The position numbers were made by a program, and so were the translations under genes. The notes under the pieces are model-generated. The model saw nothing but the letters and a program-made list of their open reading frames with translations. It was not told the origin of the DNA and did no database searches. Positions 1 to 64,000 of a stretch of DNA of 64,000 nucleotides are shown piece by piece. Source of the stretch: Prorocentrum cordatum (Eukaryota > Sar > Dinophyceae > Prorocentrales > Prorocentraceae); the NCBI GenBank assembly GCA_963575745.1, contig CAUYUJ010017971.1, positions 413,894-477,893 on the forward strand, given 5' to 3'. Every line of letters starts with the position of its first letter. Position 1 is the first letter of the stretch.

Positions 1-3000
1 GCTTGCCCCAGCGGCCCCTTTTCAGCCACAGGCACGGTTCCAAGAGAGATTTGGTAAAACCTTCCCCGACGAGCCAGTCAGTCAGAGTGCGATGCCACAA
101 AAGCGGGGCATCGTTGAGACCATATACGGGCGCCACCAGTTCTATCAACTGATCGGGGCCTATAGGCAACCCGGAGCACGGCTCAACGAAAATCGCGCCA
201 CGGGGGCGCTCCAGTCGCTGGCTCTGGCAGAAAGCATTCTGTGCGTCCGCGATGGTCAAAGTCCATCCAAACGAAGCAGCAATCTGCAAACACATGAGCA
301 CACTCTCAGACTGAGGCGTGGGAGCGTAGACCTCTAGGGTCTCGGAATCGGGATCCTGATGACCATGGACGCACCATCGTGATTTCGGCTCGGGGAGTGA
401 GCCCACCCCCTGGACCGGTTTCAACCTCCGCACCATCCGAGAAGACAAAATGCGGTCGGGAAATCGACGCCGAGCCGAGACCGACTCCTCGGGCGACAGC
501 ACGCGCACCGCGCCCGTCGCCAGCATAGCAGCCCATTCCTTGGCGCCTGACTCAGAGAATCGAGCGCGATCGGCCGGGGATAAGTCCTTGAGCCGAACCT
601 CGGCCCCACGGGGATTGATCTTAGGCTGAGTCTTGTCAGACGCCGCGGTCGGGTACGACAGCTCTTCACCTAAGCTGCTCAAAAAGAAGCTGGCCAGATC
701 CGGAGCGCCCCGCACCGCCGACCATTCGAGGAGCTCCTGAACCAAAAAGTGATCTTGCTCCTCGTTGGGGGCGTCCCAGTCGCTCTCGCTTCCGCCGTCT
801 TCCACGCCTTCCTCGCCGGCATCCGTACTCCCGCCAGCCTCCTCGGCCTTTCCGCCGAACGCCGCCAAGGACTCGGACGCCTCTGGGCGAGCGGCCGGAG
901 ACCGGCTCCTGCCAGACGGTCGGGCGGCTGGGGCCTCCGAAGACGCTCGAGCGCCGGACGAAAGGCGAGCCCGGGGGACAAAGATGTCCCTCCCGGACCC
1001 CAAAGCTCGTGCTGGAGGCGGCCGCTCTCTAGCCATGGGAACGTCCTGAGTCGGGACCTCCGGCTCGGGGCGAGAGAGCGGCTCGACGCTCGCGGGAACA
1101 GCACTGGCAGCGGACCCTCCAGCTGGAGGGGAAGGCGCCAACCCAGTCTGGGCAGCGGCGGATTCACTTGGCGAGCCCTGAATGGCTGCCACTCGCTGCA
1201 TGACGGACGGCCCTTGGGGATACTCTTCTATCGGGGTCAGACGCGATCTCTTCTCCTGGGGTCCTGGATCCTGGGAGGCCCTGGGCCCTCCTCGAGACTC
1301 CGAGGGAGCCCCAAGCTCGGAACCCGGGTCCGATGGGGCAGAGCCCGCGATCGGAACCAGAGAGCCGGCAGGTCCGGACGGAACGCGGGTACCCTGAGAC
1401 ACCACGGAGGGGGCCTGGGACACCGGTCCCCGGGGAGGGATCGACAGCTGCTGCCTCACCGAGGACGCCTCCGGGGGTGCCGAGTCGGGAGCGTCATTCG
1501 CCTCCGGGGGAGGGGGCCCTTCCGCCGTGACGTCCACGGCACCCGATCTTTTGCCGGGAGAGCGGATATCTTCACGCAACCGATCAAACGCAGCACTGTC
1601 CAGAAGCTCCGCCCCCAGGGACTCCGAACGAGTGGCGAGGCGCACCTGCTCAGCGGTACACTTGAGCAGCTTGGCCCTCATGGCCACCCAAACGGCGCCA
1701 CCGCCCTTACTCCCACCGGCACCTGAGGACTGATAAATCACAACCCCTGGCCCCGTCCACCTGTCACGCTGGAGAGAGTGCGAACGGTTCGACGCGGTGA
1801 TTCTCCTGAACACGTAGACCCAGTCCCCGGGCCTGAACTCGCGCTCCTGGTGGGGACGAGCTCGAGACGCCTCAGCAAGCCTAGATCGCGCATCCAAGCT
1901 GGCGAGCGCCTTCCGCGCCTCTTCGCGGATCCGATGCTGCCGGGCAAACTCACCAGCAGCCGAATCCAGGTCCACAGCCCGAGCAGAGACATCATCCGAG
2001 CCTATCAGATCGACGGGGTCATCGGACAAGAGACTTCGAGGGATCCGGGGATTTTGTCCAAAGACGAGTTGCGACGGACTGAACCCTCCACGATGAAACC
2101 CCCGATTTTTGCTCGCGACCACCTCACAGAGGAGGAGGTCAGTCTCCTCCCGGGACTTGGGGCTGACCGACTGAGCGGCCTTCGAGAGGGCCTCCTTAAC
2201 CAAACCCCCGTGACGCTCGCACTTGCCGTTCTGATGCGGGGAGTTGGCTGGAATAACGTGCTGCATCACCCCAAGATGCTCGCAGCCGCGCGCGAACAAA
2301 CCTTCAAATTCCCCGCCCCCGTCACACACCAGAACCTCAGGGGCCCCGAAAGGCCTCACCCACCATCTCAAAAAGGCGGCCCACACGGTCTTCGCCGTGT
2401 CGTCCGAGAGGAGAGCGCACTGCTGGAACGATGTCCCATGATCGATAATATTCATCACTGGGGTGCTCTTTCCCTCGATATCAAGATAGAACAAATCGAT
2501 CGCTGTCACCTTATTGAAGGCATAGGTATGTGGCAGGTGCGCTTTCCGTCTCCAACTGGCCCTAGTGTGCGAGGCACACTGGTCGCATTTAAACTGCTCT
2601 CTGACCCAGGCCAACACCTCCAGGCGGGCTCCAGCCACCCGCAGAGCACGAAGAAAATCCTCAGTGGAGGGGTGGCCTAGATTCACATGGAGGCGTGCAA
2701 CCTCCTGCTGCAGGGCGAGGTCCAGGGAGGCTTGTTTCCCAGGTCCCCGGGTACCAGGCTTGCCTTCCACCGAACCCGGAGAGGGTCTTCGAAAATCCTC
2801 CTCGTCCGAAACCTGAGGGTCGGCTTCCTCGGTCGGAAACGTCCAAAGCTCGGCCTCAGAGGCCTCACCTTCCTCAAAGAGCGTCCCTGAACCCACCTCC
2901 CGCGCTCGTGAGCGCTGGCGGTGAAAAGCCAGAGCTCCATCCTCGACTCCGGACGCGAGGCTACTGACCAGCTCGGGCGGGAAGCTCTCCGCCGCGTGAG

Positions 3001-6000
3001 TCCTGGCGCCGCCGAGAAGGGGGACATGCTCATGCTTCTTGCTGCATCGACGCTGGCAGTGGGCCAGTAAGGGGGGGGAGTTGGACATCACTCTCGTAGG
3101 CTTCTTAGCCGGACCAAGGTCCCCGACCCGCAACCCGTACATGCACTGATCCAGCTTAGAGACCGAGACCTCGGGTTTTTCGCACAGCACTCGCACGCAC
3201 TCCAGGTGCCAGGAGCTGGCAGTGTCAGGATGCTCAAGGGCAAAGAACCGTCCGTGAGCCATTTGGTACTCAGCCACTTTCATACAGAGGTGCATCGCAG
3301 CAAGACCCAACTCCTCCTCTTCCTTCTCACGCGTCGGATCCATCCGCCCCCAATTGGAGGCTCGAGGCGCACTGAAAGCTTTGCACATAGGCGTCATGAG
3401 GACGTAGAGCGGCTGTTCCTCCCGGAGCTGCCGCCACAGACGAGCCTCACCCTCGGGGGAGAGAAGATCGGTACCCTGAAGGATATCTAGAGGCTCCGAG
3501 ACGCTATGTCCCCGGCGCCGCAGCTCTGCTGTGACCTTGGACGGACTAAAGATTTCGAGAGCTAAGGCCCCGCCTCTCTGAGCCTCCCGCGCCTTCACCA
3601 TCTGGCGACGAGCCTTGCGGCCCGACCTAAGCCCCACGCCCCCTAAGGCACGGGCGGCAGCTTCGCGTACTTGTCGGGGCACCGACGGGGCCGCGGGAGC
3701 GACAGCTAGACGGTCATCTAAGGCCGCCGCTGTGAAGCGGTCCTCCTCAACCACGGTCACCTCCTCCACCTTCTCCGACCTCCTCTCCTCATCCTCCGCT
3801 TCTCCTCTCGGCACGCCCTTTTCGCACCAAAAAGTCACCTGGAGCACGGACTTCAAAGTCGATTCGAGAGCGCTACTTACCTCAGAGGCCCCAGAAGCGG
3901 CCCAAAGACCGGAGAAGAGCACGGAATCTCTGAGACCTCGAATCTCGAGCCATCTCGGTTCGGAGGGGATAGACGGGCCCGGAGGCTCCTCACCGTTGGC
4001 AGCGAGCGCAAGGCCCGCGAAGAAGGCCGAGCGCTCGGGCGGGCTTAGGCGAACCGGAGTCCACCCTTGACTCTGGCAAACCTGGAGAGGGCTGAGGAAG
4101 GTACCTGAGCTTTCACCCCAAAATCCGAGAACCTCCCTGGAGTTTTGCCGAAACCGGGGGGTCCCACGGGACCTGTTCAGGTAGGTAGCCAGATCCTTGA
4201 GGAAGATGTCGCGAGGATCGCGACTGAGCAAAGTGCGGCAGGCCACCTCATCCTGCATCGCCGGGAGGACCTCGATCACTCGCCGGTAGCGCCGTCCTCC
4301 TCCTTCACCGCGGGCAAGTAGCCTGCCGGATCCCTTCCCGACGAGATTGCTTGCACCATCGTCGCCATGCGAATGATGTCCGAGTCCTGGATCGTGGCCG
4401 GGCGGCTCGCGATCTCGGCCATCGTGGTCTCCGTCCAGGCCTTCTGGTCTGCGATCATGTTGCGCAAGTTCAGGAACGTCAGCTCGTTGTCGCGGCGCTG
4501 GGAGTCCAGCACGGTCGTCATGTCGTGGAGGGCCCTCTGCATCTCGGTCACCGTCATCGGCCGCGAGCCCGGAGGACTCGCACTGGACGATCCCGTCGCC
4601 TTCGGGACGGCCCCGAGCTCCATCGAGAGCGGAGGAGGCTTTACCGGGATGTAGCCCTCGCCGAACTTGACCATCGGGATCTTGAACTCCTCGGGCTCCT
4701 TCTTCGCGCCGCTCTTCCTCGTAGGCGGTGGGACCGGCATCGGGACCACCGGCGACTCCTGCCAGGGGTCGACGCCGGCGTCGAACGCCCGGACCTTGGC
4801 CTTGCACTCGTCCTTGTACTTGAGCTTGATCGCCTTCTTCTTCTCGATCGCGGTCCTCCGCTGGCGGCGCTCCTCCTTCTCGGCCTCCGTGAACTTCGTG
4901 AAGCCCAGCTGGAGAGTGCAGGCCGTGCACTTGACGTAGGTGCCGTGCTGGTTCTCCCCCTGCCACCTCGAGTGAAGAGGATGAAAGCATTCTTCCGGAG
5001 GCACCCGCTCGGCGATCAGGTTCGGCACGAGCGTCGTCGCGAGGAGAACCTGCGTGCAGGCGTGCGTGTGCCAGAACATCCGGAGCACGATCCTGCGCCA
5101 GCGCCTGCACGCGAGCTTCAGGTCCATCCAGCCGTTCACGAACCAGATCTCCTCCTGCTCGCTCATGGCCTCCAGGGTCAGCACCGCCTCCAGGTCCGTG
5201 TCGGGCTCCCGCTCCTGCTCCGACGGCAGCTCCTCCCAGTCGTCCATCTCCGTGTCCTTCGCTCCGTTCTCGAGCGCATTCGAGGCCCTCGTACGAAGCG
5301 AGCCCAGGCCGAAGCGCACCTTGCGGCCTGCCTTCGTCGCCGCCTTCCCTGAATGTGGAGAGCGGCCGCGCTGCACGACCTTCCTGCCGACGGCCGGCCG
5401 TCCACCGCTCGAGGACATCGAGCACACTGCGCCCTCGTCGGCCGCAAACGGGAAAGCCCGCCTCCTCCTCTGCTCGAGCCAATCTCTCCGGACATGGGGG
5501 ATTGGGTCCGCCGTATCGCAACCCCCTCGGGCCCCCGCTCGGAGTAGGAGGAGAGGGAGAGGGACTGAAGACAGCACTAGGACCCGAGCTGGTCCTACCT
5601 GGAGGGTCGCCTGCTTCTGGGGCCCCCCTTTCAGCATAGCTAAGAGAGCAAGGCCAACTCTCACCGGCCGACCCTCCCCCGCGGTCCTGAGAGACGAACT
5701 TCTGGGTCGACAGGCCCAGCTGGCTCTGGATCTCGCGGGCGAGCACGAACTGGGAGGCCGGCCGCTGCACCAGGTCCACCGAGCGGTGCCCGGACGGGTG
5801 CGTCACCAGGTCGAAAACCGTCGTGCAGCTGCCCACGCTCACGCTCATCTGGTTCTTCGCGAGGTCGATCACGGACCCCAGGCAGGTGAGGAACTTAGCG
5901 GGCAGCAGGGGAGGACAAGAGCCCTCCAGAATCAGAAACCCGATCACGCCACACCCGCCGAGGGCAACCGGCACCCAGGCCTTGCCGACAGGCACGGCGC

Positions 6001-7513
6001 GGCCTCCGATCCCGGAGGCGGCAACTCCCACCACCGGCGCCCAGTCAAAGACGATCAAGTAGCCGCGGCTCTTCAGGGCGGTCTCGAGCTCGAGGGCCTC
6101 GGCGCGGCCGACCAGCGCTTGGGCGGCAGCGGTGTCCACCAGGGCGCGCGAGCCTAGGTTCCTGAGCGTCACGTCCGCGAAGGTGGCCCGCACGATCTCG
6201 AAGGCTGCCGAGAAGCCCTCGGGGTCCTCATTCACAAAGAAGTACGTGAAGCCGCTGACCGGCGACTTGCCGGCTGACTTCTCCTTAGCGAGACGGTCCG
6301 CCTTAGACTGAAACGGATTGGTGCAGGTCTCGGCCCAATGGCCGCGCTGGCCACAGTTAGCACAGCGGGACTTGCGCCGAAAGTCCTTCTCGCCGATCCT
6401 ACGGAATCCTGGACGGGCAGGCCTCGAACTCTTCCGTCGATCAAAGAACTCACGATCTGTCTTCTTGGCCAGCTTGAGCTTCCGTGACTCGGTCCACGTC
6501 CTGCGGCGCTCCTTACCGAACTTCTCCTCCACGACGGCCGCGAACACTTCGACTGCCTCGTGCTCGTCCATGTCCTGCCCCTCCACCGCCGTCAGGAAGG
6601 CCAAAGCTTCATCTTCCGGGAGCTCGATCTCATCGTCGTCGTCATAGTAGACCTCAGGCGGAGGAGGAACACTCGCCGAGGAAGACGCTGCATCCTCCTG
6701 AAGGAAAGACTTCGATACCGCCACAGGGTTCGCGGGAAGAACTCGCTTCTCTTGAACATCCAAGAGGAGCAGCGCAGATCTGATCGATGCCTTGTCGGAC
6801 TTGCCACCTGCCAGCGTGCGCATGTTGATCTTGTTCTGCGCCGACAAGTTGGCGCCCTCCTCGAGGTACCGAGCGAGCACGTTGTCAGGAAGCGTCAGTC
6901 CACGTGCGGCAGCATCGGCCAACTGGGCGTCGCGACGCAGAACGAAATCCGTGATGCTCTCATTGCGCTGGATCATGTAGTCAAAGAGGGCATGATTGTG
7001 CGCCATCCGGTCGCGGTCGCCGGGGCGCTCCCCGTTGAGGATGCTCAGATGGTCGAGGAAGGTCTCGACTCCTCCCTCCTGCTCCAGGGCGTCACGCACG
7101 GGCTTGAACTTGAGCTGGAGGTCGACGGGGAGGGACTCGACCAGCCTCGACGCCTGGGACTCCAGCTGGTGCCCGGTCCGACTAGACCAGGCACGCACGT
7201 TACTACTGTACAACTCAAGGTGCTCTAGTCCGAGCCAGTTCGGAGGAGGTCCAAAATCTCGGCTTCGCCCAGGGCGCCAGGACGAGGTCTTCCACTCCTG
7301 AGAGTCCCACTCCTCGTCCCACGAGTCGCCTGCTGCGTCGCCGGCTGCGGCAGACCCGGTCCACCACGTCCTCCACGTGTCTCGCCAGCCAGAGCCCCAA
7401 CTCCAGCCGTCGCGCTCCCACCAGCGGGTGCCACCTTGCACCTGGATGCCGATGGAGCGCGCTCTGTCTGAGACGCTGCCAACCTCCTCGAAATCGTCGT
7501 CATCCGCCGGCAT
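1..7513 (-). CDS. Copia gag-pol polyprotein (partial, open at left edge)
   Basis: Translated from the ATG at 7,513 (M-P-A-D-D-D-D-F); no stop to base 1. Domains with residues counted from that Met: alpha-helical gag about 120-300; CCHC zinc knuckle CANCGQRGHWAETC starting at 384; retroviral-type aspartic protease ALVDTAAAQALVG with Asp460 (DTAA rather than DTGA); methyltransferase-like module about 1,317-1,480 (LEIFSP near 1,319, PMC with Cys1377, EHP at 1,427); gag-pre-integrase H..H/CDQC finger about 1,615-1,650; integrase core Asp1673, Asp1731, Glu1766, a DD35E spacing; proline-rich linker; RT from about 2,300 with IADAQNAF (Asp2423) and YGLNDAP. The YxDD box lies beyond the edge. The domains upstream of 5.6 kb and downstream of 4.28 kb share one frame; the stretch between is better explained by another frame. 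Products would build a cytoplasmic particle, copy the RNA and integrate the cDNA. Confidence 0.85.
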   Translation of the reverse strand, partial: MPADDDDFEEVGSVSDRARSIGIQVQGGTRWWERDGWSWGSGWRDTWRTWWTGSAAAGDAAGDSWDEEWDSQEWKTSSWRPGRSRDFGPPPNWLGLEHLELYSSNVRAWSSRTGHQLESQASRLVESLPVDLQLKFKPVRDALEQEGGVETFLDHLSILNGERPGDRDRMAHNHALFDYMIQRNESITDFVLRRDAQLADAAARGLTLPDNVLARYLEEGANLSAQNKINMRTLAGGKSDKASIRSALLLLDVQEKRVLPANPVAVSKSFLQEDAASSSASVPPPPEVYYDDDDEIELPEDEALAFLTAVEGQDMDEHEAVEVFAAVVEEKFGKERRRTWTESRKLKLAKKTDREFFDRRKSSRPARPGFRRIGEKDFRRKSRCANCGQRGHWAETCTNPFQSKADRLAKEKSAGKSPVSGFTYFFVNEDPEGFSAAFEIVRATFADVTLRNLGSRALVDTAAAQALVGRAEALELETALKSRGYLIVFDWAPVVGVAASGIGGRAVPVGKAWVPVALGGCGVIGFLILEGSCPPLLPAKFLTCLGSVIDLAKNQMSVSVGSCTTVFDLVTHPSGHRSVDLVQRPASQFVLAREIQSQLGLSTQKFVSQDRGGGSAGESWPCSLSYAERGAPEAGDPPGRTSSGPSAVFSPSPSPPTPSGGPRGLRYGGPNPPCPERLARAEEEAGFPVCGRRGRSVLDVLERWTAGRRQEGRAARPLSTFREGGDEGRPQGALRPGLASYEGLECARERSEGHGDGRLGGAAVGAGAGARHGPGGGADPGGHERAGGDLVRERLDGPEARVQALAQDRAPDVLAHARLHAGSPRDDARAEPDRRAGASGRMLSSSSLEVAGGEPARHLRQVHGLHSPAGLHEVHGGREGGAPPAEDRDREEEGDQAQVQGRVQGQGPGVRRRRRPLAGVAGGPDAGPTAYEEERREEGARGVQDPDGQVRRGLHPGKASSALDGARGRPEGDGIVQCESSGLAADDGDRDAEGPPRHDDRAGLPAPRQRADVPELAQHDRRPEGLDGDHDGRDREPPGHDPGLGHHSHGDDGASNLVGKGSGRLLARGEGGGRRYRRVIEVLPAMQDEVACRTLLSRDPRDIFLKDLATYLNRSRGTPRFRQNSREVLGFWGESSGTFLSPLQVCQSQGWTPVRLSPPERSAFFAGLALAANGEEPPGPSIPSEPRWLEIRGLRDSVLFSGLWAASGASEVSSALESTLKSVLQVTFWCEKGVPRGEAEDEERRSEKVEEVTVVEEDRFTAAALDDRLAVAPAAPSVPRQVREAAARALGGVGLRSGRKARRQMVKAREAQRGGALALEIFSPSKVTAELRRRGHSVSEPLDILQGTDLLSPEGEARLWRQLREEQPLYVLMTPMCKAFSAPRASNWGRMDPTREKEEEELGLAAMHLCMKVAEYQMAHGRFFALEHPDTASSWHLECVRVLCEKPEVSVSKLDQCMYGLRVGDLGPAKKPTRVMSNSPPLLAHCQRRCSKKHEHVPLLGGARTHAAESFPPELVSSLASGVEDGALAFHRQRSRAREVGSGTLFEEGEASEAELWTFPTEEADPQVSDEEDFRRPSPGSVEGKPGTRGPGKQASLDLALQQEVARLHVNLGHPSTEDFLRALRVAGARLEVLAWVREQFKCDQCASHTRASWRRKAHLPHTYAFNKVTAIDLFYLDIEGKSTPVMNIIDHGTSFQQCALLSDDTAKTVWAAFLRWWVRPFGAPEVLVCDGGGEFEGLFARGCEHLGVMQHVIPANSPHQNGKCERHGGLVKEALSKAAQSVSPKSREETDLLLCEVVASKNRGFHRGGFSPSQLVFGQNPRIPRSLLSDDPVDLIGSDDVSARAVDLDSAAGEFARQHRIREEARKALASLDARSRLAEASRARPHQEREFRPGDWVYVFRRITASNRSHSLQRDRWTGPGVVIYQSSGAGGSKGGGAVWVAMRAKLLKCTAEQVRLATRSESLGAELLDSAAFDRLREDIRSPGKRSGAVDVTAEGPPPPEANDAPDSAPPEASSVRQQLSIPPRGPVSQAPSVVSQGTRVPSGPAGSLVPIAGSAPSDPGSELGAPSESRGGPRASQDPGPQEKRSRLTPIEEYPQGPSVMQRVAAIQGSPSESAAAQTGLAPSPPAGGSAASAVPASVEPLSRPEPEVPTQDVPMARERPPPARALGSGRDIFVPRARLSSGARASSEAPAARPSGRSRSPAARPEASESLAAFGGKAEEAGGSTDAGEEGVEDGGSESDWDAPNEEQDHFLVQELLEWSAVRGAPDLASFFLSSLGEELSYPTAASDKTQPKINPRGAEVRLKDLSPADRARFSESGAKEWAAMLATGAVRVLSPEESVSARRRFPDRILSSRMVRRLKPVQGVGSLPEPKSRWCVHGHQDPDSETLEVYAPTPQSESVLMCLQIAASFGWTLTIADAQNAFCQSQRLERPRGAIFVEPCSGLPIGPDQLIELVAPVYGLNDAPLLWHRTLTDWLVGEGFTKSLLEPCLWLKRGRWGK
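3050..3580 (-). other. Methyltransferase-like module in the Copia polyprotein
   Basis: The stretch starts with LEIFSPSKVTAELRRRGH, resembling motif I of class-I methyltransferases. It continues with PLDILQGTDLL (a motif-II-like acidic segment), LYVLMTPMCKAFSAPR (PMC where a C5 methyltransferase has PPC) and RFFALEHPDTASSW (EHP where it has ENV/ENP), ending near CMYGLRVGD and KPTRVMSNSPPLL. The order and spacing match the modules in the other three elements of this window. The catalytic cysteine position is kept but the PP dipeptide is not, so activity is doubtful. Confidence 0.55.
4276..5664 (-). CDS. Copia polyprotein segment with zinc-ribbon-like CxHP...CxxC motif, in a shifted frame
   Basis: This 462-codon frame is shifted relative to the gag and integrase frame. 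It has no ATG at its upstream end (first triplet GTG at 5,664), so it is probably read as part of the polyprotein. From MSSSGGRPAVGRK at about 5,420 it looks like protein: an acidic stretch, the segment ECFHPLHSRWQGENQHGTY followed by CTACTLQ (a CxHP-x-GNQHGTY-x-CxxC finger that I associate with dinoflagellate Copia polyproteins), then a Lys/Glu-rich helix and a coiled-coil-like region (EMQRALHDMTTVLDSQRR). It ends at TGA 4,278-4,276, where the main frame resumes with IEVLPAMQDEVAC. One +1 and one -1 change are needed; indels, programmed shifts or assembly error are all possible. Confidence 0.6.
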   Translation of the reverse strand: MRVGLALLAMLKGGPQKQATLQVGPARVLVLSSVPLPLLLLRAGARGGCDTADPIPHVRRDWLEQRRRRAFPFAADEGAVCSMSSSGGRPAVGRKVVQRGRSPHSGKAATKAGRKVRFGLGSLRTRASNALENGAKDTEMDDWEELPSEQEREPDTDLEAVLTLEAMSEQEEIWFVNGWMDLKLACRRWRRIVLRMFWHTHACTQVLLATTLVPNLIAERVPPEECFHPLHSRWQGENQHGTYVKCTACTLQLGFTKFTEAEKEERRQRRTAIEKKKAIKLKYKDECKAKVRAFDAGVDPWQESPVVPMPVPPPTRKSGAKKEPEEFKIPMVKFGEGYIPVKPPPLSMELGAVPKATGSSSASPPGSRPMTVTEMQRALHDMTTVLDSQRRDNELTFLNLRNMIADQKAWTETTMAEIASRPATIQDSDIIRMATMVQAISSGRDPAGYLPAVKEEDGATGE

Positions 7514-7738
7514 GCCGGCGGCGAGTAGCTATCTCCAACTTCTCGCGCCAGGAGCCTGGCACGCGCTGCCCTCGGCACGTCCGCTCCTCTCTGCTCTCTG
7601 CCTCACAACCAGAGGCTCCGCTTACCACTGTCACAGGATAAAGGGGGCTCTGAGAGTAAAGGAGTGTAAGAGAGAGGGCGGAGGATACTTTATGCACGCG
7701 CACTAGAACTCTCGGCGACTCAAAGGGGAGAGTCGCCT

Positions 7739-7760
7739 CCCAAGCCAAAATGGCTGTGCA
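7739..7760 (-). other. Spliced-leader relic-like sequence upstream of Copia gag
   Basis: On the minus strand the core AGCCATTTTGGCT matches the dinoflagellate spliced leader exactly; over the full 22 nt I count 16 matches. It lies about 230 nt upstream of the gag ATG in the same orientation. Dinoflagellates re-insert trans-spliced cDNAs, leaving such relics, so this may be a transcript start captured during retrotransposition. Chance similarity is possible given the mismatches. Confidence 0.45.
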
Positions 7761-7889
7761 CTACTGCAGGACACATAGGGGAGAGAGAGAGAGAGAGAAA
7801 GGAACCCGGGACCCACGACGAGCCGGGTGACGATGACAGTGCCACGCCCCCCAGCCGCGCGGCCAGGGGTTGGCGGCCGCGGCGCTGAG

Positions 7890-8075
7890 GCTGCCGCAGC
7901 CCATCGGCCCCGGGGGCGCTGTCCGAGGCGGCGGCGGAGCCGCTCCTCGAGCTGCTTGAAGCCGAAGCCGCTCCTGGCGCTGACCAGGATCACGTCGCTG
8001 TTGTGGACGTTGCGGATCTGCCGGGACATCCTCCTCACCCAGACCTGCGCGGCCGGTCGCTCCCCCCCAAAAAGT
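7890..8075 (-). CDS. Possible exon fragment resembling a GTPase G5 region
   Basis: The minus strand reads RRMSRQIRNVHNSDVILV followed by SARSGFGFKQLEERLRRRLG. The SAR/SAK-type motif followed by a short amphipathic helix is typical of the G5 loop of GTPases such as YqeH/NOA1 or Era-like proteins. No G1-G4 motif is visible nearby, the reading degenerates downstream, and purine repeats follow on the plus strand. It could be one exon or a fragment; the family is a guess from a single motif. Confidence 0.25.
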
Positions 8076-8147
8076 GCCTGTCCTGGGGGGGGGGCTCTCG
8101 CTCTGCTTTTGAAGCTATACTTGGGTGGGTGTGTCGGGTGAGAAGGA

Positions 8148-8345
8148 GCGAGGAGGAGGAGGAGGAGGAGGAGGAGGAGGAGGACGAGGAGGACGAGGAA
8201 GAGGAGGACAAGAAAGAGGAGGAGGAGGAGGAGGAGGAGGAAGAGGAGGCGGAGGCGGAGGCGCAGGAGGAGGGGGAGGAGGAGGAGGAGGAGGAGGAGG
8301 AGGAGGAGGAGGAAGAGGAGGAGGAGGAGGAGACGGAGGAGGGTG
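8148..8345 (+). repeat. GGA/GAG microsatellite
   Basis: About 200 bp of (GAG)n/(GGA)n with GAC and GCG interruptions. All three frames stay open on both strands (poly-Glu, poly-Gly, poly-Arg, or Pro/Ser on the reverse), so long ORFs here carry no information about genes. Confidence 0.9.
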
Positions 8346-8639
8346 GGTGGGTCGGTGTTTCGCCTGGTGGGCGCCCGTGGGCGTCTGATGGGAGCCTCGT
8401 GTGGGTGCGCGGGTCGGGGTCTCTCTCGCCCAGTGGGCGCCTCGTGGGTGCCGTGTGCGCTGGGTCGGTGTGCTGGAGTCTCGCTGGGTGGGCGCCCCGT
8501 GCGCTAGCTTGCCCGACGTAGATTGCATTAGGTCGGGCATGTCCCCCATTCAGGCGGATTTTGGACGAAAGCTTAAACATACACAAAATTACCCCAGTGC
8601 GGCCCTACCTAGAAACTGGAGCACCTAGGAAAGCAGCAT

Positions 8640-9112
8640 TAGTTGCTATGCTATGTTATGCTATACTATACCATGCTATGCTGCGCTATGGGATGATATG
8701 ATATACTATGCTATGCTATGCTATGATATACTATACTGCGCTATGCTATGATATGTTTCGATATGCTAAGCTATGCTATATCATGCTGCGCTGTGCTATG
8801 CTATGCTATGCGATGATATGCTATGCTAAGCTGCGCTATGATGTGCTATGTTATGATGTGATATGGTATGACATGCTATGATATGGTATGCTATGCAATG
8901 CTGCGCTATGATATGCTATGCTATGATGTGCTATGCTCTGCTATGCTATGTGTTGCTGAGCTATGCTGCGCTGTGCTATGCTGTGCTGTGCTGTGCTGCG
9001 CTATGCTATGCTATGTTATGCTGCGCTATGCTATGCTATGCTGAGCTATGCTACGATATGCTGTGCTGTGCTATGCTATGCTATGCTATGCTATGTTGTG
9101 CCCTGCTAGGCT
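8640..9112. repeat. CTATG pentanucleotide tandem array
   Basis: About 470 bp of degenerate (CTATG)n/(CTGTG)n/(CTGCG)n pentamers. One plus frame is an uninterrupted Tyr/Cys/Ala/Leu/Met-rich ORF caused by the repeat and not by a gene. Confidence 0.9.
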
Positions 9113-9114
9113 AA

Positions 9115-9515
9115 AGTTCAGCGAAGCTAAGATGAAGGTAAACTAAGCTAAGATAAACCTGAGCTAAGATGAAGCTAAGCTAAGCTAAGATGAAATAAGC
9201 AAGGCTAAGATGAGATAAACAACGCTAAGCTAAGGGGACGCAACTGGGGGAACCGCGGGGCGCATCCTGGGGGAACCGCCTGGGGCGTTTTACACTGCCC
9301 GGCCCCTTTAAGCCAACACAGTAAGAACCCTCCAGGCAGAGCCTAGGTAGGGAATAAGCTAAGCTAAGATGAGATAAACAACGCTAAGCTAAGGGAACGT
9401 CACTGGGGGAACCGCGGGGCGGATCCTGGGGGAACCGCCCAGGGCGGGGAGCACTGCCCAGCCCTTTAAGCATACAGGGTAAGAACCCTTCTAGGCAGAG
9501 CCTAGGTAGGGAAAT
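9115..9515. repeat. AAGCTAAG repeats with a tandem duplication of about 160 bp
   Basis: Short CTAAG-type repeats lead into two copies of a unit of about 155-160 bp, 9,190-9,353 and 9,355-9,512. Each unit contains GATGAGATAAACAACGCTAAG, then ACTGGGGGAACCGCGGGGCG, then CTTTAAGC and GCAGAGCCTAGGTAGGGAA. The copies differ by scattered substitutions and small indels. Confidence 0.75.
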
Positions 9516-9611
9516 ATTGAACATGAGTCTGAACAAACCGAAAAATCGTTCCCACATTAGTTGCTTGACTATGTTTTACTTTTCCCCCTGTAGAGGGACA
9601 GGCCCGACTTA

Positions 9612-11756
9612 AAAATTGCACCGCATGGCGTGCACCACAAAGCATGCACAACATAGACTGCACCAGGGTGCTTGCAGCACATGGCTCAGCCCGCTCCTGC
9701 AGGCGCCGCTCGATAACGTGCGCAATGGACTCCGCGGGTGCCACGCCAACACATTGTCGCCGGGACGTTGAGGCGCGGCGCATCGGCATGCTCCCCGCAA
9801 CGATGGAGCACATAGACATCAACAACACGACTGAGAGGGCGAGCTACAGCATGAAGCCGTTCGCTACGCCGCACTGAGGTTTGATGCGGGACGTGTTCCG
9901 CGTGCGCCGCATGCAGGCGCATCCAGGCCACAGGATGTGGTTGTTGAGGATGCCGTCGCAACGCCACAACATGCGTGAACTTGAGAACCGCTTACCTCGC
10001 GCCCCCGACGAGCGTGGCTCAGACTCGAGGAGAGTCACCGAGATGCGCAACCTGTACGTCATCACCGAAACTGTGCACAACACACGAACGAGCAGGCGGA
10101 AAGTGGTGGTGAATCTGATCCAGCTGCCCGCCACCAGCGAGGTCATCAGCCCCGTGGGCAGAGTCAAGAGGCTCACCAGCCACACGGTCATGGCATCCGG
10201 GGCACATTCGGCAGCGCCCTGAGGACCCACAAGACGGCCATGCAGGAGAGCGCAGCCAGGGGCGGCAGCATATCAAGCCACGGGCTCCGGTGCGGGCGCC
10301 AGGCCCCCCCTTCCGCGGCGCGCGCGGGAGCACGGCGGAGGCGCCGCAATGGCAGCTTCCCTGGTGAGAAGAAAAGACGAGGGCATAAATATAAGCTTTT
10401 GGCGCTCCGCGCGGATTTCTTGGATCTGCGCTGGACCCCCCTCCCTGGCGCACGGAGCGCGCCAGGGGCGGCGCCGGAGGCGCCTCCGGGGGGGGGTGGC
10501 CCAGCGCGGATCCAAGAAATCAGCGCGGAGCGCCAACAGTTTGTGTGTATGCACTTGTTTCTTCTTCGACTGGTGGAGGGGAGAGCCCGCGCTGCCGTAT
10601 AGGCAGGCGCCTCGCGCCGGACCGCCGCAGCGGTCGCGCTTGCCGCGGCCACTGCTGCCACCGCGGCCATGGCGGCATTGCGGCTTGGCGACGGCGGCAC
10701 GCGGGACGGCGCCCGGGAGCCTGCCGCCGCCCGATCATCGTGGCGGCAGCTGCAGAAGCGGGAGGACGACCTGGCGAGAGCAGGCGGACGCTGGCCGCGG
10801 GAGCGGCCGTGCAGCGCCAGCGCCCAGTCTTCAAATGACAACCTACCAGACCACCCCAAGCCAACCCGAAGACCCGAGTTTCCGGTGTGGGGTGGGGGGG
10901 GGGGCGGGCTTCATGTGTGTTTTTGTCCATGTTCCCCGACCCCCCCACACTGGAAATGGAGGGCACAGCGGAGCCTTCGGGTTGGGTTGGAGTGGTTTGG
11001 TGGGAGTGATCAAGGGTAGGTGGAGGCGGACAGCTGGTTGCCCCCTGCCCCCGCGGGCGATCAGGAGATGGAGGCAAGCAGAGCCGAGGCCGACCCGTGG
11101 CTCTGGGGGGGGCCCCCCGAGTGCACGATCAGGGTGCGGCTGATACGGGCCCAGGCTCAGGATGGGCGACCTTCAGCTCGGCAGCGAGTCGCACACCCGC
11201 CAAAAAGGATGTTCCACGGCAGCACGGGCCAGCTGACTGGATCGTCGATGCAGCGGAACCCCATAGAGAAATAGTGTGGAAGTTCCGCGCTTGTGGACGA
11301 GCTCTTGACGATGTATGTGCACGCCGACCAGGAGATCACGAAGACGTTGCTGAAAGCACCCAGTGTGCGGCCTGGAGGAGGAACCACAGAAACGCGCGGG
11401 GACTCGCCGCCTCGGTCTAGAGCGTGAGAGCCGCAGATCCCGTGCATGGGGTTCATGACAACCACCCTATGTATAGTCGTCTTGGACGTCGAATTCAGCA
11501 GTTGAAGAAGGCACATATTGGACGGGCTCCTTCGTCAGTCGGAGGGCCAATCGAGGCTTTCGTCCTGAAGAACAGCGTCAACAAGTTCACGGGCGGGCGT
11601 CTTCATCATGCTTGTCCGGGCGCTTCTGCTGAGGAGCAGCGTCCGTTTCAGCTTAGCTATCGGCAGCAGCATCATGGAAACCTGTGGTAGCAACAGCTGG
11701 GTCAAGGCGGCGGACATGCTGGAAAACGAAACCTGCGGCGGCGGGCGGCTGGGTAC
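9612..11756. other. Coding-like but unassigned sequence
   Basis: Both strands give plausible protein in several short frames. On the minus strand 10,230-9,844 encodes a hydrophobic stretch (WLVSLLTLPTGLMTSLVAG, then VLCTVSVMTYRLR). On the plus strand the same DNA reads RNLYVITETVHNTR and VVVNLIQLPATSEV, and 11,287-11,370 reads ALVDELLTMYVHADQEITK. Mirror hydropathy of complementary frames makes the strand undecidable by eye. These may be exons of one intron-containing gene together with 11.5-12.9 kb. I recognise no family. Confidence 0.25.
10394..10540. mobile_element. Foldback MITE family B, copy 1
   Basis: Two arms of about 45 bp (10,396-10,440 and 10,490-10,538) are nearly exact inverse copies around GGCGCTCCGCGC and GGATTTCTTGGATC. 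A short GC-rich centre separates them, so the single strand could fold into a long hairpin. A diverged copy lies at 14,391-14,548. No ORF. Confidence 0.6.
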
Positions 11757-11757
<1 letters not shown>

Positions 11758-11818
<61 letters not shown>

Positions 11819-11930
11819 GCATCAGCATCAGCATCAGCATCATCATCAACATCAACATCATCATCACCATCATCCTGGCATCATCATCATCATCATCATC
11901 ATAATCATCATAATCATCATCATCAATATC
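11758..11930. repeat. ATC trinucleotide microsatellite
   Basis: (ATC)n with AGC and AAC interruptions, about 170 bp. It yields poly-Ile, poly-Ser or poly-His in the plus frames and poly-Met or poly-Asp on the minus strand. Confidence 0.95.
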
Positions 11931-12316
11931 AGCAACCTCAGAGACTGTTTCACGAAACCGTTCGCCGCCATGGGCAGCAGCATCAGCAGGAACATGCAGA
12001 CGTCGAGCAAATGCACAGAGTTCGCCACCGTGGGCAGCAGCAGCAGCAGCAGCAGCAGAAGCAGCGTCACCATCACGGGCAGCGAAATGTGGACAAGCAT
12101 GCGGATGTACAGCATTGTGCAGACGGGCGCCACCATCGGAACAACCTCGACTTCAGTTCCGTGCCGCAGAAGCTCGCCGCACTGGGCAGCCCCGTCATCA
12201 AGAAGATGCCCGCCACCACCAGCAACAACCGGTGCTGCTTCGAACAGACGAGCGCCACCACGAGGGTCTCGAAGTTGAGTGACGGATCTGGCTACCCGGC
12301 GCAGCTCGCCGCCCTC

Positions 12317-12865
12317 TCAAGGGCCGAGTGGAAGAAAGCACGGCATGGCTTGCGCTGGTTGGTTCGAGCCTGTCACGACCAAGGACCGCGTCCGCACCAT
12401 CTCGGCGGTATTGTCGGTCAACTTCGTCGGGACGTCCGTTGTGCTGTTCAGCAGCGCGGGCGCGGCCCTCCCCGACTGTTGAAGAAGGGCGGCGAGCTGC
12501 AGCTGGCAGCGGTCAGCTGCAGGACGACGCGCGTGGTCGAGGCGCGGGGCTCGGCGAGGACGAGCGTGGCGCGCCGCGGCGGACCCCGCGTTCAGCAGGA
12601 GGACGGCGGGCAGCAGTGGCAGCAGCAGGCCAGGCCATGGCATTACCACTGGCTGGAGCATGGAGGGCCACAGTCGTGAACAGAGCGCGGCGAGCGCGGA
12701 TGCGGCGGAACGCGGAGTTGAAGGCGGCAGTGAGCTCACGGAAGGAGCAGAAACAAATAACAAAATGACCGGCACACATGCTTGAAGGCAAACACTTGTG
12801 GCAACACGTTTGCCTCGAGCGAAACTGCCATGGAGGCCATGTCGGCTGGAGCGGGGAGGAATCAT
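12317..12865 (-). CDS. Hypothetical ORF directly behind a spliced-leader relic
   Basis: The ATG at 12,865 lies two bases downstream (minus sense) of a spliced-leader-like sequence at 12,867-12,888, the arrangement expected for a retroposed trans-spliced cDNA. The 182-codon frame has hydrophobic segments (ACVPVILLFVSAPSVSS and LLLPLLPAVLLLNAGSA) and a polar C-terminal part (LTDNTAEMVRTRSLVV). A second minus frame starting MASMAVSLEANVLP at about 12,835 is equally protein-like but short, and the plus strand also has an open membrane-like frame at 12,340-12,482. The product is unknown; the strand is favoured only by the leader relic. Confidence 0.35.
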   Translation of the reverse strand: MIPPRSSRHGLHGSFARGKRVATSVCLQACVPVILLFVSAPSVSSLPPSTPRSAASALAALCSRLWPSMLQPVVMPWPGLLLPLLPAVLLLNAGSAAARHARPRRAPRLDHARRPAADRCQLQLAALLQQSGRAAPALLNSTTDVPTKLTDNTAEMVRTRSLVVTGSNQPAQAMPCFLPLGP

Positions 12866-12866
12866 G

Positions 12867-12888
12867 CTTAATCCAAAATGGCCAAGGT
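12867..12888 (-). other. Spliced-leader relic-like sequence
   Basis: Minus strand, 17 of 22 positions agree with the dinoflagellate spliced leader, including the central GCCATTTTGG. It is followed immediately by an ATG-started ORF on the same strand. Confidence 0.45.
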
Positions 12889-13434
12889 AACACGACGAAG
12901 AAGAAGAAGAAGAGGCACCGACCGAGGAACATCATGATGATGATCAGTGCTCGCGTTGAAGGCAAGGGACGAGACGAGGGCAGGCGGACAAGAGGCGAGA
13001 AGAGGGCAAGACGCGAAGAGGGCGAGCGGACAAGAAGCGAGACGAAGGCAGAAACACCGTCCAACGGCGACAAGCTAAGTCAGGAGGCGATCGGCTGGGC
13101 AGCGACAGTGAACAAGTGCAGTCGTGGAATGCGAAAACAGAGAGACGAGAAACTTACGGCGGCGCAGAAGCTGACGAGCACGGGTATGCAACAGGCGGAG
13201 GAAGAGAGCAGGACAGTATGAACCACAAGCACGCATTCTATGATACAGAGTGGGCGAGCTCAATAGCGACGACGATACTATTGAGCTCCTCTGAGGTCCC
13301 CCATTCAAAGAGATGCGGCAGGAAACGTTTCCTGGAATCACCGAACAAATATGAGATAGGCATACAATGTAAGAGATGTGAAACAGCATTTGCAAAGTGA
13401 GAGCAAGAGAAGTAGTGAGGGATGGCGTAGGAAC

Positions 13435-13465
<31 letters not shown>

Positions 13466-14390
13466 GGAGGAGGAGGAGGAGGAGGAGGAGGAGGAGGAGG
13501 CGCAGAACTACGAGAGGAAGACGCGGAGGAGTAGCAGCAGCAACAGCAGCAATATCCACCTTAACAATGCGTGGGGAACGACACGTACTCTGGAGGCGAA
13601 GGAGGAGGTGAGCAGGAAGAGGAGATGACCAGGAAGACGAGGAACACCAGGATATCATGGGGATGGGGAGGAAGAGGAAGACGGGGAGGGGGGACGAGGA
13701 TGGAGAACAAACGCTTCGACTATGAAGAACAGCGAGGGCAATCTGCGCCATCGCGGAGCCTACCGTACTCACAAGCGGGATAGGCGCCTCCTCTTTCTCC
13801 ATGACCGCCTCCTCCTCAACCTCCCTCCTCGTCTTGAAATTGTCGTGGTCCTCCTCATCCTACACCCTTTGTCATCCTAATCATCAGATTGTCCCGTGTC
13901 CTGCTTGTCATCCTCTGCTCCTGCTCCTGCTCCTGTTCCTGCTCCTGCTTCTGCTCCTGTTCCTCCTCCTCCTCCTTCTCCTCCTCCTCCTCCTCCTCCT
14001 CCCCTGCCTCCTCCTCCTGCCCCACATCTCTCCATTCCTCCCTCCCGCCTCCCTCGTTCCCTCCTCCCCTCCTCACTTGCCCTCCTCCTCCTCTCAATTC
14101 TATATGTTCCTCTCGGAGGCGCGGCTCTGGCAGGGGCGTGCCGTGGCAAATTCGCGGGTCTAACTCGTCTAGTATTGTCTGCAATATTCCAATGAAAACG
14201 CATCGCAAGGATGGGTGGTAAGGACGCAAGACCATTGGAGGCCGACGCTGGGATTTTTGGGCGACGGGCGACCAGTGAAAACGGCAAAGGACGGGCCGCA
14301 GTGGCAAGGGCGCACGGGTACCCTAGAAAAGGCGCGCGCGTCATTCCTATGCGCGCTGACTGCACGGAAACAAGCAATGTCATAAACACA
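12889..14390. other. Low-complexity intergenic stretch
   Basis: Contains GAAGA/GACGAG-rich sequence (12,890-13,070), an (ATG)n then (AGG)n run at 13,437-13,500, purine-rich sequence to 13,720 and (TCC)n/(TGCTCC)n at 13,910-14,100. I find no recognisable gene; the ORFs here are repeat-driven. Confidence 0.6.
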
Positions 14391-14548
14391 ACAACTCGCA
14401 GGTCTGCGCGGATACCTCGGATTGGCGCTGGGGCCCCCTGGCGGCGCCTGGCGGTGCCTCCAGCGCCGCCCCTGCCGCGCAGAGCGCGCCAGGGAGGAGG
14501 GCCTGGCCCGAGACATCTGCGCGGACCTCCGAGTTTCTGTGATGCGTA
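14391..14548. mobile_element. Foldback MITE family B, copy 2
   Basis: Left arm ACTCGCAGGTCTGCGCGGAT and right arm (inverse) ACTCGGAGGTCCGCGCAGAT pair with a few mismatches. The inner sequence GGATTGGCGCTGGGGCCCCC matches the arm of the copy at 10,394. GC-rich centre, no ORF. Confidence 0.5.
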
Positions 14549-14689
14549 CGTGCGAGGGCTGTGCGCGTCGGAGTGGGTGCGGGGCCGGGGGCCCTCGTCC
14601 ACTCATGTAGGGGGCCTCCTTTCCAGCGTGCGCCGCGGTTGGGCTCGGCTGGGGCTGCCGGGGGCGTCGCAACCCTGCGGCATGGACTG

Positions 14690-14703
14690 ACAACGACGAC
14701 GAG

Positions 14704-14745
<42 letters not shown>

Positions 14746-14781
14746 GATGACGACGACGACGAGGACGACGAGGACGACGAG

Positions 14782-14828
<47 letters not shown>
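14690..14828. repeat. GAC/ACG trinucleotide microsatellite
   Basis: About 140 bp of (ACG)n with GAGG interruptions; open in several frames (poly-Thr, poly-Arg or poly-Val), not a gene. Confidence 0.95.
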
Positions 14829-14829
<1 letters not shown>

Positions 14830-14934
14830 CCAGGGGGCCCGACCGAGCTCTGCTGCGGACACTCAAATATGCCTTCCGCCTTCAGCATCCTGCGAATCCT
14901 CCCCTTTCCCCCCGACGAGCTTCTTCTGTGTCCT

Positions 14935-15232
14935 CCTTCCTCTCCTCCTCCTCCTCCTCCTCCTCCTCCTCCTCCTCCTCCTTCGCTCCTCATTGTCCTT
15001 CTCCTCCTCCCTCCTCCCCTCCCCCTCCTCCTCCTCCTCCTCCTCTCTCGTCGTCCTCCTCCTCCTCTCCTCTCCTCCTCCTCCTCCTCCTCCTGTTCCC
15101 CTCTATCCCCTCTATCCCCTCCTCCTCCTCCTCCTCCACCTCCTCCTCCTCCTTCTCATCCTTCCCCTTCTGTTCTTCCTTCCTTCCTTCCTTCCTTCCT
15201 TCCTTCCTTCCTTCCTTCCTTCCTTCCTTCGC
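14935..15232. repeat. TCC/CTC-rich tract ending in a TTCC tetranucleotide array
   Basis: (CTC)n and mixed pyrimidine repeats to about 15,170, then a clean (CTTC)n/(TTCC)n array at 15,177-15,231, about 13 units. Pyrimidine-only on the plus strand over almost 300 bp. Confidence 0.95.
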
Positions 15233-15454
15233 TGTTTTGGGCGTTCGCACGCCACCGCAGGCCGCGCGCCCCCCCCCCCCCCACCAAGCCCACACCCCCG
15301 CCAAGCCACACGGTCGGGGGCCTAGAATTGTCGCCTGCGGCTCAGGCGGTCCTCCTCCTCGTCCGAGCCTCCTCCTCCTCCTCATCCTCCTCCGAGCCTC
15401 CTCCTCCTCCTCTCCTCCTCCTCCTGCTCCTCCTCCTCCTCCTCGTCCGAGCCT

Positions 15455-16806
<1,352 letters not shown>

Positions 16807-17035
16807 GCCCCTCGAAGCCCTCTTCCTCCGCGAAGGAGGGCAGCCAGCCCGCCAGAGCTCGGGCGGCCGAGGGCCGACCGACGCGTGCGTGGGAGGGCTG
16901 CCATCCCTCAACGGGAAGGCCCGTGCAAATGTGAACCTGCACGGCAAGGAAGTCGGACGCTGTGCCTTCCGCCAGCGTTCAGACCTGAGCAGCGATATCC
17001 CAGCAATCTCCGTCTCCTCCTTCTCCTCATCATAA

Positions 17036-17180
17036 TCCTCCTCCTCCTCCTCCTCATCATCATCAGCATCATCATCATCAGCATCAGCATCATCATCATC
17101 ATCACCATCATCTTCATCAACAGCATCATCATCATCATCAACATCATCATCATCACCATCAACATCAACATCAACATCAA

Positions 17181-17236
<56 letters not shown>
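17036..17236. repeat. Second ATC microsatellite block
   Basis: Two hundred bases of (ATC)n with AGC/AAC interruptions, starting with CTCCTCC. It is separated from the 1.35-kb array by about 230 bp of non-repetitive GC-rich sequence in which I see no gene. Confidence 0.95.
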
Positions 17237-17237
<1 letters not shown>

Positions 17238-18159
17238 GCTCCTCCTTCCATGCCCTTCGATCGGCCAAGCCCCAGGTCGTGCAACCCTGCAGTGGCCTTC
17301 ACCCGCTCCAGCTTCTTCTCGGCGGTCTGCTTGCGCCCACCGAGGGGCAGGCAGTCCACCTGCCCCCGGGGATGGGTGCGTGGGGAAGACTGAGAGGGGA
17401 GAACGAGGAGGACGAGGAGTAGGAGGATGGGAGGAGGACGAGGAGGAGGAGGAGGAGGAGGACGAGGAGGACGAGGACGAGGAGGACTGAGAGGGGAGGA
17501 CGAGAAGGCGGACACGGTGAGTGCATCGGATAATGAACCATTGGATGAGGAATCTGGGGCCTGGAAGGCGTTGGAGCTGCAATCGCGGACCGGGCATGGA
17601 CATCACCACCGCCCTCATCAGATACAGTGGAGGCCCGACCACACCAAACCTTCCACAAGAAACCCAACCCTGAGACCCTGGGCCGTCCACAGATTTTCGG
17701 CGTGGTAACGTCACGATTTCCACGGCAAAACCACCGAAACCCAAGGGTGTTTCTTGGCGTAGGGCCCCCACTGTAAGGACTCCTACAGGGTCCGCAACCT
17801 CCTGGGCACAGTGTCCTCCACGAACGCCCCCCTGCCGTAGAGAGCCGGAGGAGAGCGAGCTGGCGCGCCACGGAGCCGTCGAATATCGATAGCACCGCAC
17901 ACGGAAGGAACACGGCGGGAGGGTGGACTGGGAAGGCAAGCCTCCTGCGAGGCTAGCATTAGGTCTATGTTGCTCCCATCGTACTTCAGGACCAACTCCC
18001 AGAAATAATTTCGAGCACCCAGGACAGTATCGAAACGGTGTCGAATGATTATAGCCTCCCAGGGCCCGACGCGTGAAAACCCTGAAGTTTCGGTACTTTC
18101 TTGGTGCTCAATTTTTTCTTGTGATCAAGGCTAAAGTAGGTCAGAACATCAGAACATTA
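17237..18159. other. Intergenic, no gene recognised
   Basis: Contains a GGA/GAC tract at 17,408-17,490. A motif CACGAACGCCCCC...CCGTAGAG at 17,817 recurs at 18,446 (AACGAACGCCCCCACCGTAGAG), suggesting dispersed repeats. No coding segment stands out. Confidence 0.5.
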
Positions 18160-18311
18160 GGCCAGTAATGTCCTCCTACAGGCGGATTTGGGGGAAATGA
18201 AACATAGCCCAAACAACTTCTCCCAGATGATCAAACAATGATCACAATATCGTTCCCAGACTATGCTGTGACCATTTTTGAAGATTCCTCCTGCAGAGGG
18301 ACACGCCCGAC
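18160..18311. mobile_element. MITE family A, copy 2
   Basis: About 150 bp. The left end GCCAGTAATGTCCTCCTACAGG is somewhat diverged; the right end CCTGCAGAGGGACACGCCCGAC is clear. TTA precedes it at 18,157 and TTA follows at 18,313. The internal motif ATATCGTTCCCAGACTATG is shared with copy 1 (AAATCGTTCCCACATTAG) and copy 3 (AATCGTCCCCAGACTC). Confidence 0.6.
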
Positions 18312-18400
18312 TTTAGACTAGCACCGCGGAGCAGTGCAGAGGGAACCTCGGCTGCGGCCGACGGGGCGTCGGCCTCGGCGCTCCAAACACAGGCGAGCGG

Positions 18401-18560
18401 TCAACATAATGACGACCGCGCCCGTGCAGGGTGCTGCGCCCTAGTCCTCAACGAACGCCCCCACCGTAGAGCAAGAGGAGGGAAAAAGGAGGAGGAGGAG
18501 GAGGAGGAGGAGGAGGAGGGGGATGGGAGGAAGAAGGGAATGAGAAAGTAGTTGCCGGCT
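18401..18560 (-). repeat. GGA microsatellite within unassigned sequence
   Basis: (GGA)n on the plus strand at 18,490-18,530. On the minus strand, downstream of the spliced-leader relic, the reading MCGAGNYFLIPFFLP runs straight into poly-Ser encoded by this repeat, so any retroposed message here is very short or destroyed. Confidence 0.6.
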
Positions 18561-18580
18561 CCACACATGTCCAAGCCAGG

Positions 18581-18602
18581 CTTAAGCCAAAATGGATACG
18601 GA
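18581..18602 (-). other. Spliced-leader relic
   Basis: Minus strand TCCGTATCCATTTTGGCTTA, continuing AG, matches the 22-nt dinoflagellate spliced leader at 20 of 22 positions (differences at two sites). This is the strongest of the three relics. It points to a re-integrated trans-spliced cDNA and supports the dinoflagellate origin of the window. Confidence 0.75.
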
Positions 18603-19164
18603 CCACAAGGTTGGCCATTGCTGAAGGCTGCTCGGGCTGACCCCAGTGTCGGTTTCACAGGTGCCCCCATCTCTTTGTTTCACTCATGTTCCCGAGCTGC
18701 CCTTGTCATGGCAGTGCGTCTGGGGATCGTTTGTGTGTGACCTTTCGGGGACACGCGGGGCGTCAGGGACTGGACACAATTCACAAGGACAGCCGGCCGA
18801 ACTAATACACGGCACCGTTCGAGAGTGGAAGGCTGTGTGGCGAGGGGGGGAAACGGGATTCCGGCAGCATCATTTATACCCCCTGGGGCGGACGCCCGAC
18901 GTGAAAATGCTCCTCCACTGATTTACCGTGGCGTTGGGATCACAAGCAATAGTACTGTACACATGCTGGGTCTTGACATTAGAAGTCTCGGAACACATAC
19001 GCTGTTGACTTCTGATAATCGCACTGTGCCCCAGGACCAATGCTGGTCCCGAGCGCCATTGGGAGATCATATACCTCAAAAGGATGCCAGCTGGCAGGCT
19101 GGTGTCCCACTTGTTGTGCCTACTGTACCTGCGCCCTGTGACCGACGCTGTCGTGTGGCCGACG
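18603..19164. other. Intergenic, no gene recognised
   Basis: Non-repetitive sequence of lower GC than its surroundings. Short ORFs on both strands but none with a recognisable motif. Confidence 0.5.
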
Positions 19165-19350
19165 CGCCTTGTTTATCACAAAGAGCACGGGGAACTGGCG
19201 GTTGCGGCATGCGTCGAACAGCTCGGGCACCAACGAGCTCTCGAAGTCGAGAATGTCGATGACCTTTCGCTCGCCCCGTGCGAAGACCATTCCGAACGCT
19301 GGGTTCCACAGCGTAGAACTCATGCGCTCGTCCTCCATTTCCTCCCCGAC
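19165..19350 (-). CDS. Possible exon of an unknown protein
   Basis: The minus strand gives MEDERMSSTLWNPAFGMVF followed by ARGERKVIDILDFESSLV and PELFDACRNRQFPVLFVINK, with balanced composition and no repeats. A possible splice acceptor (GCGACAG) lies just upstream at about 19,362. After INK the reading turns Arg/His-rich and stops at 19,120. I recognise no family. The plus strand also has an open frame, less convincing. Confidence 0.35.
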
Positions 19351-19394
19351 TGCTGACTCCTACCTGTCGCACCCCCAGACATGTTGGCATGGCG

Positions 19395-19905
19395 GGCCCG
19401 GCGTTTCGCCTGAAACGTCCCTCCCACTTATGACCCTGAAACTTGACAAATGTAACAGCTGCGTGGACGGAAGAGGTCTCATTTTGAAAACGGAGCTCTC
19501 GCCTCAGCACTGCGCACATTCGTCTTGGAACCTTGCAACAGCTACGAAGGTAGAAGGTGTCGTCTTCAAAATGGAGCACTCGTTTCAAAGGCACGAACAT
19601 TCGTTGTGAAAACCTACACCAGTTTCAATTCTGGAAAGCGACTCCGATTCACAATTGTGTTATTGCCCGAACGCCGCGCGCCGTCGCTTTACAATCTCAC
19701 AGCAGCCACAGCGACGGAGTGCCCCTTTTCAAGACGCGCGTTCCCCTCAGCGCCGCGCGCATTCGTCTTCAAATCTGCAACTGGTGCAAGGACGGGGGAA
19801 GGATGGACGGATCGTCTTCAAACCAGACCTCTCGCCTCCACGCCGCGCACTTTTCCCTGAAAAACACAACTATTTCAAGGATGGGGGGGCGTTGTTTTGT
19901 GACGG
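19395..19905. repeat. Diverged array of about 80-85-bp repeats, array 1
   Basis: Begins with a leader GGGCCCGGCGTTTCGCCTGA followed by ACTTATGACCCTGAAACTTG that recurs at 21,117. Then about five diverged units carry the anchor CGCCGCGCACATTCG (anchors near 19,507, 19,591, 19,670, 19,750, 19,838) and TTTTCAAAAC/TCTTCAAAATGGAG. Same family as the array at 21,112. Confidence 0.65.
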
Positions 19906-20111
19906 CGCCTCTGACTCTCGTATTACAATAGTGCGCCGGGGGCACGGATGGCGAACGGTTCCTTCCCGCCATGGGGCTCTCGCCCGAGACTTCCTCGAAG
20001 CCCCCCAAAGTGGAAACTTGAGCATGTGTAGCAGATGCGCGCACGAATGTCGGCTCCTTTGCAGACTGGGGCACTCGCTTCAGGCGTTTTCGAAGTTCAT
20101 TTCAAGACTTA

Positions 20112-20271
20112 GGTCGGGCATGTCCTCCTACAGGCGAACGCTGGAATAACAATCTGGCCTTGAGCATCGCCAACGAATTCTCCAACCATGGGGAGAAATA
20201 CTTGGAGAATCGTCCCCAGACTCTTTTTGGACTTTGCTTGAATACTCCTCCTGTAGAGGGACATGCCCGAC
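20112..20271. mobile_element. MITE family A, copy 3
   Basis: 160 bp with the best-preserved inverted ends: GGTCGGGCATGTCCTCCTAC at the left and GTAGAGGGACATGCCCGAC at the right. TTA precedes it (20,109-20,111); the right flank GTGA does not repeat it. No coding capacity. Confidence 0.65.
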
Positions 20272-20999
20272 GTGAGGCAGGACGTGAGAACCTCGTTGAA
20301 TTGCAAGACGCGCCCGCGCCGCTTTCTTTACCACTCGCTGGAAAAAGGCAGCCCATTTTTTTTTTGGGTAAAAACGGGGCGTTGTTTCGCCGAATATACG
20401 GCAGGCCCGCAGAGCACGGATGATCTTTCGCGGGGATGCTGTTCGTGTGAAAAGAAGACGACTTGCAGGGCCTTCCGAGGGGACTTGGGACGAGACGGCG
20501 AGCGTGTTCTTATTCGGCGTTTCGGCAGTGGGCGGAAGGGGGGGGAAGGAGGGGGGTCTGGCTCCGGACCTCTGCCGAATGCTACTGATTGCTACAATGT
20601 GCCCGACGGGGAAGACCCCACCTGCTCGAAGCAGGCGCCGAAAACAGCCACGATCTACTCTATGGGGGGGGGGCGAGGGCCCGCGCCGATCTGCAAAACA
20701 ATGAACAAGAAAACGACCACACGGTGCAGCGTCGGTCCTCCATGTCCTTCCCTGCCTGCTCCTCGTCCTTCTCCTGCGGCGACGCGCGGAGCCCGCCGCC
20801 GCCGTTAGTCACGCGGTGGTCGAGGTTTCGGCCGCGTGCGTTTCAGGAATCTCCGCCCTGCCGCCCAGGACAGGCCTGGGGGTAGGCGGCAGGCTCGTTT
20901 TCGCTACCGTTGAAAGCCCGCCGAAGGATGCGGAACACGGCTGGCCCCCCAGTCTGCCGCCTCCTCCTCCAGTTCCTCCTGCTCCTCCTGCTCCTCCTG

Positions 21000-21032
<33 letters not shown>

Positions 21033-21111
21033 CTCCTCCTCCTCCTCTTCCTCCTCCATTCCTTTTCCTTCTGAATAAATTGTTCCCTGTCGCACCCCGA
21101 AGCAAGTTCTT
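20272..21111. other. Intergenic with a TCC tract
   Basis: No gene recognised. A pyrimidine tract (TCC/TCT repeats) spans 20,955-21,060, a T10 run lies near 20,355 and a G-rich run at 20,535-20,560. Confidence 0.5.
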
Positions 21112-21610
21112 AGGGCGGGCCGGGCGTTTCGCCTGAGACTTTCTCACCGCTTATGTCTCTGAAACTAAAAAATGGCAACAGTTTCAAAGATGGAGGGCGG
21201 GTCGTTTTCAAAATGTAGCTCTCGCCTGGGCGCCGCGCACACTGGGCGTAAACATTGGCAAAAGCTTCGCGGAATGAGGGCGGGTCGTTTTCAAAATGTG
21301 GTTCTCGCCTGAGCGCCGCGCACATTCGGTGTAAACATTTGCAGGAGAGTTTCACGGATTGAAGGCGGATAGTTTCCAAAATGTGGCTCTCGCCTAAGCG
21401 CCGCGCACATTCGGTTCAAAAGGTTGAAAGAGCTTCACGGATTGAGGGCGGATCGTTTTCAAAACGTGGCTCTCGCTTTAGCGCCGCGCACATTCGCTGT
21501 AACACTTAGCAAGGACGTCACGGATTGAGGGCGGGTCGTTTTCAAAATGTGGTTCTCACCTGAGCGCCGCGCACATTCGTTTAAACATTTGCGAGAGTAT
21601 CACGGGTTCC
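21112..21610. repeat. 84-bp tandem repeat, array 2
   Basis: Leader GGGCCGGGCGTTTCGCCTGA as in array 1, then five units of 83-85 bp with anchors CGCCGCGCAC at about 21,231, 21,314, 21,399, 21,482 and 21,565. Each unit holds GGCGGGTCGTTTTCAAAATG and CACGGATTGA. Units are clearly better conserved than in array 1, so this array is younger or more recently homogenised. Confidence 0.8.
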
Positions 21611-22619
21611 CAAGATCAACATAACAGGCATGGCGTTTAGGAAATATTCACGACCATGCGGGTGCAACAGTTATGTTGATTCGAAGTGTTGAAATCCCAA
21701 CGATGGTGTTCTGGCACGATTCCAAATCGTCAGGAAGCAACAGTCAGGTTGATCCGTGGCGTGGAAACTCCGAGAACAATGTTTTGGCATGCTTCAAGGT
21801 CTTCAAATGGTTGTCTTCCAACGAGATAGTTCCCTCACTGGAAGTGAACCGCTGTAGAGGCCTGTGAAGAGCGAGCTTGGAGGGAGGGTGAATTGCAACA
21901 TCGTTGATGGCTCTTGGGTTTACACTGGTCCTCCTCTTCCTCCTTCTCCTCCTCCAGCCTCCTCTCCCCTTTTTCCCTTCTCCGCCTTCTCCGAATTATT
22001 CATCCTCCCCCTTATTCCTCCATGCCCTTCGTCATGGATTCGCTACTTCCTCCCCGTCTTCCTCGTCCTTCACTTCATCCCTCCCCCACCTCTCTCTCCT
22101 CCTCCTCTGCCTCCTCCTCCTCCTCCTCCTCCTCCTCCTCCTCCGCCTCCTCCTCATCCTCCTCAGCCTCTTCCTCCTCCCCCTTCCCGAGCCTCGTCCT
22201 CCCGACCCTTCCTCAATATTTGCCTCTTTCTGGGGGGAGGAGGGGGGAGAAAGAGGGAGGAGGAGGTGGGAATTGGGGGCAGAAAAAAATGGTCCATCGA
22301 CTGTATCCCTGCATCCCTTTGCCACTGCCTCCTGCATCGAATAAACCCCTTACCCAATGTCACCGTATCCATCCTACCGCTCCGTAATGCATCAAGAAAA
22401 TCCGAAGACATGTGGAGGCCAATCCTTCCAGAGGCCTTCTGGAAATATGCTGAACGAGCGCAGCCAGGAAACGCATTACGACATAACATGGGTGGGCCAG
22501 AAAAGGAGAGCGACAAGGGCGACACCAACAACATGCTCACGAGGTGCCGTAGGACATGTAGTCAATGGCCTCCAAAAGCTCTGGTGGAATTAATCGTATG
22601 GAGGTATTCGAGTTCAATA
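21611..22619. other. Intergenic with a TCC microsatellite
   Basis: A pyrimidine tract with (CTC)n at 22,095-22,175 dominates; the rest is unremarkable and AT-richer. ORFs across the tract are repeat-driven. No gene recognised. Confidence 0.5.
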
Positions 22620-22850
22620 TTAATCGGACCAGAAGGCATCCTGGCCACGGCTCAACTGTATTGAGTCACCGCTGCAGCGTGGCGGGACGGTGACCATCAA
22701 CACCAGCGAACCCCGCCGCATACGCCGAACAACCTTCTCGACCACCTCGGCCTCGTGCTCCCACTGGCGCCCGTCCTCCATGCGATAGAAACCGCCTCGA
22801 GGGGGGGGGGGATGCGGAGCGTGGCTCAAGAATCGGGTACACGCTGACAT
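22620..22850 (-). CDS. Possible exon of an unknown protein
   Basis: The minus strand reads GGFYRMEDGRQWEHEAEVVE then KVVRRMRRGSLVLMVTVPPR, a balanced non-repetitive segment at about 22,665-22,805, inside a 76-codon frame. No family recognised. It sits next to a G-run and has no visible neighbour exons. Confidence 0.3.
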   Translation of the reverse strand: MSACTRFLSHAPHPPPPRGGFYRMEDGRQWEHEAEVVEKVVRRMRRGSLVLMVTVPPRCSGDSIQLSRGQDAFWSD

Positions 22851-24689
22851 GGTTTACGGATCTGTGGATCTGGCGCGTGGGCGCCAAGCCCGCGGATCGG
22901 GAAACATGCCCCCCGAAAAAGAAGGCCAGTGCGGCCACATCAGGCGACGCAGCGCGCTGACTTCGCATGGGAACGGAACCCGCCGCAGATCCGCGCACCT
23001 CCACCCGTGCAACCCCGAGCGCGCAGCCGAACACGAGAAGGCTCGTATCCCAGGGGGCCGTGCGCCCTCCCGTTCGGCAGGCGCAGACACGCATCCCCAG
23101 GGCTCCACAGGGAGGCCCTGCGATGTGGAGAGGCCAGGGCCAGCGGCGACGTGCACAGTACAGTCGGACTTGGTTGGACAGGACACGCGAGAGGACACAA
23201 GACCCTTCCGAGGGCCACATCGCCATAGGGAGTGTAAGGAGGCACGTGTCGCGAGGCAAAGGACACAAGGGTACCCTTGAGCTGGCAGGGTCGACCTACT
23301 AATCCGGGCCGACTATACGCGGCGCGAGGCCAGGAGAGGGGAAGCGCGGGCAGAACGGGCCGGCGCTCCCACGCAGCGGCACCGGGCCCCAGGCTCAGCC
23401 AGCGGCAGGGAAAGAGAGAGAGAGAGAGAGAGGCTGGGCGCGGGCGTGAGGCGCTGGCTCTCGGGGGAGTCAGCTCGCAGTGCCTACTCCAAGTTTCTTG
23501 ATAAGCGTCGGGGGGGCGTCACCCCCGCCGACAGCCCCACATCGACCCCGGTCGCGGGCAGCCGCCGCGCGCCGAAGACGCTTCGACTCCCGTCGCGGCG
23601 CGACGACGAGGCGAGGTTGACCCCTGTCGGGGGGGTACCCCCCCACGCATACAAAGAAACCCAGAGTGGGTGTGCCGTGCCCCGTGTCGCACCCGAGTCG
23701 CGGACGCAAGCGGGAAGGGAGTCCGAGAGCCAAACGTAGACGCACAGTAAACAAACACGAAAGAAATTGCGAAAACTGCCGATCGCATACTTGCGGAATG
23801 CGCAGACAAAAGTGCACGCGCAAACCCCCTCACACACGAACGTCCACACGCGTTTGCAAAATAGGGCCGAAGTGCCTTCCAAATTTCCAGTCAAACTGAT
23901 ACGACCCACAATGCCTTCAAACCCACGCTACCACGTAATACATTCAACTGAAAGCTACTACCACGCGCGCTTCGCGCGCGCTGAGGTTCTAGCTCCGGAG
24001 AGGCTCTTTGCGGTTACACTCGGGTGCAGTGGCTGGTCATCGGGAATCTTCGAACTGTCCAGGGCTGGCGTGGGTGATGAAAGTAAGGTGGGCAGACTTA
24101 GAGTGCAGGGCGTTTCCTGGAGCGTATGAAGGTTGTCTTGGGGCTCGCTCAGAGGCGCCTTGGGAGATCCTCGGAGCCTCCTGAAGGCTGTTCGTGGCCT
24201 CTGGGGAAATGGTTGGGCCGTCTTGGCGCATCTTGCTTCTTTTCAGGAACTCTCATGTGGCGTCTTGGCGCTCTCTTGGACCGACTTCGGGCTGTCTTGG
24301 CTTCTTCCGCAGGCGCTCTTGGGCCGTCTCGGGATCCTCCTGGAGCGTTCTGGGACCGTATTCAAGCTTTCTTCGGGGTCTGCGGAATCGACTTGAGGCT
24401 CTGCAGGAAAAAAGCCTGTGGACAGAAAGCACTGAAACACCTGGGCGTCGTGGGAGCGATTTGAGGATGTCTGGGGCCTCTTAAGCCTTTCGGGGCATCT
24501 TCGGGCCTCTTTTGAAGCATCCTGTGGCCTCTTGGGGCCGTCCTCGAAATACCGTGGAGAGTCTTGGGCCAGCCTGGGCAGTGCCGCCGGCCTCGGAGCG
24601 GCATCCGGAGCCATCCTGGAAGACTCCAAACCGACACATGACACCCAGAACTCCCAGACCCCCGGGCGACGGAATGGCAACAGGGGGGA
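22851..24689. other. Intergenic, no gene recognised
   Basis: GC-rich sequence with many overlapping open frames on both strands and no motif. Contains a (GA)n run at 23,418-23,435. At 24,130-24,560 a loose repetition of CTTGGG/GGCGTCTTGG phrases, perhaps an old minisatellite, abuts the LINE leader. Confidence 0.45.
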
Positions 24690-25413
24690 AGGGGAGGGGG
24701 TTTAACTTTGTCGACGGGCAGAGGGAGGTAGGGGGAGAGGGGAAGGTTTCTTAGGAGGAGGCCGCTTCTTAGAAGGCGCCGGCCCTACATCTACAGCCAA
24801 GGCCCGCGCCTTCTCGGAAGCAGGGGTGCTTCTACGAAGCCTTCCCCCCTCCCTCCACCCCCCTCTGCGCGTGGCCGATGTAGGCCGCCCCGGGGCCAGG
24901 GGGCCCGGGAGCGGGCATCCCCTCTGCAGCCCGCCCTCGGCAGCGGTCGCGAAAGACGGCGCCACTTGGGGGCCGTCCTCGGCGCCCGCAGGCCGAGAGA
25001 CCCCTGTGCGATCCGACTTTCCTCGCGGATGCCTAGCGGGGGCTGGGACAGCTGAGGGAGCGCGTTTCACGGGCGCTTGCCTTGAGAACATTCGGCGGCG
25101 CGTTTGAACCGGGGGGGGGCCCTCCAAACATCCGGCGCCGTCGAACAGAACGGGGGTACTCCCCTCCTCCCTCCCCCCTCCCCCCCCCCCTCCCCCCCCA
25201 GTCGCCGCGACCTGCTCGAGGTGTTTGGGTGCAGGCCACAGTGGCCTGCGACACCTCCGCGGTCGCGCGACCACGGGCGCCGCCACGCCGCGCGGCCCCG
25301 ATCTGGATCCGGCCTGGCACCGCCGCCGCCGCAAGGAGCGTGCCAACGCACGAGTGCTCCTGCGGCTTGGTGCGGCGGCAGGCCTACTGGTCAAGCACCA
25401 CAGCAGCGGCAGG

Positions 25414-26781
25414 ATGGCGCTGGGAGACCGTGCATCGTCACGTTCTACAGGCCATACACCAACCTGGCGCTGCTCCTTCGTGAAGTGCAGCCAGGACAAC
25501 TTCGCGTCGAGAACGACATGCAGAGGCTGCGGAGCGCCCAAAGGAGGAGGAGGTGGTGGCCAGAAGGAAAAGGCCAAGCCCCCCTGGAGGAAGCGCTCTG
25601 CATCGGCAGACAGAGGAGGACACGGGCGTGGAGCTGCAGCAGAAGACCAAGGGGAGGCAGATGCAAGAGGGCCAGCGACCTCGGGCAACATCGGCATCCT
25701 GCCCATGCTGCCGAACCAGGCGCAGCACCACCCCAGCTGGCTCTCCGCCCCGCCGATCGCCGCAGGACTCAAGCGCCACAGGGAGTCCTTGCGCAAGGCG
25801 ATGGTGGCGGCGGCGGAGGCGGTGAGGGCGATCCGCAGCATGCCCCCGGAGCAGGTCTCCCCGCAGCGCCTCAAGCAGGCGGAGAACGAGTATGCTGCGC
25901 TCCACTGCCAGGTCATCCTCGCTAAGGACCCGACCACGCGCATGGAGAAGCAGGAGCAGTTCGTCAACAAGGCCAAGAAAGCGCTGTCGGCCGCCAAGGA
26001 CGCCCAGTTTGCCACGGAGCTGGCGGCGGAGGCGTGCAAGGCGGAGGCGGTCAAGGCCCAGAAGGAGTACCAGCACGCGCAGGAGTTCATGGCGCAGATG
26101 GCGCAGCTGGAGCACTGGTGCGCCTACCCGCCGCAGGGAGGAGCCCACGCCGCTGAGGAACCAGTCGCGCACAAGTTCGCCAGTGACGCGGCGGTGCCGG
26201 ACGACAGCGACGAGGAGATCGAGGACGCGGACGACGACGGCTATGGAGGAGGCTCGTCAGGGCAGCAGCAGATGCCAGTGAGGCCAGCATGGTCACACAC
26301 AGGCACGGCCCAAGATCAGAACCGCGTGGCGAAGCTGGAGACACAGATGGGGTCCATGCAGGACACGCTGGGGCAGATCCTCGCAGCGCTCAATGGGCGC
26401 CCCCTCCAAGGCCAGCCATTGCAGGCCGCAGGAGCGGAGGATATCCCCGTTCCAGGTGGAGGGAGGCTGCCCACCAGCCAGAAGAGCGCGAGCGCAGGCA
26501 AGGCAGCCAAGTCCCCAGCCAAGGCGTTTGCGGAGCCGCCGCCGCCAGGCCAGAGGAGGCTGACCCTATCGTCTGGAGGAGCTGCCACGGACAGCGCAGA
26601 GGGAGCCGTCAAGGTCATGAAGGACGAGAATGGCGACCCAGTTGTGGTCGAGGTGGCGGCAGCCCGATCCCCACTGCAGGAGCTGCAGCAGTGCCAGGCG
26701 CCGTCCGCCGCCGACGAGAACGCCATGAGCGACGTCAGAGTGGGGCAGCGGCTGGACGCCAACGGGCGGCCGTTGGGCTAG
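25414..26781 (+). CDS. LINE ORF1, RanBP2-type zinc finger and coiled-coil protein
   Basis: 455 aa from the first in-frame ATG (25,414); the frame is open further upstream to a TTG at 25,225. Near the N terminus WRCSFVKCSQDNFASRTTC and then RGCGAP fit a RanBP2-type zinc finger (W-x-C-x4-5-C...N...C-x2-C), a fold that can bind single-stranded RNA. Then follows a Gly/Lys-rich linker, a long Ala/Lys/Glu/Gln-rich helical region (about residues 130-230, e.g. KQEQFVNKAKKALSAAKDAQ), an acidic patch (DDSDEEIEDADDDG) and a second short coiled coil (NRVAKLETQMGSMQDTLGQI). Its likely role is as RNA-binding chaperone of the LINE particle, by analogy with other ORF1 proteins. It ends 83 bp before ORF2, in a different frame. 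Confidence 0.75.
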   Translation: MALGDRASSRSTGHTPTWRCSFVKCSQDNFASRTTCRGCGAPKGGGGGGQKEKAKPPWRKRSASADRGGHGRGAAAEDQGEADARGPATSGNIGILPMLPNQAQHHPSWLSAPPIAAGLKRHRESLRKAMVAAAEAVRAIRSMPPEQVSPQRLKQAENEYAALHCQVILAKDPTTRMEKQEQFVNKAKKALSAAKDAQFATELAAEACKAEAVKAQKEYQHAQEFMAQMAQLEHWCAYPPQGGAHAAEEPVAHKFASDAAVPDDSDEEIEDADDDGYGGGSSGQQQMPVRPAWSHTGTAQDQNRVAKLETQMGSMQDTLGQILAALNGRPLQGQPLQAAGAEDIPVPGGGRLPTSQKSASAGKAAKSPAKAFAEPPPPGQRRLTLSSGGAATDSAEGAVKVMKDENGDPVVVEVAAARSPLQELQQCQAPSAADENAMSDVRVGQRLDANGRPLG

Positions 26782-26864
26782 TTTACCCGGGCCAGCCCCC
26801 GCTACCGTCTTCAGCGGCGACGGAAGCGACAGGGGGGTGTGGCCCGGTAGACAGAGCCGCCACA

Positions 26865-29800
26865 ATGACTTCATTTTCAGAGGCGCTGCCAAGGAGTGGT
26901 GCTGACACGCCAATTCCAAACACAGCAGCCGACTTGGCAGTGCTGAGGGCAGCATGGCCAATCTCCATCGACAAGGGCTTCGTCGAGTATGGAGAGCAAT
27001 ACCTTCACAGCTCCACCAAGGGAGTACTGTCCAAGTGCTCGCGTCTGCAAGGCGATTTTGATCCAAGCCTGTTTGAGACGCTACTCATCTACACGGATGG
27101 CTCGGGCGGCAGCACGCACGGTCATCTTCCTGGGCCGCCGGCCTGGGCATTCGTCGTGCTGGGCTACACGCACGACGACGAGTTCGTGCTCATCGGCACG
27201 ATGGGCGATGCGATGCCGACGCTGGGGGAACAGTTCAGCCAGCCGTCAGGTGCCGCAGAGATATGTGCGATGATTGCCGCGATCCTCTGGCTCATGCAGC
27301 TCCAGGTGGCTGTGGACGAGACGGGCAGGCACGCGCAGCTGCCAGTGATCAGCTTCTACACCGACAACAACTACGTGGTAGACATAGGGAGAGGAGGTGC
27401 CGCGCTGGAGCACTACGCGCCGTACGCCAGCTTCCTGGACAGCATCGTCAAGGTGCTGAGACACAGCGCCGAGGACGTCCTCTGGTCGCACGTCGGCGGC
27501 CACATGGCGGACCCGTGGAACGAGCTCGCCGACACCGTCGCCACGCTGGCCAGAGGCGGCCTCATCGCGTGGCCCAACGGCTTCGACCTCTGGGAGCGCA
27601 TGGAGCAGGTGCTGCCGCAGGCGCCCTGGCTGTGGCTCAGTGTTGCCCCTCAGGCCGAGAGACTCCAGTACCCGCTCCCAGGCCTCCCCGTCCCTGTCCT
27701 CGAGGCCCCGTCCCAAGGCCTCCAGAGCTTTCTCCTGAAGCACCTGTCCCAGGGAGACATCGCCTCTCAGGGCGAGGGCCGAGGCAAAAGGAGGGGGGAG
27801 GAGCAACACAGCAAGCCACGGAAGCTACGGCTAGCAGTGGCCAATGTCCTGACGCTCGATCCCAGGAAGTCCAGGGTGAACAAGGGGAAAGCCTTCACAG
27901 GTGTCCTCATCCCAGGTAGGATGCAGTCCCTAGCGCAGCAGTTCGGGGACGCGGGCTACCACCTGGTCGGCACGCTCGAGACCAGGGTCCCTGCCGAGTC
28001 CGTCGTGAGAGTGGGCCACTACATGGTGCTCCACACTGCTGCCGAAGAAGGAGGACGCTTCGGGGTCTCGCTGTGGATCAACACGGTGGGCCGGCTTGGC
28101 GAGGACGGCCCCACCCTGCAGGAGCAGCACGTGGCGATCGTGCACAAGGGGCCGACCCGCTTGCTGGTGTGTATCAGGGCCCCCTTCCTCAACTGCGACA
28201 TCCTGGTCGGACATGCCCCACACAGCCACAGGCCCCCGGGGGAGATTAGGGACTGGTGGGAGCACACCCAAAGGATCGTCGACAAGAGGCCCGACCCCAG
28301 CCCGTGGCTCTTCTCCCTGGTCGACGCCAACGCCCAGGTGGGATCGGTCCCCACGGTCGGCATCGGGGAGTACGGAGCGCAGAAGGAGAACCTCCCAGGG
28401 GCCTGCCTCCGCAAGTACGTCAAGCGCACAGACTCCTGCCTGCCCTCCACGCTGGCCCAATCCAGAAACAATGTCTACGCCACGTGGACTCCATCGAGGG
28501 CCAGGTCCGCTGAGGACGGCAAGCGCATATATTACATCGCGGTACCACAGGAGCTGCTACAGCATGTGGGCGAACAAGGGGTCAACGACAACATCGAGCT
28601 TGCGGTCTCCCACAAGGACCACGCAGTGGTGGACCTGGAGGTGCAGCTCCCGCAGGGCCAAGAAGGGGAAAGACCGCCCAGGTGGCAGCGCCCCAAGGTG
28701 GACAAGACCAAGCTCACCACGTTCTCTTGCCAAGCGAGGTTCGACGAGCTGATGGGGCAGGTGCAGCACCCGGCAGCGAACGTCCACCCCAACGATCATG
28801 CGGACTACCTCGACAGCCAGGTCTTGAAGGCGGCAGAGGAAGCCTTTCCGCTGGAGCCCAAGGCGCCGAAGCCGACATGGGAGTCGCCAGCCACGCAGGA
28901 CCTCTGCCATGTCAGGGCACTGCTCCTAAGGACCACAAGGAGGGCCAGGAACCGCCTGGGTCACATCATGCTGGTGGTCACGATGGCGGCGTGGGCCAAC
29001 TGCAGCGGCCAGGGGATGTGGCACAACCTGAGGACAGCACAATGGCAGGCATCGACAAGACGCAGGGTCACGTGTGACAAGGTCATGGAACCATGCCGCA
29101 CGGCGCTGCAGGACTACCGCCAGGTGCAGGACTTCTCGGCCATGGTCATGGGCCAGCAGCACCCCGCGAAGATAAAGAAGCAAGGAAGAAGAGCGACGCA
29201 GTACCCCCAGGGCCACACCTCGAAGCGCGTGTCCTTCAACGAGGTGCCCGACTTTGACGTCCCAGCTGTAGCAGGGGACGTCCAGGGTACTACAGCATGG
29301 GCACGATGGCCAACGGCTACTTGCAGCGCAGCCATCGATTCGCCGCTCCCGTGGGACGACGGCGAGGACAACAGCGACCTGGAGGAGCCAGACAGGCCCC
29401 GAGGCCCTCACGTCGAGGGCTACGCGGGACACGCTGGCGGCAGATGGTGTTTGGGCCAGAGTGAAGGCATGCTGCAACCCAATCACGACGAGCTCTTGTT
29501 AACTCAAGCCGTCGGGGAAGCATCGGACAACCTGAGACGGACCAACACCAGAAGGAGCCAAGCACCCGCAGTACAGCAGGGCGAAGCTCAGCAGCCTGCG
29601 GACATGTGCGACCCGCCGTGGGAGGACGCAATTGACGAGGAGGAAGACTTAAGGGAGCACATGGAGGAGCGCTCCACCTACTGGGTCTACAACCTTGCGG
29701 AGGCGGAGGGCAGCCACAGATCTTGGAAGCTGTGGTGTGTACCTGTCGTCAAACGTCTACTTCGGCGGCATCCTGTGAGGTTACGTGCCATCCAGGACAC

Positions 29801-32800
29801 CAGGGACGGCGAGGCCAAGCACATCGACCGCATCGCAGAGGATATCTGCGAGGCCGCGTGGAGCAACACAGTGGACCGCAGGGCCGGCATTATCAACTGG
29901 ATCTGGTGGCAGGATCGCCAGGGCGAGCATGACAGCAGGGACAGGCTGGTGGCGGAGCACTGGCGCACCCTGGACAACATACGTGCCGAGTTTCGTGGAG
30001 TACTTGGAAGGCGGGCTCCGCCTGAAGGCACAAGGCGACGTCGCAGGCTTGAACCAGACCCACCAGCAGGCGCAGGTGCTGACCAGTGGCGAGGTGAAGC
30101 TGATGAAGGCAGCCATGTTTTGCCGAAGTCAGAGCGGGACGCCTCGGTGCTCCTCGAGCCGAGAGCGTCCCAAGACGTCGCCACTAGTTCGCCGGATGCC
30201 TCGAAGGGCCACGCTTTGCCAAGGTCAGAACCGGCAGCCTCGGTGCTCCTCGAGCCGAGTGCTGCCTCACGCGTCGCCACGTCGCCGGATCAAAACAAGC
30301 AGTCCAGCAAGAGAGGCACCTACAGCCTGCAGCCCAAGCTACAGAGGCCCGACGGACACCTGTTCCACGAGCGCATGGCGGTCAGCCCGACCCAGACGCT
30401 CATCAAGGCCTTAGAGGAGGTGGGGGACGACTGGGAGACCCTGCTGCCGACCCTCTACTGGATGGCGAACATAATCCAGACCAAGACTGAGGCTCTGAGC
30501 CAGTGGTGCTGGAAGCTGGTGGGCGCAGATATCCTGGCCTCTCACCGCCAAGATGCTCGAGATCAGTACCATCGCATTGCAGGAGACATACGCGACGCAT
30601 GGGACAAGAGGCAAACGGACGTAGCGTTTGCACGGCTGAGGGGAATGGGCATTGGTTCTCAGAAGCGCATGTTGAACAAGTGTCTCCCGTCGGTCAAGCT
30701 CCTCGACGGCACGTACGCCACGTCGCAGGCCCAGATGGGGAACAGGTGGCTCCAGCACTTCAGCCTGGTAGAGTTCGCGGCGGACGTGCCGATCGTGGAC
30801 CTCCACAAGCTCATGCAGGCGCAGCTTGAGAAGGGAAGCCTGATGCCAGACGTACTCGACCCCAGCTGCGTCCCGACGTTGGCGGACATGGAGCGTGCGA
30901 TGAAGATCACAAAGGACTCAGCGCCAGGGGTCGACGGCCTGATGGGGAAGCTCTTCCGCACACAGCCGAAGACACTGGCGGCGGCTTACCACCCACTGGC
31001 AACCAAGTTTGCCTGCACAGGAGTGGGGCCGGTACAATGGAAAGGAGGCTTCTACAGACACCACCACAAGAAAAAGCAGGCCGAAGAGTGCGGCAACCAC
31101 AGGTGCTTCGCGGTCACGGCCATGGTGGGCAAAAGGGTGAGGCACTTCTACCGGTCAAAGGTGGCGGAGTACTTGCCACAAGCCGTTGGAGACCGCCAAT
31201 TTGGAGGCGTCAGGCGCAGAGGCACTCAGCATGCGTCTGTGGTCACCAGGATGCTGCAGTCAGCGGCGTCCGCCAACATGCTGTCCTTCGCGGCAATCTT
31301 CATGGACGTCAAGAACGCATTCTACTCCATGGTCAGGGAGCTGGTGCTGCGCACGCCCATGGACAAGGCAGACAAGGACGCGATCGCCGAGTCCACGGCC
31401 GTCCCGCCCACGGCCCTGGAGATCCTGAAGAAGAAGCTGGAGGAGGACATGCCGCTGCTCCACCGTACGGAGGCCAGTGAGCATCTGAAGGCATTGGTCG
31501 AGGAGCAGTACACGGCCTCATGGTTCGTCTGCGAGAGCTCAGACCACGTTGCCCTGGGTACCAAGTCCTCGATCCCAGGCCAACCCCTCGCTGACCAGAT
31601 CTACGAGATCGCCATGGCGGAGGCCATCAGGATCTCAGAGGCGAGGATCGAGGAGGAGGGCTACGGCATCTTTGTCACAGGTGCCAACGTACGCTCGCTG
31701 GCGCAGCAGCTCGACAGCGACCTCGACTTCGAGAAGATACCAGGCCACAGCGTGGCCTTTGCGGACGACGGCACATTCTTCTTCATCGGCAAGGCTGAGG
31801 AGGCGATGGATGCGGTGGCGGTCATCGCGGGCATCGTCCTGGACACTTTCGCGGAGTTCGGCCTCATCCTCAACCTTGACCCTGGCAAATCGGAGGTGCT
31901 CTTTGCCTTCGCAGGCCAAGGGGCGAAGGGATCGAGGAGGACCCTATGGCATGAGTGCCATGGAAGGGTCAAGCTCAGGTCGAAGCACTACGAGGGAGCC
32001 GTCATCCACGCAGTGCACAACCACGTGGCGCTGGGGACGCTCATCGACGACCACGGCGCGGTGTACCCAGAGCTCTACCGCCGTGCAGCCACCACTACAG
32101 CCGCTCTCAGGAAGCTGAGAGAGAAGGTCTTCCGCAGCCACCAGCTGGACCTGCCTACCAAGAGGGTATTCGCTGACGCCCTGGTATGCTCGTCGAGGTG
32201 CTTCTCACAAGGCAGCTGGCCAGGACTCACGAGGGCGGAGGCCAAGTATCACCACGCCATGGTCATGGCAGTCTACAGGGCGGCGGCGGGGAAAAAGTTC
32301 GCCACCAAGGAGGACGGTGAGCTGGACCTCGACGCCTACCCAGAGGCGGAAGATGAGGCACTGCTCGCCAAGGTTGGAAGGGCTCGGCCGGAGGACCTGC
32401 TGAGAGTAGCGAGGCTAGGGCTTTTCGGCGAACTACTGCAAGCAGGACCACCCCTCGCTTTCGCGACGATGGCCCAGCTCCTCCTGCGGCCCCAGCATGC
32501 CAAGAGGCAGTCCTGGCCGCAGATGCTAATGGGGGACCTCCGCTGGCTGCAAGGCTACTCGGCGGACCTCCACGACCTTCCGGATCCCAGTGATGAGCTG
32601 AGGCCTTGGGAGATGATGATCATACGCTCGCACTCCTTGTGGAAGTACAGGCTCAACGACACGCTCAAGGCGGCGGCAGCACAGCTGAGCAGAGGTCACG
32701 CGGCGCGCATGGCAGAGAAGCGCTTCTTCGCCATAGTGCAGCCAGCGGGAGTGCCGTATTCCACAAGGGAAGGCAGCCCTTTCGGGGCCCCGCAGGCAGA

Positions 32801-34727
32801 CGAGCCAGACACAGCGTCGACGAGACAATGGACATGCCCGTGGTGCCAGAGGACGTTCAGGCGACAGAGAGGGCTCAGAGTCCACATCTCACAGCAGCAC
32901 TGGACCATGGTCAGGCTAGCACGTACCTGGACGGGCTCAGCAACGCAGTGCCAAGGTTGCCTGACGCTGTTCGACAGGACCCACCACCTCACCGAGCACC
33001 TGGCGATTGCATCGCCTGCCTGCCCCGTCGCGACCATTGACGCGGGAGAGGCGCCTGGCAGTGAGGAGAGCGAGTTGCGCAACGAGCTCCCACGAGGACT
33101 GCTGAGGAAGAGAGTGAACATACCCGCGATCAAGGCAGCGGGGCCCTTGCCAGACGTGGTATCCCTCAGCCAAGAAGATGCAAAGAAGGTCCTGCTCGAG
33201 GCAGACTACGTGCTCGATGACGCTGCCGGGGCCACGCTTCAGGAGGGCTCAGAAGAAAGACCCCAGGAGAAGACGGAAGTTCAGCACGACGAAAGGTACG
33301 ATCTGAACCAGTTCCGCACCGACAAGTACAGCGGGATCACAACGGAGGTGAAGATACCGTGGAGGATACAAAAGGCAGAGATCTACGTACTCAACCTATT
33401 CTGTGGGCACAGGCGCAAGCAGGACATTCAACATGTGTTCGAGTCAGCGCCGAAGTTCGAAGTGATGTCGGAGAAGGTGCACATCATGGTCCTCAGCATC
33501 GACGTGGCGATCGACGCTCAGCGCTGCGACCTCATGCGACAGGACAGCCTGATGGTCTTCCACGAGGGGATCCTGAAGAGGCAGATCGTGATGACGGGAG
33601 GAGGACCGCCATGTGAGACATGGAGTGAGGCGAGATGGTCAGAGCAGCCAGGCCCACCGCCGCTCAGGTCCCACGACCAGTTCTGGGGAGTGGCGCACGC
33701 TGCACCACGGCAGAGGATCCAGCTGGCCGTGGGGAATGCCCTGATGCAGTCCATGGTGCTCCTCCTTGCGGCGCACCTGGTGGCAGGCACGGCAGGGTGG
33801 TCGGAGCACCCCATCCCGTGCAGCTGGCGGCTGGCGGCCGTCACATCGTGGACATGGGAGCCGTGGCTCGCGCTGCTGTCGGCGCCGTGCACCACGACCA
33901 CGGACTTCGACCAGTGCGAGCACGGACAACTGAGCAGGGCCCCGACCAGAATCTTCGGGCTCCGCATGGCGGGGCTGCACAGTCGCCTGACTGCGACGCC
34001 TGGGGGAGGAAAATGCTCCCACGGGCGAGCGGCCCACGCCACTCTCCTAGGGCGCGAGGTAGGGTCCAGGGCCTTCCGGACCGCGCGGAAGAAGGTCTAC
34101 CCCCCGGGCCTCTGCCGCAGCATCGCCGAGAGTATTCTGGAGACGCTCGAATCGGCTCTCGATGCTGCGCTCCCGGACGCGCCCAGGGATGAATCCCAGT
34201 CTCACCACCTCCTTGTGCAGGGCCTGGCGGACTTTTATGTCTCAGAGATCCCTACGTCGGAGGACGGGGCCAGGGAGTGGGCCCCTGATTTTGCGAAGGG
34301 AAAGGGCCGCAGCAGGCCGGACCCCGAGAAGGGCCGCTTTGAGGCCCCGGGCCCGCCTGGCCAGGACCCCCCAGGCCCCTCCCAGGATCCTGAAGACAGC
34401 CAGGGCCCCACTGAGGAGGAGGCCTACGCCGCTGAGGTGATCGGTCTCTCTCCCCTCCTTTGGTCCCCGACTCCGCCTCCGCCTCCGCCTCTCCCTCCTC
34501 GCCCCTCTCTTACCGACACCCAGCGGCGCAGGATTGCCGAGAATAAGGCCAGGGCCCAGCGGATACGGCAAGAGCGCCGTAGACCGTGGGCCTCTAGGGG
34601 CCTTGACCTGCGACTCGCGTGGGGAGCCCCAGAGGGCTGCCCCATGCAGGAGAGCCCCTGCGGGGCTCGGGCGGACTTGCCAAGGAGCGGGTCGGCCTGG
34701 GCCCAACAAATCTTCGGAAGGGCCTGA
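26865..34727 (+). CDS. LINE ORF2: RNase H, endonuclease, RT, zinc fingers, methyltransferase-like
   Basis: 2,620 aa from the ATG at 26,865 (context CCACAATGA); the frame is open 192 codons further upstream over ORF1, which I treat as a shadow. RNase H near the N terminus: TDGS Asp78, Glu132, TDNN Asp167, Asp223. APE-type endonuclease about 320-600: ANVLTL, LVGTLETR, VDANA Asp487, HKDH His586; the usual DYI reads YYI (Tyr556, codon TAT for GAT). RT about 1,340-1,720: FMDVKNAF Asp1481, GQPLADQ, FADD Asp1634-Asp1635, LNLDPGKSE. Zinc fingers C2H2 from 1,991 (CPWCQRTFRRQRGLRVH) and 2,029. Methyltransferase-like module about 2,170-2,360. Proline-rich tail. It would nick DNA and copy its RNA at the target site. 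Confidence 0.85.
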   Translation: MTSFSEALPRSGADTPIPNTAADLAVLRAAWPISIDKGFVEYGEQYLHSSTKGVLSKCSRLQGDFDPSLFETLLIYTDGSGGSTHGHLPGPPAWAFVVLGYTHDDEFVLIGTMGDAMPTLGEQFSQPSGAAEICAMIAAILWLMQLQVAVDETGRHAQLPVISFYTDNNYVVDIGRGGAALEHYAPYASFLDSIVKVLRHSAEDVLWSHVGGHMADPWNELADTVATLARGGLIAWPNGFDLWERMEQVLPQAPWLWLSVAPQAERLQYPLPGLPVPVLEAPSQGLQSFLLKHLSQGDIASQGEGRGKRRGEEQHSKPRKLRLAVANVLTLDPRKSRVNKGKAFTGVLIPGRMQSLAQQFGDAGYHLVGTLETRVPAESVVRVGHYMVLHTAAEEGGRFGVSLWINTVGRLGEDGPTLQEQHVAIVHKGPTRLLVCIRAPFLNCDILVGHAPHSHRPPGEIRDWWEHTQRIVDKRPDPSPWLFSLVDANAQVGSVPTVGIGEYGAQKENLPGACLRKYVKRTDSCLPSTLAQSRNNVYATWTPSRARSAEDGKRIYYIAVPQELLQHVGEQGVNDNIELAVSHKDHAVVDLEVQLPQGQEGERPPRWQRPKVDKTKLTTFSCQARFDELMGQVQHPAANVHPNDHADYLDSQVLKAAEEAFPLEPKAPKPTWESPATQDLCHVRALLLRTTRRARNRLGHIMLVVTMAAWANCSGQGMWHNLRTAQWQASTRRRVTCDKVMEPCRTALQDYRQVQDFSAMVMGQQHPAKIKKQGRRATQYPQGHTSKRVSFNEVPDFDVPAVAGDVQGTTAWARWPTATCSAAIDSPLPWDDGEDNSDLEEPDRPRGPHVEGYAGHAGGRWCLGQSEGMLQPNHDELLLTQAVGEASDNLRRTNTRRSQAPAVQQGEAQQPADMCDPPWEDAIDEEEDLREHMEERSTYWVYNLAEAEGSHRSWKLWCVPVVKRLLRRHPVRLRAIQDTRDGEAKHIDRIAEDICEAAWSNTVDRRAGIINWIWWQDRQGEHDSRDRLVAEHWRTLDNIRAEFRGVLGRRAPPEGTRRRRRLEPDPPAGAGADQWRGEADEGSHVLPKSERDASVLLEPRASQDVATSSPDASKGHALPRSEPAASVLLEPSAASRVATSPDQNKQSSKRGTYSLQPKLQRPDGHLFHERMAVSPTQTLIKALEEVGDDWETLLPTLYWMANIIQTKTEALSQWCWKLVGADILASHRQDARDQYHRIAGDIRDAWDKRQTDVAFARLRGMGIGSQKRMLNKCLPSVKLLDGTYATSQAQMGNRWLQHFSLVEFAADVPIVDLHKLMQAQLEKGSLMPDVLDPSCVPTLADMERAMKITKDSAPGVDGLMGKLFRTQPKTLAAAYHPLATKFACTGVGPVQWKGGFYRHHHKKKQAEECGNHRCFAVTAMVGKRVRHFYRSKVAEYLPQAVGDRQFGGVRRRGTQHASVVTRMLQSAASANMLSFAAIFMDVKNAFYSMVRELVLRTPMDKADKDAIAESTAVPPTALEILKKKLEEDMPLLHRTEASEHLKALVEEQYTASWFVCESSDHVALGTKSSIPGQPLADQIYEIAMAEAIRISEARIEEEGYGIFVTGANVRSLAQQLDSDLDFEKIPGHSVAFADDGTFFFIGKAEEAMDAVAVIAGIVLDTFAEFGLILNLDPGKSEVLFAFAGQGAKGSRRTLWHECHGRVKLRSKHYEGAVIHAVHNHVALGTLIDDHGAVYPELYRRAATTTAALRKLREKVFRSHQLDLPTKRVFADALVCSSRCFSQGSWPGLTRAEAKYHHAMVMAVYRAAAGKKFATKEDGELDLDAYPEAEDEALLAKVGRARPEDLLRVARLGLFGELLQAGPPLAFATMAQLLLRPQHAKRQSWPQMLMGDLRWLQGYSADLHDLPDPSDELRPWEMMIIRSHSLWKYRLNDTLKAAAAQLSRGHAARMAEKRFFAIVQPAGVPYSTREGSPFGAPQADEPDTASTRQWTCPWCQRTFRRQRGLRVHISQQHWTMVRLARTWTGSATQCQGCLTLFDRTHHLTEHLAIASPACPVATIDAGEAPGSEESELRNELPRGLLRKRVNIPAIKAAGPLPDVVSLSQEDAKKVLLEADYVLDDAAGATLQEGSEERPQEKTEVQHDERYDLNQFRTDKYSGITTEVKIPWRIQKAEIYVLNLFCGHRRKQDIQHVFESAPKFEVMSEKVHIMVLSIDVAIDAQRCDLMRQDSLMVFHEGILKRQIVMTGGGPPCETWSEARWSEQPGPPPLRSHDQFWGVAHAAPRQRIQLAVGNALMQSMVLLLAAHLVAGTAGWSEHPIPCSWRLAAVTSWTWEPWLALLSAPCTTTTDFDQCEHGQLSRAPTRIFGLRMAGLHSRLTATPGGGKCSHGRAAHATLLGREVGSRAFRTARKKVYPPGLCRSIAESILETLESALDAALPDAPRDESQSHHLLVQGLADFYVSEIPTSEDGAREWAPDFAKGKGRSRPDPEKGRFEAPGPPGQDPPGPSQDPEDSQGPTEEEAYAAEVIGLSPLLWSPTPPPPPPLPPRPSLTDTQRRRIAENKARAQRIRQERRRPWASRGLDLRLAWGAPEGCPMQESPCGARADLPRSGSAWAQQIFGRA
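33370..33950 (+). other. Methyltransferase-like module in LINE ORF2
   Basis: IYVLNLFCGHRRKQDIQHVF resembles motif I; VLSIDVAIDAQRCDL resembles the acidic motif II. IVMTGGGPPCETWSEARW contains a PPC motif with Cys2250, and WSEHPIPCSW an EHP at residue 2,314. GPPCETWSEAR parallels APPCATFSRAR in DIRS-1 and GPSCSTWSRVE in DIRS-2. Later C5-methyltransferase motifs (target recognition, motifs IX-X) are not recognisable. Confidence 0.55.
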
Positions 34728-34860
34728 CAAGGGATCGGGCCCTCCACACCACCCTCCACCCGGCTACAGGCTGGGTCCGAGCCGGCCCACTATAAGGGCC
34801 ACTGCACGTCGGTTCCGACAAGACGCAGAGTTCCACCACCACCACCTCCCCCCCCCCTCC

Positions 34861-35815
34861 CCGAACCCCCCCCCACGGCGCCGGCCCCGGCGCGCTGGCG
34901 CTGGCGGCGGCGGCGGCGGCAGCGGCTGGCAGCACCGACGCCCACACCCACGCCCACACCCATACCCACACCCACATCCAGGCCCATGCCCACGCCCGCG
35001 CCCACACCCGCGCCAACGCCCACGCCAACGCCCACACGCACGCCCACGCCCACGCCCACGCCGACGCCCACGCCCACGCCCACGCCCACGCCCACGCCCA
35101 CGCTCACCCGCACGCCCACGCCCACGCCTACGCCCACGCCCACGCTCACACCCACGCACGCGCTCACGCGCACGCCCACGCCCACGCCCACGCCCACGCC
35201 CACGCCCACGCCCACGCCTGCGCCCACGCCCACGCTCACACGCACGCCAACGCCCGCACCCGCCCCCACGCCAACACCCACACCCACGCACACACCAACG
35301 CCCACGCCAACGCCCAGGCCCAGGCCCACGCCCACGCCCACGCCTGCGCCACGCCCACGCCCACGCCCACGCCCACGCCTTCGCCCACGCCAACGCCCAC
35401 GCCCACGCTCACGCCCACGCCCACGCCAACGCCCACGTCCACGCCCACGCCCACGCCCCGCCCACGCCCACGCCCACGCCCACGCCCCCGCCCACGCCCA
35501 CACCCGACCACGCTCACTCGCACGCCCACGCCGACACCCGCCCTCACACCCACGCCCACACCCACGCCCACGCCCACCCCGACGTCCACGCCCACGCCCA
35601 CGCGCACGCCCACGCCCACGCCCGCGCTCACGCCCACGCCCACGCCAACGCAAACACGCACGCCCACGCCCACACCCGAGCCCACGCCCACGCCCACACC
35701 CACGCCCACGCCGACACCCGCGCCCGCGCCCACGCACACGCCCACGCCCACGCCCTCGCCCAAGCACACGCCAGAACTCACGCCCACGCGCACTCCCGCG
35801 CTCACGCCCACATGT
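34861..35815. repeat. CCCACG hexanucleotide array
   Basis: From about 34,930, close to 890 bp of (CCCACG)n with CCAACG, CTCACG and CGCACG variants. It reads His-Ala, Pro-Thr or Arg-Pro dipeptides on the plus strand and Val-Gly or Arg-Gly on the minus. The 70 bp before it is C-rich. Adjacent to the LINE 3' end. Confidence 0.95.
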
Positions 35816-36175
35816 TGGTAATCCGAAGCGGCCATAGAAAAAAAAAAAAAAAGTTTGGTGAAACATGGGGGCCTGAATCCCGACGAGATCTCCAGCGGGG
35901 GCCTCGCCGCTGAGCAAATTGAAAGGATATCTTGGGCGCTCCCTTGTCTGTGAATGAATCGGGAGGAACTATGGGATCTCCACCTCATGATGGTAATCCG
36001 AGGCGGCCACCGGAAAACTCTGTAAAACATAGGCTTGGTGACACCTGAGAGCCTGAATCCCGGGGAAGCCTCGAGCGGGAGACTCTTTCCTGAGCGCGTT
36101 CAACAGATGTCCGATGTCGAGCGGCCTTTGTAATCCGAGGCCGCCATCCTCAATCAAACATAAGTGTCTGTAGGG
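35816..36175. repeat. Tandem repeat with TGGTAATCCGARGCGGCC anchor
   Basis: Anchors at about 35,815, 35,990 and 36,130 (the last partial) start units of 140-175 bp with CCTGAATCCCG and GAGCGGG in fixed order. The first unit has an A-run at 35,838-35,852 that is absent from the second. No coding potential. Confidence 0.6.
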
Positions 36176-36425
36176 ACCAGGAGATACCATACAGGAAGAG
36201 AGCCTCCGTAGTCCCAAGGATGACGATGAGGATGCCTTCGAGCTTCGTTTGGAACATTCTCATGATGCGGGGGCCTACGGTCGGAGTATGTGTGATTGCC
36301 TCAGGGCCTGGAAACGGGCCCAAGAGCCGACATGCAGCAAAAACGCCAGGATTGAAAAGTACACCGACGGAAGGACACCACATGATAATCTTCTTAGCGC
36401 GCATGAGATTCATCATCGTCAACGA

Positions 36426-36956
36426 CTACCGATGGTGATGATACCAGGATGCCAAAATGCCAGCGTGCAACCTGTGAGCCCTTGGAGACCTATGGCACCC
36501 GTGGGGCCTTTTGAGACCCGCGGGGCCTGTGGGACCTGTGCGACCTGCGGGGTCCGTGCGACCTGGGGGGCCTGTGGGGCCCGTGGAACTTGTGGGACCT
36601 GTGGGGCCTGTGGGGCCTGCGACGCCCGTTGGTCCTGCGACACCTGTGCCGCCTGTGGGGTTTGTTGGACCTGTGGGGCCTGTGGGACTTGCGAGCCCTG
36701 TAGGACGTGTGGGACCTGTGAGACCTGCGAAGCCTACAGGACCAGTGGGGCCTGTGGGACCTGTGGGGCCTGTGGCACCCGTGGGACCTGTGGGACCTGT
36801 GGGGCCAGTGGGTCTTGTTTGACCTGTGGGACCGTTGAGACCAGTGGGACCTTGTAATCTGTGCGCCCCCGGCTCCCGCTCGAGACTTCCTCTCGATTCA
36901 CTCACAACGAGGCTCCCTCTCGAGACCGCCCCTAGATTAAAGCCTTGGAAACACAA
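36426..36956 (-). CDS. Collagen-like Gly-Pro-Thr repeat ORF or 9-bp minisatellite
   Basis: 176 codons on the minus strand. From about residue 35 to 150 the reading is Gly-X-Y with no frame break ([18 protein letters not shown] and similar), with X mostly Pro and Y mostly Thr. The DNA is a 9-bp repeat (GGACCTGTG class on plus). A plus frame gives Gly-Pro-Val and is equally open. There is no signal peptide or terminal domain, so a minisatellite without function is as likely as a collagen-like exon. Confidence 0.35.
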
Positions 36957-38150
36957 AAGTGACGACAGTTGAAAAGTTTGCTGGTGAACCGCTCGGATTC
37001 GAACATGGAGGTGGGGACACTAGAAAGATGAGCTCCCGCTTGAGATTCCCTCGCAACTCACTGACAGACGCTCCCGCTTTAGACTTCCTCCATTCAAGCC
37101 TGAAGGGCCTAAAAGCGATGACGGTCATACATTGCGTATGACCCGTTAGGGTTCAAACGTGAAGTGCGGGGAACACAGGGAGGGCGCTTCCGCCTGCGAC
37201 TTCCTCGCAAGTCACTCACAGACGAGGCCCACGCCTGAGACTGCCTCAAGATTCAAGCCTGAGGAGCCCAAAAGTTTGACAGTTACAAGTTTCGAATGAC
37301 CCGCCTGGATTCGAACAAGACTCGCGGGACCCATAGGGAGGGAGCTCCCGCCTGAGACTTCCTCGCAATTCCTCACAGACGAAGCTCCCACCTCGGACTT
37401 CCTCAAGATTCGAGCCTGAAGAGCCAAAACATACCGACGGTTACAAGTTTCGCATGGCCCGCTCAGTTTTGAACAGAAAATGCGGCACTCGTAAGAAGGG
37501 GGATCCCGCCTGACACTTCCCCGCAATTCATTCACAGACGAGGCTCCAGCCTGAGACTGCCTTAAAAGGCAAGCCTCAGGGGCCCAAAAGTGACACAGGT
37601 TACATGTGTCGCATGGCCCGCTCGGATTCGAACATGACGTGCGGGACCCATATGGAGAGGGCTGCGGCTTGAAATTCCCCCGCGACTCACTCACAACCAA
37701 GGCTCCTGCCTGAGGCTTCCTCAAGATTCAAGCCTGAGGATCCCAAGCATAACGGCAGTTACATGCTTCGCATTACCCAACTCGGATTCAAACATGAAGT
37801 GCAGACGCACAACGAGGGGGCTCGGGCCTGAGACTCCCCCATATTCATAAAAAGTAGAAGCTCCTGCTTGAGACCACCGCAAGACTCAAGCCTGGGGCCC
37901 CCCAAAGTTATGACACTTATAGGTTTCGCATGACTCGCCCAGATTCGAACATGACGCGCTGAACCCATAGGGAGGGGCTCCCGCCTGAGACTTCCTAGCA
38001 TTTCACTCAAAGACGAGGCTCCCGCCTGAGACTTCCTCGAGACTCAGGCCTGAGGAGCCCAAACGGGACGATTGTTGCAAGTTTCGCATGGCCCGCTCGG
38101 ATTCAAGCATGAGGTGCGGTCCCATTGTGAGAGAGTTTCCGCGTGAAACC
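36880..38150. repeat. 158-bp tandem satellite, eight units
   Basis: Anchors GGATTCGAAC or close variants at 36,995, 37,149, 37,307, 37,465, 37,624, 37,784, 37,941 and 38,098, a spacing of 154-160 bp. Each unit also carries GGCTCCCGCCTGAGACTTCC twice, TTTCGCATGGCCCGCTCGG and GAGCCCAAAAGT. On the minus strand the anchor reads GTTCGAATCC, identical to the core of the tRNA B box. Related CTCCCGCCTGAGAGGTCC words occur at 46.4-46.9 kb. Confidence 0.85.
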
Positions 38151-38221
38151 TCCCTCAAGGTGAATATGTGAGTGTGTGCAAGCGCGTGATCATGTAAATG
38201 TGTTTGCAAGTGCGTGTGAGG

Positions 38222-38430
38222 CGGTGATGGCGGTGGTGGTGGTGGTGATTGTGATGATGATGGTGGTGATGATATTGATGATGTTAGTGGTGGGTGGTGA
38301 TGATGGTGATGGTCATGGAATGGTGGCGCGTGAATAAATGAGTGAGCGAGCGAGTGAGTGCCATGATGGTGGTAATGTTGATTATGACGATGATGATGAC
38401 GATGAAGATGATAATGCGAATGCTGATGAC

Positions 38431-38503
<73 letters not shown>

Positions 38504-38545
38504 CTGATGATGATGATGCTGATGACGATCATGCTAATGATCATA
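38222..38545. repeat. ATG/GAT trinucleotide microsatellite
   Basis: (GTG)n, (ATG)n and (GAT)n over about 320 bp, densest at 38,430-38,500; the strand complement of the ATC arrays elsewhere in the window. Confidence 0.95.
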
Positions 38546-39587
38546 CCGTCTCATCCCCACTTTGGATCTGGAGCCGCCCAGGCCTGTAACCTGCACGTCC
38601 TGCCTGTGGTAGTGCTGAAGCTTGTAGCACCTCTCGCCTCGGCTCGGCCATCCTCTTTTTGAAGCAAGGCCAGGGGGGGACGAGCGGAGAAGAAAGATGA
38701 CGAGCGTCGGGCTGAGGGGAAGATGGGGTGAAGGGGCAGGGGAGGTGGAATAAGAGGAGAAGGATGAGAAGGAGGAGGAGGTAAAGGTCGAGGAAGGCAA
38801 ATGGAGGGGGAGATGGGGGAAGAGAGGAGGAGGCACCGAAGGTGGAGGAAGGAGGGGGGGAGGAGGATGGGGACCAACAGGGGGGGTGGGAGGCGCCCAG
38901 TAACCGCACGAACTGGTTGATGGGGGGTCATGATCAAGATGGACACGACAAGACAAGACAGGAGCCTGCGTTCCAGTTCCCGGAAGAGCGGTCCCTTAGA
39001 GGGCAGGCGGCTCAGGTGTATACAGGTGCAGCGAATACGCGTTCACGGCGAGTGGAAACAAAAAAGGATAACCACAACCTTATCAAGCACGAAAGGCGCC
39101 ACCCCATCACAAACAGAGTCTTCCGACGGAACGTTTGGCTACAATTCTGAACCAAAACGTCCACTCTAATATTCGTTGGTAACATGTCTCTTCGGCATCC
39201 AAGAAAAATCGTGTAGCATAGTGCCGGTAGTGCCGGCCGGCTCTTAGAATAGCGAGCCTGACGTAAGCTACCCAACTTTCATCTTCGCCCCTCGCCACAC
39301 GGAACATGCTGCGTATTATGTTTCTCTGGGCGACTCTGAATCGAAGTAACATGGCAATATCCATCGCCCGACATCCGCACCCATGCGATGCAGTCGGGGT
39401 GACCATGCTGTCGTGCCGCTGTCACCACGTTGTCACGATCGAGATGGATCACAATACTTCCAGCTGGCCTTCCGGATTTCTTGGACCCCATCCACCCCCA
39501 TGGTTCAGATGTAGACGGGTTCGCCGCCAGGGCGTTGAAAACCTGGTTTTCGGAGACGTCCCTTAAGATCCCGCAGGCCAGGCCTGG
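38546..39587. other. Intergenic, no gene recognised
   Basis: A G-rich, GGA/GGAG-type stretch at 38,670-38,890, then non-repetitive sequence of lower GC (39,000-39,500) with short ORFs on both strands and no motif. Confidence 0.5.
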
Positions 39588-39639
39588 CTAGGGTGTCCCA
39601 TTCGGCCTGGTCCGCGCGCAAGCGCGACGCATGGACCTT

Positions 39640-39920
39640 GTCAGGCCACTGTTCGCGTGGGAGCATACATCGAAAAGGATCCTCTTCAGGTCCTCATCCA
39701 AGAAGTCCACGATGGGAGCGACACCCGCATGCTCTGCCGAGGGCCGCATGGGCACGACCTTCGAGGCGATGAGCTCGCTCCGCCTGCTCACCAACTCTCC
39801 ATTGTAGGTGAACATATGTTGCTTGGTGCCCCGGTGCATGTTGGACCGCTCGCGGGCGTCATCGTGTCCAGGTACCAGGTGACTCTCTCCACCAAGTGCT
39901 TGTTTGCACGACTGCAGCTT
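39640..39920 (-). CDS. Possible exon of an unknown protein
   Basis: The minus strand reads SNMHRGTKQHMFTYNGELVS then RRSELIASKVVPMRPSAEHA and GVAPIVDFLDEDLKRILFDV, a balanced soluble-protein composition without repeats, inside a 150-codon frame (39,588-40,040). No family recognised and no clear splice sites; an overlapping minus frame (KHLVERVTWYLDTMTPASG) matches the upstream part better, so a frameshift or intron may lie near 39,860. Confidence 0.35.
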
Positions 39921-40249
39921 AGCAGCCATCAGGGAAGAGTGCGCCGTGCCTGGCGGTGCTGGTCGTCTGCCGTGGCCGCCCGCGGCGGCTTCGTCAGCCC
40001 CTCGCCCAAATAATTCACGAGGACGCCCAGCAACCAACACCAGTCGCCAACCGAATCAGGGCCCAGGCCGCGAGCAAGCCCTTCAGCTCGACCCATACTC
40101 TCGATGGGGAGCACCAGACAGTAATAGATGGCCCCAGGGGCCCGCCCCGGGCGACTCCCCGGATAAGGACACAGCCTGGGCAAACTGTCCAAGACGCGTG
40201 GGCAAGGTAGCCAAGACCTCCCTCAACCATGTCCCAAAACGTAACCCTT

Positions 40250-40625
40250 ACATGCGTGACGAAGTCTTGCCTCGAACATTTGACCTCCAACCGGCCGGAC
40301 TGGAGCTCCCACGGATACCAATCAACTTCACTTGCTCTTGCCTTTGCCCTCCCCATCCTCGCCGTCCTTGCCGTCCTTGCCCTCCCCGTCCTCCCTTTCC
40401 CTTGGTGTGCAACGGGTTGGGCCTGGACTGCAGCTGCTCCTCGTCGGCGGTCATGGCCTCCTCGTCGCGCCCGATCTGCGCCAGGGCATCCGGGGGTGAA
40501 AATTCGAACCCTCGGGCGAGAGCCCAATTGTTGCCGCCCTCGGTGGCTTTCTCCACTGCCTTGAGTCGCTGACCCAGCAGATCCGCTGCCTCTCGTGCTC
40601 GTTGCTTGCAGGGTGATCCAAGGCT
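40250..40625 (-). CDS. Possible exon of an unknown protein
   Basis: The minus frame contains KQRAREAADLLGQRLKAVEK, then ATEGGNNWALARGFEFSPPD and ALAQIGRDEEAMTADEEQLQ, then a Gly/Arg-rich tract and VKLIGIRGSSSPAGWRSNV. A potential splice donor (CAT|GTAAGG) follows at about 40,247. Helical, charged, no recognised domain. It may belong with the fragment at 39.6-39.9 kb, which lies downstream on the same strand. Confidence 0.35.
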
Positions 40626-41860
40626 CGGCGTAAAGCGGTGGCCTCGCTGGAGCTGCGGAGACCCCTCTCGCGATGAGCTGGGCGCATGGCGTCGCCACTG
40701 CGGGCGCGCCGCCAGTCTCGACGCGCGCCGCCCCCCCGCCCGCGCGCGCCATCTCTGCCATCTCGGCGAGGAGACCGAGTGCCAGATGGCCTGGCCTTGC
40801 GCTGGGGAACTCCACCAAGCGTAGGTGAGTGAAGCGCATGGCCGAGGGAGAGCGAGCGAGCGAGCGAGAAGCCGCGCGCCATTCGGCGCGTAGGCAGTTG
40901 AAACCGTGCACTGCCAGGGCAAGAAGGTCAGTGTGCAGCGCGGCCGTCAAGCGCAAAACTTCGTTGCAAACTGACGCCGAATTCGTTCGTCTGCCATGCA
41001 ATCCACCAGGGCAGAGTCGGAACCAAAACTACTGCTGATCAAATTGCACAGGAAGAGGGAGAGGCATCTGGAAAGTCCTCCTGGCCGCGGGGCGGGGAGC
41101 GACCCCGTGCAACAGGAGGCCCCATCCCACACGGACCCCTGGCCCAATTGTCGTTGCCCCAGCGCCTCCCCGACCTGCTTCTGTCCCGACCCCGGCCCCT
41201 CCTCGACCTGCTCCTGTCCCGAGCTGGCGCCTCCTCGACCTGCTCCAGCCCCAACTCTTACCGCGATCTCCGCCCCTCTCCTGTCCCTTTTTTTTGTTCG
41301 TCCCTGCTGGCCGAGAGATACTCGCCGAGCATGCGGGCGCGGGCCAAGATCTCCTGCTCCTTGTCTCTTTCCCAATCTTCACTTCTCCTCCGCCGACGCG
41401 ACTGGCTCGTCCTCTCCTTCCCCTGGTCCTTCTTTCGTTCGTCACTGCGCCGGCTTCGCTGGGAGGGGCAGCGCCCCCCTGCTCGGACGTCGCCGCTGGC
41501 CCACTTTACCGCCCCCGAACGGGCCACGACGGTGGCCCCCGAGCGCCCCGGGGGCCAGAACGCCGCGACCCCTGCTCAGGCGGCGTTCCTATCTCTTTGC
41601 GCAACCTCTCTTCATGGAGTCCTGGAAACTTCCACGATTAGCCGCAGGGCGCCCCAAGCCTGGACCTTCGCGGGGTCGGGGGGGGGTCCGACGGGTATGT
41701 AGGAGCACGTTCCCTCTTGGCCTCCTCGAGCACCTCCTCGAGCTTACGCAAGGACGGGCACATCCGCAAGGAGGTGCTCGGCGTCGTCGGAGATGGGCAG
41801 CTAGAACTCTCCGGCGTGGATGATATTCTTCTTCTCCGCGGACTGCCACTCCGATCTTGA
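40626..41860. other. GC-rich intergenic sequence
   Basis: Many open frames on both strands from high GC; none has a motif. A repeat of about 35 bp (CCTCCTCGACCTGCTCC) appears twice or more at 41,175-41,255. An A/T-poor GAGC run lies at 40,850-40,870. Confidence 0.45.
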
Positions 41861-42110
41861 GCGGCATTTCGAAGGTGATGTCGAGCATAAATGATACTAG
41901 GCTGTATTGGGGTACCCCCGTTTGACATCCACCGTGCATCGTATTCATTTGAACAGCAGATGAAATTCAAATCGGCAAGGTCTCCAAAGATGTTGTTGAA
42001 CCAGCTCGGGAAATAGCCGTTCCTAGATCCTTGTAGCGGTCGTCGTATACTTCCACCTTGTAGAAACCACCCTGTGCAAAGCTCCGGGTCGCGGAACGCC
42101 GCCAGCCATA
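41860..42110 (-). pseudogene. Broken coding-like fragments in three frames
   Basis: Read on the minus strand, protein-like segments follow each other in different frames: FAQGGFYKVEVYDDRYKDLG (about 42,090-42,030), then GYFPSWFNNIFGDLADLNF and CSNEYDARW (about 42,020-41,930), then SLVSFMLDITFEMPLKIGV and AVRGEEEYHPRR (about 41,905-41,820). The spacing is too tight for introns, so a gene broken by small indels is the simplest reading. No family recognised. Confidence 0.35.
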
Positions 42111-42754
42111 GGCCCGGCCCAGCATGGCAGGGGCCTTCACTCGCTGCAACCCCCGCCCCGAGGGTAAACCAGGTCTGGGCGACGCAGGCCGGGCAGGGAA
42201 CCGGCCCCCCGTTCCCAGAGAGAGGGGTTGCAGGACTGGAAGGCCGCGGGGGGCGCGGCCCCGAAAGTTGGGACGGGGCCCCGGATGCGCCGCAGAAGGT
42301 AGCTGGAACGACTATGGGCTATGGGGGCGCGCGCCGCTGTTGCCGGCGCGGTAATTCCCATGCCCTCCGCCTGCCGGCACCGGTCGCCCCCATGCCCTTC
42401 GCCTCAAGTTTTGTCTACCTCCGCCTCGGCGGGGCGATCCGAAGGAGAGCGAACCGAATCAGCACGCAGCAGACCTTCGGGCGAATGCCCTGAGCACTGC
42501 CGATGCTGACGCGGCTTCGCCGAGCCCAAGCCCAAAGGCTAGGCGTTCGATCATGGGCCCCTTGTTACCCATTCGCCTTCGGCGCTCTTCGGGCGGTCTT
42601 ATGGCAATCTTCTGGCGGTCTTCGGCGGTCTTCGTCGGGTTCCCGCGGTTTCAGGCGGTCGCGGGCAGTGTCTGGCGGTCTTCGGCACGAAAGCTGGACG
42701 GTTGCGTTCAGCTTAAGGGGCCCATCCTCGAACACCTAACAATGGTATAAGCAA
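42111..42754. other. Intergenic, no gene recognised
   Basis: Plain GC-rich sequence; a loose GGCGGTCTTC repetition occurs at 42,585-42,685. Confidence 0.45.
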
Positions 42755-42782
42755 AGAGAGAGAGAGAGAGAGAAAGAGAGAA

Positions 42783-42813
<31 letters not shown>

Positions 42814-42850
42814 GAGAGAAAGAGAGAGAAACAACAAAAAAAGAGAAACA
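42755..42850. repeat. GA dinucleotide microsatellite
   Basis: (GA)n with AAAG interruptions, about 85 bp. Confidence 0.95.
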
Positions 42851-42982
42851 CACATCGAAGGTCGGGGGGTGAGATCGCAATTGCACGGGGGCCCCCAACC
42901 GGGAAATTGTTTCGTTACGTTCGTGTCGCGCGCACGGGCGAGGCGAACCTGCATGGGCGCGCGAGAGGAACGAACCCGCCTT

Positions 42983-43300
42983 CGCTAGGGCGAAAGCAGC
43001 ATTATCCCCCTCACGCCCGTCCGGCGGTGGCCCGCGGTGCCCCGCGGTGCCCCGTGGCGTCCCGCGGTGTCCCGTGGTGTCCGCCGCTGCTAGGGCGAAG
43101 TTAACACAAATGATTATCCCCCTCCCGCCCGTCCGGCGGTGGCTCGCGGTGGCTCGCGGTGCCCCGCGGTGTCCCGTGGTGTCCCGTGGTGTCCGCCGCT
43201 GCTAGGGCGAAGTCAAGACACATGATTATCCCCCGCCCGTCCGTCCGTCCGTCCGTCCGGCTGCGGTTCGCGATGTCCCGCGGTGTCCCAGGGTGTCCCG
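42983..43300. repeat. Tandem repeat of about 110 bp, three units
   Basis: Each unit runs GCTAGGGCGAAG, then an A-rich spacer, ATTATCCCCC, CGCCCGTCC, then a run of CCCCGCGGTG/TCCCGTGGTG decamers to CCGCCGCTGC. The third unit has a (GTCC)n expansion near 43,235-43,258. Confidence 0.75.
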
Positions 43301-43910
43301 TGGTGTCCCGCTAGGTAAGATCAACCGTGAAATCGATAGTGCTATCGGTAGTGAAATCGACAGTTGAATCGATACTGCGATCGATGTGGCGTCCCAAGGT
43401 GCCCCGTGGTCCCCCAAAAAGTGGGATCGATAGTGCGATCGATATGGAGATCGACGGGTGTCCCGCGGTGTCCCGTTATGCGAAATGGATAATGAGGTCG
43501 ACAGTGAGATCGATACTGAAATCGATGTGGTGCCCCGAGGTGCCCCGTGGTGTCCCAAATCGTGAGATCGTTCATGAGATCGATCGTGAGATCGACAGCT
43601 GTCCCGTGGTGTCCAGTTGAGTGTGAGTGAGACCGATAATGAGATCGATAGTGAGATCGACGCGGTTTCCCGCATTGTCCCGCGATGTCCCGTTGAACGA
43701 GACCGATAGTGAGATCGATCGTGAGATCGATAGTGAGATCGCCAGGTGTCCCGCGATGTCCCATGGTGTCCCGCGGTGGCCCGTGGTGTCCCGTGGCGTC
43801 CCGTGGAGTGAGATCGATAAGGAGATCGCTAATGAGATCGACCAGTGCCCCGTGGTGTCCCGCGGCGTCCCGTGGTTCCCCGTCGAGTGAGATCGACAAT
43901 GAGATCGATT
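43300..43910. repeat. Compound repeat alternating GAGATCGATAGT and TCCCGYGGTG words
   Basis: Blocks of GAGATCGATAGT-type dodecamers (each with a GATC, many also ATCGAT) alternate with blocks of CCCGCGGTGT/CCCGTGGTGT decamers about every 100-110 bp, at least six rounds. Both word types vary by single substitutions. Non-coding by composition, though frames stay open. Confidence 0.75.
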
Positions 43911-44259
43911 GAGTCAGATGCCCCCCCCCTCTCCCCCCCTCCACAACCCCCTTATCCCCCGAGAGGTGGTCGCATAGGTGCTTATAAGTACACCGCCGCC
44001 GCCCCCTCCCCCCCCCCCCGCCCCGCGCCGCCACCCCCGCGGGGTCCTCCGTTCCATGCGTCGGCGCCCAAGAGAAGCGATGATGTGATGTTGTGTTCCT
44101 GTCAATGTGCTGACTGTCTGCTAGAATGCGCAATGCGAGCCCCCCCTTTGCACTGCAAACCTCCAGGCGCAGCGCGCGCGGCGGAGAGCGCCCATTGCAG
44201 ACCCCCGACGCAGCGCAGACGCAGTACCCAAGTCCACGCCCAAATTCTGCCGCGGCCGA
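43911..44259. other. C-rich intergenic sequence
   Basis: Runs of C at 43,920-43,940 and 44,005-44,040. I see no gene. Confidence 0.5.
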
Positions 44260-44440
44260 TCACGCAGTCAGCAGGTCGCGCATGATGCGCTGCGCCGCAT
44301 CCCCCGCCTTGACCCGCACGTGGTCGCCCCTGTGCCAGTAGTCGCACCGGGCCGAGCGGACCTCTGTGGCATGCAGCTTGGTTCCTGCCTTGGCGTTGGC
44401 GCTCCAGCGGATGCGGTCTTCGATGAAACGCCGCGCGCGG
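44260..44440 (-). CDS. C-terminal coding-like fragment, unknown protein
   Basis: The minus strand reads RRFIEDRIRWSANAKAGTKL then HATEVRSARCDYWHRGDHVR and VKAGDAAQRIMRDLLTA followed by TGA (44,262-44,260). The CDYWHRGDHVRVK segment resembles the C-terminal segment of some integrase-like or RNA-binding polyproteins, but I cannot assign it. Upstream this frame meets a stop at once, while a neighbouring frame (LRWISKELNAP) looks coding, so a frameshift near 44,445 is likely. Confidence 0.35.
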
Positions 44441-45370
44441 TGGGGGCGCGTTCAGCTCCTTGGAGATCCACCGAAGGCGACCCTTATTCTGGATTGGGCG
44501 GGCACGCTCCTCGACGCCATCGACCCCCATGGCCGACTTTCGACTCACCCACGAGTTTTTTTTGGTTTGTTGAGGTCGCGGTGGTCGAACGTGAATACCT
44601 GGTCTTCAACCCGGGGAGGCGCGCGGGCAGGCGCCGCAGCGCCTTCGCCCCTGATTTCTCATGGGCGCCCCGCGCGATCTCACGCGCATGGCCAGCGCGC
44701 GCGCTCGGGGCGCTGTGAACGTTGATCTCGCCCTTCACAATGCAGTGCTCCGGCGCCGCGCGCCGCGAACAGCTGCGCGGCGCAATCGATCGGGGGCCCC
44801 TCCCTCAAGCGGAAAGGCGAGGACAGGTCCTTGAATGTCTTGCGACGGAAGTGCCCCGAGATAGCGTCTCTGTCGACGTTCTCGCGGTGATCGGACACGA
44901 CGCCCACGAAGTGCGCGACCTTCTTCGTTTGGCCGTCCGCCTCGGCGTCGCCAGGTGCCCACGGGAGATCATCGGCAGAGTTTGCGGCGCCCGTCTCGCC
45001 CCCAGGAAAAGTCAGCCTGCGCGCGGCGAGGTCATTCGCGACCGTTGCCGCCGCGATCGTCGCAGCGGCGCGCGGCGCCGCGGGGGGGGGGGGGGGGGCG
45101 GGCGCGCGCGGGGGCGCGGCGAGCCAGGCAGCGCCAGGGCGGCTGCCTCCAGCCCAAGCATCGGCGGGGCCCAAAAAGCTACGTTAACGAGGACGTTGAA
45201 AAGGACGTCGGCGGCGCAGTTGGTCCGTTTCCTCCTCTGTCTCTCGGCGCTCTGTCCCGCTGCGCCTGCCCTGCTCTATCCCCCTCGTTCTCTCGCTCTC
45301 GCTCGCTGTGGTTTGCTGCGGCTCCAGTGGCCAGAGTGGAGCAGCTCGGCAAGGCTGCGCGCGGCGCGCG
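44441..45370. other. Coding-like but unassigned sequence
   Basis: The minus strand has a plausible segment at about 44,770-44,960 (TKKVAHFVGVVSDHRENVDR then DAISGHFRRKTFKDLSSPFR) within an open frame of 164 codons. It may be an exon of the same gene as 44,260-44,440. The rest is GC-rich with a G-run at 45,080-45,100. Confidence 0.3.
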
Positions 45371-45931
45371 TCAGCCCCAGTCGTTCGCGCGGCCGCGGGG
45401 CGGGCCGCGCTGCGCCAAGAGCTTCACTTTCTTGGCTGCCCAAGGGGGCAAGTGGCGCTTCGCGCGCACCTGGGGGGTCCGCCGCCAGCTCTCCCAGGGA
45501 GCGATGGCCTTCTCGAGCGCCTCCTCAGCCTCCTCGGTATTCTTCTCGGCCTTTTCGGTCCCGTTCTCGGCCTTCTGCAGCTCCTTCTCCGCCTTCTCCA
45601 AGGAGTCCCGCGTCTCGCGCAGCTCCGCCCGCGCGTTCTTGAGAGCGGCCGTTTTCTCCGTGAGTTGCTCCTTGAGGCGGTTGGCAAACCTCTGCCGCGG
45701 CGGCCTTGTGGTTCGCGGCGCGCTTCTCCCTGTAGCGGTGGTTCGAACGGCGGGAACGCGTATCCAGCGCGCTCTCGGGGGACCTGCGAGCTGCTGCGCG
45801 CGCCTCCCTCAGCAGTTTGGCAACTGCTGGTTTGTTGCTCAAGTCCTGCTCTCTCTATTCGCGGCCCTGCGCACCTTGTTGTTGAACAGCTTCTTCTCGT
45901 AAGCCGGGGCCCCTCTTTTGGGGTTTCCCAT
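45371..45931 (-). pseudogene. Frameshifted coiled-coil protein, about 185 codons
   Basis: The minus strand starts at ATG 45,931 (MGNPKRGAPAYEKKLFNNKV...). It shifts frame in an AGAGAGAG run near 45,850 to SNKPAVAKLLREARAAARRS, and shifts again near 45,695 to FANRLKEQLTEKTAALKNAR, continuing as a Glu/Lys coiled coil (EKAEKELQKAENGTEKAEKN) to the basic end RGPPRGRANDWG and a stop at 45,371. Both shifts are small indels in an otherwise colinear protein, so a retroposed or decayed gene is the best reading. The two frame changes have no intron-like spacing. Function unknown. Confidence 0.55.
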
Positions 45932-46380
45932 GGCGACGCGAAGCACGGGGCGCGGAACCAGTTAAACCTTGAGGAGCCAAAGCCGAAACAGGTACGGAGG
46001 AGGGGAGGGGAGAGAGGAACACGCAGGATAAGCGGGACCACCTAGGAACGGGCCCCGTTCGTTTGCGAATTCTCTTCTGTAACTGTGGTGTTACCGAGGG
46101 CATCCAAAAAATAGATGCCTCCATCACATGCCGTTATTCCTCCTCCTCCTCCTCCTCTTCCTCGCTCTTCCTCGTTCATGCTCAGAAGAAGTGTTGCGAG
46201 ACGAAGGCAGGCCAGGCAAACTGCCGGAGGGCCAACTTTGAAACCCACTGCACAACGTGGAGAACGAAGAGAACGAGGAGGAACGGGAAGGAAAGGCGGA
46301 GGATGAGGAATACGAATGACATATAGTCGCTCCCCGCCCCAACCGCTGGAGGATGAGAATTCAAGGGTGACGAAAAGGAT
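45932..46380. other. Intergenic, no gene recognised
   Basis: A short (CTC)n at 46,138-46,160 and otherwise plain sequence; small ORFs only. Confidence 0.5.
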
Positions 46381-46880
46381 GCCTCGCAGAGGTCCCCCAA
46401 AACGCACTAAAAACGAGGTTCCCGCCTGAGAGGTCCCCAAAAACACACCCAAAACGAAGCTCCCGCATGAGAGGCCCCCCAAAAAAACACTCAAAACGAG
46501 GCTCCCGCCTGAGAGGTCCCCCCTCAAAAAAAATCCAAAAACCAACCCTCTCATCCTTGTAACTGTCCCAAAGCCCTCCCCCAAAAAGAACAACTTCTGA
46601 GGAGAACTCCCCCCCCCCATTTCCCCTCTTCTTACCCGCCCCCTCATCGGAGGGGAGGAAGAATTCTCCTCTGAAACGTTGGTTGTTGTTTTGTTGTTGG
46701 TGGCAATTACAAGGATGAGAAAGGTGGTGCTTGGATGTCATTGTTTTTTTTTGAGAGGGGGGCGCTCAGGCGGGAGCCTCGTTTTGAGTGTGTTTTTGTT
46801 TGACCTCTCAGGCGGGAGTTTCCTTTTGGGTGTTTTTTGTTGCGGACCACTCAGGCGGGAGCCTCGTTTTGAACGCCTGG
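46380..46880. repeat. Inverted pair of CTCCCGCCTGAGAGGTCC minisatellite arms
   Basis: The left arm (46,385-46,530) has three units of about 50 bp: AAAACGAGGCTCCCGCCTGA followed by GAGGTCCCC and an A-rich spacer. The right arm (46,750-46,875) has three units in the opposite orientation (CAGGCGGGAGCCTCGTTTTG). About 220 bp separates the arms, which also contain inverse copies of ACAACTTCTGAGGAGA / TTCTCCTCTGAAACGTTG. Transcripts across it could form a long imperfect hairpin. The same words occur in the 158-bp satellite. Confidence 0.7.
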
Positions 46881-46924
46881 CAAGGCTTTGTTTGATTCTG
46901 TCCCGCAAGGGGATTCTGATTGGG

Positions 46925-47050
46925 AGGAGGGGGGAGAGAAGGATGAGGAGGGGGAGGAGGAGGAGGCGGAGGAGGAGGAAAAGAGAAAGAGAGAAAGAGA
47001 GAGAGAGAGAGAGACAGAGAGAGAGAGAGAGACGAGACAGAGAGAGAGGG
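46925..47050. repeat. GGA then GA purine tract
   Basis: About 125 bp of purine-only plus strand, (GGA)n passing into (GA)n. Confidence 0.9.
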
Positions 47051-47426
47051 ATAATGGAGAAGCGAAATGATGTCGGAATGGGAACGGTTCCTTTTTTTTT
47101 CAAAAGCCTTTGAAGGCCGAAAGCGCTCAACAAGAAGAGGCAGGATGAGGTAAACACCCGCGGAGGGTACCATATACCATATCTATACACAAGCATATAT
47201 ACATTTTTGAAGAGAGAAAAAGAAACACACATACTTATATTATGAGAGTGATAACAGCGGAAGTGAAGCATGTGAGAGTGATGTTGGTGGCCGTTGCCAC
47301 GCCGATACCGTTGGTGACGCCATTCAAGAGGAGAGGAGGGAGGAGAGTGGAGAGGAGAGGTGATGCGTCCCCCTGTGCCCTGAACACGAACGGGCACGGA
47401 TAGCAACCTTGCGTACCGATGTGCCA
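47051..47426. other. Intergenic, no gene recognised
   Basis: Lower-GC sequence with a T-run near 47,091-47,100; short ORFs without motifs. Confidence 0.5.
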
Positions 47427-47930
47427 TGAACAACCGTGACGGACAGCGGCCGCCCTCAGGGACCACCCCCATGCGCGCCCCACTGCGGTGTCGAGAAATC
47501 GCCACGCCTGCTGTGCCCTGAACGACCGTCACGGACAGCGGCCGCACTCAGGGACCACCCCGTGCGCACCTCCTGTGGTGTCGAAAATATGCCACACATG
47601 CTGTGCCCTGGACGACCGTCACGGATAGCGGCCGCGCTCAATGAACACCTCGTGCGCACTCCCAGTGGTGTCGAAAATGTGCCACACCTGCTAGGGCAAG
47701 GGCGACCGTCACGGATAGCGGCCGCCCTCAAGGACCACCCCGTGCGCACGCCCTGTGGTGTCGAAACAACGCCACGCCTGCCCTGCCCTGAACAACCGTC
47801 ACGCATAGCGGCCGCCCTCAGGGACCACCCCGTGCGCACCCCGGTGGTGTCGCGAAAACGCCACCCCTGGTGTGCCCTGGTCGACCGTCACGGATAGCGG
47901 CCGCGCCGAGGGACCACCCCGTGCGATCCT
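47427..47930. repeat. Tandem repeat of about 90 bp, array 1
   Basis: Anchors CGTCACGGATAGCGGCCGC at 47,435, 47,527, 47,617, 47,706, 47,797 and 47,885 (spacing 88-92 bp). One plus frame reads through five units as a 30-residue repeat (RPSRIAAALRDHPVRTPCGV...), so most length changes were multiples of three. No domain recognised. Confidence 0.85.
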
Positions 47931-47994
47931 CCTCTTGGCGCGCATGTGTTGCGTGGTGTGCGTGTCATGTGTTTGTGTGTTTACATGCTCGTGT

Positions 47995-48115
47995 GTGCTG
48001 CGCTGTGTTGTGCAGTGCTGTGCTGTGCTGTGCTGTGCTGAGCTGTGCCGTGCTGAGCTGAGCTGTGCTGTGCTGCGTTGCGCTGGTCTGTGTTGTGCTG
48101 TGCTGTGTCGTGGGG
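47995..48115. repeat. CTGTG pentanucleotide array
   Basis: (GCTGT)n with GCTGA and GTTGC variants, about 115 bp, joining the two 90-bp arrays. Same class as the pentamers at 8,640-9,112. Confidence 0.9.
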
Positions 48116-48116
48116 G

Positions 48117-48662
48117 TGTGCCGAAACGGGCGTGGCGCCCACATGCAAACTGCAGCGCTGGGACCTTCGGTGGAACTCCCTACGGGGTCACAAAACGTGT
48201 GATGGGTGCCGCAACGGGCGCGTCGCCCACATGCGAACTGCACCGAGGTGGCCTTCGGTGGAACTCTCTGTGGGGCCACGAAACGCGTGAGGGGTGTACC
48301 GAAACGGGCGCGACGCCCACATGCGAACTGCGCCACTGGGACCTTCGGCGGAGCTCCCTACGGGGTCACAAAACGTGTGATGGGTGCCGCAACGGGCGTG
48401 TCGCCCACATGCGAACTGCACCGGGGAAACCTTCGGTGGAGCTCCCTGTGGGGCCACGAAGCGTGTGAGGGGTGTGCCGAAACGGGCGCGACGCCCATAT
48501 GCGAACTGCGCCACTGGGGCCTTCGGCGGAGCTCCCTATGGGATCACGAAACGTGTGAAGGGTGTGCCGAAACGGGCGCGACACCCAGCTGCGAATTCCA
48601 CCACTGAAACCTTCGGTGGGGCTTCCTATGGGGCCACGAAGCGTGTGAGGGGTGCTCCGAAA
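48117..48662. repeat. Tandem repeat of about 89 bp, array 2
   Basis: Anchors CCGAAACGGGCG or CCGCAACGGGCG at 48,121, 48,209, 48,299, 48,387, 48,478, 48,567 and 48,657. Two unit variants alternate (a GGGGTCACAAAACGTGTGATG type and a GGGGCCACGAAGCGTGTGAGG type), so the higher-order unit is about 178 bp. A plus frame encodes 30-residue units (AETGATPTCELRHW...). Sequence unrelated to array 1 despite equal unit length. Confidence 0.85.
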
Positions 48663-49914
48663 CAGGTGGACGATGCCGGATGGGAGGAGGGAAAGGGGGG
48701 GAGGAGGAGAGGAGGACGCGTGGCGCTGTCCCTTCAAAATGACCACCCAACACCACAGGACGATTGGGGGTAAAAACAAAAGTGCCTGGAACTGCTGAAA
48801 GGGAGGCGAAAAGAACCAGAGTTGCTTGGCAATATTGTCGGGCGCATTGATCGTCTCTTACCTTCTGTGTCAACGCCAGTTCGCGATCGAGGACAACTCC
48901 AGGGTCATTTTAGCTCGTCCCTGGGGGGCACGGGGCGGAGGGCGGGGGGGAGACAGCAGGGGTTACGAGTGAGCGGGGGGGGGCCGCACCAGGCGGCCAG
49001 GCGAGACAGAGGGGATGCACATCTGCCACTTTTTGGGGCGGAGGGCACGCCGAGCACGTCGGCGTGCCTCGTGGCCTCCAGCCTCTGCAGCTGGAGGCAC
49101 CCTCGGTTCGCTGCTCTGGAAGAGGATGGGAAGGAGCAGGATGGGGGAAGGGCGGCGGGGGGAAGGAATGCCTCGATTGGCGCGGACGCGTCGCCTGGCG
49201 CAGGTACGGCCCGATTCAGGGCCACTACGATGACGGCAAGGACCGCGCGGCTACCCCTGCAGAGCTCTCAGCACATGCCCCAGGTGCGTCATGTGGTGTG
49301 CTTACGTGCTGCACGTGCAAGCGGGCAAAAGTGCTCGACATCGGCGCTGTTCGGAGAGGCGGGAGCGGGGAACGCGCGGGCCTGGGGGCCGGAGAGTCCC
49401 CGGCCTGGCCGACATCGCCGCGCCCCCACAGCGCCGACCACGGCGCATCCCCGAGGTGGTAGAGCTCCACCGAAGGATCTCGGCTGCCGCCCGCGCGGCA
49501 GGGAAGCATCAGCGCAGAGCCAAGGAGCGCCCACGGGACCGACCCGCGCCAGACGCGTAACGGCGCCTGCGGGCGGGAGGCCACGGTCACGCCCGCCAGA
49601 GGGCGGCGGCCATCGATCGAGCGATCGGGCGATGTGGTCACGAAGGCAGCTGGGACACGTAGGCTGGCCTCTCGCCGGACGGTGCACTCCGGAAGGGAGG
49701 AGAGGAGAGGAGAAGAGGGAAAGGACGGGGGGATGAGGGGAGGAGGGAAAGAGGGGGATGGGAGGGGGAAAGGTATGCGACGACGACGCCGCCAACGACG
49801 ACGACGGCGGCCCTGACAACGGCCACTTGCCTCCACCCTCCTCACTCCCTCCATGTCTCATTGCTGTTACAGCTCCTCTTCCTCTGGCTCGTCCTCCTCA
49901 CGATCATCATCCTC
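48663..49914. other. GC-rich intergenic sequence
   Basis: Overlapping open frames on both strands (the longest 304 codons on plus) but biased Arg/Gly/Ala composition and no motif. Purine-rich tract at 49,690-49,780. Confidence 0.45.
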
Positions 49915-50015
49915 ATCCTCATCATCATCATCATCATCAGCATCATCAGCATCATCAGCATCATCATCATCATCATCGTCATCGTCATCGTCATCGTCAT
50001 CATCATCAGCATCAG

Positions 50016-50084
<69 letters not shown>

Positions 50085-50085
50085 A
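49915..50085. repeat. ATC microsatellite, followed by CTC tracts
   Basis: (ATC)n with GTC and AGC variants, then pyrimidine repeats to about 50,215. Repeat-driven ORFs only. Confidence 0.95.
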
Positions 50086-50424
50086 CTCTCTCTCTCTCCC
50101 TCACCCCCCTCCGACTCCATCATTCCTCCTCCTCCTCCTCCTCCTCCTCCCCCTCTCTTTCCTCCTCCTTCTCCACCTCCTCCTCCTCCTCCTCCTCCTC
50201 CTCCTCCCCCTCCCACTGCTCCATCCTGCCTCCTCCAAGCTCCTGCATCTGTGTGTTGTTGCAAACAATGAAGTTTTCGGGCCGTGGTCCTCTCTCCTCC
50301 CCCCCTCCCCCGTCTTCTAAGTGGTCGGCGGGCGGGGAGGGCGGGGGCGGCGCAAAGTCAGGTGGCGCCGTTCTGACATAACACGTTATGTTTGTGTTCT
50401 CCGCTCAAGTTCTTTGGCTCGAGC

Positions 50425-50750
50425 ATGCCCGCAGGGGTTCTTGCGGCCTCGCCCGAGTTCTTTCTCCTTTGCTCCCCGTGCGGCAGCAGCGCGGGCAATT
50501 CCGATAGTTCGGGCGGCTCTTCGTGGGAGCTGGTCGAGCTGGAGTCCTCCGACGATTAGCAGGTGCCGAACCTGCCGCCGAGTGCGCTGGAGAGCGCAGA
50601 CGAGACGGCTCGTTTCGGGTGCTGGCCGTTCGGGCTCCTGGTGTGGTCGCTCTTCTCGCTGGTGAGTGATCCGATCGTGGACCAGGATTATGTTGACGAG
50701 CCCGAGGGTCTCGAGATCCAGATGCCAGTGGAGCCATGGTCTCGCCGCTT
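50425..50750 (+). pseudogene. DIRS-2 gag-like gene, 5' fragment, cut by the DIRS-1 insertion
   Basis: The frame from ATG 50,425 (MPAGVLAASPEFFLL) runs to an in-frame TAG at 50,557. The same frame then continues (PNLPPSALESADETARFGCW, a hydrophobic segment LLVWSLFSLV, and MPVEPWSRR) to base 50,750, where DIRS-1 begins. Joined to 58,610 the frame is restored as PWSRR-F-YRLSA, which aligns with the gag start of DIRS-1 (MAPWSRWNRVYV). The TAG may be decay or, as in DIRS-1, a stop within a longer reading frame. The upstream end of the element is not visible. Confidence 0.6.
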
Positions 50751-51080
50751 TACACAGCACCCACACTCGAGAGCCAGGCTTGAATCTATGTTAACTCGGA
50801 GCGTGCCTATACCTTTAAATCTTGATTTTAGAGTGCTGGGGGCAGGCGGGGGTAGAGCGACAACCCTAATGAAAAGAGGCCCCACAGAATATCCGACGCA
50901 GCAGCGGGAGGAGACACACCCACAGGACAGCGAGCGGCTCGAGAGGAGGGGGCACCCTCCGAAAGTATCTGTTCGCAGCGGCGGGGCCCCATGCGAGGCC
51001 CGAAACTTAAAAGGCCGAGAGGTTCCTGACCGTGCCTCGGCCCACGGTCGGGCCACAAAGCCTCGCGGCGAAACCCCCAG
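50751..51080 (-). repeat. DIRS-1 split repeat B2 (3' end)
   Basis: Copy of 51,248-51,577 at an offset of 497 bp. It forms the outer 3' end of the element; its terminal bases TACACAG meet host DNA at 50,750. A 32-bp unique spacer (51,081-51,112) separates it from A2. Confidence 0.95.
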
Positions 51081-51112
51081 AGCCCATGCAAGCCCAGGGG
51101 GGGCAGGGTTGG

Positions 51113-51247
51113 GAGCCGAAACTTTGCGCAAGGAGCGGAGGGTCAAGCACGAGAGAGAACGAGCTAGCCCTTCTCCTAAAATACAGTTGAGGCGGCTATC
51201 TGAACGTTTAAAGGGGGTGTGTAAAAGTGTGTTTAAAAACGCGTATT
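51113..51247 (-). repeat. DIRS-1 split repeat A2
   Basis: Identical over 135 bp to A1 at 58,475-58,609 (offset 7,362). Its outer end ACGCGTATT joins directly to TACACAG of B1, recreating the end-to-end junction of the element. Confidence 0.95.
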
Positions 51248-51577
51248 TACACAGCACCCACACTCGAGAGCCAGGCTTGAATCTATGTTAACTCGGAGCG
51301 TGCCTATACCTTTACATCTTGATTTTAGAGTGCTGGGGGCAGGCGGGGGTAGAGCGACAACCCTAATGAAAAGAGGCCCCACAGAATATCCGACGCAGCA
51401 GCGGGAGGAGACACACCCACAGGACAGCGAGCGGCTCGAGAGGAGGGGGCACCCTCCGAAAGTATCTGTTCGCAGCGGCGGGGCCCCATGCGAGGCCCGA
51501 AACTTAAAAGGCCGAGAGGTTCCTGACCGTGCCTCGGCCCACGGTCGGGCCACAAAGCCTCGCGGCGAAACCCCCAG
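51248..51577 (-). repeat. DIRS-1 split repeat B1
   Basis: Inner copy of the 330-bp B repeat, between the YR gene and A2. Open in several frames but shared non-coding status with B2 argues against a gene. Confidence 0.95.
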
Positions 51578-51809
51578 TCCCGTCATCACCAGACTGGCAC
51601 TTGTGCCTTCACGCTTCCAGCCACTGCTAGACACGAGCGCGGCACACATTCGGGAGGGAGGGAAAGGGAGATAATTTGTGTCGCTCTCACCCACCAAAAA
51701 ACCTGCTTTATATTTTCCCCAGATCTATCAAGTGTTCAAGGAAGACAAGTGGAGGACAGGGTGCCCGCGCCCAACTCTCGAGGCTCCTGCATTTATATCA
51801 AAAGATATA

Positions 51810-51830
51810 GCTCCCGCGACAAGCGGGAGC
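51810..51830 (-). other. Hairpin downstream of the DIRS-1 YR gene
   Basis: GCTCCCGC, loop GACAA, GCGGGAGC: a perfect 8-bp stem 33 bp beyond the YR stop, next to an AT-rich patch. It could mark the 3' end of the transcript; function is inferred only from position. Confidence 0.4.
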
Positions 51831-51862
51831 CTAAATAGAGGGTGTGGGCTGCGGCAGCCTGC

Positions 51863-53077
51863 TCATTGCCTTCTCGCCCTGCTGCGGCCAGCCGTAGACG
51901 GGCGGCTGGTAGGCTCCGCGCCCCCGTCCGCCATGCTCTCCAGCTGCGGCAGCACGACCTCGTCGTTCTTGGCTGCCTCGAGCTCCTGCACCATGTCCTG
52001 CGCCAGCGGCGCCAGCACGGCGTCGGAGCGGTAGATGGCCTCCGCGATCTTCTGGGCCGGCCTGCGCCAGAAGGCCCGCCCCCGCTCAAGCTGCTCGGGG
52101 GTGAGCCGGCTCCGCTGCTCGATCAGCACGTGCACCTTCGTGTAGCGCTGAAGGGCCGACGTGGTCTGCCAGCGGCCCTTCCGGCGCGCCGCCTCGAGCG
52201 AGCCACCCGCGGCGATGTAGACCGCCGCGCCCGCGTGCCTCAGCGAGCGCGGAGGCCCGAAGTCCGCCAGGCCCGCCCTGTCGAAAGCCAGCCGCCACGC
52301 CTTCCTGTACTTGTCCTGCGAGAGCGGGAAGAGGAGGTCCCGTGGCGCCGCGCCCTTGCCGATCGCCCGCAGGATGGCCTTCGTCACCGGCCACGAGACC
52401 ACGACGCCCTGGTTCGCTCCCGTCTTCACCTTCTCGCCCCGTTCTCTGCGGCCCAAGGTGAGCCCGACCTCCCCGTCGGGCCCGACTGCCACGTCCGTCT
52501 TCCTGAGCAGGCCCCAGTCCTGCTCCCTCAGCCAGCCGTCCAGCTGCAGCAGCACCGCGGCCCCCTCGTACAGCTGGCCGTGCTCAAAGAGGTCATAGAG
52601 CACGCACCCCACGGCCTCGAACGGCACCGGCGCCCCCTCCTTCTGGAAGCCCATCCTGGACCAGGACTTCAGCGCCCTGGCAGCGACGGGGAGCCGATTG
52701 CGGTGATCCTCGAAGATGTGCATGAAGCCATTGAACAACGCAGACGCCCTGCTGAAGGGTAACTGCATCACGTAGCACATGTCCGATATGTACCCGCCGA
52801 GCGCCGCATCCCTCTCCTCGTAAGTGGAGAAGGGGAGACCGCGCCGCTTCACGTCCAGGAGGAAGGCCCTCACCTCCTTCTCGTAGATCTGATTCGTGGC
52901 GTCGTCCACGGCGTGCACCACGAGCCTCACACTGTGATGCAGCCTGTCGCTCGGTGCCTGCTCCCAGGCCCGAGCGCCCCTCTTAGCCAAAGGGGGGGGC
53001 TTAGCCGAGGTCGTCGCGGGGCCGTCCGCTCCGCGCCGCGGCATCGCCTCGCACAGCCTCAGCCCGCTCATCGCCAT
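51863..53077 (-). CDS. DIRS-1 tyrosine recombinase
   Basis: 404 aa from ATG 53,077, which overlaps the RT gene stop as TGATG. Catalytic pattern of tyrosine recombinases: Arg192 in LLRKTD; RSLRHAG with Arg280-His281; GRW with Trp303; and the nucleophile Tyr312 in ALQRYTK. The first His of the usual HxLRH is Arg here (Arg277). The upstream part (YEKEVRAFLLDVKRRGLPFS) fits a helical core-binding domain. The enzyme would insert the circular cDNA without cutting a staggered target, matching the absence of a target duplication. The frame is the same as that of gag, and is open far upstream through the RT gene. Confidence 0.85.
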   Translation of the reverse strand: MAMSGLRLCEAMPRRGADGPATTSAKPPPLAKRGARAWEQAPSDRLHHSVRLVVHAVDDATNQIYEKEVRAFLLDVKRRGLPFSTYEERDAALGGYISDMCYVMQLPFSRASALFNGFMHIFEDHRNRLPVAARALKSWSRMGFQKEGAPVPFEAVGCVLYDLFEHGQLYEGAAVLLQLDGWLREQDWGLLRKTDVAVGPDGEVGLTLGRRERGEKVKTGANQGVVVSWPVTKAILRAIGKGAAPRDLLFPLSQDKYRKAWRLAFDRAGLADFGPPRSLRHAGAAVYIAAGGSLEAARRKGRWQTTSALQRYTKVHVLIEQRSRLTPEQLERGRAFWRRPAQKIAEAIYRSDAVLAPLAQDMVQELEAAKNDEVVLPQLESMADGGAEPTSRPSTAGRSRARRQ

Positions 53078-56000
53078 CACAAATGCGAAGCTCCAGGCGG
53101 TCCTCGTCGGGCCCGGTCTTGCAGCCGCTGAAGTAGCTCCCTCGGCACTCCACGGCCCACGTGGCCCGCCACCGTGTCCTCCGCCGCGCCTATGCCTTGA
53201 CCCCTCGAGGGGCCGTCTGCCAGGTTGAGCTCGCTCGGCACCCACCTGAAGTACCCGCGGATCCTGCAGACCATCTGAATGATGCCACCGATCCTCGCCA
53301 GGTGCAGGAGGTCCCTGGCAGACGAGCGCCCTTTCTTCAGGACGCCTAAGCTCACCAACGAGTCGGTGAAGAAAAGCACGCGGTGGTTCCAGCTCTGGGA
53401 CGTGCGACTGAGGTGTCGGAGCACCGCCACCACCGTCCGCAACTCCAGGACGTTGTTGTGCTCGGCGTGAGACCATCGTCCCTGAAACAACACGTGCCAC
53501 TTCCTCTCCAGCCAATGGCCCAGCAACGGCAGGGCTGGGCCAGTCGCACGCACGACGCGCCCGCGGTCCCCCTGCAGGCGAAGCCGGGCCCCCGCTGGTA
53601 TCGAGTCCCAGTGCGGCTCGAGCTCCTGCAGAGTGGACGCGCATGTCCTGCACAACTCCAGCGGGTAAGCACAGGCCACCTGAGTCCACCGTAGCCCACA
53701 TGGTGATCGTCCTCGTAATTCTCGGTGAGCTCGGCCAGTCCGACTGCAGCGGCTCGAGGAGCACAAGCACACCCGCTGTAGCGTCGCCATCTTCTTCACA
53801 TTGGTGATGAACGTAGTTGGCTTCCTCCATTCCTCGCCATACATGCAGTAATCCACCTCCACACGGAAAACCCCCTCGAGATCCAAGAGCGCGGTCATTG
53901 GCGCGAACGCCCATATCATGCTGGTCCTGGGGTTCTCGAGGGTGAATCCAATGCCAAGGCGTAGGCAGATCTTGACCACCTCTACTGCTATCAAAGCCAA
54001 AGCGTTCCCTTCGTCGATCTTGGCCTGGTCCGTCTCCGTGCAGTCCGGCAGCCCCCATGGGTGATCGCTCGACCTCAGCGGCGGCTGTCTTGCTCTCGAA
54101 AACGTCGCGCACGGGGGGGCGACATGCACCCACCAGAACCAGCCAGTCCTCAACCTCCGCAACAGCAGCTCCAAGTTCTCTGTGACCAGTACGTCGAACT
54201 CCACGCCCCGCTGGATGTCCCAGGCCTCGCCCCACGAGTCGGTCAGCTCCCTGATCGCGTCTAGCAGGCGAGAGCTCCCAGCGAAGAGCTCCAGCACTCC
54301 AGGTCGCCCCATGGTAGGAGCGGCCGGGAGGTCCTCCTCCTCGCCGATCGCCTCCTGCGCCCGCTCGATCTCGGTGTAGCTCTGCTCGGCCAAGGGCCCC
54401 CAAGCTCCCCCATCTCCTCGGGCAGCTTCCCGTCGGACGTCCTCCTCCGTGCAGTCGCAAGCCAGGGCGCCGAAGCCCTCGTTGGACGCATCCGTCATAT
54501 ATGCTCTCGGCCACCAGCCCATCTCCAGGTTCGACTCCATGTAGACCGAGAGTGACGCAACGGCCCTCAACTCGCTCCTGACCTCCTCGGGCAAGCGATG
54601 TGGCACAACACTCTCCTCCTCGGTGAACTCCCTCAGCCACCTGTAGGTCGCGTCCAAAATCGCAAACGAGGGGCGGAAGACCATCATGGTCCAAGTCCAG
54701 TGCCCGACCAAAGAAGCCACCGCTGCAGGTCTGAGAGCCACTTCCAACACCGCCGCCTCGGTAGCTAGCACGACCTGCTCCATCTTCTTCGGCTGGATCC
54801 TCAGCGTGTAGGGTCTCGTGGCGGCAATGCACAGGCCCAGGCCGTTCTCCATCCCTTCTCCCCAGGCCTCCTTGTGCACCGCGAGCCCCTTGCCGTTCAG
54901 GAGCTCCTTGATCATCTCCTTGTCCTCCAGGATCTTCAGCTCGCCGTCCTCGCCCTCGAGGGTGAAGCCGATGTAGTCGTCGATGTACAACATCAGCAAG
55001 AACCTGATCGCCTCCTCCTCCGATAGGCCAAACGACGGGGTGGGCTTGCCGTAAGTCAAGCTGGGGGCCTTCAGGGACTCGAAGCTCGCCTCCAAGCAGC
55101 TGTGGGCCAAGAACACCGCCCACGCCGAGCCCATGACTAAGCTCGAAGCCCCAATACCAATGTCCTCCTCGCGCGGCTTCGGCAACGTCACGCCCTGCTC
55201 CATCCCGTACTGATACAGCTCCTGCGGCGAGACATCCGCCACCACAAAATATTCCGCCGAATACGAACCCCAGTGCAACCGATAGAACCAGTCCGGCGCG
55301 TCGCCCTGGAAGGAGAAGAGCCGCCGTCCACGCAACGCCGCCTCGTCCAGCTCCAGGAGCGCGAGGCCCGCGGGGCTGCCCAGAGGTACCCAGGGGGGAT
55401 CCACGAAGAGCAGGTTGACTCTTCGGCAGTCCCAGATCAGCCGAGACTTCAAGATACCACCAGTCTTGGGGTCGAAGTCCTTCGCCACCGTGAACAGCCC
55501 GACATGTTCGCGCATCTTCGTCACATATGCTATCATACCAGCCTGCGCCATCCGCAGGGCAAGTGCCAAGCGCTCCTTCTTGCTCCGCCACGCCGGGTCC
55601 GAGTAGCTCTTCGTCGCCTCGTACTTTTCCCAGTCGACTTCCCCCGAGCCCTTTATCATCAGCTGGCTGGCCTCTGTGAGGTAACGTCCAGCGAGGCTCG
55701 AGATCGCCGCCACCTCCAAGCTCTGGGTCCCCGGCGCTGGGAGCGACACCTGCTCCGCTCTCAGAGGGCACAGGTCGCCCTTCCTCAACTGCGGTGAAGT
55801 CTTCGATGCCGTAGCTGTCGTAGACCTCGATCCCTTCGCAAAATACTCCGTCGGGCTCCCTCCTGCCAGGCGGCTCAATGCCGCCCTGCCGTCGTTGATG
55901 GTCCCCCACTTCGCCCTCGCGGCGTGAAGGTCCCAGGCTTCCGTCACCAGCCTCTTCTGTAGCGGCGTACTCGCACTCCAGTCCGTCTGGCACGTCTGCT

Positions 56001-56214
56001 TGTCCGTCAGGGTCGATGGATGTATCCAACCATTCGAACAGCCCGTCGCCATACTCCTGATCGCCGCTATCGTCCTCGAAGTCCGATGCCGGGTTGTCCT
56101 CAGCTCCTTCTCGGACAGGCTCGAACTCGACCTCCTCGACTGTAGTGGGAACGGAAGCCCAGGTAGACTCCTCAGGGGATCCCTCTCTCTCGCATCCTTC
56201 TCCCCAGTAGTCAT
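53077..56214 (-). CDS. DIRS-1 RT / RNase H with embedded methyltransferase-like module
   Basis: 1,045 aa from ATG 56,214; the functional start may be further downstream, since the first 150 residues compete with another frame. RT about 190-560: SRLIWDCRRVN, GSAWAVFLAHS, LYIDDYIGF with Asp412-Asp413. RNase H begins at TDASNEGFG (Asp575) and resumes at NNVLELRT (Glu924), FFTDSLVSLG (Asp951), NLADGPSR (Asp1000). The gap of about 350 residues between Asp575 and Glu924 holds the methyltransferase-like module. Frame differs by one from gag and YR. The stop TGA at 53,079-53,077 shares its A with the YR ATG. Confidence 0.85.
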   Translation of the reverse strand: MTTGEKDARERDPLRSLPGLPFPLQSRRSSSSLSEKELRTTRHRTSRTIAAIRSMATGCSNGWIHPSTLTDKQTCQTDWSASTPLQKRLVTEAWDLHAARAKWGTINDGRAALSRLAGGSPTEYFAKGSRSTTATASKTSPQLRKGDLCPLRAEQVSLPAPGTQSLEVAAISSLAGRYLTEASQLMIKGSGEVDWEKYEATKSYSDPAWRSKKERLALALRMAQAGMIAYVTKMREHVGLFTVAKDFDPKTGGILKSRLIWDCRRVNLLFVDPPWVPLGSPAGLALLELDEAALRGRRLFSFQGDAPDWFYRLHWGSYSAEYFVVADVSPQELYQYGMEQGVTLPKPREEDIGIGASSLVMGSAWAVFLAHSCLEASFESLKAPSLTYGKPTPSFGLSEEEAIRFLLMLYIDDYIGFTLEGEDGELKILEDKEMIKELLNGKGLAVHKEAWGEGMENGLGLCIAATRPYTLRIQPKKMEQVVLATEAAVLEVALRPAAVASLVGHWTWTMMVFRPSFAILDATYRWLREFTEEESVVPHRLPEEVRSELRAVASLSVYMESNLEMGWWPRAYMTDASNEGFGALACDCTEEDVRREAARGDGGAWGPLAEQSYTEIERAQEAIGEEEDLPAAPTMGRPGVLELFAGSSRLLDAIRELTDSWGEAWDIQRGVEFDVLVTENLELLLRRLRTGWFWWVHVAPPCATFSRARQPPLRSSDHPWGLPDCTETDQAKIDEGNALALIAVEVVKICLRLGIGFTLENPRTSMIWAFAPMTALLDLEGVFRVEVDYCMYGEEWRKPTTFITNVKKMATLQRVCLCSSSRCSRTGRAHRELRGRSPCGLRWTQVACAYPLELCRTCASTLQELEPHWDSIPAGARLRLQGDRGRVVRATGPALPLLGHWLERKWHVLFQGRWSHAEHNNVLELRTVVAVLRHLSRTSQSWNHRVLFFTDSLVSLGVLKKGRSSARDLLHLARIGGIIQMVCRIRGYFRWVPSELNLADGPSRGQGIGAAEDTVAGHVGRGVPRELLQRLQDRARRGPPGASHL
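53780..54310 (-). other. Methyltransferase-like module inside DIRS-1 RNase H
   Basis: GVLELFAGSSRLLDAIRE (motif I, the best preserved in the window), then WWVHVAPPCATFSRAR with PPC Cys702 (54,111), then GFTLENPRTSMIW with ENP at 760-762 and a C-terminal VDYCMYGEEWRKPT. Motifs I, IV and VI of C5-cytosine methyltransferases are in order and plausibly spaced. The target-recognition domain and motifs IX-X are not seen, and the whole unit is only about 180 residues. Confidence 0.6.
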
Positions 56215-56479
56215 CTGGGACCACCGAGCGACCTGCGCTCCGACGTACGGGAAAGCCAGCTCGCCACAGAACGGCGCGAGGCTCTAAGTACAAGAAAGGC
56301 CTCGACGCACCGACACCGCCGTGGAAGACCCCAGAACCGATCGTCAGGAAGCTCACCAGCCCGATGTAGCACCACCAACCGAAAGACGTGTCCAGCAGGA
56401 AGCTCGGCACGAAAGCGGCTCGCCGCCGCGGCCGTGGTAGAGGGGATTGACCCCTCAGGCCTTGGCCAGAGCACACCAC
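55780..56479 (-). CDS. DIRS-1 membrane/acidic segment after the gag stop, in gag frame
   Basis: After the gag TAG (56,500-56,498) the same frame stays open with no early ATG. It encodes a hydrophobic stretch (WWCYIGLVSFLTIGSGVF) followed by a long acidic region (DNPASDFEDDSGDQEYGDG and similar) to about 55,790, where the RT frame takes over as the more protein-like one. It may be reached by stop-codon readthrough of gag. Alternatively this is a 5' extension without function. Confidence 0.4.
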
Positions 56480-56497
56480 GATAGCTCCGGCCGCAAC

Positions 56498-58339
56498 CTA
56501 TTCGTCGTCGCCGGCGGGCTGCCCCGAACGCACCTCACCCAGGTGCTTGTTGAGGATCGCCCGCCGCCTGAGCTTCTCCAGCACCTCGTCGTCGGCCCCC
56601 TTGTTCTCGCTGTTGGGGTCCCCGTCGAGGCGCAGGTACTCCTCCGCCAGACTCCAATCGACCTTGGAGCGCCACTTGCCGCCGTGCTGCGCCTTCGGCC
56701 TCTGCCAGTCGCTCTTGCACTGCACCCGCTCGTAGGCCTTCCAGATCGAGTAGAGGCGCAAGCAGGTCACGTCCGCGGCCTGCGAGTTGATCAGCTCGTC
56801 GCACTGCCCCTGGCTCATCATCCTGTCGAGGACCAGCGCCAGCATGTTCAGCTCCTGCGCGATGCCTGCGCCCTGCAGCTCCTTGGAGCGGAGCCACTCC
56901 TGCGTCTCCACGCGGGCGCTCCGCCCGCCCTTGTAGAGCCTCGCCAGCACCGTCGGCGCCACGCGGGCCTTGATCCCGCCCACGGGGGAGCCTGCCACGC
57001 GGCGGTACTTCTCCAGCGTCGTCAGCAGGCTCTCCTTCGGGTTCCGCGACTCCTCCTTCAGCTGAACGATCTGGTCCTTCAAGGGATCGTCGAGCTCGCC
57101 CAGGTCCCCGACCTTCTCCCAGGACGCTGCGCTCGAACTCGGCGTATGCGATCCTGCCTGCGCCCGGGTGCTCGAGCCCGAGTCACGCTGCACCAGCTCC
57201 TCGTGCTCCGTCAACTTCTTGATGAACGCGTCCACCTCGGCCGTGCTGGGCTCGCCCCCTCTGGGCGGCGGCGGCTCCGCGGGGGGCGGAGGAGGCAGGC
57301 CTGGCTCCGACGCCAGAGCCCCACCGCCGCAGGCCGGGCCCGCTCCCGCGCCGCCGCCGACGTCCAGCCTCGACTTCAGCATGCCCACCGCGTCGGCCAA
57401 GTCTGACTGCCCACGAGCCAACTCCGCGAACAGGGTCTTGGTGTCACGCTCGTCCCCACTCACGTCGCTCACGTCCTCGCCAGCGTGCACTGACCCGCTG
57501 TCCGAGTCCGAGCCTGAGTCGCTGTCCGAGTCGCCCTCCTTTCGGCAGGAGCATCCGTAAGTCCAGACGGCGTAGATCCCGATGAGGACGCAGCCCAGGT
57601 ACGCCGCGCCCAGCTCAAGGTCGCCTGACTCGTACAGCTCACCCACGAACTCACGGAAGTTGTCCAGGTCCTCGATCGCCTGCATCCCCGCGGAGATGGT
57701 GCGGTACCCTGCGGCGAAGAAGGACCCGAGATGTAGCCACCGCCACAACCTCCAGCCCACGAAAAACGCCGCCGCCGCACCGCCCCACGTCTTGTGAGCC
57801 CAGGCCGTCACCACGGTTGTCACGACCCCCTTGCCGAACCAGGACGCCACCTTGGCCTTCGAGCTCGCCTTCTTTCCCTTCGTCGTGTTAGCCTTAGCGC
57901 TCTCGGCGCCAGCCTGTCCCAGCTCGTGGCGCACGATGAGCCGCTCCGCAGCTATGATCGCCTGCTCCCTCTCCTTCTCGCTCAGCCCTGGGTGCTCGGT
58001 CCAGGTCACTCCCTTCTTCGGGCGCGGCAGCATCCGAGCCTTGTCCCGAAGGTTGATGATCTGCACCCGCTTCGCGGGGTCGATCGCGGTCCACACCAGC
58101 GAAGTCCCTGGGCCGACGCGGCTCACGAGCAGCATCACCACTCCCGTGTTCCTCCCCTGCGTCTGGACGTAGACGCGGTTCCACCTGCTCCACGGCGCCA
58201 TGAACCCCGCCGGCGACCCTGTCCACTCGGCGCCGCCCGCGAGGTCGAGCGGCTCGACCAGGACCTCCTCGGCCTCCCTCTGGCGGCCGCCGAAGAACTC
58301 CAGCAGCCCGTCGAGCTCGCAGAGGGCGAGCGCCGTCAC
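56498..58339 (-). CDS. DIRS-1 gag-like protein
   Basis: 613 codons; the first triplet of the open stretch used here is GTG at 58,339, the frame is open further upstream toward A1, and the first in-frame ATG is near 58,203 (MAPWSRWNRVYV). Features: a conserved opening region, a basic helix (KGKKASSKAKVASWFGKG), two hydrophobic segments (GGAAAAFFVGWRLWRWLHL and LGCVLIGIYAVWTYG), an Asp/Ser repeat, a proline-rich linker, and a helical C-terminal domain (LNMLALVLDRMMSQGQCDEL, WKAYERVQCKSDWQRPK). The C-terminal domain aligns by eye with the DIRS-2 protein at 59.8-60.3 kb. Ends in TAG. Confidence 0.7.
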   Translation of the reverse strand: MTALALCELDGLLEFFGGRQREAEEVLVEPLDLAGGAEWTGSPAGFMAPWSRWNRVYVQTQGRNTGVVMLLVSRVGPGTSLVWTAIDPAKRVQIINLRDKARMLPRPKKGVTWTEHPGLSEKEREQAIIAAERLIVRHELGQAGAESAKANTTKGKKASSKAKVASWFGKGVVTTVVTAWAHKTWGGAAAAFFVGWRLWRWLHLGSFFAAGYRTISAGMQAIEDLDNFREFVGELYESGDLELGAAYLGCVLIGIYAVWTYGCSCRKEGDSDSDSGSDSDSGSVHAGEDVSDVSGDERDTKTLFAELARGQSDLADAVGMLKSRLDVGGGAGAGPACGGGALASEPGLPPPPPAEPPPPRGGEPSTAEVDAFIKKLTEHEELVQRDSGSSTRAQAGSHTPSSSAASWEKVGDLGELDDPLKDQIVQLKEESRNPKESLLTTLEKYRRVAGSPVGGIKARVAPTVLARLYKGGRSARVETQEWLRSKELQGAGIAQELNMLALVLDRMMSQGQCDELINSQAADVTCLRLYSIWKAYERVQCKSDWQRPKAQHGGKWRSKVDWSLAEEYLRLDGDPNSENKGADDEVLEKLRRRAILNKHLGEVRSGQPAGDDE

Positions 58340-58474
58340 CAGCAGCCAGCCGGGACGCCCGATGGCCGGCGTCGTGGCGGCGCCCGAGCCTGTCGGGCTC
58401 GGGGCGAGCAGGGGCTGGAAGCTACCCCTCTCTGATGGCTCGAGTGCGGGCCTCGCCCGCGAAACCCGCTCCTC

Positions 58475-58609
58475 GAGCCGAAACTTTGCGCAAGGAGCGG
58501 AGGGTCAAGCACGAGAGAGAACGAGCTAGCCCTTCTCCTAAAATACAGTTGAGGCGGCTATCTGAACGTTTAAAGGGGGTGTGTAAAAGTGTGTTTAAAA
58601 ACGCGTATT
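58475..58609 (-). repeat. DIRS-1 split repeat A1 (5' end)
   Basis: Identical to A2 at 51,113-51,247. It forms the outer 5' end of the element; base 58,610 is the first base of the interrupted DIRS-2 gene. Confidence 0.95.
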
Positions 58610-60354
58610 CTACCGCCTGAGTGCGACCGACGGTGTGGAGGTGCAGCTGGTGCGCCGCAAGAGTGGCAATGCGTGGGCCGTCATCGGCCCGGACCTGACT
58701 CTCGGCCTGATCTGCATCACGGCGAAGACTTCTACCTTCACGGACCCCGTGGCGGGGATTCGCTGGCGGCCGATGCCCCCCCTCTCTCCGCAGCTCAGAG
58801 GGACGCCTACGTCAGCCAGGCGACGGAGGGGTTGAGGGCGTCGACAGTGCCGATGTTGCCGCTGTACCGCCCCGGCAGAGGTGGTCAGCAGGCGATGGCG
58901 GTGAACGTCCTGTATGCCGTTTTCAGCTCGGGGGCTTCATCACTCAAGACGCTGAGGTGGTCTTTGAGGAGTCCCAAGCGTTTCCTGGGTGTGCTGGCCG
59001 CGTTGTTCGTATTGTACGAGCTGCTGGTGTTGCTGGGCGTGATCGAGTATATGAAGGAGGTCTGGGTGCACACGATCAGCTACATGGTCATGGCCAAGGA
59101 CGCTTTCGTGGAGAGCTCGGAGGTCGTACAGGAGTGGGCCACCTACCTGTGGGAGTGGAAGGAGTGGGCTCAGAAGCTCATGCCTCTTCAGCGGTGCTTT
59201 GCGATGTTATTGGCCCTGATCCTTCTGACGCTCTGGGCGGCCCACGAGTGGTCGGACAGTGGGGAGCACGGAGAGTCTTCGATTGGGTCCTCGAGCGCTT
59301 CGAGTGTGGATGTGCCCGTCGGTTCGACTCCTTCGGTGCCCCCGCCTTGCCGCCGCCTGACTATCTTTCAAGTGGAGAGAGTGCTGCGTTGGCGAGCCAG
59401 CTGAACGATCTCGTGGAGTCCCAGAAGGCCATGATGGAAGAGATCAGCGAGATCAGGACCGCCGAAAGGACGAGGGAGTCGCGTCGAGACGTGCTCGAAG
59501 CTTCCCTGGATTCGCGCAGTCCCGCGGACGCCGAGGCCAACAAGCAGGTGATCGAGGGCATGATTGCGCGTCTGGATCGGTTCGAGGCTCGTCTGAAGGG
59601 GGAGGCCCCTGCGGAGGCTGGAGCTGGCGAGCATGGGGCTGCGATCGAGGGGGCGAGCTCTTCGGCTTCTGCAGTCGCCGTGCTCGGGTCGCCCGTGAAG
59701 AGTGCCCTCTCATCCTTGATGGAGACGCCCGAGAAGCGGGCTGCCACGTCTCAGCCGGAGGCCGTCGAGCTGGCCATCAAGCGGATGCGCTTCAAGGCTC
59801 AGTTGCCGCAGCAGGTGTCCATGGAGCAGCTGGACGAGCACAAGGAGATCGAGCCCGAGGAGTGGGACAGCCGTATGCCCGAGGGTTACCGCCAGCGGAT
59901 CTCGGCCGAGGTGCTGTCGGAGATCTACTCGTCGGGAAAGACGGCCGAGGCCTGGGCGCGGGACTTCATCAGGGACCGCGGCCTGAGCGACTGCAACACG
60001 GCGCGGAAGATGATCGCGGCCTTCGCCGCGGTGGACACGATGCTGATGACCGATCGTCAGAGGGGGCTCCTCAACCTGGTGAGCTTCGAGCGGCTGGTGC
60101 GAAAGGGCTGCGCCATTGTGGGGGCCTACCGCAACGTGAACAGCCGCGACGACTGGAGCCGCCCCAAGGATGCCAAGAACTGGAAGTCGAAGGTGGACTG
60201 GGAGGCGGCGCGTTGCTTGGACCCTCAGCTCGCCGACGAGAGCACTATTCGAGTGATGAGCGCCGAGGAAGAGATGAAGAAGGACATGGGTCGCGACGCG
60301 CAGCTGATGAAGGCGCGCTCCGACCTGGACGGGGGTGCAGTGGTCCCGCCGTGA
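58610..60354 (+). pseudogene. DIRS-2 gag-like gene, 3' part, frameshifted
   Basis: Three frames are used in turn: 58,611-58,790 (YRLSATDGVEVQLVRRKSGN, continuing the piece left of DIRS-1), 58,790-59,340 (AYVSQATEGLRASTVPML, hydrophobic FLGVLAALFVLYELLVLLGV and CFAMLLALILLTLWAA), and 59,350-60,354 (coiled coil LNDLVESQKAMMEEISEIR, then the helical C-terminal domain with MIAAFAAVDTMLMTDRQRG and VNSRDDWSRPKDAKNWKSK). The last part matches the C-terminal domain of DIRS-1 gag. Two small indels explain the shifts. Confidence 0.65.
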
Positions 60355-60531
60355 GAGTCAAGGAGCTTCAATTGGGGCCACTCGGTTTCGAGCCGGGGGG
60401 CCCTTGCAGCTGGCGTCGTGGTGTCCCTGCGCGTCGGCTTGTTTTGGCTAGTGTATTCTTTCTGCTGCAGCTGACTCGCATCATCGCCGTCGACTGGCCC
60501 GTGAGCTTTTGCACCGCGAATTTGGGCTTTC

Positions 60532-61719
60532 ATGTCTCGGCGGCGGGACATCCTGTCCGAGGTGGTGCTGTTCGCTCGCCCGGAGCGCCCCGCTTCGACT
60601 TCTCGTCGGGTGCTGTCGCGCTGGAAGGAGGAGATGGAGCTGGTGGAGACGGCGAACCGTTCTCTCTTGGCGTTGCGTCAGCTCTACCGTGGGAGTCTGG
60701 ACGACAGTCTACTGGGCCTGGCCGACTGCTGGGGCCATGGGGTCGTGCCCGACAACTTGGACGGGGACCTCTCTCGGCGGGTGCTGGGAGAAGTTCGTCG
60801 CCAGTCGCCGCCGTCGACTACACCCTCACAAGGAGCCGCGCTTCTGCGGCTGCGCCCTGCCGCCACTGCGGCGGGCAATCAGTCCCAGTCCACCTTCAAA
60901 CAGAGGGTGGCCGAACTTCGGAAGAGGGGTGCTGGCAGAAGTGGACGGCTGCCAGACAGGGGCGAGACGTTTCCAGCTCAATGGGACCGAGTTGCCCTAC
61001 CTCCCCCGGGGAACAGACCTGTGAGTGTAAGGTCTGCGTCGCCTCGCGTGGCACAGAAGTTGGAGATGTTCAAGGAGGAGATGTTGAGAGAGGATGGCGA
61101 GGCTTGTGTTCAGGCCTGCGAGATACGCAACTACGTGGACCCGCAGTTCCGCAAGAAGAAGGAAATGTTGCAGCTGGCCCGCAGGATGGCTTTGGCGGGG
61201 ATGCTGTGCCGCACTGCAGTGAAGGTGGACGAGGTCGGGCTCTTTTGCGTCTTAAAGAAGGCGGAGCTTGTGGGGGGCGAGCCCGAGGTGACGCTGAGGC
61301 TGGTGTTCGACCAAAGGCGCTCCAACATGCGATGCCAGTCTCCCCCGTGGTGTGGCATGGGCGGCGTCAGTGCGATGTCGTTCTTGGACGTGTCCGAGGA
61401 GATGAAGGAGGATGGCGTGACCATGCGCTTCGGCACGGGCGACCTTCCCGACTTCTACTACACGCTGGAGCTGGGGGAGCAGCTGGCGCAGTACTTCGTG
61501 CTGCCAAGCATGTCTGGGGATGCGCTGGACGCGCTGCTTCCCGAAGGTTCGTCTTTGCCTGGGAGCGGGCCCTACGTCGGAGTGAAGGTTGCGTTGATGG
61601 GTTTCTCCTGGGCGTGCTGGATGGCTCAGACGACCATGGAGGACATCTTCAATGCTGGGCCCCAGTTCGGGCTTTCCTCGCTTTCAGACGGCCAACGTCT
61701 GGCCGAAGGCGGGCCTTGA
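60532..61719 (+). pseudogene. DIRS-2 RT, N-terminal part
   Basis: 395 codons from ATG 60,532 (MSRRRDILSEVVLFARPE). Contains the pre-RT helix (NYVDPQFRKKKEMLQLARRM, parallel to SYSDPAWRSKKERLALALRM of DIRS-1), EVTLRLVFDQRRSNMRC, GTGDLPDFYYTLEL and VKVALMGFSWACWMAQTTM. It stops at TGA 61,717-61,719 before the catalytic box, but the same frame continues behind the stop with HYEYIDDFGIMG, so the stop or a nearby indel disrupts the enzyme. Confidence 0.7.
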
Positions 61720-62350
61720 CCCCATCTCAGTCGGGATCTACCTGCTGCGCACTACGAGTACATCGACGACTTTGGCATCATGGGTCTGGACTTCCCGACA
61801 AAGCCTGGCCAGGAGGCGGCGGCGACGGTGGAGGGGATCTGGCTCGGTGCCAAGGAGTTGGTGGTTTCCGCGGGCTTCAAGGTGCACAAGGATGCTTGCT
61901 CGGCGGATGCTCGCATGATCGGTGGCGATCTTCGGGGGACTCGTCTGGCGCCGAACCAGGACAAGATGTGGCTGGCGGTCTTCGGCACACGGGAGATCCT
62001 GATCCACAAGTGGGAACTACCCGACACCGTCGCGCGGATCGTTGGCATCCTGTCCTGGGGCTTCTTGATCTCCCGTGGTGCTTTGAGCGTCTTCGCGGAC
62101 GCGCACTCCTGGTGCATGGAGTTCCGGGGTGGAGCTCGGCGCGAGGCCCCACGGGAAGTGCTGAGGGAGTTTGCTGCGGCCTCGGCGTTGGTGCCGCTGA
62201 TCTCGGTGGACCTCTCGACGCCCTGGGACCCGATGGTGATGATGTTCGACGCGAGCCTCTACGGTGGCGCGCTCATCTCTACGGTGGCCACGGTGGAGGA
62301 GCAGCGTCGAGAAGCACGATATGCAGTTCGAGGAGGCTGGACCGTTTGGA
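61720..62350 (+). pseudogene. DIRS-2 RT C-terminal part and RNase H start
   Basis: Same frame as the preceding entry: YIDD box at 61,759-61,770, LAPNQDKMWLAVFGTREIL thumb region, then the RNase H start MMFDASLYGGALIS at about 62,240. After about 62,330 the frame changes again (RLDGHFFVLGGDAWCEGEAF in another plus frame). Confidence 0.65.
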
Positions 62351-62540
62351 CGGGCATTTCTTCGTCCTGGGCGGGGACGCCTGGTGCGAGGGGGAGGCCT
62401 TCAGACGCGTGGGCACCGACGTGGAGTTGGGCACCCGGATCCGAGTTCCGCCTGTGCACGAGTGCTGGGACGACATCGCTTGATGGAAGGAGGTTGCGCG
62501 CTGCCGCTGGGAGGAGAAGGAACACATCAACCTGCTGGAG

Positions 62541-63701
62541 ATGCGCACGGGGGTGGCCGCAACGAGGCACTCGGCCCGCACCCGTGCGAGCTGGGGGAAG
62601 AGGCACCTACGCATCACGGACTCTATGGTCTGCCTCGGCGGCTTCAGCAAGGGCAGATCGGCCAGTCGGCCCATTCTGATTTTGTGCAGGAGAATGGCCG
62701 CCCTCGACCTCGGGCGCGGTAAGCGGGAGTACTGGCGCTGGGTGCCGTCGGACCGCAACCACAGCGACGGGCCGAGCCGAGGTTTTCCGATTGGCCAGGC
62801 CCCGAAGGAGCGGAGGACGGACGAGCTGGTGTTGCCGGAGAAGGTGGCTTCGAGGATCGAGGCCCTGGCGGAATTGGCGGAGGTGGACCCATTCCAGCCG
62901 CTCAGGATGGGCGTCTCGATCCAGGTGAAAGTGCTGCGCTTCGTCCACCTCTGCAGCGGCCACACGCGCATCGGGGACCTGGAGGACTGGCTGCTCAGGA
63001 TCGCGGGCTCGCGGGGCTACCTGATGATCTGCACCAACGTGGACATCGGCTTCGGGGCGGAGTTCGACCTGGCGGACGAGGTCAACGTGCGGAGGCTGGA
63101 GCTGCTTGCGGAAGTGGAGACGGACGGCGGACACTCAGGCCCTTCATGCTCTACCTGGTCGCGGGTTGAAGCTTGGGAACGCGCAGTTGCTGAGCAGTTT
63201 GAGGATCCTGAAGTCGATCGGGCTCAACGGCGGCTCGGTGTCATCGAGCATCCTGCCGATCCGGGTTGCCCGCCGTTTCCTTCGATCTTCGTGACCAAAG
63301 AGCTGATGGACTGGGAGGCGCAGTTGGGTGCCTACCGAGTGACCTCCCCGCAGTGCATGCGGGGCTGCCCCGCGCTGAAGTTGACGACGCTCACGGGGAC
63401 GGCCTTCGGGATGCAGAGGTTTGTTCGCCCCTGCGTGCACGGGAACCACTCGGCGAGCCTCTGCGGGAAGGACGAGAGCGGTCGTTTTCGGACCAGGGTG
63501 GCCCAGGCGTACTCTTCCGACTTCTGCAGGACGCTGGCGGAGTGTCACGTGGACGCGATGCTGACCATGCAGGAGAGACAGGAGGCCGACCTGACCGAGA
63601 GGGCCGTGGAGCAGTTGATCTCAGAGACCCTGGAGCGCAGGCGCCGGGACGCTACGTTGCTGGAGTCACTACCTGCAGCTTTCCTTCGAGCCTCGGGCTG
63701 A
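62541..63701 (+). CDS. DIRS-2 RNase H C-terminal part and methyltransferase-like module
   Basis: 386 codons in a third frame. MRTGVAATRHSARTRASWGK to RITDSMVCLGGFSKGRS (RNase H Asp) and YWRWVPSDRNHSDGPSRG (RNase H end) come first, then a linker and the methyltransferase-like module (62,925-63,420). The last 90 residues are helical (LTMQERQEADLTERAVEQLI). The true start is upstream in the disrupted part. Unlike in DIRS-1, the module lies after RNase H. Confidence 0.65.
   Translation: MRTGVAATRHSARTRASWGKRHLRITDSMVCLGGFSKGRSASRPILILCRRMAALDLGRGKREYWRWVPSDRNHSDGPSRGFPIGQAPKERRTDELVLPEKVASRIEALAELAEVDPFQPLRMGVSIQVKVLRFVHLCSGHTRIGDLEDWLLRIAGSRGYLMICTNVDIGFGAEFDLADEVNVRRLELLAEVETDGGHSGPSCSTWSRVEAWERAVAEQFEDPEVDRAQRRLGVIEHPADPGCPPFPSIFVTKELMDWEAQLGAYRVTSPQCMRGCPALKLTTLTGTAFGMQRFVRPCVHGNHSASLCGKDESGRFRTRVAQAYSSDFCRTLAECHVDAMLTMQERQEADLTERAVEQLISETLERRRRDATLLESLPAAFLRASG
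62925..63420 (+). other. Methyltransferase-like module in DIRS-2
   Basis: VLRFVHLCSGHTRIGDLEDW (motif-I-like, close to VLNLFCGHRRKQDIQ of the LINE), GGHSGPSCSTWSRVEAW (PSC at 63,141-63,149, Cys kept, one Pro replaced by Ser), GVIEHPADPGCPPFPS (EHP at 63,246) and QCMRGCPALKLTTL. Similar in size to the other three modules. Confidence 0.5.
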
Positions 63702-63724
63702 CTGGGGACGAAAGCCCCTGTGCG

Positions 63725-64000
63725 ATGGGCCGGCCTCCGCCCATGCCCGACGATGTTCGAGCGCAAGCGGTGCAATATTACACAGACATGATGCAATATC
63801 TACGAGATTGGGCGCAGCAGTGGTACAGCGACCTCACGCAGCGGGCCACCGACGGTACCGAGTGGCAGGAGTGGTGCGTGGCCTTCATGACGGATGTACT
63901 TCTGAGCGGTCCCAACCAGGCCCTGAGGGGCCTACTCACCAGCGGGCTCCCTCGCCACACGATCACCGACATCATCAGAGATCTTTGCAGCAGCGCCTGG
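63725..64000 (+). CDS. ORF open at the right edge, unknown
   Basis: From ATG 63,725 (MGRPPPMPDDVRAQAVQYYT) the frame is open for 92 codons to the window end: DMMQYLRDWAQQWYSDLTQ and VAFMTDVLLSGPNQALRGLL. It begins 23 bp after the preceding stop, on the same strand. Position suggests the next DIRS-2 gene (perhaps the N-terminal part of its recombinase), but no recombinase motif is reached. Confidence 0.5.
   Translation, partial: MGRPPPMPDDVRAQAVQYYTDMMQYLRDWAQQWYSDLTQRATDGTEWQEWCVAFMTDVLLSGPNQALRGLLTSGLPRHTITDIIRDLCSSAW

Follow-up and report, generated by a model that had tools for sequence, protein, structure and literature searches.

Four retroelements of three classes (Copia, LINE and DIRS) in one stretch of dinoflagellate DNA each carry a methyltransferase-like module. 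Our best explanation, which we consider likely as a whole with transfer included, is that the four segments belong to one protein family, a compact phage/virus-type C5-cytosine methyltransferase domain of ~215-265 aa. The data suggest that elements of three unrelated kinds have passed this domain among themselves. What appears new is a single compact methylase unit in three element classes, Copia included, that the standard Pfam model does not pick up; no earlier report of the compact module was found in the open-licence PMC literature. The window, by which we mean the whole 64,000-nt stretch analysed, covers 413,894-477,893 (forward strand) of contig CAUYUJ010017971.1 from Prorocentrum cordatum (GCA_963575745.1). 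Its features are collected in Table 1.

Table 1. Features of the four retroelements, in window positions
Feature	Position	Strand	Basis or remark
Copia reverse transcriptase (RVT_2), partial, reaches window edge	20..385	-	Pfam PF07727 E 1.6e-9
Copia integrase region, HHCC finger and CDGGGEFE, 3' of module	2303..2689	-	motif reading, frame residues 1614-1742
Copia methyltransferase-like module, 214 aa	2936..3577	-	motifs, AlphaFold2, PDB fold matches
Copia motifs	LEIFSP 3542-3559, TPMCKAFS 3371-3394	-	motif positions
Copia candidate catalytic Cys codon (TPMC)	3383-3385	-	motif
Copia gag zinc knuckle (CCHC)	6317..6367	-	Pfam PF00098 E 0.0032, below its cut-off
LINE-type reverse transcriptase region (PGQPLADQ, FADDG)	30999..32298	+	motif reading only
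C2H2 zinc finger between LINE RT and module	32832..32900	+	Pfam PF00096 E 7e-4, below its cut-off
LINE methyltransferase-like module, 265 aa, C-terminal side of 2,846-aa frame	33366..34160	+	motifs
LINE motifs	LNLFCGH 33390-33410, GPPCETWS 33603-33626	+	motif positions
LINE candidate catalytic Cys codon	33612-33614	+	motif
DIRS-1 3' repeats	50749..51545 (B 51246-51545, A 51113-51247, B 50749-51048)	-	direct repeats, 100% identical
DIRS-1 tyrosine recombinase	51866..53095	-	Pfam Phage_integrase E 5e-4, below its curated cut-off
DIRS-1 RT / RNase H / module open frame, 1,068 aa	53077..56283	-	reading frame
DIRS-1 methyltransferase module, 233 aa, within RNase H domain	53614..54312	-	motifs, AlphaFold2, PDB and viral structure matches
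DIRS-1 motifs	LELFAGS 54274-54294, APPCATFS 54097-54120	-	motif positions
DIRS-1 candidate catalytic Cys codon	54109-54111	-	motif
DIRS-1 5' repeat A	58475..58609	-	135 nt identical to 51113-51247
DIRS-2 RT and RNase H, broken	60505..62800	+	in-frame stop 61717-61719, frame change near 62480
DIRS-2 module, 218 aa remaining, downstream of RNase H	62916..63569	+	motifs
DIRS-2 motifs	VHLCSGH 62943-62963, GPSCSTWS 63138-63161	+	motif positions
DIRS-2 module Cys codon	63147-63149	+	motif

In C5 methylases, motif IV (PPC) holds the catalytic cysteine and motif I (FxGxG) the SAM-binding glycines. All eight peptide motifs named in the original prediction lie where it placed them, and in the translations of the four modules EHP or ENP follows the motif-I-like and cysteine motifs, the order it had claimed. 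The motif IV cysteine is present in all four (PMC in Copia, PPC in LINE and DIRS-1, PSC in DIRS-2), and motif I has at least one glycine in DIRS-1 (FAGS), LINE (FCGH) and DIRS-2 (CSGH). The Copia module also carries E[HQ]P and C-x3-C-x3-H-x-H. The modules had been estimated at ~180 residues. As cut here they span 214-265 residues (218 in the broken DIRS-2 copy), and they include a conserved C-terminal part that was absent from the earlier list of motifs.

The Copia element was assigned to the LTR Copia class by RVT_2 downstream of the integrase, the former found by Pfam and the latter by motif reading; against Pfam, the integrase region gave only rve_3 at E 0.18. In DIRS-1, 135-nt and 300-nt split repeats are arranged A-coding-B-A-B, a DIRS feature. 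By motif reading its RNase H halves flank the module, with TDASNEG on one side and NNVLELR on the other, and Pfam found no RT or RNase H match in the frame. The DIRS-2 RT matches the DIRS-1 RT at 118 bits, indicating close kin; split repeats for DIRS-2 were not found within 50,500-64,000, and the window ends close to the module. An internal deletion near 63171 has removed the stretch after residue 85 of the window DIRS-2 module. Because all five relatives read elsewhere retain this stretch (six places fetched, five readable by the motif filter), the window copy is a broken member of an intact family. The LINE RT region had no RT match in Pfam or PDB sequence searches. There was likewise no relevant match for the RT of another LINE subfamily in Pfam or for the LINE N-terminal RNase H-like part among PDB sequences.

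DIRS-1 aligns with LINE at 42-43 bits and with Copia at 31-34 bits, and 0 of 2,000 shuffles were as good in each direction. The same held for LINE/DIRS-2 (14-15 bits) and DIRS-1/DIRS-2 (12-14 bits), by a small margin (best shuffles 8-11 bits). Pairwise alignment was not significant for Copia/LINE (equalled by 24 and 15 of 2,000 shuffles) or Copia/DIRS-2 (339 and 398 of 2,000), nor for these pairs with other Copia copies or intact DIRS-2 (7-68 of 2,000). Both pairs are significant in profile-profile comparison. Copia/LINE scored 143, and the best of 60 column shuffles reached 21. Copia/DIRS-2 scored 86, compared with 20.9 for the best of 60 shuffles, in a repeat without the -glob option; one earlier column-shuffle control for this pair had the opposite outcome (best 128 vs 74 for the real pair). 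The window DIRS-2 copy reached only 4.5-5 bits with two of five family HMMs. In the profile check proposed earlier the modules thus align far above shuffles, and a chance likeness of the four is rejected by the sequence and column shuffles.

AlphaFold2 models of the DIRS-1 module (pLDDT 95.6, pTM 0.91) and the Copia module (pLDDT 93.9, pTM 0.90) are predicted C5-methyltransferase (Rossmann) folds, as anticipated, for these two of the four modules. PDB matches to the DIRS-1 model rank DNMT3, DNMT1 and M.HhaI first, and viral structures also match; the top matches to the Copia model are DNMT3A/B, with M.HhaI also matched. A Dam-type N6-adenine methylase was rejected: there was no such Pfam match, and the listed PDB fold matches are C5 enzymes. 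Pfam PF00145 did not match the four window modules up to E 10. On the retroelement side it gave P0057 (E 9e-4) and P0060 (E 0.08), neither of which reaches its cut-off, and at E 0.01 it found one member each in protein sets A2 and A4 (the phage-like P0049, and P0057). A large target-recognition domain is absent; the modules, 214-265 aa long, close with a short Cys/His stretch. Compact phage-type methylases are small too, and the size of the modules is not a sign of recent reduction.

These compact phage/virus C5-type methylases comprise PHROG 757, 2882 and 363, Bacillus phage BM15 gp128, Haloferax tailed virus 1 gp60 and a putative cytosine methylase of Tetraselmis virus 1. They resemble the modules in length (~200-220 aa in the members seen), P[PD]C, ENP, a C.YG...KPT motif and a short C-terminal part, and the alignment is nearly full length. 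They are stand-alone viral genes, whereas the retroelement modules sit within polyproteins. The DIRS-1 module matched phrog_2882 at E 2.5e-5, and at E 0.01 phrog_757 was matched by 9 and phrog_2882 by 7 of the 38 A2 members. The Copia module matched neither profile up to E 1, and the DIRS-2 comparison with phage profiles was weak (72.9%; 39 vs a shuffle maximum of 23). A search of viral contigs with the DIRS-1 module alone returned three pattern stretches and no relative.

We built two trees, in which class labels of database proteins were assigned by us from the originating search or neighbouring motifs. The first had 72 rows, without WIN_dirs2 and VIR_L093; 17 of 25 viral loci passed its PPC/EN motif filter, which excluded the best-scoring viral locus. 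The second had 81 rows, with all 25 viral loci taken by match coordinates, and recovered the same split: in both trees a 100/100 branch separates retroelement/algal modules from phage/virus proteins (19 and 28 rows). Copia, LINE and DIRS-1 modules each form one clade, as do DIRS-2 modules in the 81-row tree. A single clade of DIRS-1 and DIRS-2 modules, a group chosen after the tree had been seen, was rejected (AU p 0.024 and 0.009). DIRS-2 forks with LINE at 95/81 (starred) in the 72-row tree; in the 81-row tree this fork is unstarred. When single sequences are scored, L059, an intact DIRS-2 module, comes closer to DIRS-1 (57 bits vs 32 to the window LINE), and L060 leans slightly to the window LINE (48 vs 42 to DIRS-1). 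Rows of odd composition, mostly viral, were flagged in both trees, and P0069, P0033 and P0041 had long branches.

The exchange between classes put forward in the original prediction gains support from the shared side of the 100/100 branch and from the rejected DIRS-1/DIRS-2 module clade, since their RTs are kin; in the larger tree the DIRS-2/LINE fork is unstarred, and exchange is not proven. The rival view is that a compact C5 methylase was captured separately by each class, from related genes of viruses or hosts, with the likeness reflecting a common donor pool. We regard this as possible but on the doubtful side. ORFs of ~240 aa made up of little more than the module do exist (P0009, P0012, P0018, P0019), the DIRS-1 modules lie nearest to this module-only group (85/66, weak; 72-row tree), and one clade per group is what separate captures would produce. 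However, such ORFs may themselves be element ORFs, and neither the grouping of retroelement/algal modules across the 100/100 branch nor the separation of the two DIRS modules fits independent capture well. The modules could also be the published SymbioLINE-Dnmt and SymbioDIRS-Dnmt3 elements (de Mendoza et al. 2018, PMC5890265), or more diverged Prorocentrum versions of them, which we think quite improbable. Those likewise place a cytosine methylase domain within dinoflagellate LINE and DIRS retrotransposons, according to the relevant passages with DNMT in the DIRS Pol frame and two DIRS domain orders, and DNMT3 is the best PDB fold match here. But the same passages describe SymbioDIRS as a eukaryotic Dnmt3 type, the SymbioLINE DNMT in ORF1 upstream of the RT, and detection by PF00145; the present modules are PF00145-negative, lie C-terminal to the LINE RT, and also occur in Copia, reported there as the most abundant Symbiodinium retrotransposon group and free of DNMT domains. 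Their sequence relatives are compact phage methylases, and the published elements are set apart by their descriptions.

Other published cases also differ. KnitGypsy-Dnmt3 of the charophyte Klebsormidium nitens (PMC5890265) likewise carries a cytosine methylase in the Pol of an LTR retrotransposon, but it is a Gypsy element with Dnmt3, and ours is a Copia with a compact, motif-I-degenerate domain. The Dam-like N6-adenine methylase of DIRS elements (PMC5890265, PMC6338049) is also an accessory methylase, yet Dam-like enzymes are structurally unrelated to C5 enzymes (PMC5890265), whereas the present modules combine a PxC/PPC loop with fold matches of the C5 type. A passage in PMC12344493 places DNMT3 in LTR Copia and DIRS elements with the 2018 paper as its source, and a passage citing the same paper lists Copia with the retroelements of streptophytes and dinoflagellates that bear DNMT. 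The 2018 paper names Gypsy and denies DNMT in Symbiodinium Copia in the part concerned, and the passage is about DNMT3, not the PF00145-negative compact lineage. In these sources, methylase capture by retroelements has been described as separate events with Dnmt3-type or orphan enzymes.

Judged by sequence, modules outside the broken DIRS-2 copy are kept intact by selection. The cysteine is present in 22 of 22 distinct DIRS-1 copies and in all 29 readable LINE copies (best 30 of 145 matches; one with a stop dropped), and across genome copies DIRS-1 and LINE keep a motif-I glycine, the cysteine and ENP or EHP almost without exception. For Copia, 20 of 150 matches were hand-picked for spread and long frames. 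The cysteine is kept in 19 of 21 Copia modules, D31, D37 and E115 are invariant in nine aligned, and a motif-I glycine occurs in 0 of 21. SAM binding in this branch is doubtful because every motif-I glycine is missing, and with these glycines lost it may be altered or inactive. DIRS-1 sampling began with 28 loci, 26 of them readable; four same-place duplicates were removed and 22 entered the dN/dS analysis, which favours intact copies because best-scoring or chosen copies were used. In subfamily A, dN/dS was 0.142 for the module, 0.123 for the RT and 0.078 for the RNase H C-part; the module exceeds both, a point that counts against the best explanation.

Homology, motif conservation, copy number, selection, the conflict between trees and, for DIRS-1 and Copia, the predicted fold are results of this analysis; from them we infer the activity, its substrate and benefit, and the direction and number of transfers. 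The domain would consist of a SAM-binding Rossmann core, a catalytic cysteine in a P-x-C or PPC loop and an ENP/EHP motif; most branches would add a 'YG..w.KPT'-like motif, and a short Cys/His knuckle would take the place of the target-recognition domain of larger enzymes. Its acquisition by algal and dinoflagellate retroelements would probably have been a single event in the sampled tree, after which the cassette would have moved between LINE, DIRS and Copia elements. It sits at a different place in each: within the RNase H domain of DIRS-1, downstream of RNase H in DIRS-2, beyond the RT and zinc finger of the LINE, and ahead of the integrase in Copia. Most likely, the polyprotein would methylate cytosines of the element's new cDNA or of target-site DNA, and methylated copies would resemble the host's methylated DNA, escaping nucleases, deaminases or recognition. 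DIRS and Copia elements produce free cDNA. The LINE version might act on its own RNA instead, and in Copia a decayed SAM motif beside retained cysteine, acidic and Cys/His positions could point to an altered cofactor pocket or to a role in binding. Tentatively, and granting that some part may well be wrong, we propose a virus-type mini C5 methylase that became a shared 'public good' cassette: captured once, passed between classes, inserted at class-specific sites (one of them within RNase H), present in hundreds of copies and a working part of retrotransposition, with a Copia branch of new cofactor use or function. If active, the modules would be a large element-encoded methylation supply for dinoflagellate genomes, whose contribution to the heavy methylation there could be tested; they would also offer a small enzyme with which to study how a C5 methylase works when it lacks a large target-recognition domain.

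Two other readings concern function. The modules may no longer be enzymes but domains of methylase fold that bind nucleic acid or have a structural role; this is unlikely overall, certain for no branch and most plausible for Copia, where all 21 modules lack a motif-I glycine and 2 of 21 lack the cysteine. The absent target-recognition domain would fit, but the near-constant motifs of DIRS-1 and LINE, the remaining Copia cysteines and invariant acidic residues, and the annotation (not assay) of compact phage relatives as DNA methylases argue for enzymes. DNMT2-like m5C methylation of element RNA or a tRNA primer, rather than of DNA, likewise seems to us a minor prospect. The only match in the PDB sequence-profile search was DNMT2 (4h0n, E 0.3, not significant), and RNA methylation was raised for LINE DNMTs in a passage of PMC5890265. 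Against it, the free cDNA of DIRS and Copia is a natural DNA substrate, and DNMT3, DNMT1 and M.HhaI come first among the fold matches.

The likeness among the four methyltransferase-like modules extends beyond the motifs first noticed. All eight peptides named in the original prediction were found where it had placed them in the Copia, LINE, DIRS-1 and DIRS-2 modules. Its size of about 180 residues was too small, as the modules span 214-265 residues when cut to include further shared stretches. Past the three noted motifs, the shared order continues with a C..G......[KR].T-like segment, less marked in the LINE and DIRS-2 modules, then a Cys/His region and, towards the C-terminus, a T..A..YP..LC..A-like segment. 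When single sequences were compared by phmmer, none of 2,000 shuffles scored as well as the DIRS-1/LINE (42-43 bits) or DIRS-1/Copia (31-34 bits) pair. LINE/DIRS-2 (14-15 bits) and DIRS-1/DIRS-2 (12-14 bits) exceeded all shuffles by a small margin, and Copia/LINE and Copia/DIRS-2 did not beat all 2,000.

Family profiles closed this gap for the weak pairs. An HMM built from eight database relatives, without any window sequence, scored DIRS-1 at 218, LINE at 67, Copia at 40 and DIRS-2 at 23 bits; the DIRS-2 module received 4.5 to 54 bits under other family HMMs. Profile-profile alignment, the check proposed at the outset, bore out the relationship, with scores of 143 for Copia/LINE, 86 for Copia/DIRS-2 and 137 for DIRS-1/DIRS-2 against shuffle maxima of 21-25. 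For Copia/DIRS-2, one odd column-shuffle control gave 128 against 74 for the real alignment, and the rerun gave 20.9 (60 shuffles) against 86.

Features of the host elements in the window
Element	Feature	Coordinates (strand)	Evidence or arrangement
DIRS-1	RT, RNase H and module		1,068-aa frame; RT and RNase H assigned from motifs
DIRS-1	Module	53614-54312 (-)	
DIRS-1	Tyrosine recombinase		Pfam E 5e-4, below curated cut-off
DIRS-1	Split direct repeats	50749-51545 and 58475-58609	Two identical pairs (100%); A-coding-B-A-B
DIRS-2	Module	62916-63569 (+)	
Copia	RVT_2		Pfam E 1.6e-9
Copia	CCHC knuckle		Weak Pfam match
Copia	Module	2936-3577 (-)	5' of integrase motifs
LINE	Frame		2,846 aa; RT motifs and zinc finger, then module
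LINE	Module	33366-34160 (+)	
LINE	RNase H-like stretch	27057-27596	YTDGSGG ... FYTDNNYVV ... HVGGH, by eye

The modules sit differently in their hosts. In DIRS-1, whose repeat order is also that of DIRS elements, the module is placed between two RNase H halves; since both split-repeat pairs are identical, the insertion appears to be recent. DIRS-2 runs in the opposite orientation, and its first frames are overlapped by the 5' repeat of DIRS-1. DIRS-2, whose RT matches that of DIRS-1 at 118 bits, has RNase H and then the module. The window copy is broken by an in-frame stop and a change of frame, and its module has an internal deletion; among the matches listed, 21 relatives lie in 1,095-aa frames, and the whole module is visible in five of six fetched. 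The LINE class was assigned from motif reading because the RT is too diverged to give a match in Pfam or PDB sequence searches. The order in this element is unusual, an RNase H-like stretch (no relevant match in a PDB sequence search) preceding an endonuclease-like part and then the RT. In the Copia polyprotein (4276-7528, minus strand), the middle part is, by eye, apparently in another frame than the first and last parts, through either programmed frameshifting or a change of frame peculiar to this copy.

Database relatives of the modules are short proteins. Those with names are Skav221328 (P0010), whose prefix we take to denote Symbiodinium kawagutii, Pyramimonas entries and one 'hypothetical protein' (P0071). 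Among 38 aligned members, 9 match phrog_757 and 7 match phrog_2882. PF00145 picks up the phage-like relative P0049 at E 3e-7, and phrog_757 does so at 3.7e-26; for the DIRS-1 module, the match to phrog_2882 is at 2.5e-5. A phage profile matched the module families with probabilities of 98.9% (Copia), 98.8% (DIRS-1), 96.0% (LINE) and 72.9% (DIRS-2), and 25 IMG/VR loci, found via one conserved motif, encode relatives. Most annotated phage relatives are labelled DNA methylase or methyltransferase. One of these, gp128 of Bacillus phage BM15, is 222 aa by our translation, and the best viral structure matches are 210 and 218 aa, the latter from Tetraselmis virus 1. As these viral relatives are also compact, small size is a property that the modules have in common with a compact viral family, and not a sign of recent reduction. 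BM15 has gp127-gp129 in tandem (L085:1462-4200), each annotated as a cytosine-C5 methylase; the middle gene is of the compact type.

Capture of a cytosine methylase by dinoflagellate LINE and DIRS elements has been known since 2018, in a study whose available text describes Symbiodinium Copia as without DNMT domains (PMC5890265). The available part of a 2025 paper instead speaks of DNMT3 in 'LTR Copia', with the 2018 study as its source (PMC12344493). As far as searches of open-licence PMC papers show, what is new is an apparently separate compact phage-like lineage missed by PF00145, together with the module's occurrence in Copia, its position on the C-terminal side of a LINE RT, and its sharing across element classes.

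We examined module trees for exchange between these classes. A 72-row tree was rooted on the 100/100 branch splitting 53 retroelement and algal modules from 19 phage and virus proteins. Copia (99/96), LINE (100/99) and DIRS-1 (100/100) each formed one clade, and DIRS-2 joined LINE (95/81), apart from DIRS-1. With all 25 viral loci included (81 rows), the split was again 100/100, with support of 98/96 for Copia, 100/98 for LINE, 100/100 for DIRS-1 and 99/80 for DIRS-2 with P0030, a database relative. Forcing DIRS-1 and DIRS-2 together, a group chosen after the first tree was known, cost 35 log-likelihood units (p-AU 0.024) in 72 rows and 40 (p-AU 0.009) in 81. The proposal that one module was exchanged between classes is supported: a joint DIRS clade is rejected, but the fork of DIRS-2 with LINE alone is unstarred in 81 rows, where the next starred set around DIRS-2 includes Copia and LINE (95/81), and single-sequence scores are mixed (of the two intact DIRS-2 modules, one scores 57 bits to DIRS-1 and 32 to the window LINE, the other 42 and 48). 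Exchange is our best reading, not proof; its main rival is that a single donor pool was drawn on repeatedly.

Four relatives (P0009, P0012, P0018, P0019) are ORFs of 239-264 aa holding the module and little else. In the 72-row tree they fall closest to the DIRS-1 modules, and they are possibly donor genes or separate element ORFs. Five matches (P0029, P0047, P0052, P0053, P0066) are labelled Pyramimonas sp., a green alga. The window Copia module shares 67-83% identity with P0052, P0053 and P0066, and P0029 is, by eye, very near the LINE module, which suggests that the data set is contaminated or that transfer took place.

Motif state differs between families. FAGS or FSGS, PPC, ENP and KPT are kept in all 22 distinct DIRS-1 copies (4 duplicates dropped); LINE modules keep the Cys in 29/29 and EHP in 27/29. 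The motif I glycine is present in 0/21 Copia modules and the Cys in 19/21. The motif-I loss looks derived, judging from the sequences of related Copia-clade metagenome proteins, which keep SPPC or APPC (P0055, P0057-P0060, P0063) and in P0059 have YGQG at the motif-I place. In another relative, P0070, the frame runs on into what by eye resembles the beginning of a Copia RT; a Pfam search of P0070 gave no match. C-x3-C-x3-H-x-H occurs in 19/21 Copia modules, and the conserved Cys/His knuckle may be a zinc site. The knuckle lies in the C-terminal part of the module (e.g. 2936-3577, minus strand), at the place of the target-recognition domain in larger C5 enzymes.

Across 4.13 Gbp (21,875 contigs), matches numbered at least 104 for DIRS-1 (query including flanking RNase H), 145 for LINE, 150 for Copia and 225 pieces for DIRS-2 (often two per copy), all lower bounds as scoring covers the best candidates only. 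Among the matches listed, 20 LINE frames are 2,839-2,888 aa. For copies that were best-scoring or chosen, and so biased towards intact ones, the DIRS-1 module had a dN/dS (ratio of means) of 0.142 within subfamily A, 0.135 within a second subfamily and 0.144 in comparisons across the two. Corresponding values were 0.123, 0.134 and 0.217 for RT and 0.078, 0.237 and 0.222 for the RNase H C-part, making the module the least constrained of the three in subfamily A. The LINE module gave 0.152, against 0.215 for the 300 codons before it and 0.261 for the 120 codons after it. Copia gave 0.25 over all 20 modules, with synonymous sites near saturation, and 0.07-0.13 in close groups.

We propose that the module would be made as part of the polyprotein, travel with the RT complex, bind nucleic acid via the Cys/His knuckle and adjoining domains, which would stand in for a large target-recognition domain, and methylate cytosine either in newly made cDNA or where the element integrates. 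In the available text of the 2018 study, de novo CG methylation by retrotransposon DNMTs is reported and cDNA self-methylation proposed, and SymbioLINE-Dnmt gave no DNA methylation in yeast (PMC5890265). On this basis, such a role is plausible for DIRS-type modules and less certain for the LINE type. Elsewhere in the window, long simple-sequence tracts (14169-17298 and 34441-36099) leave several frames open on both strands.
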